The position numbers were made by a program, and so were the translations under genes. From the NCBI RefSeq assembly GCF_965363235.1, contig NC_134843.1, forward strand, positions 87,515,795 through 87,579,794: a stretch of DNA of 64,000 nucleotides, given 5' to 3'. Source of the stretch: Mytilus galloprovincialis. Lineage: Eukaryota > Mollusca > Bivalvia > Mytilida > Mytilidae. The notes beneath the pieces were generated by a model. It was given only the letters and a program-made list of their open reading frames with translations, was not told where the DNA came from and ran no database searches. Positions 1-64,000 of this stretch are shown here, piece by piece (position 1 is the first letter of the stretch; every line of letters starts with the position of its first letter).

Positions 1-149
1 ATTTCGCAATGAACCCACTGCAAATCAAGAGGAAGAAACAACCACACATATGTTCCTGTTACAATAAGATTTGAAATGTAAATGTATTACATAATCCGTA
101 TCGCCCTTGTCATGTTAGATGCAAGATTGAAAATAAAAATACAAAAAAT
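1..149 (-). promoter_or_regulatory. Upstream promoter module of an fp-3S gene lying left of the window
   Basis: Read on the minus strand, this stretch matches the module upstream of the other S genes: the ACATGACAAGGG box, the GGAACATATGTGTG box and the TTTCTTCCTCTTGATT box in the same order and spacing. It is closest to the minus-strand module of pseudogene C, sharing the GACAAGGGCGATACGG form and the same GTTCATTGCG tail, at a constant offset of 19004 bases. By that alignment the partner's start codon would lie about 82 bases left of position 1. Whether that gene is intact cannot be seen here. Confidence 0.75.
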
Positions 150-289
150 GCCAAAATGATTAAAAATAAATTGCTCAGAGAAAAATTTAAGGTCTTTCCA
201 CCAGGAAGGATATATTTTGATATAAAAATATCAAAATTTGAATTGAATGTGAATTTTAGCGACAAATGACAGCTTATTGTACGATTGGT
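150..289. promoter_or_regulatory. Central spacer of a head-to-head (bidirectional) fp-3S promoter
   Basis: This spacer of about 140 bases lies between two inverted copies of the S promoter module. Its edges are the inverted GTATTTTTATTTTC tracts. The same spacer is present at 19154-19293 in the opposite orientation, although the flanking modules there are in the same orientation as here. It may hold shared regulatory sites, but I recognise no specific one. Confidence 0.65.
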
Positions 290-446
290 ATTTTTTGTAT
301 TTTTATTTTCATTCTTGCATCTAACATGACAAGGGATACGGATTATGTAATATATTTACATTTTAAATCTTATTGTAATAGGAACATGTGTGTGATTGTT
401 TCTTCCTCTTGATTTGCAGTGAGTTGATTGAAAATATATATATAAA
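290..446 (+). promoter_or_regulatory. Promoter module and TATA box of fp-3S gene A
   Basis: The conserved upstream module of the cluster ends in a TATA box (TATATATATAAAG, TATAAA at 441-446), 78 bases before the start codon of gene A. In order it holds CTTGCATCTAACATGACAAG, GGATACGGATTATGTAAT, GGAACATGTGTGTGATTG and TTTCTTCCTCTTGATTTGC. The same boxes precede S genes D, E and G. A diverged version precedes F gene B and both F pseudogenes that keep exon 1. Transcription probably starts about 25-30 bases after the TATA box. That it directs foot-gland expression is an inference from the gene it serves. Confidence 0.7.
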
Positions 447-523
447 GCGCAGACAATATTCAGCCGAATAAAAGTATTTCTCAACAATCAGCGTATCCTT
501 GCAAACGGTTAGATCAAGAAGCA

Positions 524-2732
524 ATGAAGACATTCAGTTTCACAGTTATGATGGCTTTAGTCCTAATTGGATTATTTGCCGTGCAGAGTGGTAAGTAAAG
601 ATTATTTATGTCCTTTTTGGTAATATAGATATTCTACTGTTTCGTTTCTTAAACCTCATTGGCTTTCAAATAATTGCCTTTGAGCATTCCGGATAAAGGT
701 AAATGCAAAAAAGTGCTTTAGGCGTAAGACATTTATAACATGATGTTTTCAATTTGTTTTATCAAACTTTTAAAATCTATAAAATGGCGGATAACTTTTC
801 ATAAGCACAAAATATATAAACAAAAATCCAGTGTCTTTGTAAAAGCTTCGTCATATTCAATATAACGGTTTAACAATATAACCAAATTTAAAACGAAACT
901 GTCGTACAAGTGAGAGGTTTAGCGCTTTAAAACCAGGTAAAATCCACCATTTCTACATTTGAAAATGCCTGCACCAAGTCAAGAATATGACAGGTATTGT
1001 CCATTCATTTTTTATGTGTTTTGTCATTTGATTTTGCCATGTGATTATGGACTTGCCGATTTGATTTTCCTCTAAGTTCAGTATTTTTGTGATTTGACTT
1101 TTTGAAACAGTTAAACTCATTCTTTATGTCTATCAAATTGCGAAATCATAACAACAATCGAAACAGGAAGATTTAATGATTTGCTTTCAGAATTATTTGC
1201 TCTTCTATTTGTCATTAATTCGAAATTGTTGAAAACAAGTTATTGATTATTTGCTATAGATTGTTTTCCACGTATATTTTGAAAATTCTGTTTATATATT
1301 TATCTTATTATCATTTACTGACACATGACAAATTATAATGTAAGATTTATTTTCACTCTAATTAATTTATCCATATATTTTTCTGGTATTTTTTTTTTTT
1401 TTTTACAAAGAAACAAGTTTCAAACAGCGATTATAAAAACATTTGTTCCATACTTAACAAAGATGATTTATATTTTTATAATCCTTTTTTCAGATGCAGG
1501 CTATGTAAGTTTTGAAATTTTTAAAAACTTTTATATGACATGAAAATCATAACGTACGACGCTTACCTCGACACCAGAAAAAAAACAAATGAATAAAAAC
1601 AGTCACACACAATGAATTTCTATTTAACAATTTAGTGAAGTCATATAATTTGCGTAGATTTTGATAACGGGTTTTATATAAATTTAACAATAAAAATCCA
1701 AGACAATTTTCTTATAATATTATCAATGGTAATCGTTCTGGGTCAAACATTTTTGACGATTTAGTTTCAGAACATAAATTTGATCAAATGCAACTGATAA
1801 GGTTTTGTCTCAACGAATACAAGCCGTCCTGGTGCAATATTGGAAGAGTCATAAAGCCTGTTTTTGTTTTGGTTTTCGAGTATATTGCCGTATCGTTTGG
1901 TCGGGGTGTTTTCCCTTTTTTTACCAGAGCATTATCATTTTGACTGTTGAATTTAAATGTCTATTTGGTAACATTGGCCACTCTTTTACAGAGTGTTATA
2001 TCTTTATTAATCTGCCGGTTTAAGAATTGAACAAACACAGTAATTGACCACGTTTTCAAATGCAACACGATTTCATATCATTCTTCTTGTATAACAAAAG
2101 GGTATACTTACTTAGTAAAACACAAGTATTGCAAAATGTGTTGATCATTTCTTTTTTTTTTTTTTTTTTTTGGGGTGTTTCCTCAATTTTGAATTTTAGA
2201 TATAACTGCAATATATATTCAAATATTTATTAATTTATTTGAAAAAATCCCCATTCCTTAATTCACTGTTTCTAAAGAGTGGCACACGTGTTAACCAAAG
2301 ATAAATCAACCTGTTGAAATGGATTGGAGAGTTAAATGTTTTGTGATTACTATAATGTTAACTACCTGCAGTTGCTGAATTGTCACCAATCTGTAAGATA
2401 CAAATATTGATAAATGTATATATAATAGGAATGGATGAAACAAAATAAACAAGAAGGCGGCAGCTACTTAATAATATTGATATAGTGTCATTGTTTTAAT
2501 TGATATTACGCAGTTTTTAATTGCCTTATATTTCAACATCATCGTTTATTCAATCTTTAATCTTTTTGTCTTCATATTTTAGGGTTATTATCCAGGATAT
2601 GGTTTACCATACAACAATGGTTACCATGGTTATAACGGATACACAGGCTATCACGGAAATTATGGGTGGAATAAAGGCTGGAATAACGGTCCCTGGGGAG
2701 GACCATACGGAAACAAAGGCTACATATATTAA
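524..2732 (+). CDS. fp-3: Foot protein 3, slow (S) variant, gene A: intact three-exon gene
   Basis: Secreted byssal plaque adhesive of 75 residues. Coding exons are 524-590, 1494-1504 (11 bases) and 2583-2732, all with GT-AG borders (phase 1, then phase 0). Exon 1 encodes the signal peptide MKTFSFTVMMALVLIGLFAV plus QS. The microexon completes Asp and adds Ala-Gly-Tyr, so cleavage after SDA would leave a mature protein of 51 residues starting GYGYYPGYG. The mature part has 13 Tyr, no Arg, two Lys and repeated GYHGYNGY-type turns, with GWNKGWNNGPWGG near the C-terminus. This matches the low-charge fp-3S type as I know it from Mytilus. Tyr is probably hydroxylated to Dopa (family knowledge). 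The start is fixed by the conserved CAATGAA context and the signal peptide. An AATTAAA lies about 35 bases after the stop. Intron 1 holds old repeat copies at 640-760 and 885-1120, and intron 2 at 1805-2040. Confidence 0.9.
640..1120 (+). repeat. Old dispersed repeat copies in intron 1 of gene A
   Basis: Two bivalve-type dispersed repeats lie here. The first (about 640-760) carries the CATTCCGGATAAAGGTAAAT motif and an AAAAGTGCTTTA tail. The second (about 885-1120) carries GTACAAGTGAGAGGTTTAGC and AAACCAGGTAAAATCCACCA. Both occur at the same intron place in gene D (about 19670-20110), and the first also in genes E and G and pseudogene C. They were therefore inserted before the genes duplicated. 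I see no coding capacity. Confidence 0.6.
1805..2040 (+). repeat. Old dispersed repeat in intron 2 of gene A
   Basis: A common bivalve repeat marked by TATATTGCCGTATCGTTTGG, ACCAGAGCATTATCATTTTG and TTGGCCACTCTTTTACAGAG. The same copy sits in intron 2 of genes D (20810-21045) and E (29970-30215), in G in diverged form (about 50780-51120), and in pseudogene C on the other strand (about 17155-17425). It is an ancestral insertion of the gene family. The open frames over it are chance. Confidence 0.6.
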
Positions 2733-3664
2733 CTAAAACTATCAATGTTGATATGAATGACAGATAATTAAATCTTTACTGATTTTCGACTTGATTTTTA
2801 TTTGTATATAGTTTTCTATCATTATAGTTATAGTTTATTGATTTGCTGACGAAAAATAAACAAATGTTTTTTAAATTGTATTGAAACAAAACTATATTAT
2901 CTGGCAGTTTAGGTATATAATCTTGAAGGAGCTTCACTTTGTTTAATAACTTTTATATCCAAAAACGAGGTATTATCAGGGCCATTATTTTGGCCATTGG
3001 AATTGCAGAAAAATGTTTGGGTGTTGGTATTGACTGAAGAAATGTCATTTAAAATAGAAATTCATTTATGGTTCAATCTAGCTTGAATTTTTCCATACTC
3101 GATGTCTTGCTAGTAAATTTCAGTTTTCAATTTCTATGCTATGGTACGAACGATTTTGATTTGAGCTCTGGTGGCTAGTTTTCTCAATGACATTCATACC
3201 ACATCTTTATATATTTTCATATTTCATACAGATATCTAAGAACGAAACAAATACTAATCGTTTAACATGGTGTTGTTAGAAAATGACTTCTTGCATAGAT
3301 TCTAAAATACCAATTTATTTATCAAATTTCATCAGATCATTAGAAAGAAGATCAAAGTTAATGTAAACACTTTAAACTAGGGAATCACATATACTCTAAA
3401 GAAAGCTTCGACAATGAAAGTGTTTCCTTGTACATATGAATACCTGCTATGCGAAACCAAACTCGAAAAGACACAAACATGACAACTAAAAAAAAACAGT
3501 TATATATAATTTGCAAGGGTTTTTCGAACATTTTTATAAGTTAAATATGTTAAAAGCAGATTCTAGCAAAACTCTGGTTAATGTTACTTATTTCAACATC
3601 TATATAATTCTTTCAATGAGTAATTATGATGAAATAACCTACATTTCTTGGATTTCCTCTTTTC
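2733..3664. other. S-to-F intergenic region of the A-B pair, no gene seen
   Basis: This is the 3' flank of gene A. It is homologous, in the same order, to 15461-16380 (inverted) and 30960-31560. It includes a short bivalve repeat fragment at about 3150-3255 (CTAGTTTTCTCAATGACATT, then CATACCACATCTT). I see no coding signal. Confidence 0.6.
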
Positions 3665-3827
3665 AATTTCCATTCTTGCAAATAATTTGACAATGTATAC
3701 AGATTATGTTATGTACTGACATTTGTGTTTTAACTTTGATCTCATTATAACAGGAACACGTGTGTGATTATTTCTTCCTCTTGATTAACAGATCTTCAGT
3801 GAGTTGATTAAACAAAGTATATATAAA
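3665..3827 (+). promoter_or_regulatory. Promoter module and TATA box of fp-3F gene B
   Basis: This is the F version of the cluster module, ending at TATATATAAA (3818-3827), 82 bases before the start codon. It retains CTTGCAAATAATTTGACAAT, TACAGATTATGTTATG, AGGAACACGTGTGTGATTAT and TTTCTTCCTCTTGATTAACA. Against the S version it has a short insertion (ACAGATCT) before CAGTGAGTTGATT. The conservation across S and F genes suggests one regulatory inheritance. Confidence 0.7.
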
Positions 3828-3909
3828 GCGCAGACAACTGTCAATAAGAATAAAGGATAATTTTCAGTAATCAGCTTCTTTCTCCAAATAGTTTGAATAG
3901 AAAACAATT

Positions 3910-5091
3910 ATGAATAATATCAGTGTCGCAGTGTTGGTGGCTTTAGTCCTTATTGGATCATTTGCTGTGCAAAGTGGTAAGTAAAATTTTGTCTTGAAAA
4001 TGTTGTATATTACAATTTGTTGATAGATATTCTTTTGCTGTATTTTTTTGTTTAAATTTCAATGATTGCAAAAGTTTCCGAGATCAGTCTCTATAAAAAT
4101 ATCTATTCAAAATATAAGTGAAAGAGTAAACCATTTCAAAACATCAAATTTAATTGTATTATTGTAGTAATTAAACTAAGCCATTTAAATTATACACCAT
4201 ACCATAGAAAAAAATTAAACATGCAACTTTTCTTTACTTCTTATTATATCAATCACAAAATAGTAATCTTTATTTATCGTGAAATCATATCCATTTAAAT
4301 GCAAACTAGGTAAATGCTGCATTATTGACCGTTTGTTAAATAATATCAAAATACCTCAGTATATCACAGTTTTGTTTTTTCATTAAGATGTTTATATTTG
4401 ATATGTTATTAAGCCTGGTAAATAATGAACTTATACATTAGATTTACGAACATTCCTCATTGAGTAACAAAAAAACTCATTCATTGTTGATTTGTTTTTT
4501 AGATGCGAGTGATGTAAGTTTGTTTATTTAGTTTTGAAAGTGACATAACAAGACTAAACTATTTAATGTATTGAATAGATATAATTTAAATACTATACAA
4601 TATTGGGTTAAATGAACATTATAAGAGATATATGAGAACCCTTGTTCATATAAATTGTTAGCAAATACAAGTATAAATAATATGCATTGTATCAGGTGTA
4701 TCTTTATTCCATTGATCCGATGCAACATGTCTAAATGTTTTAAACTGTTTTAAAATATAAATATATTTCGAGGGACTGTGATATAACGAGCTTCAAATCA
4801 ACAGTCATTTAAATCATATGCAAGTTTGTTCATACACAAGTATTATGATTTGATTGTTAATATTACGAACTTTTTGAATTTTTATATTTTTTGTCACTAA
4901 AATTGATTCTGATTTGTATCGTTTCAACATTTCAGTATTATGGTCCAAACTATGGTCCTTCAAGACGTTGGGGAGGTTATGGCAACTATAACAGATACAA
5001 TGGCAGACGTTATGGCGGTTATGGTGGAAATAAAGGCTGGAACAGAGGGTGGAGACGAGGTTCCTGGGGACGACGAAAATATAATTATTAA
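3910..5091 (+). CDS. fp-3: Foot protein 3, fast (F, Arg-rich) variant, gene B: intact three-exon gene
   Basis: Byssal interfacial adhesive of 77 residues and the only intact F gene in the window. Exons are 3910-3976, 4503-4513 (11 bases) and 4936-5091, with GT-AG borders. The precursor begins MNNISVAVLVALVLIGSFAV, which I recognise as the fp-3 signal peptide. The microexon encodes Asp-Ala-Ser-Asp, and cleavage after SDA leaves a 53-residue mature protein starting SDYYGPNYGPSRRWGGYG. It has 10 Tyr, 10 Arg and 4 Trp, with the family motifs YYGPNYGP, NYNRYN, GRRYGGY, KGWNRGW and a basic C-terminus GRRKYNY. In known fp-3F proteins Tyr is converted to Dopa and Arg partly to 4-hydroxyarginine; that is family knowledge. 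Differences from the fp-3 I remember are Trp for Tyr after SRR and a longer SWGRRKYNY tail. AATAAA is at 5161-5166. The introns are short (526 and 422 bases). Confidence 0.93.
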
Positions 5092-5166
5092 AACAAGGAT
5101 ATTTTTATAAGTGTTAGTACAGCAACATATTAACTATCTGTATGGAATCGAATGATAGATAATAAA

Positions 5167-5990
5167 GTATTTTCTCATCATTCCTTATTTATGCGCTCAT
5201 TAATCTTTGTCGTTATGGTTGGTTGAGTAGAAGACAGCATTGATAACAAAAAAAAACAATCATAACATCCATACTTTTTTCAATAAAAACCAACAGTCAC
5301 AAACATAAAGATTATATAAATCGTATGTGGATATTCAAAAAATAAGTCTTACGGTTCGATTTCCTTAATCACTGTAGTATGTTTTATTAAAAGAAAAATA
5401 TGCGTCATGAAAAAGTAATTTCTGTAACTTATTTTCGCGGATACTTGATTTCGCGTTTTACCCTTTCTAGACCACTTCGCGGCTATTTCATTTCGTGATT
5501 GACTGAATTACTTGATGAAGTTAAAAAAGCAGTAATCCAAGTTTTACATATTCGCGACGATTATTTGCATTTTTTTCTTACTCGCAAAAGCATCTAAAAT
5601 AAATAGCACGCAAAAATAAGTTGGTTTAAAGAACCATCAGATAAAATACCAAGGAAGTTTAGTTAGGTCTACACCGACATCCAATTAAATTATTTAACTT
5701 TGTTAACTGGTGCCACATTTGGAGCAGAATCTGCTTACCCTTCCGGAGCACCTGAGATATCAAATTTTACCAAAGGGACATTCAAACTCAGAAGTCGAAA
5801 ATAAACCAAAAACGCCATGGCTAACACAGTTAGAAAACAGAAAGAGAGACATTTTAGATGCAACAAATATGAAATCTTCAATCTAAAGGACGAAACGAAA
5901 GAAAGAGAAGAGACAGTTTTATGATCAATAAATGAATAAAATTGAACGTAGAATAATTTACTATACACAATTATATCTGTTTGTACCGAT
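5167..5990 (+). repeat. Downstream flank of the F gene, duplicated across the array
   Basis: The flank runs from the poly(A) signal through GTTGAGTAGAAGACAGCATT (about 5220), TCTACACCGACATCCAATTA (about 5670), ACTGGTGCCACATTTGGAGC (about 5706) and AGAGAGACATTTTAGATGCA (about 5842). The same series follows pseudogene F (37500-39000) and the relic (23330-23560), and occurs inverted at 9838-10440. The GCCACATNTGGANC / CTTACCCTTCCGGAGCACCT part is a repeat I know from other bivalve loci. No gene is supported. Confidence 0.7.
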
Positions 5991-7747
5991 AAGCTGCCAA
6001 AATATAATTATGATCCGATAATATATGGATTACGACAAAGGTCAGGTGAAGATATATTATTAGAGCAGAGGAGAGGACAACTTTAGAAATTTAAATAACC
6101 TTAATACCTCATGATATTTAAAAAGCTCATTTGAAAGCTGATGTGGTGTACTTATACGTGATATTTTGCAATATGAAATTTATAAAAATGACCATAAAAT
6201 TAATAACACCGAAGAGCTGACTACTGCGCTGGTGATACCCTCAGAGCCGAAACGTCAAACAACAATGAAAATATTTCTCGTAAATATAAAAGAGGGTACA
6301 ATCTTGCCGTAAATCAAGGTCACAGGTCATCAATACAAAACAATTCGTTTTTTTTTTCTGGAAAACCGATCCAGTTAATTCAATTAAAAAACGATCAAAT
6401 CAAGACATTTCATTGCTGCAGCATTTATCACAGAGTTTTCGTTCATATTCTGTTAATTTAAATAATATTTCATTACTACCAGAATCGCAAATAGAATTTG
6501 GCAACATTTACTACAACTCGCATACTCTTGGCAATGACCGGAGCCAATTTTAACAAGACAGTAGAAGTATCCATTTACTTGAATACAAAACAAATCAGAC
6601 ACACCTAAAAACCAAACAAACCCTACAATTATAATCACTTTCTCGGTTAAATTCAATATGAACAAATAAATATCAATAAAAAACAGAATTAGAAAATCAA
6701 AAGGCTTCGGAAGTTCTAAAATGAACATGAAATCAGCTTCATTTATGATTACAAATTACCTTCGTTTAATCGCATATAACTAGAAACCACAATAACAATA
6801 TGTGACAAATATTCGGACTCGAAATCTTGATAAAAAGCTGATATTCAGCCAAATAATTATCTTAGGTTATCTTCGTACCAGAATATACTACACACTAATA
6901 CAAAGAAAAACACACAATAAAATATCAATTGAAATGCCTTAACTCAATAAAAAGACACATTGAAAAGCAAAATCACAAAAATATTTATCTCCGTTAACTA
7001 ATAAACGTAAGTTACCACATACTGAACAAATAAATGTAATCTTTGACACAATGTAAACACATTACAAATGAATAAGAGGCTCTTATGAGCCTGTGTCGAT
7101 CACTTTGTTCTATGTGCATATTAAACAACATATCAAACAAAGGACATTCTCCAACATTGTAGACCGAGTAAAGACTTGTTTTACTGATCTTTTAGTCTAT
7201 CTAGTTTCTATCTTCTTTAAATTTTGCTCAAAACACAAAAGAAGGTAAATAAAGTTCTAAGTAAGGTCAATTACTCCTATGAAAAGTGAGAAACTACTAA
7301 CTATAACTCTTTTAATAACAAATTAAAACGTATGAGTAATTATAATCAAAAACATATCACAGTTTTCATGAAAATAGGCAAAAATGAAAAAAAAACGGTG
7401 AAATTTATGGGCAATAATTACTATAGGAATTTGTCCAACAGTTTTTACGTTAATTTTTGAGAATTTTCAGAAATGCTGATTAATTGATAACGGATATCAA
7501 TAATGGATTCTACACATCAATAGGATAATACAACTTAAATGCTTCATCTAAAAAGGAGGAATTTACAGAATAAGTAACAGGTTACAGGAGGTATATATTA
7601 AACATAATAAGACGAGATATAACACAAATAAGGTAAACATTGAAAAACAAACAATAAGCCCATATAGATAAATATCCAGTGTTTATTTCACAAATATAGA
7701 AAGATTGTCTTGAGTTACAGATTATATGTGTGATAGTTGTATATCTT

Positions 7748-7783
<36 letters not shown>

Positions 7784-7865
7784 TCTACTCTACCTAGTTA
7801 GTTTATGGTTCTATGTTTCTTTTGTCGTTTTTTTTTTTTTTTTTGTTTTTTTTTTTTTTTTTTTT
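5991..7865. other. Centre of the inverted duplication: repeat fragments and poly(T), no gene
   Basis: No coding region is supported. I see a fragment of the common bivalve repeat with GGTGATACCCTCAGAGCCGA at about 6165-6265, a short copy of the MITE with GAGCCTGTGTCGATCACTTT at about 7076-7420, and long T runs at 7749-7780 and 7831-7865. The GAGCCAATTTTAACAAGACA stretch at 6541 recurs at about 41153, showing that this is part of the array's repeated flank. Frames of 70-90 codons here are AT-rich and show no protein signature. Confidence 0.5.
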
Positions 7866-9520
7866 ATTATTATTAACATCTGCATTCCTGGAACAGGTGT
7901 TATTCGGAGGTTTATTTACCATTGTCTTTCTATTTATTTTGATTTTTATGTAATCGATAGTTTGTAGGAGTATTTTTTGTTATACTTTTTTTTCGAAGGC
8001 TTAATGGTTGCCTCTCCTTGATACTTACTTTCAACCGCAATTTTAAACGCTGAATGTATTTCATTTTATACATTTGTGTTCAAATTGGTGTACACCAATA
8101 ATTATAAAAACACTTAAATCTAGAATTACAACTGTTTAATCAACATTTGCATTTCTCAATGGTTTCATTTCACTGCAAATAATGCATTGCTGAATATGTG
8201 ATCAACTTAAATAGACATTTTACGAAATACATTTAACCTTGCAAACCCATGCTCCTGGTTTTATATTTGTAAAATATATATCAAAATATATATCAACGTT
8301 TACAGTTAAACACATTAACTGTCCATACAGGCTTAATTCATTTTTTTATAAATCAGAACTATATATAGTTACAAGTATGGTCGACGGACTATGTGAATAT
8401 CAAACATTGTCACCCTCAATCAGGTTAAAATACTTCTTATTTGAGTTGCTGTCCTAAAATAACGGATTTGTTCTATTTTTGTGTTATTTTTTTTTTTTCT
8501 ATTAATATCGTACTTCGGTACTGGCATGAAAATACGGAGTTTTTTTGTGTTATTAAAATTTACTGTTACAAAATGATAGAAATTATTATAAATTAAGGAA
8601 TGTATCTCCCTCATGCAAAGCTCTGATTCCTTCCACGGATTTGGCTATACTTTTTGTACCTTTTGGATTATAGCTCTTCATCTTTTATATAAGCTTTGGA
8701 TTTCAAATATTTTGGCCACGAGCATCACTGAAGAGACATGTATTGTCAAAATGCGCATCTTGTGCAAGAAAATTGGTACCGTTAATTTTATTAATCATGA
8801 ATAGATTTTTAAGTAAAAGAAACAAAATCAGCAAGATAAGTTCTACAATTAAGTCAAATGACCGAAATCGTCAGTTAACTCCATTTAATTTATTTATTTT
8901 GCCAATGTTCTGCGTATTTGCCTTTTAATAAAAACAATTATACTAGATAAATGGAAATTTATAAATCACAAAATTTATAGGACAAGATCTAAAATATATC
9001 AGCATGGCCAAAATTATAAAACAACTTCGTTATAGTTGTTGTTGCATTATTATCATAATTAAGTTTTTTTTGAAAAGTACAAAAGATAAATAGAAATTCG
9101 ATAAAAATATTATCAGCAAGACAATATGAAGATGGATAACAAAAGATCAATTTTTCAATTGTCTTCGTCTTCTTTTAAAAGTTATTGACACGCAAGGTCG
9201 TTACATTTGATCCTTTTGAACAAATACTAGCTTAATATCAGTATTAAAGAGATGATAGGTAAGAAAAACGTTATGTCTACAATGTTGAGTAGAGTCCATT
9301 GAAGATTATGAAGACAAACGAATGTGATTGATGTATATATGCTTATTACAGCCTCTACTTAATTTTTTTCAACAATTTTGTGGCATTAAAAAACAAATTT
9401 GAAACTGAAAATACTTTTAGAAAAGATCGGTATAAACAGTATCAGGTAACACGATTGATTACAAATATTAATCTATCCAAAAAAGAACTCACAGAAAGTG
9501 TTTCATCAAATTTCAAAATC
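7866..9520 (+). repeat. Array intergenic block, first copy (direct repeat of 25.2-28.7 and 42.2-48.6 kb)
   Basis: It begins near CTGCATTCCTGGAACAGGTG and runs through ATCAACATTTGCATTTCTC, GACCGAAATCGTCAGTTAAC and AATTGTCTTCGTCTTC. The same series, in the same orientation, precedes genes E and G. In those places the block leads into an S gene promoter. Here it stops near 9.5 kb and is followed by the inverted B'-C pair. A bivalve repeat copy at 8603-8795 (GGATTTGGCTATACTTTTTG, then CATCACTGAAGAGACATG) is nested in it. No gene is seen. Confidence 0.6.
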
Positions 9521-9589
9521 AACTGCTCAAACGTCAAGTGATAAGTAAACAGCTGGCACATTCCTTACTTGGTACAAGCGTTTCCTTAT

Positions 9590-9837
9590 GTTGAAAATGG
9601 TAACAGCAGTTGATAAGCTGTTATTTAAAGTGTGCATTACATGTTTTCTCCTATTTCGAATAGGCAGAAAAAATATTACAGTCATTTCTGATAATTTAAT
9701 TCTTAATTCCATTTTTAACCGGAGTAAATCATGAAAAAAACGTTCATGACGTCAAGGTCACATGACAAAATTGTGCTTATGAGCTGATGAACAAAACGAC
9801 GCCAGCTAATCAGAAGACGCGTTAAATCCAAAATTAA
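9590..9837 (-). repeat. One arm of a mussel foldback (inverted-repeat) element
   Basis: Read on the minus strand it contains ACGCGTCTTCTGATTAGCTG, TCATGTGACCTTGACGTCAT, GAAATGACTGTAATATTTTT and GTGCACACTTTAAATAA. The same sequence in plus orientation lies at 51665-51885. Only one arm is present here. It sits exactly where the inverted flank (9838 onward) stops matching, so it may mark a rearrangement border. Confidence 0.6.
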
Positions 9838-10440
9838 ATTATATTATGTTCAATATTATTCATTTATCTATCATAAAACCATCTCTTCTCTTTCTTTTGT
9901 TTTGTCACAAAGATTGAAGATTCCATAGCTGTTGCATCTAAAATCTCTTTCTGTTTTCTAACTGTGTGGGCCCTGGCGTTTTCGGTTTGATTTTGACTTC
10001 TCAGTTTCGATGTCCCTTGGGAAATATTTGACATCTCAGGTGTTCTGGAAGGTAAGCAGATCCTGTTCCACATGCGGCACCCGTGAACAAAGTTAAATTT
10101 ATCATTTGGATGTCGATATAGACCTAAATAAACTTCAGTGGTATTTTATCTGATGATACTAAGTAATAGATTTTTCATGACGCAGATTTTTCTTTTAATT
10201 AACATTCACTACAATGGAAATCGAACCGTAAGACTTATTTCTAGAAATATTCACATACGATTCATAACATCTTTATGTTTGTGACTTTTGTTTTTCGTTG
10301 AAAAGAGTATGGATGTTTTTATTTGGTTTTTTTTATCAATGCTGTCTTCTGCTCAATCAACCATAACGACAAAGACTAACGAGAGCATAAACAAGAAATG
10401 AAGAGAAAAGACTTATTAAACTTTATTATCTATCATTCGT
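9838..10440 (-). repeat. Inverted copy of the F-gene downstream flank
   Basis: This is the reverse complement of about 5167-5940: AATGCTGTCTTCTGCTCAAT at about 10340, TCGAACCGTAAGACTTATTT at about 10222, and the CATGTGGAACAGGATCTGCT part at about 10050-10072. With gene B it shows that A-B and C-B' are arms of a large inverted duplication. No gene is supported. Confidence 0.7.
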
Positions 10441-10739
10441 GTCCATACATACAAGTAATATGTTGCTGTACTAACACTTATAAAGATATCATTGTTTCAA
10501 TAATTGTATTTTTGTCGTTCCCATGAACCTCGTCTCCAGCCTCTGTTTCAGCCTTTATTACCGCCATATCCGCCATAACGTCCGGAATATCTATTGTATC
10601 TGTTATAGTTGCCACCTCCACAACGTCAATACAAATCAATTATGATGACAAAATATATAAACATTCATAAAATTCATAATATTGCCAATCAAATAAATAT
10701 ACTAGTGTATGAACAAACTTCCCGATGATTTAAAACAAC

Positions 10740-13700
10740 TTTGGCTATTCTCTGCCCTTTTCCCGGTATTCATAATTTAAAATGTTTTGGCTTTTGGCTT
10801 CAACACTTTTAAAAAATTTCGGAAACACATGTACAACGGATGTAAGATAAGTTTCCTGTTTTAGACTGATGTTAAGCATGATACAACTGTCAACAAAATG
10901 AGGAAGTACGAATTATGAAACAATATGACGGTATGACATTATTCCTTCAAAGATGGTGGCAAATGTTTATTTTCGTGCAACGTGTTTTGTCATTTTTATG
11001 TTACGCGCAGACATGAAAAAGGATCGCCATCATTGTGTTTCGTAAAATTGGTTAAAAAAATATAACAAACACCTAGATAGTCCCTTGGTACATCGATATG
11101 AATAACTTGTCCAGCTCTAAGTTAGTCTATTTCATCGAATCCGTACCCGAGTCCATTGAAGTCACCCAATCTTGTAGCGCTGTGTTAGGATAAGGCCCTT
11201 CAACAGACGACGAATTCCTAGACCAACTTGACATAATCGGTTACGAATTGTTATGGCGATATTCTATTGTTATTTTCCCAGTGGGTTTGTGGTGCTTTTT
11301 AAGATGCATTATCAAATCGATTCCGGAAATGAATAATGCGGATGTGTTTGCCTTGACGTAACATCGTTTAACGTGACCTGCCACCTTCGGGGCGATCATT
11401 TGTCATGCCGGTATCTCTTAACGTTTCTTTTACATAAGTAAAACAGCTATCAATGTGATATCTTAAACCATAGACAAATAACCAAATACAACATGTCGAA
11501 TGTCAAACAAATCTTTACTAACTAACAAGATTTTCGGAGTTGATTTAGCCGGCGTAAAATGATCAAAATTACTTTTTATAAGTAAAATATGCCAGATCGT
11601 TTTATATGTTGACTTTATCGGTAATTTGTACATTTTTCCTTTGATGTGTACTCGCTGATAATGTCAGTATTAGTGGACTGGCCGTGATATAAAAGTTATT
11701 GGGTCAGTACGCAAGTGACATGTTCGAATGAAACGCGTAAGGATCTACTTTCCCCTTTCATTCAAAAAATTGCGCCTGATTTTTTTCGCAGAAACGCACG
11801 ATGTTTTTGGCGAATGAAACATTTGCCATTGTTTGAAACTTTCACAAAGATAGTTTAGCCTTTTCGAACGATATTTGTGAAAATGTGAACAGAAAATGTA
11901 TAAAAAAAAAAACAAGATAGACTTTAAAACAAAATGCGTTATCTATAATTGACCTATATGAAGCTTTCCTTGTTATTCACAAGGACGTACAACTAGCATA
12001 TCGTCCATGCTATCTGAGATTTTATTCACACAATACCAATACATAGCCTAGTGCTGTTCCAAGTAGTTTTCTTTTTCTGTTTCTTGAGAAGTATTGGTTT
12101 TACCTGTTCAGTCACTATAAAGTGTTACAATTCATATTTAAACGCAACACATTAAAAGTGACCAAAAAGGTACCGCTATCGCATGAGAGAAGCTAGAAAA
12201 AATGAAAAATAAAATTGACGCATTGTCGACATTTTTGTGGGACCGTCATATATAATATTTAAAAGATGTGGTTTCATTGTCAATATAAGGACAGATATTC
12301 AAAGAACAAAGAACAAAAAAGTTAACATATTCAAATGCCGATCTAGGATAAATTAAAAAAGGGGAGTTACCGGGGGCACCATACTGTAAAAGTCTGCATT
12401 GTCATTGATCAAAATTGTAGCTTTTATAAGGGGTGGCTGTGACCAGGGTCGCCTTCCCCTAAATCCGCTTCTGAAATTAAAGGTAACTGCAGGGCCTTTA
12501 AACTCCAAGTTGTATATTTCTGGTCCGTGTTGAAAATAAAGGAACATGACTTTGAAAAAAGCAAGAATTATACGCTACGGTCCCCCATTCTTATTTCTGA
12601 CTGCTGATGCTTTGTGAAAAATAAAGAGATTTAACTTACCGGTATGCTACCATTATATCTGTCATTGTAAGAGTTATGTCCGAAACAGAAAATTAATAAA
12701 ACGCATGCAATAATACCTTTTCATTACTTTGTGCTAGAGAACGCCTTGTTTACTGCACTGTGACAAAATTTCAAATGACGTAATGCAGCCTGTGACGTCA
12801 AGTGTGATTCGCCGTGACTCGACGCGAAAAATAAGTTCGTTTGTTGTTTTCTCTACTATTGTAGTGATTTTGATTTTTTTTTTTTAAATTACCGATAAAC
12901 AGAATAAAGGACGTTTTGTGTTTGATACTGATTTTATCACAGGAAATATCAGGCTCGCCCTTCGGGCTCACCTGATATTTTACTGTGATAATGTCAGTAT
13001 CAAAAACAAAAAGTCCTTTATTCTATATATATTATCTAAAGGCTTTCGTTTGGATAAAGCTGGAAAGATAAATTTACACTTTTTAAGGCCACAAACAGTT
13101 TTTTTGTAACTTGCCTAGAACTGCGGTAAATGTATCTTTCTTTAACAAAAAGATATTTTTTTCTAAAGGGAAACGCATGATGTGGAAAGTTTCTTTATTT
13201 ACTCAATAAAGAAAACATTATCCGTATTTCAAACGTATATTTGAATGGTATTTCGAATCTTTCAGAACTTTTATGTCATTGATAAGAACAAGAACTTGTC
13301 CCGTGTTTAGGTACATATCAATTGAATTACTGAATACCTGTGTTAAACAAAAATTAAATTGAACCGATTTTCAGATATGCAGAATATATCAATTGTTGCA
13401 TTCATATAAGGAACTTCCAAGAAATTGTATAAGCAATGTTATTTAACTTAGTCTAATTGTGCAAAATTCGACAACAGTGACCAGTATATATAAAAATAAG
13501 TGCAAGAAAGGGACTGAATACCACGACAAAATCATCACCAACTTTTTTTGTGTAAAATTCATAAACCTATATGTCTGTCTATATTGGCATAGTTTTGAAA
13601 CTTTTTTGTATGCCTTCTTTGCAGTTTTAAAGCAAAGGGAGTTTAAGTTTTAAATGTCATCGAGAATGTGTTTCTATACTCAAAATTAGTCGTCTGAAAG

Positions 13701-13930
13701 AATTAACTGATTTATGCATAATACATGGCCATTTCTTAAAATACTACAAAAAATCTATTTTGTATATTTGATGTTCTTGGTATCAAGTGCGTTTAAAAAC
13801 CATGGTTAAAAAACTACAAATTACCGCACACAATCTCATCTCCCACAAAAAACAGGAAGTGAATAAATCTTACAGGAACGAAACAAAATATTTTAGTAAC
13901 ACCCACAACAATAATCTGCATGTTAAGATC
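10740..13930. other. Insertion of about 3.2 kb in intron 2 of pseudogene B', no gene seen
   Basis: Outside these borders, intron 2 of B' aligns with intron 2 of pseudogene F: GTTTGTTCATACACTAGTAT on one side and GCGGAAGATAGCTAG on the other, read on the minus strand. Inside there is no match to the other copies. I find no coherent frame longer than about 70 codons, no clear terminal inverted repeat and no target duplication. It contains one very strong hairpin (12902-13023). Its origin is unknown; it may be several nested insertions. Confidence 0.5.
12902..13023. repeat. Long near-perfect hairpin (foldback) of 122 bases
   Basis: The left arm (GAATAAAGGACGTTTTGTGT, then TTGATACTGATTTTATCACA and GGAAATATCAGGCTCGCCC) pairs with the right arm (GGGCTCACCTGATATTTTAC, TGTGATAATGTCAGTATCA, GTCCTTTATTC) around a three-base loop near 12961. 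The few mismatches are mostly single bases. A related half lies at about 11650-11700 (CTGATAATGTCAGTATTAG). It resembles a foldback or MITE-type element. I see no target duplication. Confidence 0.65.
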
Positions 13931-14689
13931 TAGCTATCTTCCGCTCATAAATTCCGACATGCAGGTGAGCATATAGCAAGGTTATTTAGCACCCATCACG
14001 CATATTATTTTTTTTTCGAATTCTGTAGACATAATTTATTAAACTTCATATACAATATTTTCCCTGTTGGTCGCTTGTAGTTGAGACATGGATCAAACCG
14101 GGCTTACTGACAGTTGATTTGATGACCGTTATATCACAGTCCAGCAAAAAATATATATTTTTTAAATAATTTAAAACATTTAGACATTTTGTATCGGATC
14201 AATGGAAGGAAGATACACTTGATACATTGCCTAGTATTAATACTTGTATTTTCTATCAATTAATATAAACAAGGATTCTCATATATCTCGTCCATTTTTA
14301 TATTGTTCATTTAACCCAATATTTTATATTATTTAAATTATACCTCTTCAATTCATCACACAGTTTTGTCTTGGTATGTCACTTTAAAAACTACAGGTAT
14401 TAACCAACTTACATCACTTGCATCTGAAAAACAAATCAACTATGAATGAAATTTGAATAGTCTTGAAATATATTGATTGTCTTTTCAATTGTTTGTTACC
14501 CAATGAGTGTTGTGTTCGCAAATCTAATATATAAGTTCATTATTTATCAGGCTTAATAACATATTAAATATAAACATAACATAAATACTTTAATGAAGAA
14601 ACAAAGCTGTGATATGCAGAGGTATTTTGACATTATGTAATAAACGGTCAATAATGCACATTTACCTAGTTTGCATTTTAACATTTACA

Positions 14690-14940
14690 TCTGGCTATTT
14701 ATTTTAGGTATTTTTGTCATATAGCTCTTCAACAGTTTCGATTATTTATTCATCTTCGGATTTCAAATGTTTGACTTTGAGCGTTCCTGATGAAGGTAAA
14801 TCCAGAAAAGCGCTCCGGACGAATAGAATTATTAAACGTGTTGTTTTCAATTTTTTTAATGAATATCATTCAAAGATAAATAAAGTTTACAAGTTATTGA
14901 TTTATAAAATAGGAAGTAAAGAGAGGTTGCAAGTTTAATT
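14690..14940 (+). repeat. Dispersed bivalve repeat in intron 1 of pseudogene B'
   Basis: Marked by AGCTCTTCAACAGTTTCG, GCGTTCCTGATGAAGGTAAA and AGAAAAGCGCTCCGGACG. It is the same family as the intron-1 repeat of the S genes but in better condition, and it runs opposite to the host pseudogene. The 74-codon frame over it is fortuitous. Confidence 0.55.
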
Positions 14941-15298
14941 GGCGCAATCAAACTATATATTTTTATGGTATAACCTAAATTAAATGTTTTGAAATGTTAT
15001 ACTCTTTGGCAGATATTTTGAAAAGATATATCTTATAGAGACTGCTACCAAATTTTTATGCAATAATCGAAAGATTAAACAAAAAATCCGACAAAGAAAG
15101 AAATATCAGCAAATTGTTATGAACAATATTTCCAAGACAAAGTTTTACTTTCCACTTTACACAGCAAATGATCCAAATAGGACTAAAGCCACCAACACTG
15201 CAACACTGATATTATTCATTGTTTGCTATTGAAACTGTTTGCAGAAAGGAGCTGATTACTGAAAATTATCCTATATTCTAGTTGACAATTGTTTGCAC

Positions 15299-15460
15299 TT
15301 TATATATTCTTTGTTTAGTCAGTTCACTGCAGATCTGTTAATCAAGAGGAAGAAATAATCACACACATGTTCCTTAAACAATGAGATCAAAGTTAAATTA
15401 CAAATGTCAGTGCATAGCGTAATTTGTATACATCGTTAAATTATTTGCAAGAATGGAAAT
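15299..15460 (-). promoter_or_regulatory. Promoter module of fp-3F pseudogene B'
   Basis: The reverse complement of the gene B module: TATA at 15299-15304, then AATCAAGAGGAAGAAATAAT and CACACACATGTTCCT in complement form, ending at GAATGGAAATTGAAA. The boxes look intact although the gene is dead. Confidence 0.65.
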
Positions 15461-16382
15461 TGAAAAAGAGGAAATTGAAAATATGTAGGGTATTTCATGA
15501 TAATGATTTACTTTAAGAATAATATAGATGTTGTAATCAGAGTTCTGCTAGAGTCAGCTTTTAATTAAAAAAAATGCAAAACAAATATTCGAAAAACCCT
15601 AGCAATTTATCAAAATTGGGTATTGTCTCAGCTCAAAGGTTTTGTGTCCTTTCAAATTTAATTTCGCATGGCAGGTGTTAATGTGTTGCAGGATACACTG
15701 TCATTGTGGACGCTTTATTTTGTGTTTATGTGATTCCCTCAGTTTAAAGTCTTTACATTGATCAGTATCTTCTTTCGAATGATCAGCTGAAATTCGATAA
15801 ATTACTGGATATTTTAGTATCTGTGCAAGATAAACTATTTTCTAACACCATGTTTTTAGCGAGGGGCATTTTTTTGGTAAATATGTGTATGAAATATGAA
15901 AATATGAGGATGTGTTATGAATGCCATTGAGACAACTAATCACCAGAGCTCAAATTATAATCTTTCGTAGCATAGTAATCTGAAATAAAAAAAAAAACTG
16001 AAAGTTACTAGTAAGACATCGAGTATGTAAAATTCAAGCTCGATTGAATCAAAAATGAATTTCTAAAATGACATTACTTCAGTCAATACTAAACAATTTT
16101 ACATTTTTCTTCAATTCCAATGGCATAAAAAATAATGGTCCTAATAATGCCTCGTTTTGAATTATTGAATTAAACAAAATGATGCTCTTTCAAGATTAAA
16201 AATCTTAATTTCCAGATAATATTGTAATGTTTCAATACCATTTATAAAATATTTGTGTATTTGCCGTCAGCAAATCAATCAGCTATAACGATAATGATGG
16301 ATGACTATATACAAATAAGAATCAAGTCGAAAATCAGAAAGCTTTATCTATCTTATATATCAACATTGATAGGTTTTTTTTA
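15461..16382. other. Inverted S-to-F intergenic region between pseudogenes C and B'
   Basis: Inverted counterpart of 2733-3664. It includes the bivalve repeat fragment at about 15880-15990 (GAATGCCATTGAGACAACTA). No gene is seen. The region next to pseudogene C keeps the 3' flank of the S genes (ATTCCAATGGCATAAAAAAT on this strand). Confidence 0.6.
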
Positions 16383-16794
16383 CTAATAATTATAGAGGTA
16401 GCCTTTGTTTCAGTATGCTCTACCCCAGTGACCGTTGTTCCAGCCTTTATTTCAGTCATAATTTCCGTGATATCCAGTGTATCCGTCATAACCATGGTAA
16501 CCATTGTTGTATGGTTAATCATATCCTGGATAATAATCCTGAAATATGAAAAAAAAATTAAGATTGAATCAATGATGATTTTGATATATAAAGCAATTTA
16601 AAAGAGCGTAATATCAATTAAAACAATGGCACTATATATCATTGAAGCAGCTGATGATTCAAGCCTTCTTTTCTATGTTGTTTCATCCATTCCTGTAAAC
16701 TGTATCTATATTTGTATCTTTTAGTTTGGAAATAATATAGTAAATAGTAAACATAGATAAAAGCATAACAATTTATTTCTCATCCATTTTCCCA

Positions 16795-17425
16795 TTTACA
16801 ACCACTGGGTCGATGCCGCTGCTGGTGGAGATTTTTTTCCCCGAGGGTATCACCAGCCTAGTAGTCAGCACTTTTTGTGCTGATATGAATTGTCATTGAT
16901 ATGGTTATATTTATAAATTTATTGTTTACAAAATATTGAAATACTAAGGCTTTTTTACCTCAGGCATAGATTGATTACCTTAGCTGTATTTGGCAAAACT
17001 TTTAGGAATTTTGGTCCTCAATGCTCTTCAACTTCGTGCTTTATTTGGCCTTTTTAACTTTTTTGGATTCGAGCGTCACTGATGAGTCTTTTGTAGACGA
17101 AACGCGCGTCTGGCGTATATATTAAATTTAGTCCTCGCATCTTTAATGAGTTTATTGTAAAAGACTATCGAATGTTACCAAATGGACATTCAAGCTTAAC
17201 AGTCAAAATGATAATGCTCTGGTAAATAAACAATTAAAGAAAGAAAAATAAACAAACAAACCATACGACAATATACAAACCAAAACGAGAAAACTGAAGA
17301 CTGAGCAACAGAAACCCAACAAAAACCGACTTGATGATTGTTTCGATATCACACCATGACGGCTTGTATTGGCTGAGACAAAACCTTATCATTTTGCATT
17401 TTATTAAATATATTTTCTGAAAACT
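16795..17425 (-). repeat. Two dispersed repeats in intron 2 of pseudogene C
   Basis: About 16795-17150 is a minus-strand copy of the very common bivalve repeat with ACTGGGTCGATGCCGCTGCT, CCCCGAGGGTATCACCAGCC, GAGCGTCACTGATGAGTC and GACGAAACGCGCGTCTGG. About 17155-17425 is the ancestral intron-2 repeat of S genes (CATTTTGACTGTT-type box in complement). No gene is supported. Confidence 0.6.
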
Positions 17426-17639
17426 AAATCGATACGGATGTTTCACCCAGAACGATTACCATTGAATTTATTACAAATAAAATTGTCTTGTTTCTGTATT
17501 GATAAGTTTATTATAAAATCCGTTATCAAAAACTACGTAACTAAATTGTTGAATTGAAATTCATTGTATATGACTGTTTTAATTCATTTGTTCTATTTTT
17601 CTGGTGTCGACCTGAGCGTCTTACATAATGATTTTCATG

Positions 17640-18145
17640 TCATATAACAAACTTTTAGGTCTAGAGCTGGCATGTCAGTTAACTGCTAGTTGTTATTTAT
17701 GTATTATTGTCATTTTATTTATTTTCTTTTGTTATTTCTTCTGACATCGCACTCGCACTTCTCTTGAATTGAATTTTAACGTGTCTATTGTTATTCGTTT
17801 ACTTTTCTACATTGGCTAGAGGTATAGGGGGATTTCATAAACATGTTTAACCCCGCCGCAATTTTGCGCCCGTCCCAAGTCAGACGCCTCTGGCCTTTAT
17901 AAGTCTTGTATGATTTTTAATTTTAGTTTCTTGTGTATAATTCGGAGTTAAGGATGACGTCCATTATCACTGTACTAGTATACATATTTTTTAAAGGGCC
18001 AGCTAAAGGAAGCCTCCGAGTGCGGGAGTTTCTCGCTACATTGAAGACCCATTGGTGGCCTCCGGCTGTTGTCTGATCTATGGTCGGGTTGTTGTCGCTT
18101 TGACATATTCCCCATTTCCTTTCTCAATTTTAATTTAGTATTTCT
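17640..18145 (+). repeat. Common bivalve repeat of about 500 bases next to the microexon of pseudogene C
   Basis: Markers are GTCTAGAGCTGGCATGTCAG, AACATGTTTAACCCCGCCGC, TAAAGGGCCAGCTAAAGGAA, GTGCGGGAGTTTCTCGCTAC and GACATATTCCCCATTTCC. I know this repeat from many bivalve loci. It ends about ten bases from the microexon's donor site, so it may disturb splicing. Frames over it are not genes. Confidence 0.65.
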
Positions 18146-18996
18146 CAACTTACATAGCCTGCATCTGAAAAAAAGGATTATCAAATATAAGTCATCTTTG
18201 ATTAGTATGGAAAAATTGTTTTTTGTAGTCGCTGTCTTTAACTTGCTTCTTTGTTAAAATATATATTTGTAAAAGATATTGGTATATCAATAAAGTGTAA
18301 ACAAATCTAACATTAGAATTTTTCATGTGTCAGTAGATAATCATAAGATAAGTATAGAAAAACAGAATTTTGAAAATGAAAGCGGAAAACAATAGCAGAG
18401 CTATAACATATACATCTTTTTCAACAATTTCGAATTAATGACAAATAGAAGAACAAATATTTATGAAAGCAATCATAACATTCTTCCTGTTTTGATATTT
18501 CGTTTTTATGATTGCCCAATTTGATAGAACTAAAAGACTGAGTTGAACCAATTTTATTGTGTGACCGTTATTTTGAATATGATGAAGCCTTTTACGATGA
18601 AAATGGATTTTTGCATATATCTTTTATGCTTATCAAAAGAAATCCGACATATTATAGATTTCAAAAGTTATATTCTATGTTTGAGAAAACAAATTGAAAA
18701 CATCAAGTTCTAATTTTCTTGCGTCCAAAGCACTTTCTGCATTTACCTTCATCCGGAATGCTGAAAGTCAAATATTTGAAAGCCAATGATGTATAAGAAA
18801 AGAAACAGCAGAATATCTATGTTACCAAAAAAGGACATAGATAATCTTTACTTACCACTCTGCACGGCAAATATTCCAATAAGGACTAATGCCATCATAA
18901 TTGTGAAACTGAATTTGTGCATTGCTTCTAAATCTAAAGCAAGGATACGCTGATTGTTGAGAAATACTTCTGTTCTGGCTGAATACTGTCTGCGCG

Positions 18997-19153
18997 TTAT
19001 ATACATTTCGCAATGAACCCACTGTAAATCAAGAGGAAGAAACAACCATACAAATATTCCTGTTACAATAAGATTTAAAATGTAAATATATTACATAATC
19101 CGTATCGCCCTTGTCCTGTTAGATGCAAGAATGAAAATAAAAATACAAAAAAT
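18997..19153 (-). promoter_or_regulatory. Minus-strand promoter module of pseudogene C
   Basis: Inverted copy of the S module, most like the one at positions 1-149. With 19294-19449 it forms the arms of an inverted repeat around a spacer of about 140 bases. Confidence 0.7.
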
Positions 19154-19293
19154 ACCAATAGTGCAATAAGCTGTCATTTGACGCTGAAATTCACATTCAA
19201 TTCAAATTTTGATATTTTTATATCAAAATATATACTTCCTGGTGGAAAGATCTTTAATCGTTCTCTGAACAATTTGTTTTTAATCATTTTGGC
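19154..19293. promoter_or_regulatory. Central spacer of the C-D bidirectional promoter, flipped relative to 150-289
   Basis: It matches the reverse complement of 150-289. For example, CAAATGACAGCTTATTG in the first copy appears here as CAATAAGCTGTCATTTG. Flanking arms are direct counterparts (offset 19004). Confidence 0.75.
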
Positions 19294-19449
19294 ATTTTTT
19301 GTATTTTTATTTTCATTTTTTCATCTAACATGACAAGGGATACGGATTATGTAATACATTTACATTTTAAATCTTATTGTAACAGGAACATATGTGTGAT
19401 TGTTTCTTCCTCTTGATTTGCAGTGAGTTGAATGCAAAATATATATAAA
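19294..19449 (+). promoter_or_regulatory. Promoter module and TATA box of fp-3S gene D
   Basis: The module matches that of gene A box for box, ending in TATAAA at 19444-19449, 78 bases before the start codon. Confidence 0.7.
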
Positions 19450-19527
19450 GCGCAGACAGTATTCAGCCAGACTAAAAGTATTTTTCTGCAATCAGCGTAT
19501 CCTTGCAAACGGTTAGATCAAGAAGCA

Positions 19528-21742
19528 ATGCACACATCCAGTTTCACAGTTATGATGGCTTTAGTCCTAATTGGATTATTTGCCGTGCAGAGTGGTAAGT
19601 AAAGATTATTTATGTACTTTTTGGTAATATAGATAGTCTACTGTTTTGTTTCTTAAACATAATTGGCTTTCAAATAATTTCTTTTGAGTATTCCGGATAA
19701 AGGTAAATGCAGAAAAGTGCTTTAGACGTAAGAAATTTATAACATGATGTTTTCAATTTGTTTTGTCAAACAGAAATCTATAAAATGGCGGATAACTTTT
19801 GATAAACACAAAAGATATGAACAAAAATCCAGTGTCTTTGTAAAAGCTTCGTCATATTGAAGATAACGGTCTGAAAATATAACGGAATTTGATGAGACTG
19901 TCGTACAAGTGAGAGGTTTAGCGCTATAAAACCAGGTTTAATCCACCATTTCTACTTTTGAAAATGCCTGTAACAAATCAGGTATATGACAATTACTGTC
20001 CATTTGTTTTGGATGTGTTTTGTCATTTGATTTTGCCATGTGATTATGGACTTTCCGATTTGATTTTCCTTTGAGTTCAGTTTTTTTGTAATTTTGCTTT
20101 TTGAAACAGTTAAACTCAGTCTTTTATGTCTAAAAAATTGCGCAATCATAACAACAACACCAACCAAAACAGGAAGAATTTAGTGATTTGCTTTCAGAAT
20201 TATTTGTTCTTCTATTTGTCATTAATTCGAAATTGTTGAAAACTATTTATTGATTATTTGCTATAGATTGTTTTCTACGTATAAAAAATTCTATATTTAT
20301 CTTTCTATCATTTACTGACACATGACAAATTATAATGTAAGATTTATTTTTACTATACTTAATTTATCCATATCTTTTTCTAGCATAATTTTTTACAAAG
20401 AAATAAGTTTCAAACAGCGATTACAAAAATATTTGTTCCATACATAACAAAGATGATTTATATTTTTATAATCCTTTTTTCAGATGCAGGCTATGTAAGT
20501 TTAGAAATTTGCAAAGTTTGTTATATGACATGAAAATCATAACGTAAGAAGCTTACCTCGACACCAGAAAAAAAGAACAAATGAATAAAAACAGTCACAC
20601 ACAATGAATTTCAATTTAACTATTTAGTTAAGTCGTATAATTTGCGTAGATTTTGATAACGGGTTTTATAATAAACTTAACATTAAAAATCCAAGACAAT
20701 TTTATTTGTAATTTTATCAATGGTAATCGTTCTGTGTCAAAAATTTTTGACGATTTGACGATTTAGTTTCAGAACATATATTTGATCAAATGCAACTGAT
20801 AAGGTTTTGTCTCAACGAATACAAGCCGTCCTGGTGTGATATTGGATGAGTCATAAAGCCTGTTTTTGTTTTGGTTTTCGTGTATATTGCCGTATCGTTT
20901 AGTCAGGTTTTTTTCCCCTTTTTTTACCAGAGCATTATCATTTTGACTGTTGAATTTAAATGTCTATTTGGTAACATTGGCCACTCTTTTACAGAGTGTT
21001 ATATCTTTATTAATCTGCCGGTTTAAGAATTGAACAAACACAGCAATTGACCACCTTTTCAAATGCAACACGATTTCATATCATTATTCTTGTATCACAA
21101 AAGGGCATACTTACTTAGTTAATCACAAGTATTGCAAAATGTGTTGATCATTTCTTTTTTCTTAGGGAGTTTCCGCAATTTTGAATTTTAGATCTAACTG
21201 CAATATATATTCAAATATTTATTGAATTATTTGAAAAAAATCCGTATTCTTCAATTTAGTGTTTCTAAACAGTCATTTATTTATAGAGTGGCACACGTGT
21301 TAAGCAAAGGTAAATCAACCTGCTGAAATGGATTGGAGTATTAAGTGTTTTGTGATTACTATAATGTTTACTATATGCAGTTGCTGAATTGTCACCAATC
21401 TATAAGATACAAATATTGATATATGTAATAGGAATGGATGAAACAAAATAAACAAGAAGGCATGAGTCATCAGCTACTTTATGATATTGATATAGTGTCA
21501 TTGTTTTAATTGATATTACGCAGTTTTTAATTTCTTTATATTTCAACATCGTCATTTATTCAATCTTAAATCTTTTTGTCTTCATATTTTAGGGTTATTA
21601 TCCAGGATATGATTTACCATACAACAATGGTTACCATGGTTATAACGGATACACAGGATACCACGGAAAATATGGATGGAATAAAGGCTTGAATAACGGT
21701 CCCTGGGGAGGACCATACGGAAACAAAGGCTACATATATTAA
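19528..21742 (+). CDS. fp-3: Foot protein 3, slow (S) variant, gene D: intact
   Basis: Secreted adhesive of 75 residues and the closest relative of gene A. Exons are 19528-19594, 20484-20494 (11 bases) and 21593-21742, with GT-AG borders. The signal peptide is MHTSSFTVMMALVLIGLFAV. The mature part starts GYGYYPGYDLPYNNGYHGYN and ends PWGGPYGNKGYIY. Against gene A it has Asp for Gly and Lys for Asn in the mature part, and Leu for the second Trp of GWNKGW (TGG to TTG), a position conserved as Trp in A, E and G. All splice sites and the TATA box are intact, and AATAAA is at about 21778-21783. It shares its upstream region head-to-head with pseudogene C. Intron repeats are as in gene A. Confidence 0.9.
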
Positions 21743-21849
21743 CTAAAAACTATCAATGTTGATATGAATGACAGATAATAAAGCTTTATTGATTTTCGAC
21801 TTGATTTTTATTTGTATATAGTCTTCTATCATTATAGTTATAGTTTATT

Positions 21850-22760
21850 GATATCAAACAATTTAAATGATACATCATACCCAAAAAAAAAACAAATATA
21901 GTTTGCTGGCTCAAATTAACATGCAACCTTTCTTTACTTCCTATTTTATAAATCTGTATACATCTTTCAATCATATCCATTAAAATAAAAACAAATGTAC
22001 ATTATTGACCGTTTGTTACATAATTAGCTACTATTAAATAAAGGCAACAGTAGTAAACCGCTGTTCGAAATTCATAAATCGATTGAGCAAAAAACAAATC
22101 CAGGTTACAAACCAAAACTGAGAGAAAACACATCAAAAATAAGAGGAGAACAAGACACAACAGAAACCCAACACTTAAATGCAACACCCACAGAAACGAA
22201 CTATAATACACGAATGGCCATTCTCCTGACTCGGTACAGGACATTTTAAGAAAAAATGGTAGATTGCACCTGGATTTGTATCTAGCCAAATCTTATATGG
22301 CAATGTTAAATATAATATTAGATGAATACATTAAGCCTAGTACATAACTAACTTGTATATTAGATTCACTTACACAACCCTCGTTAATTCATGCCTTTCA
22401 AGACATCAGTTTTGATTTACAAATAATTTCAAGACAACCAAAAATTTCAAGATTAATTAAATTTCATTCATAGTTTATTTGTTTTTCAGATGTAAGGGAT
22501 GTAAGTTTGTTAATACCTGTAGTTTTTAGAATGACATAACAAACCCAAACTATGTAATGAATTGAAGAAGTATAATTCAAATAATATACAATATTGGATT
22601 TAACAAACAATATATGTTTCTTTCATTGATCCAGTACAAATGTCTACATGTTTTTGAATAAATATAGTCCGGTGTACTGTGATTTAACGATATCCACATC
22701 AACAGCCCGGTTTGATCAATGTCTCAACTGTTGCAAGCGAAATACGGGGAAAAGATTTTA
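21850..22760 (+). pseudogene. fp-3F relic downstream of gene D: only the microexon is left
   Basis: The sequence joins the 3' flank of gene D directly to the F gene's intron 1 (GCAACCTTTCTTTACTTCCT at about 21925), so the F promoter and exon 1 are gone. The microexon 22490-22500 (ATGTAAGGGAT, encoding Asp-Val-Arg-Asp in frame) survives with a good TTTTTCAG acceptor and GTAAGT donor. The start of intron 2 follows to about 22760 and then the match stops. No exon 3 (no TATTATGGTCCAAAC-like stretch) is found before the flank repeat at 23330. A minus-strand bivalve repeat is nested at 22030-22290. Confidence 0.85.
22030..22290 (-). repeat. Dispersed bivalve repeat inside the F relic
   Basis: Read in complement it shows the box GTATTATAGTTCG, TTTGCTCAATCGATTTATGA and GAACAGCGGTTTACTACTGT. 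Relatives lie at 27060-27330, 46040-46500 and 56995-57205. The 95-codon minus-strand frame over it is not a gene. Confidence 0.6.
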
Positions 22761-24715
22761 TATGAAGGTTAAAAAATAATGTCTTCCTTATTCAAAAAAA
22801 TCTTTTGCGTGATGGTACTAATAGTGGAGTGACAAATCAAGAAGAAATCACTTTTTTAAAGAGTTTAATGGACCAAAATACCCCACGCCTGAAAATTCAC
22901 ACACATATAGAGTAAACATTATAATTTCATGTTAGCCCTGTCGTAGATATATTCCACTGTCCAGGGTTTTTTTTTATAAAAGCTCAAGAAAGTGTGAGTT
23001 AATGATTGTTTTCATTTTAATTTTCAAACACTGGAGCTTTATAATGAATTCCGGAATGAATATATCATCAAACTGTTGTTATAAAATGAAACAGTTATGT
23101 ATTAGCTTTATCTTACATCAAACTTAATTACATATGAACATATGAATTAAATGAATTAGACAATTTTCAAATGTATGTGACGGGGTTTTTTTTTCAATCT
23201 TACCGTTTGTCAAAGTATTATCAATTATTACCAGTTATCAATTCGTCCATAAAAAACCGGAACAACCAATATGTAAGAAGTTTGAGTATATAAAAGTTTG
23301 ACAGAGCATACACATTAGATTTTACAATGGCTAGCACAGTTAGAAAACAGAAAGAGAGACATTTTAGATGCAACAGCTACGGAATCTTAAATCTAAGATA
23401 CAAAACGAAAGAAAGAGAAGAAACAGTTTTATAATAACTAAATGAAAAATATTGAATGTAATACATATTTCTATACACAATTATATCTGTTTGTACGGAT
23501 CGTACGATAAGCTACCAAAATATAATTATGATCTGATTATATATGGATAACGACAAAGGCCCGGTGAAGCTATGATAGTGGAGAGGAGGAGAGGACATAT
23601 TTAGAAATTTAGATAACCTAAATACCTCATGAGGTTTTGATAGCTCATTTGAAAGCTGACGTCGTGTACTGTTTGAAAATAAGTGTCGTAAATATAAAAG
23701 CTTGTACAATCTTGACGTGAATTAAGGTCAAAGGTCATGAATAAAAAAATCTATTTTTATCTGGAGAAACAAACCATTGAATTTTTTTTTCGAATAAATA
23801 ACCCTTTAAATAAATTAAATTAGTGGTATATTGTAACAATATTTCCGTTAATACTAGATATTTTTCGATTTTTTCCAACGACGTCTGGAATAATTTAGAA
23901 TATAATTTGTTAAAAGAGTATCCGAAATGCAATGTTGATAAATCAAACAAAATGTCATGTAAAATTTCGTTTAAATTCTCTCCGATGCTTCGATTTTTCA
24001 TAACATTGATTTCAACTGTCTCAGTAAATGATATCTTTTCAGATGTTGCCAGTTTAATGTTCATTCGACATTACTGCAATTATTGCAAATATGCTGTATA
24101 ACAAATATTAAAAGGTAGACATATATGTTACCATTCATTTTTAAACGTTGAAAATATCAAACTGAAATTACTTTATATTTAAAAAAAAAACATTTCATGA
24201 TAATTAATCTGTTGCATCATCTATGTCGGCTGGTACGGACTGGATATTGTTGTAATTTGACCTGACAAAGTAGAAATATCACCTGGTTTGAACTTACAGG
24301 AACAACATGGCGGTTTCCATTTTCGTAACAGAATCTGCTTACCTTTCCAACAAAATGAGATAACCATGTTTCTGCGGTGGTTTGTGTTGCTTTGTCTTTA
24401 TGTTTTTTATGCACTGTTACCAGTATGTTAGTTTTCTTTTTTTCTTTTTTTAGTCATGTAGTTGTCACTTATAGCCGACTACTAAATTTTAGTGTCCTTT
24501 TGATATCTGTTGCCACTCTTTTACCTTCTTGTAATAAAATGTATAAATCCGTCAAACAATTATTGATACTTTTTAAACTAAATCACAGAAAAGCCATTTC
24601 TAGAAGTCTTTCAATCAACGATAAAATTAACGATGAAATTTTCAACTCAAAATTGTGTTCGCAGTGTATGATGATAACAGAAATACTTTGTTACTGGTTG
24701 CTCATGTAGTGACAC
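22761..24715. other. Flank downstream of the F relic, no gene
   Basis: From 23330 this repeats the F downstream flank (GGCTAGCACAGTTAGAAAAC, AGAGAGACATTTTAGATGCA, then CAAAATATAATTATGATC at about 23517). About 23700-24230 is homologous to 39140-39560 plus 40696-40830, which lets the 39.5 kb insertion be dated as later. A dispersed repeat (CTTTTTTTAGTCATGTAGTT, then CCACTCTTTTACCTTC) covers about 24370-24560. The frames of about 100 codons at 23.7-24.1 kb run on both strands of the same AT-rich stretch and are unlikely to be real. Confidence 0.5.
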
Positions 24716-25410
24716 AAGTGATATGCTGATCCTTACAAATTCCAAAGGTTTTCTGGAAAAGGCAACACCTTAATCATTTTCTGAAACAAATTCAATCACA
24801 AAAATTGATTTTCCCACTCTTGATACCTCCAAAACTGTTGGAAAATAAAAACCAGACTCCGTACCTACAAATTGATTGGAGTTTTATCCAACACGACATA
24901 TTTTGTTAAAGATTAGACCAATAATAAAACATCTACACCAAAGCACAAGTAATCTTAATTTCTTATAAAATAAACAAGCTTGTTTGATCTTGTTTCTACG
25001 TCACTGAGTTCCGTCACAAACTTGTAAAACAAGTAAATCAACGAAGCTAGATGTTTTTCATTTCACAGGTTATATTGATGATGTTCTTTCTTTTAACAGT
25101 CCAAACTGTTCTTCCTTTGTCCCAATAATATATTCTCTTAAACCAGAGATTACAGACACAACTGAATCATCTTCCAACGCATCAATTCTAGACGATTACA
25201 TCGATTTTACAACAGCGATCATTTAAGTACAAAAACATGCGATAAATAAAACGAGAAGATTTAAAATTTGAAATTAGGAATTTCCTGAGCTTATATCAAT
25301 ATTCTAACGTCACCCTCGTAAGGAGTATACATTTTCGAACTTATAAGATATTCAAGAACTTGCAGATGATACTTGGACTTCGTGAAAAGTCCTCAGTGTT
25401 TAAGAAAATC
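24716..25410 (+). mobile_element. Fragment of a non-LTR/Penelope-like reverse transcriptase gene
   Basis: At about 25064-25227 one frame reads TGYIDDVLSFNSPNCSSF, followed by a stretch ending SILDDYIDF. YIDD is the catalytic core of a reverse transcriptase, and the following residues resemble a family common in mussels. Upstream (24716-25060) and downstream (25230-25410, with an RRFKI-like remnant) the match continues only in broken form. A second, shorter remnant sits at 42178-42350. It is a dead fragment. Assignment to LINE or Penelope type is uncertain. Confidence 0.6.
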
Positions 25411-25424
25411 TTTAACGATAGTTA

Positions 25425-25645
25425 TCAAAGGTACCAGGATTATAATTTAGTACGCCAGACGCGCGTTTCGTCTACATGAGACTCACCAGGGACGCTCATA
25501 TCAAAATATTTATAAAGCAAAACAAGTACAAAGTTAAAGAGCATTGAGGATCCAAAATTCCAAAACGTTGTGCTAAATACGGCTAAGGTAATCTATGCCT
25601 TGGATAAGAAAATCCTTAGTTTATCGAAAAATTCAGTCAGGGTTT
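25425..25645 (+). repeat. Common bivalve dispersed repeat (GCGCGTTTCGTCTAC family)
   Basis: Contains TACGCCAGACGCGCGTTTCG, GACTCACCAGGGACGCTC, GAGCATTGAGGATCCAAAAT and AATACGGCTAAGGTAATC. Other copies lie at 31585-32105 (two or more joined), 46595-47130, 56315-56470 and, inverted, 16795-17150. It is non-coding. Confidence 0.7.
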
Positions 25646-28600
25646 TGTTAACGAACGTCGCATCCTTTTTCTCAAAACGTCTATTGGACACTACTAAGAA
25701 CTTTTAGATAAATATCCAACATATAGTTCACAAATGATAAAAAACGCTATTTAGTTGTAGATTCAAAGTGTTGAAGTTGTATATCTGGTTGGATTGTTTT
25801 TAGATTACTTACCCCGTTTAATTATATTGATTGTTTCGTGGTTTTATATATTTCGTTTGGTCGACTGACTTCTGACGTGACTCAGTATTTATGCATTTCG
25901 ACGTGAGGTTTTTGACATTATATTTACTGCATTCCTGTATCAGTTGCAATTAGACCATAAAGAGGTTTTTTTTGTCTTGTTGTTCAGTGTATTTCTATTT
26001 ATTGAACTATTACTATATCGAGAGGTTGTATTGGTCAGTATTTTTGTTGTATATTTCATTTCATTTCGAAGGCTTATGGTTATATCTTTTACTTAATTTA
26101 AAACGCTGAACACATTTTCATATATGGTTATGAGTATGTATGGTGTAAACCAATAATCCTTTAAGATTCCATCGGTTTATAGTGATGTTTTGCATTTTTC
26201 TCCTTTGTGTCCAATAAACTTAGTGAAAATTCTTTTTTGTGTGATGGTGTGTATTGTCCCCCCCCCCCTAAAATGTTTAAACACAAAAGGGTCAAATCCT
26301 TCTAAGTAATGGGAGGACTAACATGTCAATACAAAATATCAAATATATCCAGATTATGATTTTGTTCGGAAGATTTTCGTTAATTGCTAATTTGACGAAC
26401 ATTTTACCGTTTTATACACATCTAAATAAGCTTCAAAAATTACAAGCAAAGGTACTAAGACTATTAATAGACGTGCAACGCTTGCCATAGCTTACTATAG
26501 CGATGAACCATAACTGTATTGTACCGATTTTTATAATACAATATGCACAGATGGTAACTTTCAAAAGACAAGTTACACGCATCAAGTGGATAATGATATA
26601 AAACATGTCCTTGTTCGCATGGTTTAATAGTATACATTTCATAACATACTATATACATTATTATTACATTATTATTTATTTCTATAACAAAAAAATCCCT
26701 CTTTGATTATTCTACACGAAAATTGTTCAAAACACATGTTTAATTGATCTCATTTAACTACAAATAAAGCATTGTTCAATGTATGATCAACTAGAATGGA
26801 CTATTTTAGGAATACATTAAACGTTTTCCTACATACTTACTATCTCATAACATGGCAAACTTACATTATTATAACCATATAAGAAATGTATTTGTATACT
26901 AGGAGACTGATAGATATATTTTTTTCTTTTTTCTTGATCCTTTTTATTTCATGTATTATTATTGTATACTAGACGTGTTGATTTATTTAAATAAAATAAT
27001 GTTTAAACTTATTGTCAACATTATAATTTTATATAAATATTTACCGACTCAATGGGTCAAAAATAAAAGCCACAAAGTATCGCTGTTCGAAAGTTAGAAT
27101 TCGATTAAGAGAAAAAAAAATCCGAGTTCCAAACTAAAACCGAGGGAAACACATTAATTACCTATCAGAGGAAAACAACGAAACAACAAAAACACTAAAG
27201 TGTAATAAAAAAACGACAAAGTAACACACACAGAAACGAACTATAAGATAAACACTGCCATTTTCCTTACTTAGTACAGGGAATTTTTAGAAAAAAATGG
27301 TGGGTTCAACCTGGTTTGGGGCTAGCCAGACCTTGCGCTTTTATAAATTTGAATATAACTGTAGTAAAATACCGAGCAAACAATAAAGTGGAAAATATTG
27401 AAACAGATTGTCAAAAAACTTACGTTAAAAAACTTTTTCAATGTTTATGTCTTACAGTTTTCGTATGTAGGGCCGTTTCGAAGAGATGTCCTCCGCAAAA
27501 GATGAATTTCAAATCTTTGCTTGATCTTTTTCCTTCGTTAATTGAAGGGATTCCAACATGACCGTTGACAAAGTTATCAATTTTTGTTTATTTGACTTTA
27601 TGTGACATCATACTTTCCCGGGAATTAATTTAAGATCATTATGGTACGACCAGGGTTATTCACTAGAAACCGATAGGGTTGTTGGATGGAGGATTCAAAT
27701 TATTGGGTACATTCATCGCTCTTGCCAATTATGGAAAAACATCGAAATTTAACTTTGACACAAGATTCCGTATGAGCCAATTAGATAATTTCATATATTG
27801 TTAAGTATAAGAAAAGTCATATTAATTTTTAAATGCAGATTTTCGAATTCGTTTTTAAGAACACAAAAATTCCAGATTAAACGTGCAATTAAATTTTAGC
27901 TCAATTGATCACAATTCATGTGAGCTTTATTTATCACTTGGGTTCTGTCGTCTGTTATCACGAGTTGTTTGTCATTGTCGGTCGTCGTCATACGTTGACT
28001 TTTACAAACATTTTTACATCTTAAACTACTAGGCAAATAATAACAAAACTAAGTCACAGTCAATCCTAATAAATCTGAGTTCAACTGCTTGTCAAAATAA
28101 ACATGTACGCTTACAAATATGAACATGGCCAAAATGGGGGAAAAGAACAAAACGTTCAAACACATTGTTTTTCATTCTCCGAAACCGCTATAAAATTGGA
28201 AAATCTAAGGAGCAGCTATCTAAACAATTGTTACAAACTACCTACTTTCCTTTTATATCAAATTCGTCTTGCGATAATTTATAGGACTTCTTGCTGTGAA
28301 AGATTCCTTATTGGGGTCCTAAAATTACATCTAGTACCATTCTTCCGTTTTTGTCAATGATAAAAAAATAATCAGCATAACAAGCTTATTATCAACAAAA
28401 AAGAGATGGTAGTTAACATTATTTTCTAGTCTAATAAAAAGGTACAAAAACATATAATATTGTAAAAGTCCATGGTTTCAACAACTACAGTTTATCTGCT
28501 TACCAAAGTCTGTTGAAACCATCTAATTATCCAGATTTATTTTTGGATTTATTTCAAAACCTGAACGGGTGTTGCAGCAAAGTATGGCTGTAAATTCACA

Positions 28601-28719
28601 TTGCGTTTGTTTCAAATACAAAATTAGTGTCGTCACTCATAACAACACTAGTATAATGATTTTTGATGAATCATAAAAATGATTTTTTAAGACGTTTCTT
28701 TTTTTTTTTTTTTTTTTTT
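25646..28719 (+). repeat. Array intergenic block, second copy, leading into gene E
   Basis: Direct counterpart of 42355-48630. Matching landmarks include ACGAACGTCGCATCC, TTTCGTTTGGTCGACTGACT, GGTGTAAACCAATAATC, TGTATTGTACCGATTTTTAT, ATGTGACATCATACTTTCCC and AAAGTCCATGGTTTCAACAA. A minus-strand dispersed repeat is at 27060-27330 and a run of C at 26261-26269. Frames of about 80 codons at 27.3 and 28.1 kb lie in this block but are not kept open at the matching places of the third copy, so I do not call genes. Confidence 0.6.
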
Positions 28720-28863
28720 TTTATTTTCATTCTTGCATCTAACATGACAAGGTCTACGGATTATGTAATACATTTACATTTTAAATCTTATTATAATAGG
28801 AACATATGTGTGATTGTTTCTTCCTCTTGATTTGCAGTGAGTTGATTGCAAAATGTATATAAA
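28720..28863 (+). promoter_or_regulatory. Promoter module and TATA box of fp-3S gene E
   Basis: The S module follows a run of T (28700-28722) and ends at TATAAA (28858-28863), 79 bases before the start codon. All boxes are present. Confidence 0.7.
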
Positions 28864-28941
28864 GCGCAGACAGTATTCAGCCAGACTAAAAGTATTTCTC
28901 TGCAATCAGCGTATCCTTGCAAACGGTTAGATTTAGAAGCA

Positions 28942-30909
28942 ATGAACACATTCAGTTTCACGGTTATGATGGTTTTAGTCCTTATTGGATTATTTGCCGT
29001 GCAGAGTGGTAAGTAAAGATTACTTTGGTCATTTTCGGTAATATAGATATTCTACTGTTTCGTTTCTTATACATCATTGGCTTTCAAATAATTGGCTTTG
29101 TGCATTCCAGAAGAAGGTAAATGCAGACAAGTGCTTTGGACGTAAAAACTTAATATCATGATGGTTTCAATTTGTTGAATGTACCTTTTGAAATCTATTA
29201 TATGTCGGATAACTTTTGATAAGCACAAAAGCTATATTTGTAAAAGGCATCGTCTTAATAAAAAAAACGGCCACACAATTGAACCCAGTTTAATTCAGTC
29301 TTTTAGTTCTGTCAAATTGGTCAATCGTAACAACAAATAATCAAAACAGGAAGAATGTTATGATTTGCGTCATAAATAGTTGTTCTTCTATTTGTCATTA
29401 TTCGAAATTGTTGAAAAAGTTATATTGTATTTTTTTTTCAAATTGTAAAATTCTTTTTGTATACTTATCTTATTATCATTAGTGAAACATAATGTTAGAT
29501 GTATTTACACTATAATAAATACATATCCATATATTTTTCTAATACTAGTATATTTTATTTTTACAAAGACACAAGTTTCAGACAGCGATTTCAAAAAACA
29601 TTTGTTCCATACTAAACAAAGATGACTTATATTTGATAATCCTTCTTTTCAGATGCAGGATATGTAAGTTAAAAAATAATTAAAGTTTGTTATATGACAT
29701 GAAAATCATAATATAAGACTCATAGGCCGGCACCAGAAAAAAAGAACAAATGAATAAAAACAGTTGCATACAATGAATTTCAATTCAACAATCTAGTAAA
29801 GTCATATCTGTTGCGTAGTTCTGGATAACGGTTTTAAAAAGAAATAACAAGAAAAACACAAGACAGTTTTATTTGTAATAAAATCAATGGTGATCGTTCT
29901 GGGTCAAACATTTGTGGCGATTTAGTTTCAGAACATATATCTAATAAAATGCAAATGATAAGGTTCTGTCTCTAGCTATACAAACCGTCATGGTGTGATA
30001 TTGAAAGAGTCATGAAGCCGGTTTTTTGTTTGGTTTCGTGTTGCTCAGTCTAAAGTTTTCTCGTATAGGTTTGTATATTGCCGTATCGTTTGTTCGTGAT
30101 TTTTTTACCAGAGCATTATCATTCAGATTGCTGGTCCTGAGTGTCCATTTGTTTATATTCGCCACTCTTTATAAGGGGTTACATCGTTATTTATCAACCG
30201 GTTTCAGAATTGAACTAAGTACATTATTTGACCACGTTTTCAAATGCAGTATGATTTCATATCATTATTATTGTATCACAAAAGGGCATACTTACTTACT
30301 TAGTAAAATACAAGTATTTCTAAATGTGTTGATCTTTTTTTATTGGGGGGGGATGTTTCCTCAATTTTGAATTTGAAATATAACTGCAATATATATTCAA
30401 TGTTTATTGATTTCTTTGATTGGTTCCTCATTCTTTAATTCATTGTTTCTAAACAGTCATCTATTTATAGAGTGTCACACGTGTTACGCAAAGGTAAATC
30501 ATTTTGGGGAAACAAACGGATGGGAGAAGAAATCATTATACTTACATTTATAATGTTTACTATTTGCACCAAACTATAACATACAAATATTGATATATGT
30601 AACAGGCGTGGATGAAACAAAATAAGGCATGAATCATCGGCTACTTTATTGATATAGTGTCATTGTTTTCATTGATATTACGCTGTTTTTAATTGCTTTT
30701 CATATTAATATCATCAATGATTCAATCTCAAATCTGTTTTCTTCATATTTCAGGGTTATTATCCAGGATATAATTCACCATACATCAATGGTTACCATGG
30801 TTATAATGGATACACTGGGTATCACGGAAATTATGGATGGAATAAAGGCTGGAATAACGGTCCCTGGGGAGGACCATACGGAAACAAAGGCCACCTCTAT
30901 AACTATTAG
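28942..30909 (+). CDS. fp-3: Foot protein 3, slow (S) variant, gene E: intact
   Basis: Secreted adhesive of 77 residues. Exons are 28942-29008, 29653-29663 (11 bases) and 30754-30909, with GT-AG borders. The signal peptide is MNTFSFTVMMVLVLIGLFAV. The mature part begins GYGYYPGYNSPYINGYHGYN, keeps GWNKGWNNGPWGG, and ends GNKGHLYNY with a TAG stop, two residues longer than A and D. The tail resembles the one still readable in pseudogene C (GYLYNY), so C and E may share an ancestor, although C is inverted. AATAAA is at about 30947-30952. A frame of 114 codons in intron 2 (about 30026-30370) is the ancestral repeat and is not coding. Confidence 0.9.
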
Positions 30910-30959
30910 TTAAAAAAAACTATCAAAGTTGATATATATGATAGATAATAAAAGCTTAC

Positions 30960-32200
30960 TGATTTGACTTGATTTTTATTTGTATAAAGTCATCAATCAT
31001 TATCGTTATCGTTATACATGTAGTTGATTGATTTGAGGGCGGCAAATATACAAATGTTTTATAAATTGTATTGAAACATAACAATATTATCTGGCAGTTT
31101 AGATTTTTAATCTTGAAAGAGCATCATTTTGTTTAACTGTTATATTCAAAAACGAGGTATTATAAGGGCCATTATTTTTTATGCCATTGGAATTGCAGAA
31201 AAGTGTAAAATTGTTTGGTATTGACTGAAGTAATGTCATTTAGCAATATAAATTCATTTATTATTCAATCCAAATTTAATTTTCCATACTCGATATCTTA
31301 CTATTAAATTTCAGTTTTTAATTTCAGTATACTATGCTACGAAAGATAATGATTCTGGTGGTTAGTTGTCTCAATGGCATTCATACCACTTCCTCATATA
31401 TTTATATTTCAGATATTTAAGAACGAAACAAATACCCTTCGTTAAAAACATGGTATTAGAAAAATTTACATTTTTTGCACAGATTCTACAACACTAAATA
31501 ATTTAACGAATTTTATCATATTATAAGAAAGATAATTTTGATAATTTGCTAGGATTTTTCGAACTTATTTATTTGTTAAAAATGTTAAATAGTTATCAAA
31601 AGTACCATGATTATAATTTAATACGCCAGACGTACGTTTCGTTTACATAACACTCGTCGGTAACGCTCAAATTAAAATAGTTATAAAGCCAAACAAGTTC
31701 AAAGTTGAAGAATATTGAGGACCCAAAATTCCAAAACGTTGTGCCAAATACGGCTAAAGTAATCTATTCCTGAGATAAGAAAATCCTTAGTTTTGTGGAA
31801 AATTTAAAGATTTCTAGCAGGAAATGTATTAAATTGACCGTACTATTTATATGCATGGCTGGGCTGGTGATACTCTCGTGGACGAAACGTCCACCAGCAG
31901 TGGCATTGCGCGTTTGGCGTAATTATAAAATTTTAATCCTGGTATCTATGATGAGTTTATTGACTCTGTGGTGTAAATAGTTATCAAAGATACCATGATT
32001 ATAATTTAATACGCCAGACGCGCGTTTCGTCTACTATATACTTATCAGTGACGCTCAGATAAAAATAGTTATGAAGCCAAACAAGTAAAAAGTTGAAGAG
32101 CATAACTAATGGTTTTAGTTACTTATTACAACATCTATATTATTCTTTTAATGAGTCATAATGATGAAATACTCTACATTTTTTGGATTTCCTCTTTTTC
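30960..32200 (+). repeat. E-to-F intergenic region with joined copies of the GCGCGTTTCGTCTAC repeat
   Basis: The first part (to about 31560) is the ancestral S-to-F spacer. It is interrupted at about 31585-32105 by several pieces of the common repeat: two starts of the ACGCCAGACG box (at about 31623 and 32010) and one GACGAAACGTCCACCAGCAG box (about 31880). Spacer sequence resumes at about 32106 (TTACAACATCTATATTATTC), matching 3590 in the A-B pair. No gene is seen. Confidence 0.65.
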
Positions 32201-32204
32201 AATT

Positions 32205-32363
32205 TCGATTCTTGCAAATAATTTGACAATGTATACAGATTATGCTATGCACTGACAATTTGGTTTTAACTTTGATCTCATTATACCAGGAACATGTGTA
32301 CGATTATTTCTTCTTCTTGATTAACAGATCTGCAGTGAGTTGATTACATAAAGTATATATAAA
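32205..32363 (+). promoter_or_regulatory. Promoter module of fp-3F pseudogene F
   Basis: The F-type module with TATAAA at 32358-32363. Small changes (TACGATTATTTCTTCTTCTT in place of the usual box) are visible. Confidence 0.6.
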
Positions 32364-32587
32364 GCGAAGACAATTGTCAGCAATAATACAGGGTCTTTTT
32401 TAGAAATCGGCTTCATCCTGCAAACAGTTTGAGCAGAAAACAATTAATCATATCTGTGTCGCAGTGTTGGTGGCTTTAGTCCTGATTGGATCATTTGCTG
32501 TGCAAAGTGGTAGTTAAAACTTTGTCTTTGAAATATTGTTTATTGCAATGTGTTGATAGATAGTCGTTTGCCGAATTTTTTGTTTAA

Positions 32588-32860
32588 GGTGGTACCTAAC
32601 ACAACAGGGAGATAACTCTGTAAAATCAGTTAAACGTTTTAATTACGATATGTTGTTAAGGGAATGTTAAGCTTCTAAATGATCAAAATTAGTATTTGTC
32701 AAACTGCTATATAAACAGTGTCATTTTTCTGAAAAAACGGTTGGTTTAAATTATTTGAAATTTTTATATTTTTGTCAAAGGGACAAAGTATATACTTTGT
32801 CAAAATTTTATGAAATTTAAACGAGCCAAACTAATTTTAGTGAAAGTGTTGGGTACCACC
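32588..32860. mobile_element. TTAA-flanked MITE of 273 bases in intron 1 of pseudogene F
   Basis: Terminal inverted repeats GGTGGTACCTAACAC and GTGTTGGGTACCACC are flanked by TTAA at 32584-32587 and 32861-32864. Gene B's intron 1 has the empty site with a single TTAA in the same context (TTTTTTGTTTAAATTTC). Target TTAA fits a piggyBac-like or Kolobok-like mover. No coding capacity. Confidence 0.85.
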
Positions 32861-33194
32861 TTAAATTTAAATTATTGCAAAAGTTTTCGATATCAGTCTC
32901 TATAAAAAAAATATTCAAAATATCTGCCAACGAGTATAACATTTCAAAACATTTAATTTAGGTTTATGATATTGTTGTAATAACTAAACTAAGCAATTTG
33001 AATGATACACCATACCATAAAAATATAGTTTGCTTGTGGAAATTAAACATGCAACCTTTCTTTACTTCCTATTCTAAAAATCAAAAACTTATTTTTATTT
33101 TACTTTGAATCATATCCATTAAAATGTAAACTAGGTAAATGTGCATTATTTACCGTTTGTTACATTATGTAAAAATAACTCTGCACAGCTTTGT

Positions 33195-33330
33195 TCCTTC
33201 ATTAAAAGAGGGACGCCTGGCTAAAAATGAAAGAAGACAAACAGACAACAAATAGAACGCATGACACAACATAGAAAACTAAAGAAATAAGCAACACGAA
33301 CCCCAACAAAAAAATAGGGGTTATCTCATT
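33195..33330 (-). repeat. Dispersed repeat fragment in intron 1 of pseudogene F
   Basis: A complement copy of the bivalve repeat with GCAACACGAACCCCAACAAA and ACAAATAGAACGCATGACAC. Related copies lie at 36830-37020, 41330-41510 and 35925-36030. Confidence 0.5.
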
Positions 33331-33628
33331 AAAGTATTATTCTATGTTTAAATTTGATCTATCATTAAGCCTGGTAAATAACGAACTTATATATTAGATA
33401 AAAAATTTGAAGACAATAAATAAATTTCAAGACTATTTAAATTTCATCCATAGTTAATCTGTTTTTCAGATGCAAGTGATGTAAGTTGATAAATACCTGT
33501 AGTTTTAAAGCGACCTGTATAGACAAAACTATGTAATGAATGGAAGAGATATGATTTAAATAATATACAATATTTGGTTAAATGAACAACATAAAAGATA
33601 TATGAGAACCCTTTTTTATATTACTTAA

Positions 33629-36478
33629 GGCGAAGTGTACGTAATTGCACGCCTCTAGCGGAATACGGGATTAAAAACGTTCGTCGTTAGTTACGCAAGT
33701 TATCTCCCTTACTCCAAGAAAGGACACACGAAAGAGAAACTACTTGCTGCGGTCTATAATGAATCCAACAAGCACGCCTGTGCTGTCTTAAACCTCATAG
33801 AAATTATCTAAATAACTCCAATTAGAAAGCACAGCATTATGTACGTTGTTCTGTGTGCAGCCTGACTTATAAAAACACTGGGTTTTTTTGGGGTTTTTTT
33901 TAGACGCGTAGGAGAAGGCATTTCGTGTTTATGATATCAACAGAAAGAAAAAACGCCTCACAACAAAATTATAAACAAATAAACAAATAAATATGTAACA
34001 ATTTTTTTTCTATTGATATCAAATTAATTAAAATGAAACCTGAATTGAACCAACAATATCGTTTTAAAAAGCCGTAGTCTTGAACGAAAAACACAGTACT
34101 CAACGTAAAGTTTTATAATAGGTTACAAATAATTAATGAAAGACGTGTGAATTTAATTGTTTAATTAAAAAGACGTTGAAATGTTCGTATTTTGTGCAAT
34201 TGATTTATATTCATATAAGAAATCAGACGATACCAAGAAAATAATTTGACCACTAGTGCAAAACTTACCAGTCGGAAGAACAAAGACGGAAAACAAACTA
34301 AAATAAACAAATTATGCCCCAAAAATTACTCAGTAACTTAAAAATTGTCTCTAACATTTATCTTAAAATAAGTAAAAATTATGTCATTCAACTCCAAGTT
34401 TTCAACTTTTTCTACATGTGCAGAAAATAAACAGGTGTCTTCTATTCCGTCCGCAATTTATGGGAAAACTAAATCTAAATTTAGAACCATATTGAAATTG
34501 AAAGTACACATGTAAGATAAAATATAACATGTCATTTTTTCTTTCACAAATTCCAATTTCGAAGAGATATATAGCGAAATCTGTTTTCTTTTATTGTGCC
34601 TGTGTGCATCATTCAAAATTAGAGAATGCAATTTTAAAGTACCAAGTCTCAATTCAAGATTATGAATAAATAGAATATAGAATTACGGGGGGGGGAGGGG
34701 GTAGGACCTTTATCGGAACTCCGGGATCTGGATCCCTCCTTCCCTCCTCCCTCTATTATGGTTAAAGAAAAGAGGTCACGGAAGTTTTGTGATACTTGTA
34801 ACTTCATTTTAATATTTAGTGGAATGAGAGATGAAATGTGTTCAGACTATTACATTTCGATTTTTTTTTCAAAATTAAACCAAAGTTTACTGCAAGGGGT
34901 GTTTAACGACCTCGATGATTTTCCATGAGGATCTCGCACTCGGTCAGCTCTAGTTTTTCACATAGTTCATGATCATACAAGAATTGAGAAGCCTGTGGTT
35001 TCCTTGTCTAATGATATGAGACTTTGGAGTTCATATAATTTACATTCAACGTTTTTTATCGAATATTTTAAGGCTTTTTGACTATCAATGTTGACCCCCC
35101 ACCCCTTTCCAATTGATTGGATAAAATGAATGGATTGCCGCCCCTATTTCAAACTGAAGTCCTATAAACTGACTGGTATTCGAATTTGTTAAAAGAAATA
35201 ATTGTTATCTCTATTGATTCAATACCGTAATGCCGAAAAACAATCATTTGTTTCCGCGAATTCCGAACAGCTAGAAATATATTCCCGAGTGTCAATTTGA
35301 GTAACTCGAATAATTCAAGCCTTTTCCATGTCCAATTTTCTCCCACACGAGAAATGTAGCATTCGTACATCAACTGAATAATACGACTGAATTATTCGGG
35401 TTACAATTTGTGTAAATCCCGAATGCACATAAAAGTAAAGGTCCAGCCCGACTTTCGGAAATGGACTGTTGTAGATTTCAGATTGATTTCCAGAAATAAA
35501 AATCATACAAAAATGTTTCACGCAAATATTCGTCTTCAGACGTGTAAAGTTATATAACGGTTACTAGCCGGTCTTTATTGTGATAAAAAGAAGCGCATGC
35601 AATGCATAAAATATATAATGTCGTGGCTCTGGGATGTGTTGAATTATAGAGATGCTTATGCGGCACAAAGATAAGATTAATTTACCCAAATGTACTAAGA
35701 ATTACCACACAACTTAAATTTACTTAAATATTGATTTGTTATCCTGTGCCAGACAGATGGCTGATATTCTGAGAAGAGACCTTGATGAAATGAATTTTTA
35801 TGGGAACAAAGATTTTAAAAACACGTCGCAGTGTTTAGATTTTAACAAAAAATAAGGCACCAAGTTCGAAAATAGTTCTAGTTCATAACGAAGAAAATGT
35901 CAACCGTTTTCTAGCTTGGCGATCTCCGCACGCACCCGAATATAACAGACAAATACAATACAATAGTACACAAAACGTAACACAAAGAACTAAAGACCGA
36001 GCAACACGAACTTCAACAAAACGATATATATTTCATACAAGTATAGGACTATATGAAGCGTCGTAACTGTTGCAGCGACGTCAATAACGTTGTCGTTGTT
36101 TTTTGTTTTTTTTTCACACTCAAGATTCAACTTTAACAGGGTATAGCTTGAAAAGTAGCATGGTTGCTAAGGACTTTCTTTGCACCAATCGATTCCTCAG
36201 ACATTTTAGAATCGTCTCATAAATTAAAAAAAAAATTGATTGTCTAATATAATAGAAAATCTTGAAAATGTAACAATTCCTGCCGAATTTCACGACTTTC
36301 CCTATATATCCTTTGTAATTTTGGTGTACGATGCTGTTAACTTCAACAGCTCGTATCTCAAAAACGAAAACGGTTACCCCCTTTTTTTATTTTATTTTCT
36401 GATTTACTTTTACAAGCAGAATCTACATGTAAACTTTAAAAAAAATTCATTGTGTAGTTTAATTACGTACACTTCGCC
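33629..36478. mobile_element. TTAA-flanked inverted-repeat element of 2.85 kb in intron 2 of pseudogene F
   Basis: Perfect 18-base terminal inverted repeats (GGCGAAGTGTACGTAATT at 33629-33646 and its complement at 36461-36478) are flanked by TTAA at 33625-33628 and 36479-36482. The matching place in gene B (about 4656) lacks the element. The interior has no frame above about 80 codons, so it looks non-autonomous, and it holds a fragment of a dispersed repeat (35925-36030), a G run at 34686 and C-rich stretches. The 80-codon frame at its right end shows no known domain. Confidence 0.8.
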
Positions 36479-36829
36479 TTAATAGCAAATACAAGTAAAA
36501 ATACAATGCATTGTATCAGGTGAATCTTTTTTCCATTAATCTGATACAAAATGTCTAAATGTTTTATAATATTTTAAAATATAAATATTTTCGATGAACT
36601 GTAATATAGTGATCTTCAAGTCAACAGTCATTCAGTCCGTTTTTATCCATGTCTCAACTATTTGCAAGCGAACAACTGGGAAAAATTTTTATATGATGTT
36701 ATAAAAAACTAATGTCTACAGCATTCTCAAACAAATGTGCTCGATGGGTGTTTAATAATTCTGCTATATGTTAACATGCATGTTCGAATTCATAAGCGGT
36801 AGATAGCTTGATGTGCTTACCCTTCCGGA

Positions 36830-37020
36830 GCAGTTTTTGATTGGTTTCAAGTTGCCCCGTCTTTAGATTTCGAATGTCTTGTCTACTATTATTTGTCTCT
36901 TTGTCTTTTTCATTTTTAGCTATGGCGTTATCAGTTTATTTTCCATTTATGTGTTTGACTGTTCATCTGGGATCTTTTGCCCCTCTTTTACATCCGTTGT
37001 AAATGTGTTTCCGGATTTTT
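36830..37020 (+). repeat. Dispersed repeat in intron 2 of pseudogene F
   Basis: Contains GCTATGGCGTTATCAGTTTA and TTGACTGTTCATCTGGGATC, preceded by CTTACCCTTCCGGAGCAG. This is a widespread bivalve repeat without coding capacity. Confidence 0.6.
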
Positions 37021-37471
37021 TTTTTTAATATAGTGTGTAAGTCAAAAGCAAAACAAAATTAAACCGTAAATACCGAAAAATTGACATAAAAGAATCACCA
37101 AAGATGTTTTAAATCATCGGCAAGTTTGTTCATATACTAATATATCTATTTGATTGTTAATATCAGCTTTTTTTTTTTATTTTTATATATTTTGTTCAGA
37201 ATTGATTCTGAGTTGTATCGTTTCAATATTTCAGTATTATGGTCCAAACTATGGTCCTTCACAACGTTAGGGAGGTAATGGCAACTATAACATATACAAT
37301 AGATATGCCGGAGGCAATGGTGGCTATGGCGGTTATAAAGGCTGGAACAAAGACTGGAGACGAGGTTCATGGGGACGACGAATATATAATTATTGAAACA
37401 ATGATATCTTTATAAGTGTTAGTACAGCAACATATTACCTATATGTATTGAAACGAATGATAGATAATAAA

Positions 37472-39558
37472 GTTTAATAAGTTTTTCTCTTTATTCCTTG
37501 TTTATGCTGTCATCAATCTTTGTCGTTATGGTTGGTTGAGTAGAAGACAGCATTGATAAAACAAAATAAAAAAAACACATCTATGCTCTTTTCAACAAAA
37601 AGCAACAGTCACTATTTTATTTATTATTTTTACTGTAAGTCTGTTTTTTGTTATATCTACTTTACGTGAGTCTGCATTTATGTATGCCGTCATACGACAA
37701 AATTATTTTTATGTCTACCTGTGCGAATTTCAAACGCGCAATTTTACACCAGTTATGAAAACCTTCTTTCATTTTTGGGTAGACTTTACATAGATAAATT
37801 CAGCCGTATAGGAAAAGCAAAATGAGAATGTTGAATTTGATGTATGCCTTTTTGTGCTACTTTGTTACATTTGTTGTTTATGTAGTGATATTAAGATGAT
37901 AACACAACATTGACTGTTGTACCCCTATTTTTGACATTTTTACTCTTTGAGTATGTTTGTTTTGTTCATGCATCGTTGACAATGTAATGGAATTTGATGC
38001 GACTGTCATACAAGTGAGAGGTTTAGCTAGCTATAAAACCAGGTTCAATCCACCATTTTCTACATTAGAAAATGCCTGTACCAAGTCAGGAATATGACAG
38101 TTGTTATCCATTCGTTTGATGTGCTTGGACTTTTGATTTTGCCTTTTGATTTTTGATTTTCCTTTTTGAATTTTCCTCGGAGTTCAGTATTTTTGTGTTT
38201 TTACTTTTCACAAACATTAAATGTTATGTTACTGAAGATATTGAACACATATTTTGGATATGCCATAAAATAGCAGATCTGTGGATAAGACTCATGGACT
38301 GGATTCATAACCAAACACAAATAATTATTCCATTTAACATTTTATTGTTTATTGTCTTTTGTTCTTGTTTTGTGCCTAAAATGCATATACATTCTTTAAT
38401 ATTTGTTTTGTGTTTGTATGAATTATTTACAATGGAAACCCAACTATTTGTGAAGAATAAGTTTTACGGTTCGATTTCCTTAATAACTGTAGTAAATTTT
38501 TATTGAAAGAAAAATCTGGGTCATGAAAAATTAATTGATTTAAACCAACTTATTTTCGTGGATACTTTAATTCCATTAGATAAAATACCGCTGAAGTTTA
38601 TTTAGGTCTACACCGACATCCAATTAAATAATTTAACTTTGTTAACGGGTGCCACATGTGGACCTGGATCTGATAACCCTTCTGGAGCACCTTATATGTC
38701 ACATTTTATCAAAGGGACATTAAACCTCGGAAGTCGAAAACAACAAGCCAAAAACGCCATGGCTAACACAATTAGAAAACAAAAAGAGAGACATTTTAGA
38801 TGCAACAACTATGGAATTTTAAATCTAAGGGACACAATGTAAGAAAGAGACGCAATAGTATTATGATCAATAAATGAATGATATTTAACGTAGTATTATT
38901 TACTATCAACATTTATATCTGTGTGTACGGATTGTACGATAGGCTACCAAAATATAATTATGATTCGATAATATATAGATAACGACAAAGGCCCGGTGAA
39001 GCTAAATTAGTTAAGCGGAGGAGAGGACAGATTTAGAAATTTAAATTACCTTAATACCTTATGGGGTTTAAATAGCTCATTTGAAAGCTGGTATCATGCA
39101 CTTTAGAAAATAAGTGTCGTAAATATAAAAGCTTGAACAATCTTGTCGTGAATCAGGGTTAAAGGTCATCACTAAAAAAAGCTCTATTTTCATCTGGAGA
39201 ACAAACCATTGAAAGTTTTCAAATAAGTAACCCTTTTAATAAATTATATTAATAGTATAATGTATCAATATTTCAGTAAATACTTAAATATTTTTGATAT
39301 TTGCAAACGACGCCTGGAATGCTTTAGAAGAGTATCCGAAATGCACTGTTGATAAATCATACAAAATATCAAGTACAATTTCGTTAAATTTTCCACGATT
39401 CAACCTGTCACTGAGCTTTCACAAAATGAATTTCAACTGTCTCAGTAAATGATAACTTTTCAGATGTTGCCAGTTTTATGTTCATTCGACATTACTGCAA
39501 TTATTGCAAACGTGCTGTATAACTGATGTAAAAAGTAAGACATGAGTGTTACCATAAA
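37472..39558 (+). repeat. Downstream flank of pseudogene F with LINE and repeat insertion
   Basis: Homologous to 5167-5990 and 23330-24200: GTTGAGTAGAAGACAGCATT at about 37534, TCTACACCGACATCCAATTA at about 38606 and AGAGAGACATTTTAGATGCA at about 38784. Between about 37613 and 38450 it is interrupted by foreign DNA, including the GTACAAGTGAGAGGTTTAGC repeat (about 37970-38200). Confidence 0.65.
38210..38450 (+). mobile_element. Fragment of a LINE reverse transcriptase C-terminus
   Basis: One frame reads EDIEHIFWICHKIADLWIRL followed by MDWIHNQTQIIIPFN. The pattern (ThrGlu, IleGluHis, PheTrp, Cys, then LeuTrp) is that of the zinc-knuckle end region after the LINE reverse transcriptase. It is a short dead fragment, probably 5'-truncated. 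It adjoins a dispersed repeat, so the two may have entered together. Confidence 0.55.
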
Positions 39559-40695
39559 CAGGGGTATGGAAATGCTATGCCCGACTCGCCCGACTCGTAC
39601 ATTTGAACAACCGGACAAGTAATTATTTTTGTCTTGGTTGTCCGTGGACAAGTAAAAAAATATACAAGACAAAGTTCAAATTTAACAAAAACATACAATT
39701 AATTTCAAAACGTATAAAGATGTTTAATTTATGTAAAAGAAACGAATGTTCAGCAAGTAAAACATCAATGTTCATTACGATAAATATTACATGATACCGG
39801 AAATAGATCGATTACCAAAATAAATAAAAATAAGTATGTGAACCTGAGTCACGTAACATTGCATTGGCTTTGTCCATTGACCCGGGATCGTCGATAAGGT
39901 TTTATCCATCATTTACGGGAAGTGTCATTTCTTTAAATTTTGTATCGAGATTCAAATTGATAAATACTAAATAAAAAGGTGGGCAAGCAAGACAAAAAGA
40001 GTCATGAGTCGAGTAGAAAACCTTAAATGCAAATGGAGGACACAGAGTATTTAAAAAAAAGCGGAAGCGAGAATTTCAGACATCGTGGATATCAGATTGC
40101 CCCTGGCTATCTATGAAAATTCAGAAAATAAGTTAAGTTTTTGTCTTATTTAAAGATGAAGTCTTATTTATAGATGAAAATTCAACATTATTTGTTGTCA
40201 AAGTGGAAAATAAAAGGGACGCTTTAATTGCCCATCTGAAGACAATAATAAATGATCAAGAAAAAAACCAAGTGTGTCAGTTGAGAGGACTTAAGAGAAA
40301 CACAACAAAATCAATAGTTTATCTATTAGTTAGTTTACATTTCTTCAATCACAGTCCTCAAATTTAGTATATGTACCTACTGGCTACAATTTTTATTCAA
40401 CAACTGCTGCATAATTATCCTTTACATGTCATTTCATTGGTTGGTTTGCTGTTAGGTTTCTGTCCCATTGATGTCAACCCATTTCCTACTTTCCTAATTT
40501 TTACACATATAAACAAATGGATTTCATTTGTTTGTGATGCACAACAGTGATAAGTAAGAATAATATATTAGCTAACAAGAAATACTTCAATATTTATTGA
40601 TCATCAGGGCAAGTAAATTTTTTTCCGGACAAGTAAAATTTTAGGTTTCACTTGCCCGGGGACAAGTGCTCACAACAAATATTTCCACACCCCTG
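39559..40695. mobile_element. CAGGGG-ended non-autonomous element of 1.1 kb (hAT-like)
   Basis: The ends CAGGGGTATGGAAAT and ATTTCCACACCCCTG are inverted repeats, and ATAAA flanks both sides. Inside, near each end, are repeated GGACAAGTAA boxes (subterminal repeats), a habit of hAT elements. The corresponding flank at about 24130 lacks it (empty site). There is no transposase frame. The family is inferred from the CAGGGG ends; the flanking repeat is five bases, shorter than the usual eight. Confidence 0.7.
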
Positions 40696-42177
40696 ATAAA
40701 TAATCAAACGTTGAAAAAATCAAACTAAAATTATTTCATATTTAAAAAACAAACCATTCAATGATAATTCATCTGTGTCATCATCTATGTCGGCTGATAC
40801 GGACTGGATTTTGTTGCAACTACCTACATTTTCACAAAAGCCCAAAATAAGTGCAAGAGAGACATTGCTCCTTGCAATCAAATGCATTAGTTAAAGATTA
40901 TTATCCTTATACGAACAAATATGATATTGTAGGATGTCTGGTGTTACTCAAAGAAACCTAGCTCCAACTTGTCATTTTGACAATTTTTCAAAGGCACACG
41001 GTGAGCAATTATTAGGGTTGGTCAAATTGACCGCCACTGGCATGTAGTATGTTGTTAAAATACTGATTTAAATGACGGAAGCTTGTCCTTGACCAGCAAA
41101 GAACAGAATGTCAACCCTCTAGTGCTTCTCAAGTTTAGCCGTCAGGTTTGAGCCAATTTTAACAAGACAGTGAATTTATCCATTTACTTGAATACAAACA
41201 TTTTAACGACGTGATATCACGAGTTGGAATAACCGTTTTACAGATGATATCGGATTGAGTCTTACGTCGTAACTTCAATCCCCTTTCCTTTTCATGAATG
41301 TGACCTACCGATTTATATTATTTTTACGGGGTTTGTGATTCAGTCTTTATGGTGTTTTTTTCTTGTTTCTTGTTAACAATTATTTGTCTGTTTTTTTTTG
41401 TTTTTTTTTTTCATTATAAGCTATGGCGTTGTCAGTTTATTTTTTATTAATGAGTTTAACTGTTCCTCTGTTATCTTCCGCTCTTCTTTTATATGTTATC
41501 ACTTACGTAGATCTTATAACAGTTAAAACGTTTGCTACAATATATAGCGTGTCAACTTTTAACATAAAAATAACATGATCAAACTTTATGTGTCCAAAAA
41601 GCTTTTCTTAACCAAAAGCTTAAATAAGTACCCAGTTCGAGATGCACATATTTATACATGTAATTGTGATTTGTATCGATTGTCAGATTGTCTATCAATA
41701 GATATATAATTATAACATAACTGAATTAAGAATAATGTTGATCGTAAATTGTTATCACTCCTTTTTAACATTTTGTATTCAATCTCAATCGAAGAAAAAT
41801 ATGTCTAAAACAAAACAAATTATGTGTATCAAGTTACATTTTACTTTAAAGTTTAGTTCTAAATATTTTTTATATCATATTTTTAACAACATATGCGGTT
41901 TGATTATGCCTTTGATATTACGACGGAGTTCATGCTATTTCATGTGAACAGTTTTCACTAATTCAGAAGATTTAAATACTTTTTATAAAACATATATTAA
42001 CTTCAAACAATAAACCAGTGTATGATCTGACAATATATCATTTGTTTATATCTTTTTCGGTTGAATAGATCAATTCAACTCAAAATAAGAATCGATTCTG
42101 TTGTCTAAATCTACTGAAATCTGCTTTGAAAGTTGATATTGAAAAAAATATACAAAAGAAACTTCATTCTTATTCTA
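40696..42177. other. Spacer between the F flank and the third intergenic block, no gene
   Basis: It starts as the resumed flank (TCATCTATGTCGGCTGATAC at about 40780). GAGCCAATTTTAACAAGACA at 41153 matches 6541. A dispersed repeat lies at 41330-41510 (GCTATGGCGTTGTCAGTTTA). The 70-codon frame at 41735 has no recognisable features. Confidence 0.5.
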
Positions 42178-42633
42178 GACGTTTACATCGATTTTTCAAC
42201 AGCGATCATCTTGGTACCAAAACAAGCGACAAATAAAACGAGACGATTTCAAATTGAAAATTATGAATTTCCTGAACTTATACGTTATTCAAAAACTTGC
42301 AGTTGATACTCGGACTAAGTGAAAAGTCCGAAGTGTTTAAGAAAATCTTTATTGAGCCAGGGTTCTGTCAACGAACGTCGCGTCTTTTTTCTCAAAACGT
42401 CCATCGGACACTAGTAAGAATGTTTAGATACATATTCAGTGTATAGTTCACAAATGATAAAAATAAACTCTGTTTAGTTATAGATTCAAAGCGTTGAAAT
42501 TGTGTATCTGATTTTTTTACTTTACTTACCACGTTATTTATATTCGTGGTTTTATATATTTCGTTTGGTCGAGTGACCTCTGATGTGACTCAGTATTTAT
42601 GCATTCTGACGTCAGGTTTTTCACATTTAATTT

Positions 42634-43250
42634 TATGAAAATGCGGATTTTTTGTGTTATTAAAATTTGCTGTTACAAAATGATAGAAATTAAAATAAAT
42701 TAAGGAATGTATCTCCCTCATGCAAAGCTCTAATTCCTTTCACGGATTTGGCTATACTTTTTGGACCTTTTGGATTATAGCTCTTCATCTTTTATATAAG
42801 CTCTGGATTTCAAATATTTTGGCCACAAGCATCACTGAAGAGACATGTATTGTCGAAATGCGCATCTGGTGCAAGAAAATTGGTACCGTTAATTTTATTA
42901 CTACCACTGGGTCGATGCCTCTGCTGGTGGACTATAAGTCCCCGAGGGTATCATCAGCCCAGTAGCCAGTACTTCGGTACTGGCATGAAAATACGGATTT
43001 TTTGTGTTATTAAAATTTGCTGTTACAAAATGATAGAAATTATTATAAATTAAGGAATGTATCTCCCTCATGCAAAGCTCTAATTCCTTTCACGGATTTG
43101 GCTATACTTTTTGGACCTTTTGGATTATAGCTCTTCATCTTTTATATAAGCTCTGGATTTCAAATATTTTGGCCACGAGCATCACTGAAGAGACATGTAT
43201 TGTCGAAATGCGCATCTGGTGCAAGAAAATTTGTACCGTTAATTTTATTA
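42634..43250 (+). repeat. Tandem pair of a bivalve repeat unit of about 350 bases
   Basis: The unit ATGAAAATACGGATTTTTTG ... GGATTTGGCTATACTTTTTG ... CATCACTGAAGAGACATG ... AAAATTGGTACCGTTAATTT occurs twice in a row (start near 42634 and near 42985). The first unit keeps the ACTGGGTCGATGCCTCTGCT / CAGCCCAGTAGCCAGTACTT end, which the second lacks. A single related copy is at 8603-8795. The two overlapping 80-codon frames are this repeat. Confidence 0.65.
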
Positions 43251-44280
43251 TGCATTCCTGGAACAGTTGCAATTCTTTTTTGTTTTCCAGTGTAATTCTA
43301 TTTATTGAATTATTACTACATGTATATTGAGAGGTTCTTTTGATCAGTTTTTTTGCTATACTTTTTATTTCGAAGGCTTATGGTTGTATCTTGTACTTAA
43401 TTTTAGACGCTGAAAGCATTTTCATATATGGTTATGTGTATATATGGTGTAAACCAATACTCATTTAAAACATAAATATTAGATTCCAACGGTTTTGTGT
43501 GATGTTTGCATTTTTCACCTGTGTGTCCAATAATTTTGGAGAAAAGTCTTTTTTGTATGATGGTGTTTATTGTTCCCCCAAAAAAAGTTTAAACAAAGAA
43601 GGGTCAGATCCTTCTAAGTAAGGCGAGGACTAGAATCTCAATATAAAATATCCAATATTTCCAGATTATGATTTTCTTAGGAAGATTTTCGTAACGTCAA
43701 CATACATGACATAAGAGTCACCATTGACAAGCAAAGGTACTAAGACTATAAAGAGAAGTGACGCACTTGCCATAGCTTACTACAGCGATGAACCATAACT
43801 GTATTGTATCGATTTTTATAATACAATATGTACAGATGGTAACTTTAAAAATACAAGTTACACGCATTAAGCGGATTATTATTTAAAACATGTCAGTTTT
43901 CGCAAGGTTTAATAGTATATATATTATAACATACTATTTACATCATTATTATATTATTATTATTTATTTCTATAACAAAGAAATTCCCTCTTTGGTTTTT
44001 CTACACGAAAATTGTGCAAAACACATGTTGACATGGTTTCATTGCGCTACAAATAAAGTATTATTCAATGTATAATAAACTTGAATCAGTCTTCAATCTA
44101 AGCCCAAGAATTTGCATCAAAATGATGTTGAATAAAAAGTGAACTTATCTTCTGCACCACTTAGAAAACACCATATTTTCAAATTCAACTGTCACATCAA
44201 TTATATTATGTTAGTTCACAGATATCACATGGTTTCTCTCTCAATTTATAGGTGACAATTGTTGCAAGAAGGGATAACTA

Positions 44281-44966
44281 GAGTCTCTAAAGAGCCTGTG
44301 TCGCTCACCTTGGTCTATGTGAATATTAAACAAAGGAAGCCCAGTAGTTTCAGCGGAAAATGTCAATAAAAATTTACAAATTTTATGAAAATTGTTAAAA
44401 ATTGACTATAAAGGACAATAACTCCTTAGGGGGTCAATTGACCATTTCGATCATGTTGACTTATTTGTAAATCGTATTTTGCTGAACAATATTGCTGTTT
44501 ACAGTTTATCTCTATCTATAATAATCTTCAAGATAATAACCAAAAACAGCAAAATTTCCTTTAAGTTAGCGATTCGGGGGCAGCAACCCAACAACGAGTT
44601 GTTCGATTCATCTGAAAATTTCAGGGCAGATAGATGTTGACCTGTTTAACAATTTTACCCCTTGTCAGATTTGCTCTAAATGCTTTGGTTTTTGAGTTAT
44701 AAGCCAAAAACTGCATTTTACCCCTATGTTTTATTTTTAACCATGGCGGCCATCTTGGTTGGTTGGCTGGGTCACTGAACACATTTTTAAAACTAGTTAC
44801 CCAATGATGATTGTGGCCAAGTTTGGTTTAATTTGGCCCAGTAGTTGTAGAGGAGAAGATTTTTGTAAAAGTTAACGACGACGGACGACGACGGACGACG
44901 GACGCCAGATGCAACGTGATGGGAAAAGCTCACTTGGCCCTTTGGGGCCAGGTGAACTAAAAATGA
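44281..44966. mobile_element. Common bivalve MITE-like element (GAGCCTGTGTCGCTCACCTT / GGCCAGGTGAACTAAAAA)
   Basis: It starts near TCTCTAAAGAGCCTGTGTCG and ends near CACTTGGCCCTTTGGGGCCA GGTGAACT. The internal landmarks GGGGGTCAATTGACCATTT, GGCGGCCATCTTGGTTGG and a GACGACGGACG run are typical of this repeat in bivalves. It is non-coding; a shorter copy lies at 7076-7420. Confidence 0.65.
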
Positions 44967-45407
44967 AATACACAATACCAATCAAGACATGAATCTTTTC
45001 TTTTTCTTTAAATGTGATTTAAATTTTTTTTTAACAAAATTTAATTTTTTCAATAAATTGCAAGATTAGAATATTTAAAAAAAAAACACATTTAAATACA
45101 ATTGGGTTTTCAAATAAATGTAAAAAGGCAGGATAAACAACATCAAAGAATATTTTCTAAAATAAAAGTTAAACACAAAAAATTTAAAAAAGGCAGGAGG
45201 GTCAACCCAACATGTGCCTGTCTATTTTCCTAAAACTTTTAAAGTTTATCAATTTTGTGTTTTAAACATTTGTTTGTTGTAATATCATCAGTTGCCTTAT
45301 CAGTATGAAATAACAGATTTATAGCCCTACTTAACCATTTTATAATTGAGAGAAGATATGAAATTTTTACTTTCTTGTGCATGGATATAGGACTGGAATG
45401 GACTTTT

Positions 45408-45868
45408 TTATGCCCCACCTACGATAGTAGGGGGCATTATGTTTTCTGGTCTGTGGCTCCGTTCGTCCGTCCGTCCGTCTGTGGTTCCGTTCGTCCGTCC
45501 AGGTTAAAGTGTTTGGTCAAGGTAGTTTTTGATTAAGCTGAAGTCCAATCAACTTGAAACTTAGTACACTTGTTGCTTATGAGATGATCTTTCTAATTTT
45601 TAAGCCAAATTAGACTTTTGACCCCAATTTCACGGTCCACTAAACATAGAAAATGAAAGTGGGAGTTTCAGGTTAAAGTTTTTCGTCAAGGTAGTTTTTG
45701 ATGAAGCTGAAGTCCAATCAACTTGAAACTTAGTACACTTGTTGCTTATGATATGATCTTTCTAATTTTGATGCCAAATTAGATAATTACCCAATTTCAC
45801 GGTCCATGAAACATGGAAAATGATAGTGCGAGTGGGGCATCCGTGTACTTTGAACACATTCTTGTTTA
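45408..45868. mobile_element. Common bivalve MITE-like element (TATGCCCCACCTACGATAGT) with internal tandem repeat
   Basis: It begins ATGCCCCACCTACGATAGTA and ends near GAGTGGGGCATCCGTGTACT. Inside, a unit of about 170 bases (GGTTAAAGTNTTTNGTCAAG, GAAGTCCAATCAACTTGAAA, ATTTCACGGTCCA) is present twice in tandem. TCCGTCCGTCCGTC-type runs lie near the left end. Non-coding. Confidence 0.65.
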
Positions 45869-46039
45869 GGAATACATTAAACGTCTTTTTACATACTGAC
45901 TACTTCATAACATGCCAAACTTACATTATTATAACCATATAAGAAATATATGTGTATACTAGGAGACAGATAGATAAGATATTTTTTTTCTGGATCCTTT
46001 TTTTCTGTAATAGAATTGTGTACTAGACGTTTTGTGTAC

Positions 46040-47130
46040 TATATAAAGGCAACAGTAGTATACCGCTGTTCAAACTCATAAATCCATGGACAAAAAACAA
46101 AATCGGCGTAACAAACTAAAACTGAGGGAAACGCATAAATATAAGAGGAGAACAACGACACAACACTACAATGTAACACACACAGAAACGGACCAAGCAT
46201 CAGACAAAATCCCACGAGAATAACAAATATAACATCAAAATCAAATACATTGTACATGAATTAGGGATAGACAAGTACCGTGACACGTCTTATCGCAATG
46301 TCAATTTACACTCAAAAATAAGAGAAAACAAACGACGCAACGTTAAATTGTAACACACACAGAAACGAACTATAATATAACAATGGCCATATTCCTGACT
46401 TGGTACAGGACATTTTTAAAGGAAAAAATGGTGGGTTGAACCTGGTTTTGTGGCATGCCAAACCTCGCACTTTAATGACAATGTTAAATATAACATTGAA
46501 ATGACAACATAATATTACAGGACTACAATAAAAATAAATAGGAGAACGTATTGGACAAAGAAACACATGATTAATGAATAACAAAAAGCATCAGGTTTAA
46601 AATTTAATACGCCAAAAACGCGCCTCGTCCACACGACTCACCAGTGACGCCCAGATATAAAAGATCGAAAGCGAAAAAAAGTACAAAGTTGTACAGCACT
46701 GAAGATCAAAAGTTGAATAAGGTTGTGTCAAATACGGCTAAGTTTTTATGCTTGGGATAAGAACATCCTTATTATTTAGAACAATTAATGCTATTGCAAA
46801 CAGTAAATTTTATCAAATGAATATAACAGATATACATAATGAAACTGAAGTATTAACTCATTACATAAAACAAACACGAATACATAATGAAAGACCAACA
46901 CAGAATAGACACACCCGACTCAGTCCAGGCCTCAACGCAGTAAATTATGAAAATGACGTCACATACGATGGTGAAAAGGCATTAAAAATTACGTCACTTT
47001 TGAATATATGAAATTTCTGAAACAGCGGAAAAATGACGTCACATATGAAAAACTATATCTCAAAAGTAAGATAGAATTAGGATTGATTAAAGATTAAAAT
47101 AGAACTAAATACTGATATTGCATTTAAACA
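46040..47130. repeat. Cluster of dispersed repeats
   Basis: About 46040-46500 holds two minus-strand pieces of the repeat with AACAGCGGTATACTACTGTT (in complement). About 46595-47130 is a long copy of the GCGCCTCGTCCACACGACTC family that includes CAGGCCTCAACGCAGTAAAT and several TGACGTCACATA boxes. The 87-codon frame at 46748 belongs to it. Confidence 0.6.
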
Positions 47131-48629
47131 CAATGCATATTGCAATACTTATTAATAGCAATTAACTATACGTTTATTTATATAAAATAATGTTTAAACG
47201 AAGTGTCAACATGATCATGTTTGCTTTACATTTACCGACGCAATGGGAAATAACAGTTATTTTCTAAGTGATACCGAACAAACAATTAAGTGGAAAATAT
47301 TGAAACAGATTTTCAAAACACTTACGTTAGAAAACATTTTCAGTTTTCTTATGTAGGGCCGCTTACTAGTAATATCCTGGGTAAAAATAAATTTCAAAGC
47401 TTTGATTGATCTTTTTCCTTCGTTACTTAAAGAGCTTTCCACATGACCATTGATATATTATCAGTTTTTGTTTATTTGACTTTATGTGACATCATACTTT
47501 CCCGGAAATTAACTTGTGATCATCAAAGTTTGACCAGGGTTATTCCAAAAGACCAACATGTACATGGCCGACATGGAAAAAAAGAACAAAAAGTTCAAAA
47601 GTATCTGTTTTTATAAACTTCAAAACTCTATAAAATTGAAAAATCTAAAGAGTAGAAATATTTAGAATTGTTGCAAGCTACCTACTTTCCATTTATATCA
47701 AATTTGCCTGGCGATAATTTATAGGAGAACTTGTTGTCAAAGATTCCTTAAAATAACGATTTGTATCATTTTTGCGTGTTTGTCTATGATAATGAAAACT
47801 ATTATCCATAGAAAGATTTGTATGTGCAAGAAACAATATTAGCAAGATTGGGTTTAAATAAATCAAATGACCAAAATCGTCAGATAAATCACTAAACATG
47901 TTATGGGAGTTAACTATGATCTGTGTAATACTCTGTTATGTCAAAAATACTATGATAGACAGAAATTGGAAAAGCTAAACTGAAAAAAAACAAGATCTAC
48001 AATAAACCAATATGGGCGAAATATTAGTTAATTTTGTATGAAGAGTTGCCCTTTATTTAAGATTTTTATCATATTCATTTTTGCCTTTCATCTTGAAAAC
48101 TATAAACGATAGATAGACATTAGAAAGCAAACAACGCAAGACAAAATCAGAAAAAAATGTTGTCATACATCAATTTTCAATTGTCGTCTTATAGGTGTTA
48201 TTGCTTCACAAGGACGTTGCGTTTAATCTAATCATGTTGAACAAATACTACTGACAATTTAGAGAAACTGAAAAGCGAACAACAAATCAGCAAAATAAGC
48301 TTCATAGCAGCAATAAATAGATGGTAGTTAAAATTATTTACTAGTCTAATGAAACAATTTATATATATATAATTGTAAAAGTCCATGGTTTCAAACTACA
48401 CAGTTCAGTCTCTTACCAAAATTTTTTGAAACCATCTAAATATCCCGATGTTTTTTTATCTATTTTAAAACCTGAACGTGTATTACAGCAAATTGTGGCT
48501 TTGTAATAACATTAGAAATTAACAAAATTAGTGTCATCACTCATAACAACACCAGTATAATGATTTTTTTCATTCTTTTAATGAAACATAGAAATATGAT
48601 TTTTTAAGATGTTTTAGTATTTTTTTAAT

Positions 48630-48774
48630 TTTTATTTTCATTCTTGCATCTAACATGACAAGGGAGATGGCTTATGTAATACATTTACATTTTTAATCCG
48701 AATGTTATAGGCTCATGTGTGTGATTGTTTTTTCCTCTTGATTTGCAGTGAGTTGATTGCAAAATGTATATAAA
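48630..48774 (+). promoter_or_regulatory. Promoter module and TATA box of fp-3S gene G
   Basis: The S module with TATAAA at 48769-48774, 79 bases before the start codon. It is slightly diverged (AGGGAGATGGCTTATGTAAT, TTTTTTCCTCTTGATTTGC) but complete. Confidence 0.7.
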
Positions 48775-48852
48775 GCGTAGACAATATTCAGCCAGAATAA
48801 AAGTATTTCTCAGTAATCAGCGTATCCTTGCAAACGGTTAGATTTAGAAGCA

Positions 48853-51800
48853 ATGAATACATTCAGTTTCACAGTTATGATTGCATTAGTCCTTATTGGA
48901 TTATTTGCTGTGCAGAGTGGTAAGTAAGGCTTTGCTTAATTTAAGTGGTTCATTATTTCTTAATATTTTATTTTGTTGATAATTGTCATCTTCAGTATTA
49001 CAACTCACAACTCCTGCTAGTGCCGTGTGTCACATATGGCTAGTATTAAGATTCTTTTTGGTTTTATATATCTTCAAATGTTTCGGTTCTTATACATCCT
49101 TGGTTTTCAAATATTTTGCTTTGAGCTTTCCTGATGGAGGTTAATATTAAAAAGCGCTTCGAACGCAGAAAATTCATGACGTGTTGTTTTCAACTTATTT
49201 TGTCAAACATAGAATGTAACTTTGAAATATATAAAATGTTGGACTGTTTTTGATAAGCAAATAAGCTATACATAAGAATCTATTTTCTGTGTAAAAGGCT
49301 TCGTCATTTTCAAAATAATGCTCTACCAGTTGTATCAGGTAAACTCGGTCTTTTCGTACCACGTTTTAGAAAATTAAAACAACAAATAAAAAAAAATAAG
49401 AACTTTATGATTTGTATCTAAAATTAAGAATTTTAACCTTACTATGTTTCTTTTATTTGATACTCGTTGGAATTTGTTTTATATCTTATAGCTCTCCTAT
49501 TGTCCTTTCCTTATATTTTCAAAATTCTGATATACAATATTTCTATTAGAATTTGTCTGACACATTACACAATCTTATGTTAGAGGATCTTAGATATACT
49601 GACGCTATAATTTATATTCACCTAATTTTTCAAAAATCTATTTTATTTCAAAGATAAAAAATTTCGACATTGATAACACATATTTTTCATAAACTAAATA
49701 AAGAATAAAATCATAATTTATAATACTTTTTTTTTCTTCAGATGCAGGTTATGTAAGTATGAAAATATCTGAAGTTGTTAAATGATTTAAATTTTATAAC
49801 TAATTATCATATAAGACGTTGAAGCACATGAAGAAGTAACAAATCAATAAAAACAGTTTCATACGATGATATGCAATTGAATAGTTTTTAGATGTCATAT
49901 CAATAATGTAGTTTTCAATATTGTGTTCTATAATAAACTTAACAGAAGCTGGAAGACTATAAGTTAAGGATCAAAATAAGCTAAAAATATTGATAGGTCA
50001 TGGAGCTTCTTTTCGAGATATTTGATTAATAAAATATGACGAGAAAAGACTGCTTCGGACTTTTACCTTATATTTTTGCATTGGTACTATTTGGGTCTCA
50101 AATAAAAAAAAAAGGGGGGATTAAGAATCTTCTTAAATTTGGTCAAATTACCTTTTAAGAGCTATTAAGTCTTATGTTAAAAGATAAATAGGTGTTATGG
50201 GGCAAAATATTTCACCTTGAACGTATGAAAAAACACACAGGTGTCCAAAACCTCACCTAAGTACATCCTGAAGCATTCTTTACAGTTAAATAATGTCGAA
50301 ATATTTTCAGGTATGATGGCTACTAATATTTGGGTTTTTTAATTTTGAATTAAAATTAATATTCCTGTACAAAACTAGCTTTGTAGTGACTATAAGTCGT
50401 TCAAATCTTTGTTCTTCGGTGTATGATGAATGAATTGGCAGACATATTTCTTCAAATTTCATATTCAGCTTTTTTGTGAATGTTTAAAAAATAACTTTGT
50501 GTTATAGTCCTACTTCCGGATCCGAATCCTCGTCTTCGATTATTAAGTATTTCTTACGTCATTCATTTAATCTAGTACATTTTTTACGTCATCGTTTTTT
50601 TTTTCCACTAATATTCAGTTTCAAGGTGATTTAGTATTTCTGATAAAACATATACATAGTTCACAATTATAAATACCGTATCGTTATTTGCTTATTTATT
50701 AGATAATTCAAAGTTTGGTGACTATATTGTATGTTGTAAGCTTCTATCCAATCGAAATTGAAATAATCAATACACCAGATGCAGTTTAGTAATAACAGCC
50801 CTCCCTATTTCCCTCGAATGTCACAAACAAATGACATTATATACTTACATGAGCAACGCAGAGAGTTTTATATTTGTAGTTGTGTCACCTCACTCTTCCT
50901 GAGCACCCGGAATCACCTTTTGTTTTTGTCGAGAATCGTGTTGCTCTGTTTTCAGTTTCTCTTTTATCCAGGCATTGTTGTATCGTTTTAATCGGTTTTT
51001 TTTTACTCAGTGTTATCAGTTCGACTTTCCATCTGTTATAGTCAATTTTTGTATCTTTTGATTCTCCTTTATAGGGCGTTTCATCGTTATCAATCTACCA
51101 GTTTTTGGTATTGAAAAGTAAATTACAATTTCACCACGTTTACAAATGCAAAATAATTCCAAAGAAATATTATGTTTTTATCAAAAAGGACATTCTCACT
51201 TCGTTAAACACAAATAGTGCATAACGTATTGATCATGTTTTTTTTTGGGGGGGGGGAAGTATGATATATTAATATATTATGTTTGCATTATTCTTTCGTG
51301 GTATGAATACAATCTAAATTAACTCATCATAGACACCATGACGTAAAACATTTGAAACATAACTGCAACATATATTCAAATGTTTATATTAAGGTATTTG
51401 AAAAGTTCCCCGTTATAGTTCCCCGTTTTATAATTTACTGTATATAATCATTAATGTGTTTATATAGCGTCACGCGTGATAAGTAAGCGGAAACCAATCT
51501 GATGAAATACATGGGAGAATAAAATGTTATTCTATAATTCAATATTTCAGATTTACAGTTACTGAAATGTTCATCAACAATTATATATGGATTTGATATA
51601 TCTCACAGCTATAGACGAAATATAATTATAGAGTGATGTAATGCAGTTTTAAATTGCTTTATATTTCTATAATTTAATTTTGGATGTAACGCGTCTTCTG
51701 ATTGGCTGACGTTATTTTTGTATCAGCCCATAGACATAATTTAGTCATGTGACCGTGACGTCATCAACGTTTTTCGTGATTTTCTGCGGTTTAAAAAAGA

Positions 51801-54800
51801 ATTTAGAACTAAATTATAAGAAATGACTGTAATATTTTTTCTGTCTATTCGAAATAACATAAAAAATGTGGTGCACACTGTTAAATAATAGAGATTATGA
51901 AAATTTTATATTTTCAATAATCTGGTTTAATTCAATCGAATATTTGTGTGGGTGCGTGGGTGTTGCAGTCTGTAGCTCATTGCCATATTCGGCATGGCCA
52001 TAGATGGCGCTCGCAGCATGAATCAGAATTTTGGAATTTCCGTATCAGCTTGAATTAGAATTTTGGAATTCCCGTATCGGGCACTTGTTAATTTGCTGTC
52101 GACTTGAAAGCAGGTGTTTCACAAATAAGTTAAACTATTTAAAAGAAAAAGAAAAGATGCCAAACAAGAGAAATGCCATAGGATCGCCATCCAGGGCCAT
52201 GGGAAAGAAGAGAAGAACGGCTAACAGGACAGGCGGACAGAGAATGCAGAACGAGGAAATCCCACAAAAGAAGGACGGAGCTGGACGGAGAAGAACTGCC
52301 AAGAAAACACAAGGGGTCGGACACGTGGTGACAGAAGGACCGGTGGAAACTACTGATTTCTCATCAGGTAATGAGTCGGAGGAGGATGCACGAGCGTTCC
52401 CCTCTTTAAGGCACGACCCGTTACACCAAAACTTTGAAATTGCAAATAATTCCATTGATTTCTCTCCGTCACAAGAATCTAGCATTCATGACACAGTGGG
52501 GGAACACGTGTCTTTTAAAATTAAGAAAAAAATTTGGGAGGGAAAGTTTATTGAGCTTCATTCTCTTTTGAGAACGCGAAAAGCAATGGAAGAGGTGGAC
52601 GAGGGCGATTTGAAATTAAAAAGGGGGAAAATTTGCATTGAAAAAAGATCGTCGAGTGTTTATTTGTCCATAAATGAATGGACTTCAGCATTCATGGTTT
52701 TTATGAGTGTCTACATTGAGAAATACAGCACACGGGCACAGGAATTGTTAAAATATATGCGCGATATAAGACTAGCGGCAACGAGGTCAGAAAACTGGGC
52801 CACCTATGACGAGCAATTTAGGCTAAAAATAGAAAAGAATCCAAATTTATCTTGGGGAAATATACACGGTGAATATTGGCTATTACACATCACATCTCCC
52901 ATAGTACAAAACAGTGTGTCAGTGCAATCATAGGGTTATAGAACAAATACACAACATCCGCTAATCTGATGTTATAAATTCCTAACTGTCAGTGTTAATT
53001 ATAAGTCAATTCAACTATAAAAGTGATAACGTATAATGTTAACATAACAATCCTCCCTCTGTTAATTTAGAAGATCAAGATAAACAAGATTAATCTCTAG
53101 TGAATGAAAGTAATAAATTCAATTTGCACTCAATTGAACTTAATAGCTACAAGTTTTACTGTCTATATTTTTAATGTTCAATTATGAAATCCTAAACCTA
53201 CAGTGATATCACTACACTAACTTAACCACAAATATTTACAGTCATATGTTTCTAATAAGTCTCTCTGGTGCCTTTCTTACTATTTCTGTGCGGTGCATAA
53301 CGATAGTATCATTAGCATTTTCAACTGTTTTATTTTTGGTTATTTTGGTTTGTTCGGATTCATTGTTATTTTCAGAGTTTTCGGTATCGCAATTGAGTTA
53401 CATGTTGGTATTGTTATGAATTCAGTGTCAATATCAGATATGGTAATTTCAAGTATGTTTGGTATGTTTTTATTTTCCTGCGGTACGAATTCACGAATCT
53501 GATCAATATGTCTCTTCCATACTAAATCTCCAAATTGGACTTGATAAGTTACTGTTCCGAGTTTATGAACGATAGTTCCTTGTTTCCACTTGTTATTGTC
53601 TCTATAGTCTCTTTAAGATTTGGACTCCCTAATGGATGCAAAAAGAATATTTGTTTTTTACCATCTCCTCATTTTATTATTATTCTCTGTGGAGCTAATG
53701 ATTTGACAGATTTAGAATTGACAGGGAATGGTTTAATTGAAAATGTAAAAATGGTCTACCCTACGTTACCAGGCTTTATTTAAAAAGGTTATTATAATAT
53801 GGTCTTCAATGCTACAGTGCGATACTGGCATGTTGCACCCTTAAATGCGGGTGCAATAATAGAACAGAACAGAAAAAGAGAAATTTAGTGGCCAAAAACT
53901 TTGTTACAGAAAATGGGGGTAAAGCTATATTACACGAGAACATTAAGGCAAGTGAAGTGTCTTTATACAGAACAAATGGAACTAATTTGTCACAAACTGG
54001 AAATCAGGTTTTCTTGAATAATATACAAGGGTGTGGGGGTTGAGTCTTTCCTACGTACACCATAATCAACTTTACCTAAGATTCAATAATGAAAATGTTG
54101 TGGAGGTGAGAACCCATGTCAGATTTGGTTGCTGACTTGAGCTCTCATGTGGCGGTCCAGGGAGACTGGTAGTGATTGGGGGATTATTTCACTCGGCCCT
54201 TGCTCTGGGCCTGACAAGTTCTAAAACTTGCAGGTTTGGAAAATGTGGTTAGTGGTAACGGTGGGGTCTACAGATGGGTTACTCTGGGACCTCCTCCACC
54301 TCATCTTATAGAGGGGAGGCCTACACCTGCCAACAGGTGGGGCACTAATAACTGGAGCATTGGTAATACGAGTGTTTTCCCCGGTCACTCCCCATGGTAG
54401 GTGGTGGTGTAACCGTGTTTAACTACCAGGGGTTTTATGACACTATGTCAACATAGGTCAGCTGATAGCCATTGTGTATAGGTAATCGGTAGTCACCCTG
54501 GCGCCTCAACAAAATATTATAGAATACTCTGTAGCCAAAGTAATGCCACAAAGTAAAAATGTATATTCAGGTCATGAAAATGTAAATACAAGTTGGTGTA
54601 ATAAAATGTATTGTTTTTGTATAAGTTGTAAATGAAATACAGAGGATGGAACCTCTACACAAATGAGTATAATATACAGAAAGTCTGTACAGTATTTTAA
54701 TTTTGGTATTTGTGAATTACAATTAACAACACACAAAGAGAGACAACTATAGTTTAATTTTTAACATAGTTTAGAAAATACGTCAACAACTCTTGATCGT

Positions 54801-56667
54801 TGTTCTTCGTCTCATTGTTATTCGTTCAGTATTGATATAGGGTCTTCGTATATGAGTATTGCAATTAATAGAGATTATAAAAATTTTATATTTTCAATAA
54901 TCTGGTTTAATTCAATCGAATATTTGTGTGGGTGCGTGGGTGTTGCAGTCTGTAGCTCATTGCCATATTCGGCATGGCCATAGATGGCGCTCGCAGCATG
55001 AATCAGAATTTTGGAATTTCCGTATCAGCTTGAATTAGAATTTTGGAATTCCCGTATCGGGCACTTGTTAATTTGCTGTCGACTTGAAAGCAGGTGTTTC
55101 ACAAATAAGTTAAACTATTTAAAACCCGCCCACCCTCCCTATGAGAATAGTTGCTGCTGTTTTGTTTTATATTTTCAGGCACTTGTTTGATGTATTTGAT
55201 TGGAATATTATGGTTACGAGTATCCAGGCTGACCTTCATAGTATTGGACCAATACAGGATAATTTCGAATAAACTTGCGTTTCTATGAATTGGACATTTC
55301 AGTTATTCAGCACTTTTTAACATATTATGGACTATTGTGATTTAAGCATCCAGAATTAATTTTAGTTTTTAGTAATTAACAATTTTAATAATTGGAAAGA
55401 AAACAAGACACTTTTTAGAAATTAATCATCTTCTACTATCCTTAGGCGCAGAGTCAATTTTGAATGGGGGGAGGTCCAGGGAGACTGGTAGTGATTGGGG
55501 GATTATTTCACTCGGCCCTTGCTCTGGGCCTGACAAGTTCTAAAACTTGCAGGTTTGGAAAATGTGGTTAGTGGTAACGGTGGGGTCTACAGATGGGTGA
55601 CTCTGGGACCTCCTCCACCTCATCTTATAGAGGGGAGGCCTACACCTGCCAACAGGTGGGGCACTAATAACTGGAGCATTGGTAATACGAGTGTTTTCCC
55701 CGGTCACTCCCCATGGTAGGTGGTGGTGTAACCGTGTTTAACTACCAGGGGTTTTATGACACTATGTCAACATAGGTCAGCTGATAGCCATTGTGTATAG
55801 GTAATCGGTAGTCACCCTGGCGCCTCAACAAAATATTATAGAATACTCTGTAGCCAAAGTAATGCCACAAAGTAAAAATGTATATTCAGGTCATGAAAAT
55901 GTAAATACAAGTTGGTGTAATAAAATGTATTTTTAATTCAAAGGATTGTTTTTGTATAAGTTGTAAATGAAATACAGAGGATGGAACCTCTACACAAATG
56001 AGTATAATATACAGAAAGTCTGTACAGTATTTTAATTTTGGTATTTGTGAATTACAATTAACAACACACAAAGAGAGACAACTATAGTTTAATTTTTAAC
56101 ATAGTTTAGAAAATACGTCAACAACTCTTGATCGTTGTTCTTCGTCTCATTGTTATTCGTTCAGTATTGATATAGGGTCTTCGTATATGAGTATTGCAAT
56201 TAACCCGCTACGCGCGTTATTCAGTGTGCACCAAATTTTTTATGTTAGTCTTTATAGACAGAAAAAATATTACAGTCATTCCTTAAATATCATTATTATC
56301 AAATGTAAAGCATATAAACTTAAACGCCAGCACATGCGCGTTCCGTCTATATAAGACTCGTCAGTAACGCTAAGATCGAAATAGTAAGAAAGTCAAATAA
56401 GTACAAATTTGAGGAGCATTGGTGACCCTAATTTCAAAAAAGTTGCTCAAAATACGGCAAAGATTATCTATTATCCTAATTGATTTAAACTTAATTGGTT
56501 TTTTTTTTTTTCTCATGTTTCAGGGTTATTATCCAGGATATTATGCACCAGGACCATACAGTGGTGGTTACCATGGTTATAACGGATACACTGGATATCA
56601 CGGAAATTATGGCTGGAATAAAGGCTGGACTAACGGTCCCTGGGGAGGATATGATTATGGGAAATAA
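48853..56667 (+). CDS. fp-3: Foot protein 3, slow (S) variant, gene G: intact, with a 6.8 kb second intron
   Basis: Secreted adhesive of 73 residues and the most diverged S copy. Exons are 48853-48919, 49742-49752 (11 bases) and 56524-56667, with GT-AG borders. The signal peptide is MNTFSFTVMIALVLIGLFAV. The mature part is GYGYYPGYYAPGPYSGGYHG, then the conserved GYNGYTGYHGNYGWNKGW, TNGPWGG, and a different short end YDYGK. AATAAA is at 56728-56733. The exon 3 acceptor (run of T, then CATGTTTCAG) lies only about 50 bases after a dispersed repeat (56315-56470). Intron 2 holds a mussel foldback element and, inside that, a 4.3 kb tyrosine-recombinase-type retroelement. The reading frame and splice sites are intact, so expression is plausible; correct splicing over this intron is the main doubt. 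Confidence 0.85.
51660..51885 (+). repeat. Left arm of a mussel foldback element in intron 2 of gene G
   Basis: Contains ACGCGTCTTCTGATTGGCTG, TCATGTGACCGTGACGTCAT, GAAATGACTGTAATATTTTT and GGTGCACACTGTTAAATA. Its partner arm is at 56204-56295 (CCCGCTACGCGCGTTATTCA, GTGTGCACC, AAAAAATATTACAGTCATT), truncated at its outer end. The two arms are parted by the 4.3 kb retroelement, which landed near the fold centre. Confidence 0.7.
51886..56203 (+). mobile_element. Ngaro/DIRS-like retroelement fossil with split direct repeats
   Basis: Order of parts: A1 (51886-52144), a frame of 300 codons (52031-52933), interior with a nested Ty3/gypsy piece, B1 (54154-54868), A2 (54866-55124), a unique stretch (55125-55472), B2 (55473-56203). 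A1 and A2 are nearly identical and of equal length, and B1 and B2 are nearly identical. The B1-A2 join equals the right end of the element fused to its left end, as expected for split direct repeats of tyrosine-recombinase retroelements. The frame's C-terminal half (EWTSAFMVFMSVYIEKYS, WATYDEQFRLKIEKNP, WGNIHGEYWL) resembles the first-ORF product of such elements in bivalves. No reverse transcriptase or recombinase part is recognisable, so the element is broken or non-autonomous. The repeat identity suggests a young insertion. Two head-to-tail elements sharing ends is an alternative reading. Confidence 0.6.
52935..53800 (-). mobile_element. Ty3/gypsy fragment (end of pol and start of the 3' LTR) nested in the Ngaro-like element
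   Basis: On the minus strand the region at about 53480-53600 resembles the integrase C-terminus of Ty3/gypsy elements (KWKQGTIVHKLG, VWKRHIDQIREF). Further along the same strand is a purine-rich tract followed by TTGTTATGTTAACATT, as at the start of an LTR. Borders are approximate. It is an incomplete, broken fossil that interrupts the host element. Confidence 0.6.
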
Positions 56668-56994
56668 AGGCTATCTGTAGTAGCACAGAAGCGAGACTGA
56701 CATTAATAATGATATGAATGTTGCATGAATAAAGCTTTATGTGATGTTCCTCAATTTTTTTTTTTTGTTTTGCTATATATCGTTAGGGATGATTGATTTA
56801 CAAAAAAAAAGTTTTATAAATTATTTGTGAATATTTGCAGAATTCCAAAAACAATCTTGAAGTTTGATTCTTGATAGCTAGAACAATATTTCACGAAATA
56901 ACGCCTTGTTTACAAAGACAAAATATTATAAGAGCCATTGAAATAGCCATTAAAATGATCAAAAGTAAATCTGAACCTTTCTATCCCAAATTCA

Positions 56995-57205
56995 TGTATT
57001 TGGTTTTGAACTTTTATTTGTTATTCTCATCGGATTTTGTCTTATGCTAGGTCCGTTTCTATATGTGTTAAATTTTAATTTTATGTCGTCGTTCTCCTCT
57101 TATATTTAATGCGTTTCTTCCAGTTTTAGTTTGTTATCCCGATTTTGTTTTTTTGTCCATCGTTTTTTGAACAGCGGTATACTACTGTTGCTTTTATTTC
57201 ATACT
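56995..57205 (+). repeat. Dispersed bivalve repeat downstream of gene G
   Basis: Contains CTCATCGGATTTTGTCTTAT, GCTAGGTCCGTTTCTATATG and GAACAGCGGTATACTACTGT. The same family lies at 22030-22290, 27060-27330 and 46040-46500. Confidence 0.65.
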
Positions 57206-59057
57206 TAATTAGAATGATAGATGAAAAGGTCAATATAATCTTGTCTCTTTAGTGACAAAGAGTCAATAGGAATGTCACCGTGACGTCATATATATCAGGA
57301 AACGTTTATGCTAGTGTTTGTTCAAAATATAAATGACCAGCAATAGCTTTACATGAACGGATATTTTAAACATTGCATTGTTAAGCTGTTTGTCATGTCT
57401 AAATATTAATGCCTGGATATGTTTTTATCTCTTTATACGATACATGTTCAGACCCACTTATTCAAGAACGGCCACAAGGAATATAAAACTGATAGTCTGG
57501 CTCAAGCTTTGCTGTCCGTCAAAAAATTGCGATTTTTTTTTTTTATTTGAGCAAATATTTGTTTCAAACAGTGATTTTCTTACAGAAAATAAAATTACAA
57601 CACGTTTCACGTACCTCTTGTTATCCCGAAACTGTCTAAGTGTGTGTACGAAGCATTAAACATTTCTCTATGGGAAATTAACATTGCAATGGTAGCCATT
57701 GTTTTTCCGGATGATTTGTTTGGGAGAATAGATCAACGTCATCAAAGTTCACGCGACGTTGCGCAAAGTAATCAAAGGGAAAGAACTCCTATGAAAAACG
57801 CTGACTTTGACTTGCAATCAGCTATGAACTATACGTGTTTTGGCAAAGAAAATGAAAATTAAAGGCAGATGCATGTAAGGGCATTTTGTAAATAAACAAG
57901 TGTGTCATTAGGATTCTGTTACCCCATCCTTTTCAAATAATATATATTTTAAAAACGTTTACCTTTTCAAAACATTCCATAAAAATATTACCTTTTCTCA
58001 TATTGTTTGGGTTCAATGTGGTATGTAATGAAACAGTGTAATACAGGTACTAAAGTTTCAAAAGACAAAAAATTGGTTGAAAAAATACAGCTTGGAACAC
58101 CCAGAAAGATGACGGACGAACTTTTGAGAGATTATGGGAACTTTATTGACCTTATCATATATTTCTAATAGTTTTCCCGACCGATTCACATATTTTCAAG
58201 CATAAAACTGTTATATATTCTAGTGGCACGTTCTATCACCTTGTATATAGTAAATGCCCCCTTTTTCCTCACCGAAGATTACCATAACTGTTGCAGTCCT
58301 GTATCTAAAAATCAACATTCGTCACTTTCTCTGATTAATTTGCATTTCCATGACGTCCATAATTGCGAATCCACCTGAACGTTTTTATATGTATGTCTAC
58401 AAGATTAATTCCTAAAAAGTAATTATCAATAGAACTTTGTTTACTCTCCAGGATGTTTAAAAAAGAATAACGGGAGTACTTTCAAGTTGTTCCGCTACGG
58501 AGGCTACTCTTTTCCTTTGCGAATGAATACATAGGCGAGAGAATTGCGACTCCAATAGAATATATTTTGTTTGGTAAAACGTTAGTTTTTATCCGATAGT
58601 TTTTTTCTAATATACCAATAATTTAATTGGTTTTTATTTTTCATGTCGGGGCGGGACCTTTTAAAACCGACTATTTTTTCATTGTTGAAGGTCGTTTGGT
58701 TGTCTATATTTGCCGCGTATATCTTTTTGATTGGCCTTTTCTTGAAAAGTTGTGTCATTGGCAGTCATAATACATCTCCTTATCTTTGTGCATTGTTCGA
58801 AACATAAACATAAAAATAATGTAAATTTCGGTAAAGACATATGAATGTGTTCGTTACAAAATTATACTTTGTATTTGTGTAACAATTCTTCATTAATAAT
58901 TCATTTTTGTCGAGCCTTCGAGAGAGACATATCGAACATGCGGTTGAGACGTTCACAAATATGCACTCTGCGGGTAAAGATTTTTAAATGTTGATGACTT
59001 TCTTAAACTATCATTAGTCCATCAGCTAGTTTTCAAAAGCGCTCTAGTTAAGGAGTT
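57206..59057. other. Intergenic DNA right of the array, no gene recognised
   Basis: Frames of 72-93 codons at 57378-57862 have no signal peptide or domain I can name. The second (VFPDDLFGRIDQRHQSSRDV) is less AT-biased than its surroundings but isolated. About 58640-58800 is a bivalve repeat (CATTGTTGAAGGTCGTTTGG, TTGTGTCATTGGCAGTCATA). No fp-3 module or exon was found here. Confidence 0.4.
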
Positions 59058-62000
59058 TGTGTTACACCCCCGGGTACCGCAATTTTTATTGATAGAATTC
59101 AACTTCAGTATCTTATTGATAAAATACAAGGTGTTAGACCCAAAAAAAAAGTGTCCAAAAGAGGTTTAAAAACATTCCTTACAATGGTCCCCTTATTTAG
59201 CTATCACGACTAAGTAATTTTTAATTAAATTTTTTAATATAAAGCGATTGAAAAAAAAATAAAGTATAGGTTAAAACAACTAAAACAGATATAAAACTAT
59301 CATATTCAATGTAAAACTAAAGATTTTTTGTTTAAAAAAAAGTGTGTATTTACATCACAAACAATCCGATTTTTTGGGGTTAAAATTAAGGCATATTTTC
59401 TCATTTCATAAAGAAATTCGTAATACAATTATTCGTTTTTGTGAATTAAACTTTAAAATTGACCAGTATGCAATGTTTAAACTATTTGCAGTATGTATAT
59501 ATCGTCTTAAATATGAATTATTCAATAAAACATATGTACGTGCAAATACTCGTGAAATACCGGAAATCATCAAATTACCGTCTTCGATTCAGTTGACAAT
59601 ATATTCACACATACGCACTTTAAGCTTATCAATTTGCAACTGAAATCAAACATTTAGTTGTCGATTATGTTGTTTATTTTTGAGACAAATTATTTTATAA
59701 AGTAAATGTGTAACAAAATATTTATGAAAAAAATACAAATTAAAGTTAATTGTTTGCGTTTTGAAAAGGTGCACTCTATCGAACTCAATAAAGGTGTGCT
59801 TGTTTACATTTTGTGTTTTAGCTATGTGGTGATTGAGTTAAGATTGTTCAGTCTTTCAATCGACAAACATTGCTTTGAACGTAGGTCAAATAGTCAGTTG
59901 GGGAATTTGTTTAGACTTTTTACTTTCTTTGGCACACAATTATGTCGATTTGACATACCATCTGGTTACTATTTTTTGCTTTTCGTAATATTTACATTGT
60001 TCCTCATTTGATAGTGCTTTTTATCATTTTTCTTTCCTTTTTAATTGGATATATTGCTTCACTATTGTTTTATAAATTTTGTACATATTGTCACACTACG
60101 TGTGCTTTTATAGCAGTCATTGGGGAACGGTTTGGCGATGCAGGGCTGGGCGATCTCCTGTTGGAGTCTGGAGTTATTGAGTCAGGTTCTTTGACTGGTG
60201 TATTTGAAGGTAAACATTATAATCGAGCGGATTGCTCAAAATTGTATCTGAAGCTTTTAAACGATTACGTTGGGAAGCATTTGGTTCTTGGTTTAATTCA
60301 AATGATGAGAATGAATTTCTCGATCCTAATTTTCAGCATCTGCTTTGTCAATCTTAGTTCAAATCAGACAAAATTTAACAGAAAACAACTTAAAAACCTT
60401 GCTAATTTCACCTTCTGTTGGTAAACTATTTGAGGCATTTAGTGTATATTGCAATCTAAGTGAGGGACTAATAAAAAAGTTCTGGAATTCTTACATAGAA
60501 ATGGTCGAACTTTTATTGGTATATATAAGAGCAACAAGGGAAGGTAAGTGGGAACTTCATTTTGCATGTGTTGAAAAAATGTTACCATGGTTTTTCGCAT
60601 ATGACCGTCAAAACTATTCCCGATACATGTCAGTATATTTGCTTCACATGCAAAATCTGCAAAATACATATCCTGATGCCCATGTATATCTTTCATCTGG
60701 TGGTTTTTGTGTTCAGAGAAGCTCTCATGGATTTTCTAGATCTCCAGTTGACCAAACAATCGAGCAAACGTTGAACAGAGATACCAAAATAAGAGATGGC
60801 ATTGTTGGTTTCAGTGTGAATAAAGGTTCTGTTAAACGTTGGTTGCTAAATGCACATGACAGAGCTTCAATATCATCAAAATGTCGAGATTTGGCATGAA
60901 TAGTTAATCCTGAAACATCCACAAAAACAGAACTTGACAAAATTCGAATGAAATGAGATGAAACTGACGTTTTGAAATTGGTTCAAACACTGCAAAGGTG
61001 GACAAACCCATTTGAGACATCTGAGCAGCTATCAGGCTTGTTTCTTCCTCTGAATTAATGTGCGACGCCTATAAAAAGGGAATGTTGGCATCAGACAATT
61101 TATCAGTGAACGGCTTGTTCAAAAGTCAAATGCAAGCTATTCCTGAGGAAAGCATGTAGATATTTAATTGCATGGCAGTCATTCAATCCATCACAAAGAT
61201 ACCAAGTACTTTTTCTGATTTGGCAAATGTTGTTTTTAAAACCATCCTTTCAGTTTCAAACAGAGCTTCCCGCATTGATTTTGTCACTGATCAGTATCCC
61301 ACAATATCCATAAAAAAAAATAGAACGGGATCGCAGGTCCTTGAGAGGGCAAATCATAACAATAATTTCGAGACCATCACAATCGTGTCCTCGGCAATGG
61401 AGGAAATTGTTGTCAGTTGGTAGAAACAAAGTTGCTCTTGTTAAATTCTATGTGTCGGAATGGAATAAACAATCCTATAGATTTACACTTGAAGGAATTG
61501 ATTTATTTGTATCACTGTTGAAAATGAAATAGTGACAAGTGTAAAATGCACTGAGCTTCTAAGCAAACAGGAAGAAGCCGACAAAAAATGTTTTCTTCAT
61601 GCAAAACACGCAGCTGACAAAGGTTACGATTCCATTGTAATAAAATCAATCTGATGTCGAAGTATTGGCCTGCTATTTTCAGAATCGCATCAGTTCAAAT
61701 ATTATTCTTCTGATAGGTACGTCTTCCAAATGCAGATTATTAAATGTGCAATCAATGTGCGCAAAATTTGGGGAGAATGTTTGTAAAGCACTGACAGGAT
61801 TTCACGCCTTTAGTGGTTGTGATTCAGTTAGTGCTTTGTCTAGTAAGGGAAAAAGCAAAGCATTTGGCGTTTTGAATCGTTCTGTGGAGTTTTCAGAAGG
61901 TCTATCCCGTCTTGGTGAAAATTTAAAAAGAGGTAGGCGAAGAACTGTCAAAAACACTCGAGAGGTTTTTGTGTGCTATATATGGATACGATTATAATAA

Positions 62001-62669
62001 CATCAATGAAATTCAGATTTTTTTTTGCAATGCAAAAAACATTCATTGTCATCTACTGCCCCAACAAAAGATGCAATGTTAAAGCACATCAAACGATTCA
62101 ACTTTCAGGCAAAGATTTGGAAATCTGCTCTATAACACAACATTGTTCCATCGCCAAACAATCATGATTGGATTGTTAAGAACGATTTGATTAGCATCAA
62201 TTGGCTAGACCAACCGCCATGATTCCATGCTTTTCCCTTTCTTACCTTTGAATTTTGTTCAACTGTCTTTAGTTACTTGATGTTCTATGTTTCAATGTAA
62301 AATATATACCTTTTTTATCAAGAAAACCAGTATGTATGCTTTGGTTCATTGAACATCATGAATTTTGGATATTACCCTCCCCCTTTTTTTCTTGGTCCTA
62401 TACGATTTAAAAATTAAATAAAAATTAGCCTCCGTATTAATAAGATATGATTTGTTCAATTTAATAAGGGTAATTGTATCGAATACTTGGTTATTTTTTC
62501 TTTTTTCTGTATATATGTGTGAAACAAAATTTTTGATATACTTTTAAATAAGACCCCTTTTAACCCCTTTTGGACACTTTTTCAAAAGTCTAACACCTCT
62601 TAAAATATTCTTCAGACATTACTCTTTAGACTTATACCAAAAAATTGCGGTACCCTGGGGTGTAACACA
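59058..62669 (+). mobile_element. Decayed 3.6 kb element with about 120-base terminal inverted repeats
   Basis: The left end TGTGTTACACCCCCGGGTAC CGCAATTTTT and the right end (complement TGTGTTACACCCCAGGGTAC CGCAATTTTTT) are inverted repeats. The match resumes about 80 bases further in (GGTGTTAGAC, then AAAGTGTCCAAAAG). From about 60110 to 61960 several frames on the plus strand carry pieces of one conserved protein family that I know only as uncharacterised invertebrate proteins: ERFGDAGLGDLLLESGV, KMLPWFFAYDRQNYSRYMSV, PVDQTIEQTLNRDTK, then QEEADKK and HAFSGCDSVSALSSKGKSK. The acidic pattern (EEAD, GCD) suggests a PIN/FEN-like nuclease, by inference. The coding part is broken many times, so it is a dead copy. 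No clear target duplication is seen. Confidence 0.6.
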
Positions 62670-64000
62670 GAACTGAAATTTTGCCTTACCAGCTGATGGA
62701 CTACATGTATTTCTCCCATACTTTGACACAACCTTGTTTATGATCATTAGATACAGGTAGTATCCAGAAGTAAATTTTGTAAAAAAAAAACCACTTTTTT
62801 GTCCGTATGCTAATCATAAAAAGACTTAGTTTTCCTGCCAATTAACATTACATTTACTTTGTTGTTACAGCTGATTGCATTGAGTGTGTAGACAACAAAC
62901 AAATACATTAGATTGGTTACCTGTCGGGCTAGTCTACTCTTAAAGGAGGGTAGTTTACCTAACATAATAATGACTTCACTGTTCAGTTATAAAGCAAGCT
63001 AACAAAAAGATATTCTTTGTCTACACACTATATGCAATCGGCTGTAAAGTTTTTAAAATCTTAATAACTTTCTGAAACAATCCTGGATTTCTACCAAACA
63101 TGGTCAGAATCTAATTGTTTATGATAAACAAAAATAGTATCTAGTATCAGGAAATCTGTAAAAATATATTTCCTGTTTTTCTGTATGTTACTTATAAATG
63201 GACCTAGTTTTTCTTTCAGTCAACATAACATACAGTCTGTCGTTAAAGTTCTGAACGAATTTATAAGATTTATAAAGTTGGCAGGACACTGGATCAGCGA
63301 AACCTTTACACGTACATTTTGATTTAAAGTAATTGATTAAAAAAAAAAAAACAAAATATTTGCTGCATGTTTATCTGGTTTAAAAAAAAACGTCGTGGTT
63401 TTCTTCATTAAAAGTTGGGACAAATAAAGCCAATTGTCATATCAAAAAAGTAGGGTAAATGTGCTCGTTTTTAAGTAAATTGTAAAAATAATTGAAAACA
63501 TGCATTTTTCATATAGATAAGACTTCCCGTTTTAATTGTTTAACACTGTCTAGTCAATTTTTGGAAGCGCCAATGCTTCGTGTTTAAGTCTGTACTTTGA
63601 TCCATAATGATTGACTTATACTAATTATGACTATGATGGAAAGTTATCTCATTGGCAATCATCGCACATATTCTTATATATCTTTTACATCCCAACTTTG
63701 TCTGTTTTATAGTGTCAATTTCTTAATAACTGGAGATAACTCGTTTTAAGTTTGCAAAATATTATTCCACGTTGAGGTTGTAACAAAAAAAATCCGAGAA
63801 TCTTTTCCCTATCTGAAATTTCGCTGATTTTTGCTATTATTACCCCCCCCCCCCCCCCACCCCCCCCCCCCCACCCCCCAAAAAAAAATTAACATTGCAT
63901 GGAAATCTAAATGAGAAATCAAGGAGTAGGTCATTCTCAAGTTTGATTTTATTTAGATAGTTGAATAGTTTTCAATGTAACACCTATCACATAAATAATC
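62670..64000. other. Right edge of the window: repeats and low-complexity DNA, no gene
   Basis: An inverted repeat pairs 62870-62900 (ACAGCTGATTGCATTGAGTG, then TGTAGACAA) with 63020-63050. A bivalve repeat fragment (AGTTATCTCATTGGCAATCA) is at about 63600-63690. A run of C with few interruptions covers 63843-63878. I see no coding region. Confidence 0.5.

Follow-up and report, generated by a model that had tools for sequence, protein, structure and literature searches.

The many named variants of the mussel adhesive protein fp-3 (11 in M. californianus, 15 in M. unguiculatus; PMC7018726) raise the question of how their genes are arranged and which unit was duplicated. This was studied in a 64-kb window of the Mytilus galloprovincialis genome (contig NC_134843.1, hereafter C6), together with a search for fp-3 exons in the whole genome (1.385 Gb, 331 contigs). 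A preliminary description of the window had seen in it fp-3-like genes of alternating S and F types, a reading with which the exon searches and the reading of splice sites agree. Self-alignment of the window gives matches of up to 90% identity over 2.6 kb, so chance similarity is no concern. The F copies are presumably fp-3, given their resemblance to the Mefp-3/Mgfp-3 sequence; the best genome match to this F-type query has 90% identity. The genome search found at least 23 exon-3 and at least 23 exon-1 places, all within one stretch of about 458 kb on C6, and every scored match lies between 87.114 and 87.573 Mb; the window is the right end of this cluster. Exon 3 was found in at least 15 F and at least 8 S places (two F queries, one S query), exon 1 in at least 16 F and at least 7 S places. 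These counts are lower bounds, as the best candidates alone were scored (13 exon-3 places at E of 0.001 or better, 12 at E up to 0.1, and 8, per query; 20 and 23 exon-1 places at E up to 1). A further exon search added a truncated S exon 1 (C6:87515674-87515712). The letter-level map passes over 87.30-87.40, 87.41-87.4375 and 87.485-87.5058 Mb of C6 except for small matched loci. From 87.377 Mb rightwards, the strands of 12 F exon-1 copies strictly alternate between minus and plus; all four F exon-1 copies between 87.114 and 87.165 Mb have minus orientation.

The window contains eight copies with exons (A, C, D, E and G of the S type; B, B' and F of the F type) and one relic made up of flank only (Table 1). 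The total of nine given in the preliminary description is therefore right, while its three-exon plan applies to eight of them, the ninth being exonless. Its five intact genes were recovered as full three-exon frames (A, B, D, E and G, out of the eight), its end coordinate, 56667, is the end of the G stop codon, and the promoter of a tenth copy does lie at the left edge, with the ATG 83 bases to the left of window base 1. The tie between S and F has not been kept among the living genes here: of the four window S genes with full frames (A, D, E and G), A alone still has an intact F partner (B). The tenth copy is dead: its exon-1 frame is broken and a TGA interrupts the frame of exon 3. In B', exon 1 contains a nonsense codon, the donor has changed from GT to GA, and exon 3 lacks its 5' part and contains a stop; C has three in-frame stops in exon 3; and F has lost its start codon (ATT) and carries a TAG in exon 3. 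The relic matches the 3' flank of F genes only, and no exon match was found in it by the exon searches. G has a shorter, altered C-terminus and stands as a lone S copy, the exon searches having found no F exon after it within the window.

Table 1. Features of the fp-3 cluster. Positions are those of the window unless given on C6; exons are listed in the order of transcription.
Feature	Position	Strand	Description
Window	C6 (NC_134843.1) 87515795-87579794		64 kb
F-only units	C6:87400006-87409850 and C6:87437845-87450462		
Q1	C6 87.458-87.473 Mb		same layout as Q2 and Q3
Q2	C6 87.482-87.521 Mb		
Q3	10497-24134		
Arm junctions of Q2	515948/516079 (C6 minus 87,000,000)		
Arm junctions of Q3	534952/535083 (C6 minus 87,000,000)		
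Tenth copy (Q2 S-), promoter side	1-154	-	left arm of Q2; gene body left of window
Central spacer of Q2	155-284		130 bp
Gene A promoter and 5' leader	285-523	+	includes TATA-like box
Gene A, S type	524-2732	+	intact; right arm of Q2; exons 524-590, 1494-1504, 2583-2732 (stop included)
Gene B, F type	3910-5091	+	intact; exons 3910-3976, 4503-4513, 4936-5091
B', F type	10497-15219	-	pseudogene; left arm of Q3
C, S type	16386-18922	-	pseudogene; left arm of Q3; exons 18856-18922, 18154-18164, 16386-16538
Central spacer of Q3	19159-19288		inverted relative to Q1 and Q2
Gene D, S type	19528-21742	+	intact; right arm of Q3; exons 19528-19594, 20484-20494, 21593-21742
Relic	23327-24134	+	3' flank of lost F gene that once followed D
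Gene E, S type	28942-30909	+	intact; exons 28942-29008, 29653-29663, 30754-30909
F, F type	32443-37396	+	pseudogene; partner of E
Gene G, S type	48853-56667	+	intact frame; exons 48853-48919, 49742-49752, 56524-56667

The word tandem, under which the array had been described, misses a head-to-head layout. C (minus) and D (plus) face away from each other with their ATGs 606 bp apart, and the same distance separates the ATG of A from that of the off-window S- gene of Q2. These genes belong to a four-gene palindrome (F<- S<- / S-> F->) of which three copies were found, Q1, Q2 and Q3; Q3 lies wholly within the window, and Q2 with its right half. The pairs A-B, C-B' and D-relic of the preliminary description are thus present, but C-B' and D-relic together make up a single palindrome, one pair per arm, and A-B forms the right arm of a second one, which has its left arm beyond the window edge. 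As in an inverted-repeat amplicon, two arms enclose a spacer (130 bp) and the homology of the arms reaches it from both sides. The facing arms are 78.5-80.3% identical over 1.8-2.3 kb and 85-88% around F exon 3; at about 78-88% in the gene bodies, they fall short of the near-identity that conversion maintains between the arms of a palindromic amplicon. Q1 lacks about 507 bp at S- exon 1, and Q3 has lost its F+ gene except for the 3' flank. The exons of Q2 F- are some 29 kb apart, versus about 5 kb in Q1 and Q3, with about 25 kb inserted between them. The last 5.3 kb or so of this insert, the part that was analysed, contains a 428-aa frame (L030:979-2265) with a CCHC zinc knuckle (PF00098 above the cut-off, PF13696 just below), so part of a retroelement is likely present there.

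Splice reading gives one plan for the eight window copies: an exon 1 of 67 coding nt that encodes the signal peptide and ends in phase 1, a microexon of 11 nt bordered by an acceptor AG and a donor GT, and lastly exon 3. Translated, the microexon gives DASD in the F copies of the right end of the cluster, DAAA or DAAD in F copies farther left, and DAGY in S copies. It is also present off-window in Q1 F-, Q1 F+, Q1 S+, Q1 S-, F144, F152, F164, F401, F446 and S118 (where it reads DAGF); a search for it in F114 was negative, and Q2 S- has lost its acceptor. The survey covered the copies other than F437, F409, F377 and F391. Published fp-3 is cleaved after ...QSDA, so the microexon spans the presumed cleavage site and would encode two residues at the end of the signal peptide and two at the start of the mature protein; since it is 11 nt long, skipping it would shift the frame. 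A promoter of about 230 bp with a TATA-like box is common to 22 of 22 aligned exon-1 copies, S and F alike (24 copies were found, and two F exon-1 places were left out of the alignment). S and F copies have promoter, signal exon and microexon in common and differ in exon 3. In our reading of these sequences, one expression and secretion module would serve two adhesive cassettes, and the common promoter predicts that S and F are expressed in the same gland cells.

The composition and charge of the mature proteins were computed with the presumed cleavage site. In B, a full frame over three exons encodes a signal peptide and a mature protein of 53 residues, 10 of them Arg and 10 Tyr, which is of the F type: a Tyr/Gly/Arg-rich peptide of about 45-55 residues with YYGPNYGP near its start. 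The S mature peptides are Tyr/Gly/Asn-rich and Arg-free; A, D, E, G and Q1 S+ have no Arg and 13-14 Tyr in 49-53 residues. Net charge is +0.9 to +2.0 in these five intact S proteins, with 0-1 acidic residues each, and +7.8 to +10.4 in seven F proteins with 5-10 Arg. The Mfp-3S of M. californianus has been termed zwitterionic (PMC4275877). None of the five intact S proteins is zwitterionic (0 or 1 acidic residue), so the S copies are here called S-like by their composition and gene plan and are not regarded as Mfp-3S orthologues. Over the 213 nt of exons 1 and 3, compared in four intact S genes (the indels of G ruled it out), dN is lower than dS in six of six pairs, a weak signal given just 5-17 differences per pair. 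Four predicted peptide strings had no match in the published literature searched.

Which unit, then, was duplicated? The preliminary description had favored the S-F pair, and had proposed that flanks of S and F copies failing to co-align in order would speak against it; this comparison was made and the flanks do co-align in order. From the end of S exon 3 to the F ATG there are 1160-1178 bp in four of six pairs (Q1+, A-B, Q2- and Q3-), 1534 bp in E-F and 2147 bp in Q1-, and single alignments span the interval (e.g. 2275 bp at 80%). The duplication of the pair is thus real, but the latest unit is the four-gene palindrome, according to four of four block trees. In each of them left arms are split from right arms (support for the key split: S exon 3, 100; F exon 1, 100; F exon 3, 73; S exon 1, 98-99). 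G branches beside the left arms in the S exon-1 tree with a support of only 55, and the long branch of C in the S exon-3 tree partly reflects a poorly aligning stretch, for which reason its length was not used. Right arms of different palindromes are 90-96% alike (Q1-Q2, 94.4% over 6077 bp, through the spacer; Q1-Q3, 90.9%, and Q2-Q3, 90.1%, over 2.6 kb). Left-arm segments of at least 250 bp are 87.0-96.3% identical away from the outer edge of Q1, reaching 97% in the F exon-1 block, and the outer left arm of Q1 is about 84-88% identical to the others. E-F is 78-87% identical to the right arms, and 89-90% in the S promoter segment. Taken together, the arm-wise similarity and the trees suggest that the pair was duplicated first and the four-gene palindrome later. 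The right flank of Q1 is collinear with that of Q2 into the next F- gene (six blocks of at least 250 bp, 90.7-96.3%), so the palindromes are copies in direct tandem. Between the left arms of Q1 and Q3, identity in 250-bp windows drops near 87.460-87.461 Mb, within intron 2 of F-, from about 94% to values mostly of 81-89%, with one window at 72%; this likely marks a breakpoint of unequal exchange.

Q2 F- and B' (Q3 F-) have three lesions in common (exon-1 CAA to TAA, donor GT to GA and exon-3 TGG to TGA), so they were copied while already dead. These lesions are absent from Q1 F-, whose exons are open and whose reading frame is intact, so death does not extend to the whole left arm. All three S- copies have in common a TGA close to the exon-3 end; it removes the C-terminal end only and might be tolerable. 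Another exon-3 TGA is common to Q1 S- and C and absent from Q2 S-. As this S- stop joins Q1 to C and the F- lesions join Q2 to Q3, some exchange between palindromes is needed, and such mosaic sharing means that the history is not a clean tree. The spacer of Q3 is 91.5% identical to that of Q2 when reversed and 73.0% in the same orientation, a score of 65.5 that falls within the range of 500 shuffles (mean 61.9, maximum 80); those of Q1 and Q2 are 97.5% identical in the same orientation. Relative to the ATG, Q3 has the inverted state at 34 of 36 diagnostic sites from -299 to -235 (the other two are unclassed) and is direct at 15 sites from -129 to +32 as well as at -190, which places the switch in orientation between -235 and -190. 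A single switch is at odds with the site at -171, which is in the inverted state, and with those at -136 and +48, which are unclassed; three gap columns at the edge of the alignment (-301; one direct, two unclassed) were disregarded. The flipped spacer is a trace of recombination between arms, and is explained simply by recombination between the arms of one palindrome.

From the sequences, the cluster would most probably derive from an S-F pair that was inverted into a four-gene palindrome, which was then copied in direct tandem. Each gene would combine a secretion module (TATA promoter, signal-peptide exon, 11-nt microexon) with an S or F exon 3. The pair would have been duplicated to begin with; one pair would then have been copied in inverted orientation to give the palindrome, and the four-gene unit copied in direct tandem at least twice through unequal exchange. 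The left arms would mostly have decayed, being copied on while dead, and the S genes of the right arms would have stayed intact. The model of the preliminary description, a simple tandem duplication of S-F pairs with single pairs later flipped by inversion, fits the right end of the cluster, where D-relic, E-F and G form a direct-tandem series with co-aligning spacers (relic flank versus F flank, 82% over 820 bp; left flanks of E versus G, four blocks of at least 250 bp at 81-83%). Nevertheless, separate flips would not leave the same lesions or the same head-to-head junction in each unit, nor bring left arms closer to those of other units than to the right arms facing them; arm-wise grouping was found in all four trees. 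This model is already disfavored for Q1-Q3, and we consider it very improbable overall.

Two other explanations bear on the palindromic duplication itself. The right arms of Q1 and Q2 differ by only about 4-6%, which is near the heterozygosity reported for M. galloprovincialis (3.27%, PMC11183127), Mytilus being very heterozygous; one palindrome might thus be an allele placed in line, and part of the repetition an artefact of two alleles assembled side by side. Yet there are three units, with differing divergences (90-96% in the right arms) and each with its own changes (the loss of about 507 bp in Q1, the insert of about 25 kb in Q2 F- and the loss of F+ in Q3), and no N was found in the four assembled stretches examined. 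Two alleles cannot yield three copies, though they could account for one, and such an artefact seems improbable. Alternatively, ongoing gene conversion could keep the arms alike and make their grouping uninformative on the order of duplication. The flipped spacer does indicate that arms recombine, the sharing of lesions between palindromes is mosaic, and the facing promoters of Q2 are 89% alike beside the spacer versus about 80% in the gene bodies. Nonetheless, exchange between facing arms should homogenise a single palindrome, and in the four blocks it is the same-side arms of other palindromes that are closer, with one exception in the F exon-3 block (Q1 F- is 88.1% identical to Q1 F+ and 87.1-87.3% to the other F-). 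Conversion as the source of the arm-wise pattern is therefore improbable, and duplication of the whole palindrome is retained.

Further units lie elsewhere in the cluster. Two head-to-head units contain F genes only; one (F- 401487, F+ 409741) repeats the other (F- 437886, F+ 446885) in inverted orientation, with 84-92% identity in the main blocks, and short tandem-repeat arrays with a period of about 33 or 66 bp lie between their genes. Hidden S genes were sought between these F genes (C6:87437955-87446884 and 87401556-87409740) by sensitive blastn with the bodies of A, E and S118, and none was found: E and S118 had no match in either region and A had two short ones, of 64 and 34 bp, in 87401556-87409740. 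The same part of A matches many times in stretch R1, so this is taken for a dispersed repeat; C, the positive control, was recovered by all three queries. Near the left end of the cluster, an S-like exon 1 (87118298, minus) and an F exon 1 (87114339, minus) were considered as a third chemistry and rejected, since exon 3 was found for neither in 87.100-87.118 Mb. These exons (C6:87114336-87118366) keep the S-then-F order, and a DAGF microexon follows the S-like one. They are probably relics and possibly the oldest trace of the S-F pair.

Some other features of the window were recorded. Within intron 2 of G lie two pairs of direct repeats (51883-56203), one of 262 bp (99%) and one of about 730 bp (97.5%), whose near-identity indicates a recent duplication inside the intron, and a 300-aa open frame (52031-52933) that matched nothing in Pfam at E 0.01. 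Another repeat, about 270-280 bp long and present twice close together (42635-43250) and once 34 kb off (8510-8793), is 95-98% identical between copies and probably is a young mobile element. To the right of the array, three small open frames (60008-61997) have no Pfam match at E 0.01; in all, four window frames were compared with Pfam, none with a match.

Both types of protein have known counterparts, Mefp-3 (AF286136) and Mfp-3S (DQ165556) being listed in a review (PMC4275877). The F copies encode a Tyr/Gly/Arg-rich mature peptide that is close to the fast, Arg-rich Mytilus fp-3 F. The S copies are Arg-free, as befits the slow, Arg-poor fp-3 S, but their charge of +0.9 to +2.0 sets them apart from its zwitterionic form. 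Mfp-3S has been reported to self-coacervate (PMC4275877) and to shield DOPA from oxidation better than Mfp-3f (PMC9472010), and both mfp-3f and mfp-3s have been located at the plaque interface (PMC6352656); given these roles, a joint supply of S and F would make sense. In Perna viridis, three fp-3 copies are adjacent as here (pvir_s136476g24-26) and tandem duplication was invoked, inverted units going unmentioned in the accessible part of that source (PMC7971044). Perna fp-3 contains 15.7% Cys and 4.3% Tyr (PMC7018726); being Cys-rich, it is not the same type of protein. Mammalian sex-chromosome palindromes also have inverted gene arms, a short spacer and exchange between arms (PMC6790999), but the arms described here are about 78-88% alike in gene bodies rather than near-identical, and pseudogenes make up most of one arm; the likeness lies in form and not in kinship. 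The literature searched (titles and beginnings of abstracts, most subscription journals lying outside it) holds no description of a palindromic fp-3 layout.

These results give the fp-3 family a genomic address in one mussel, with S and F under one type of promoter and one signal module. Open and broken frames of the window copies can now be told apart, and their introns and flanks can be used for read mapping. The cluster could tentatively be seen as a variant generator, in which head-to-head palindromes drive unequal exchange and recombination between arms, a single module of promoter, signal exon and microexon acquires ever new exon-3 cassettes, copy number varies between mussels and the dead left arms serve as a conversion store, although we regard this as rather doubtful. 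The claim that variants arise by duplication of four-gene palindromes rather than of single genes is testable. Palindromic S/F units, many of whose copies are dead, may help to explain the origin of the many fp-3 variants.
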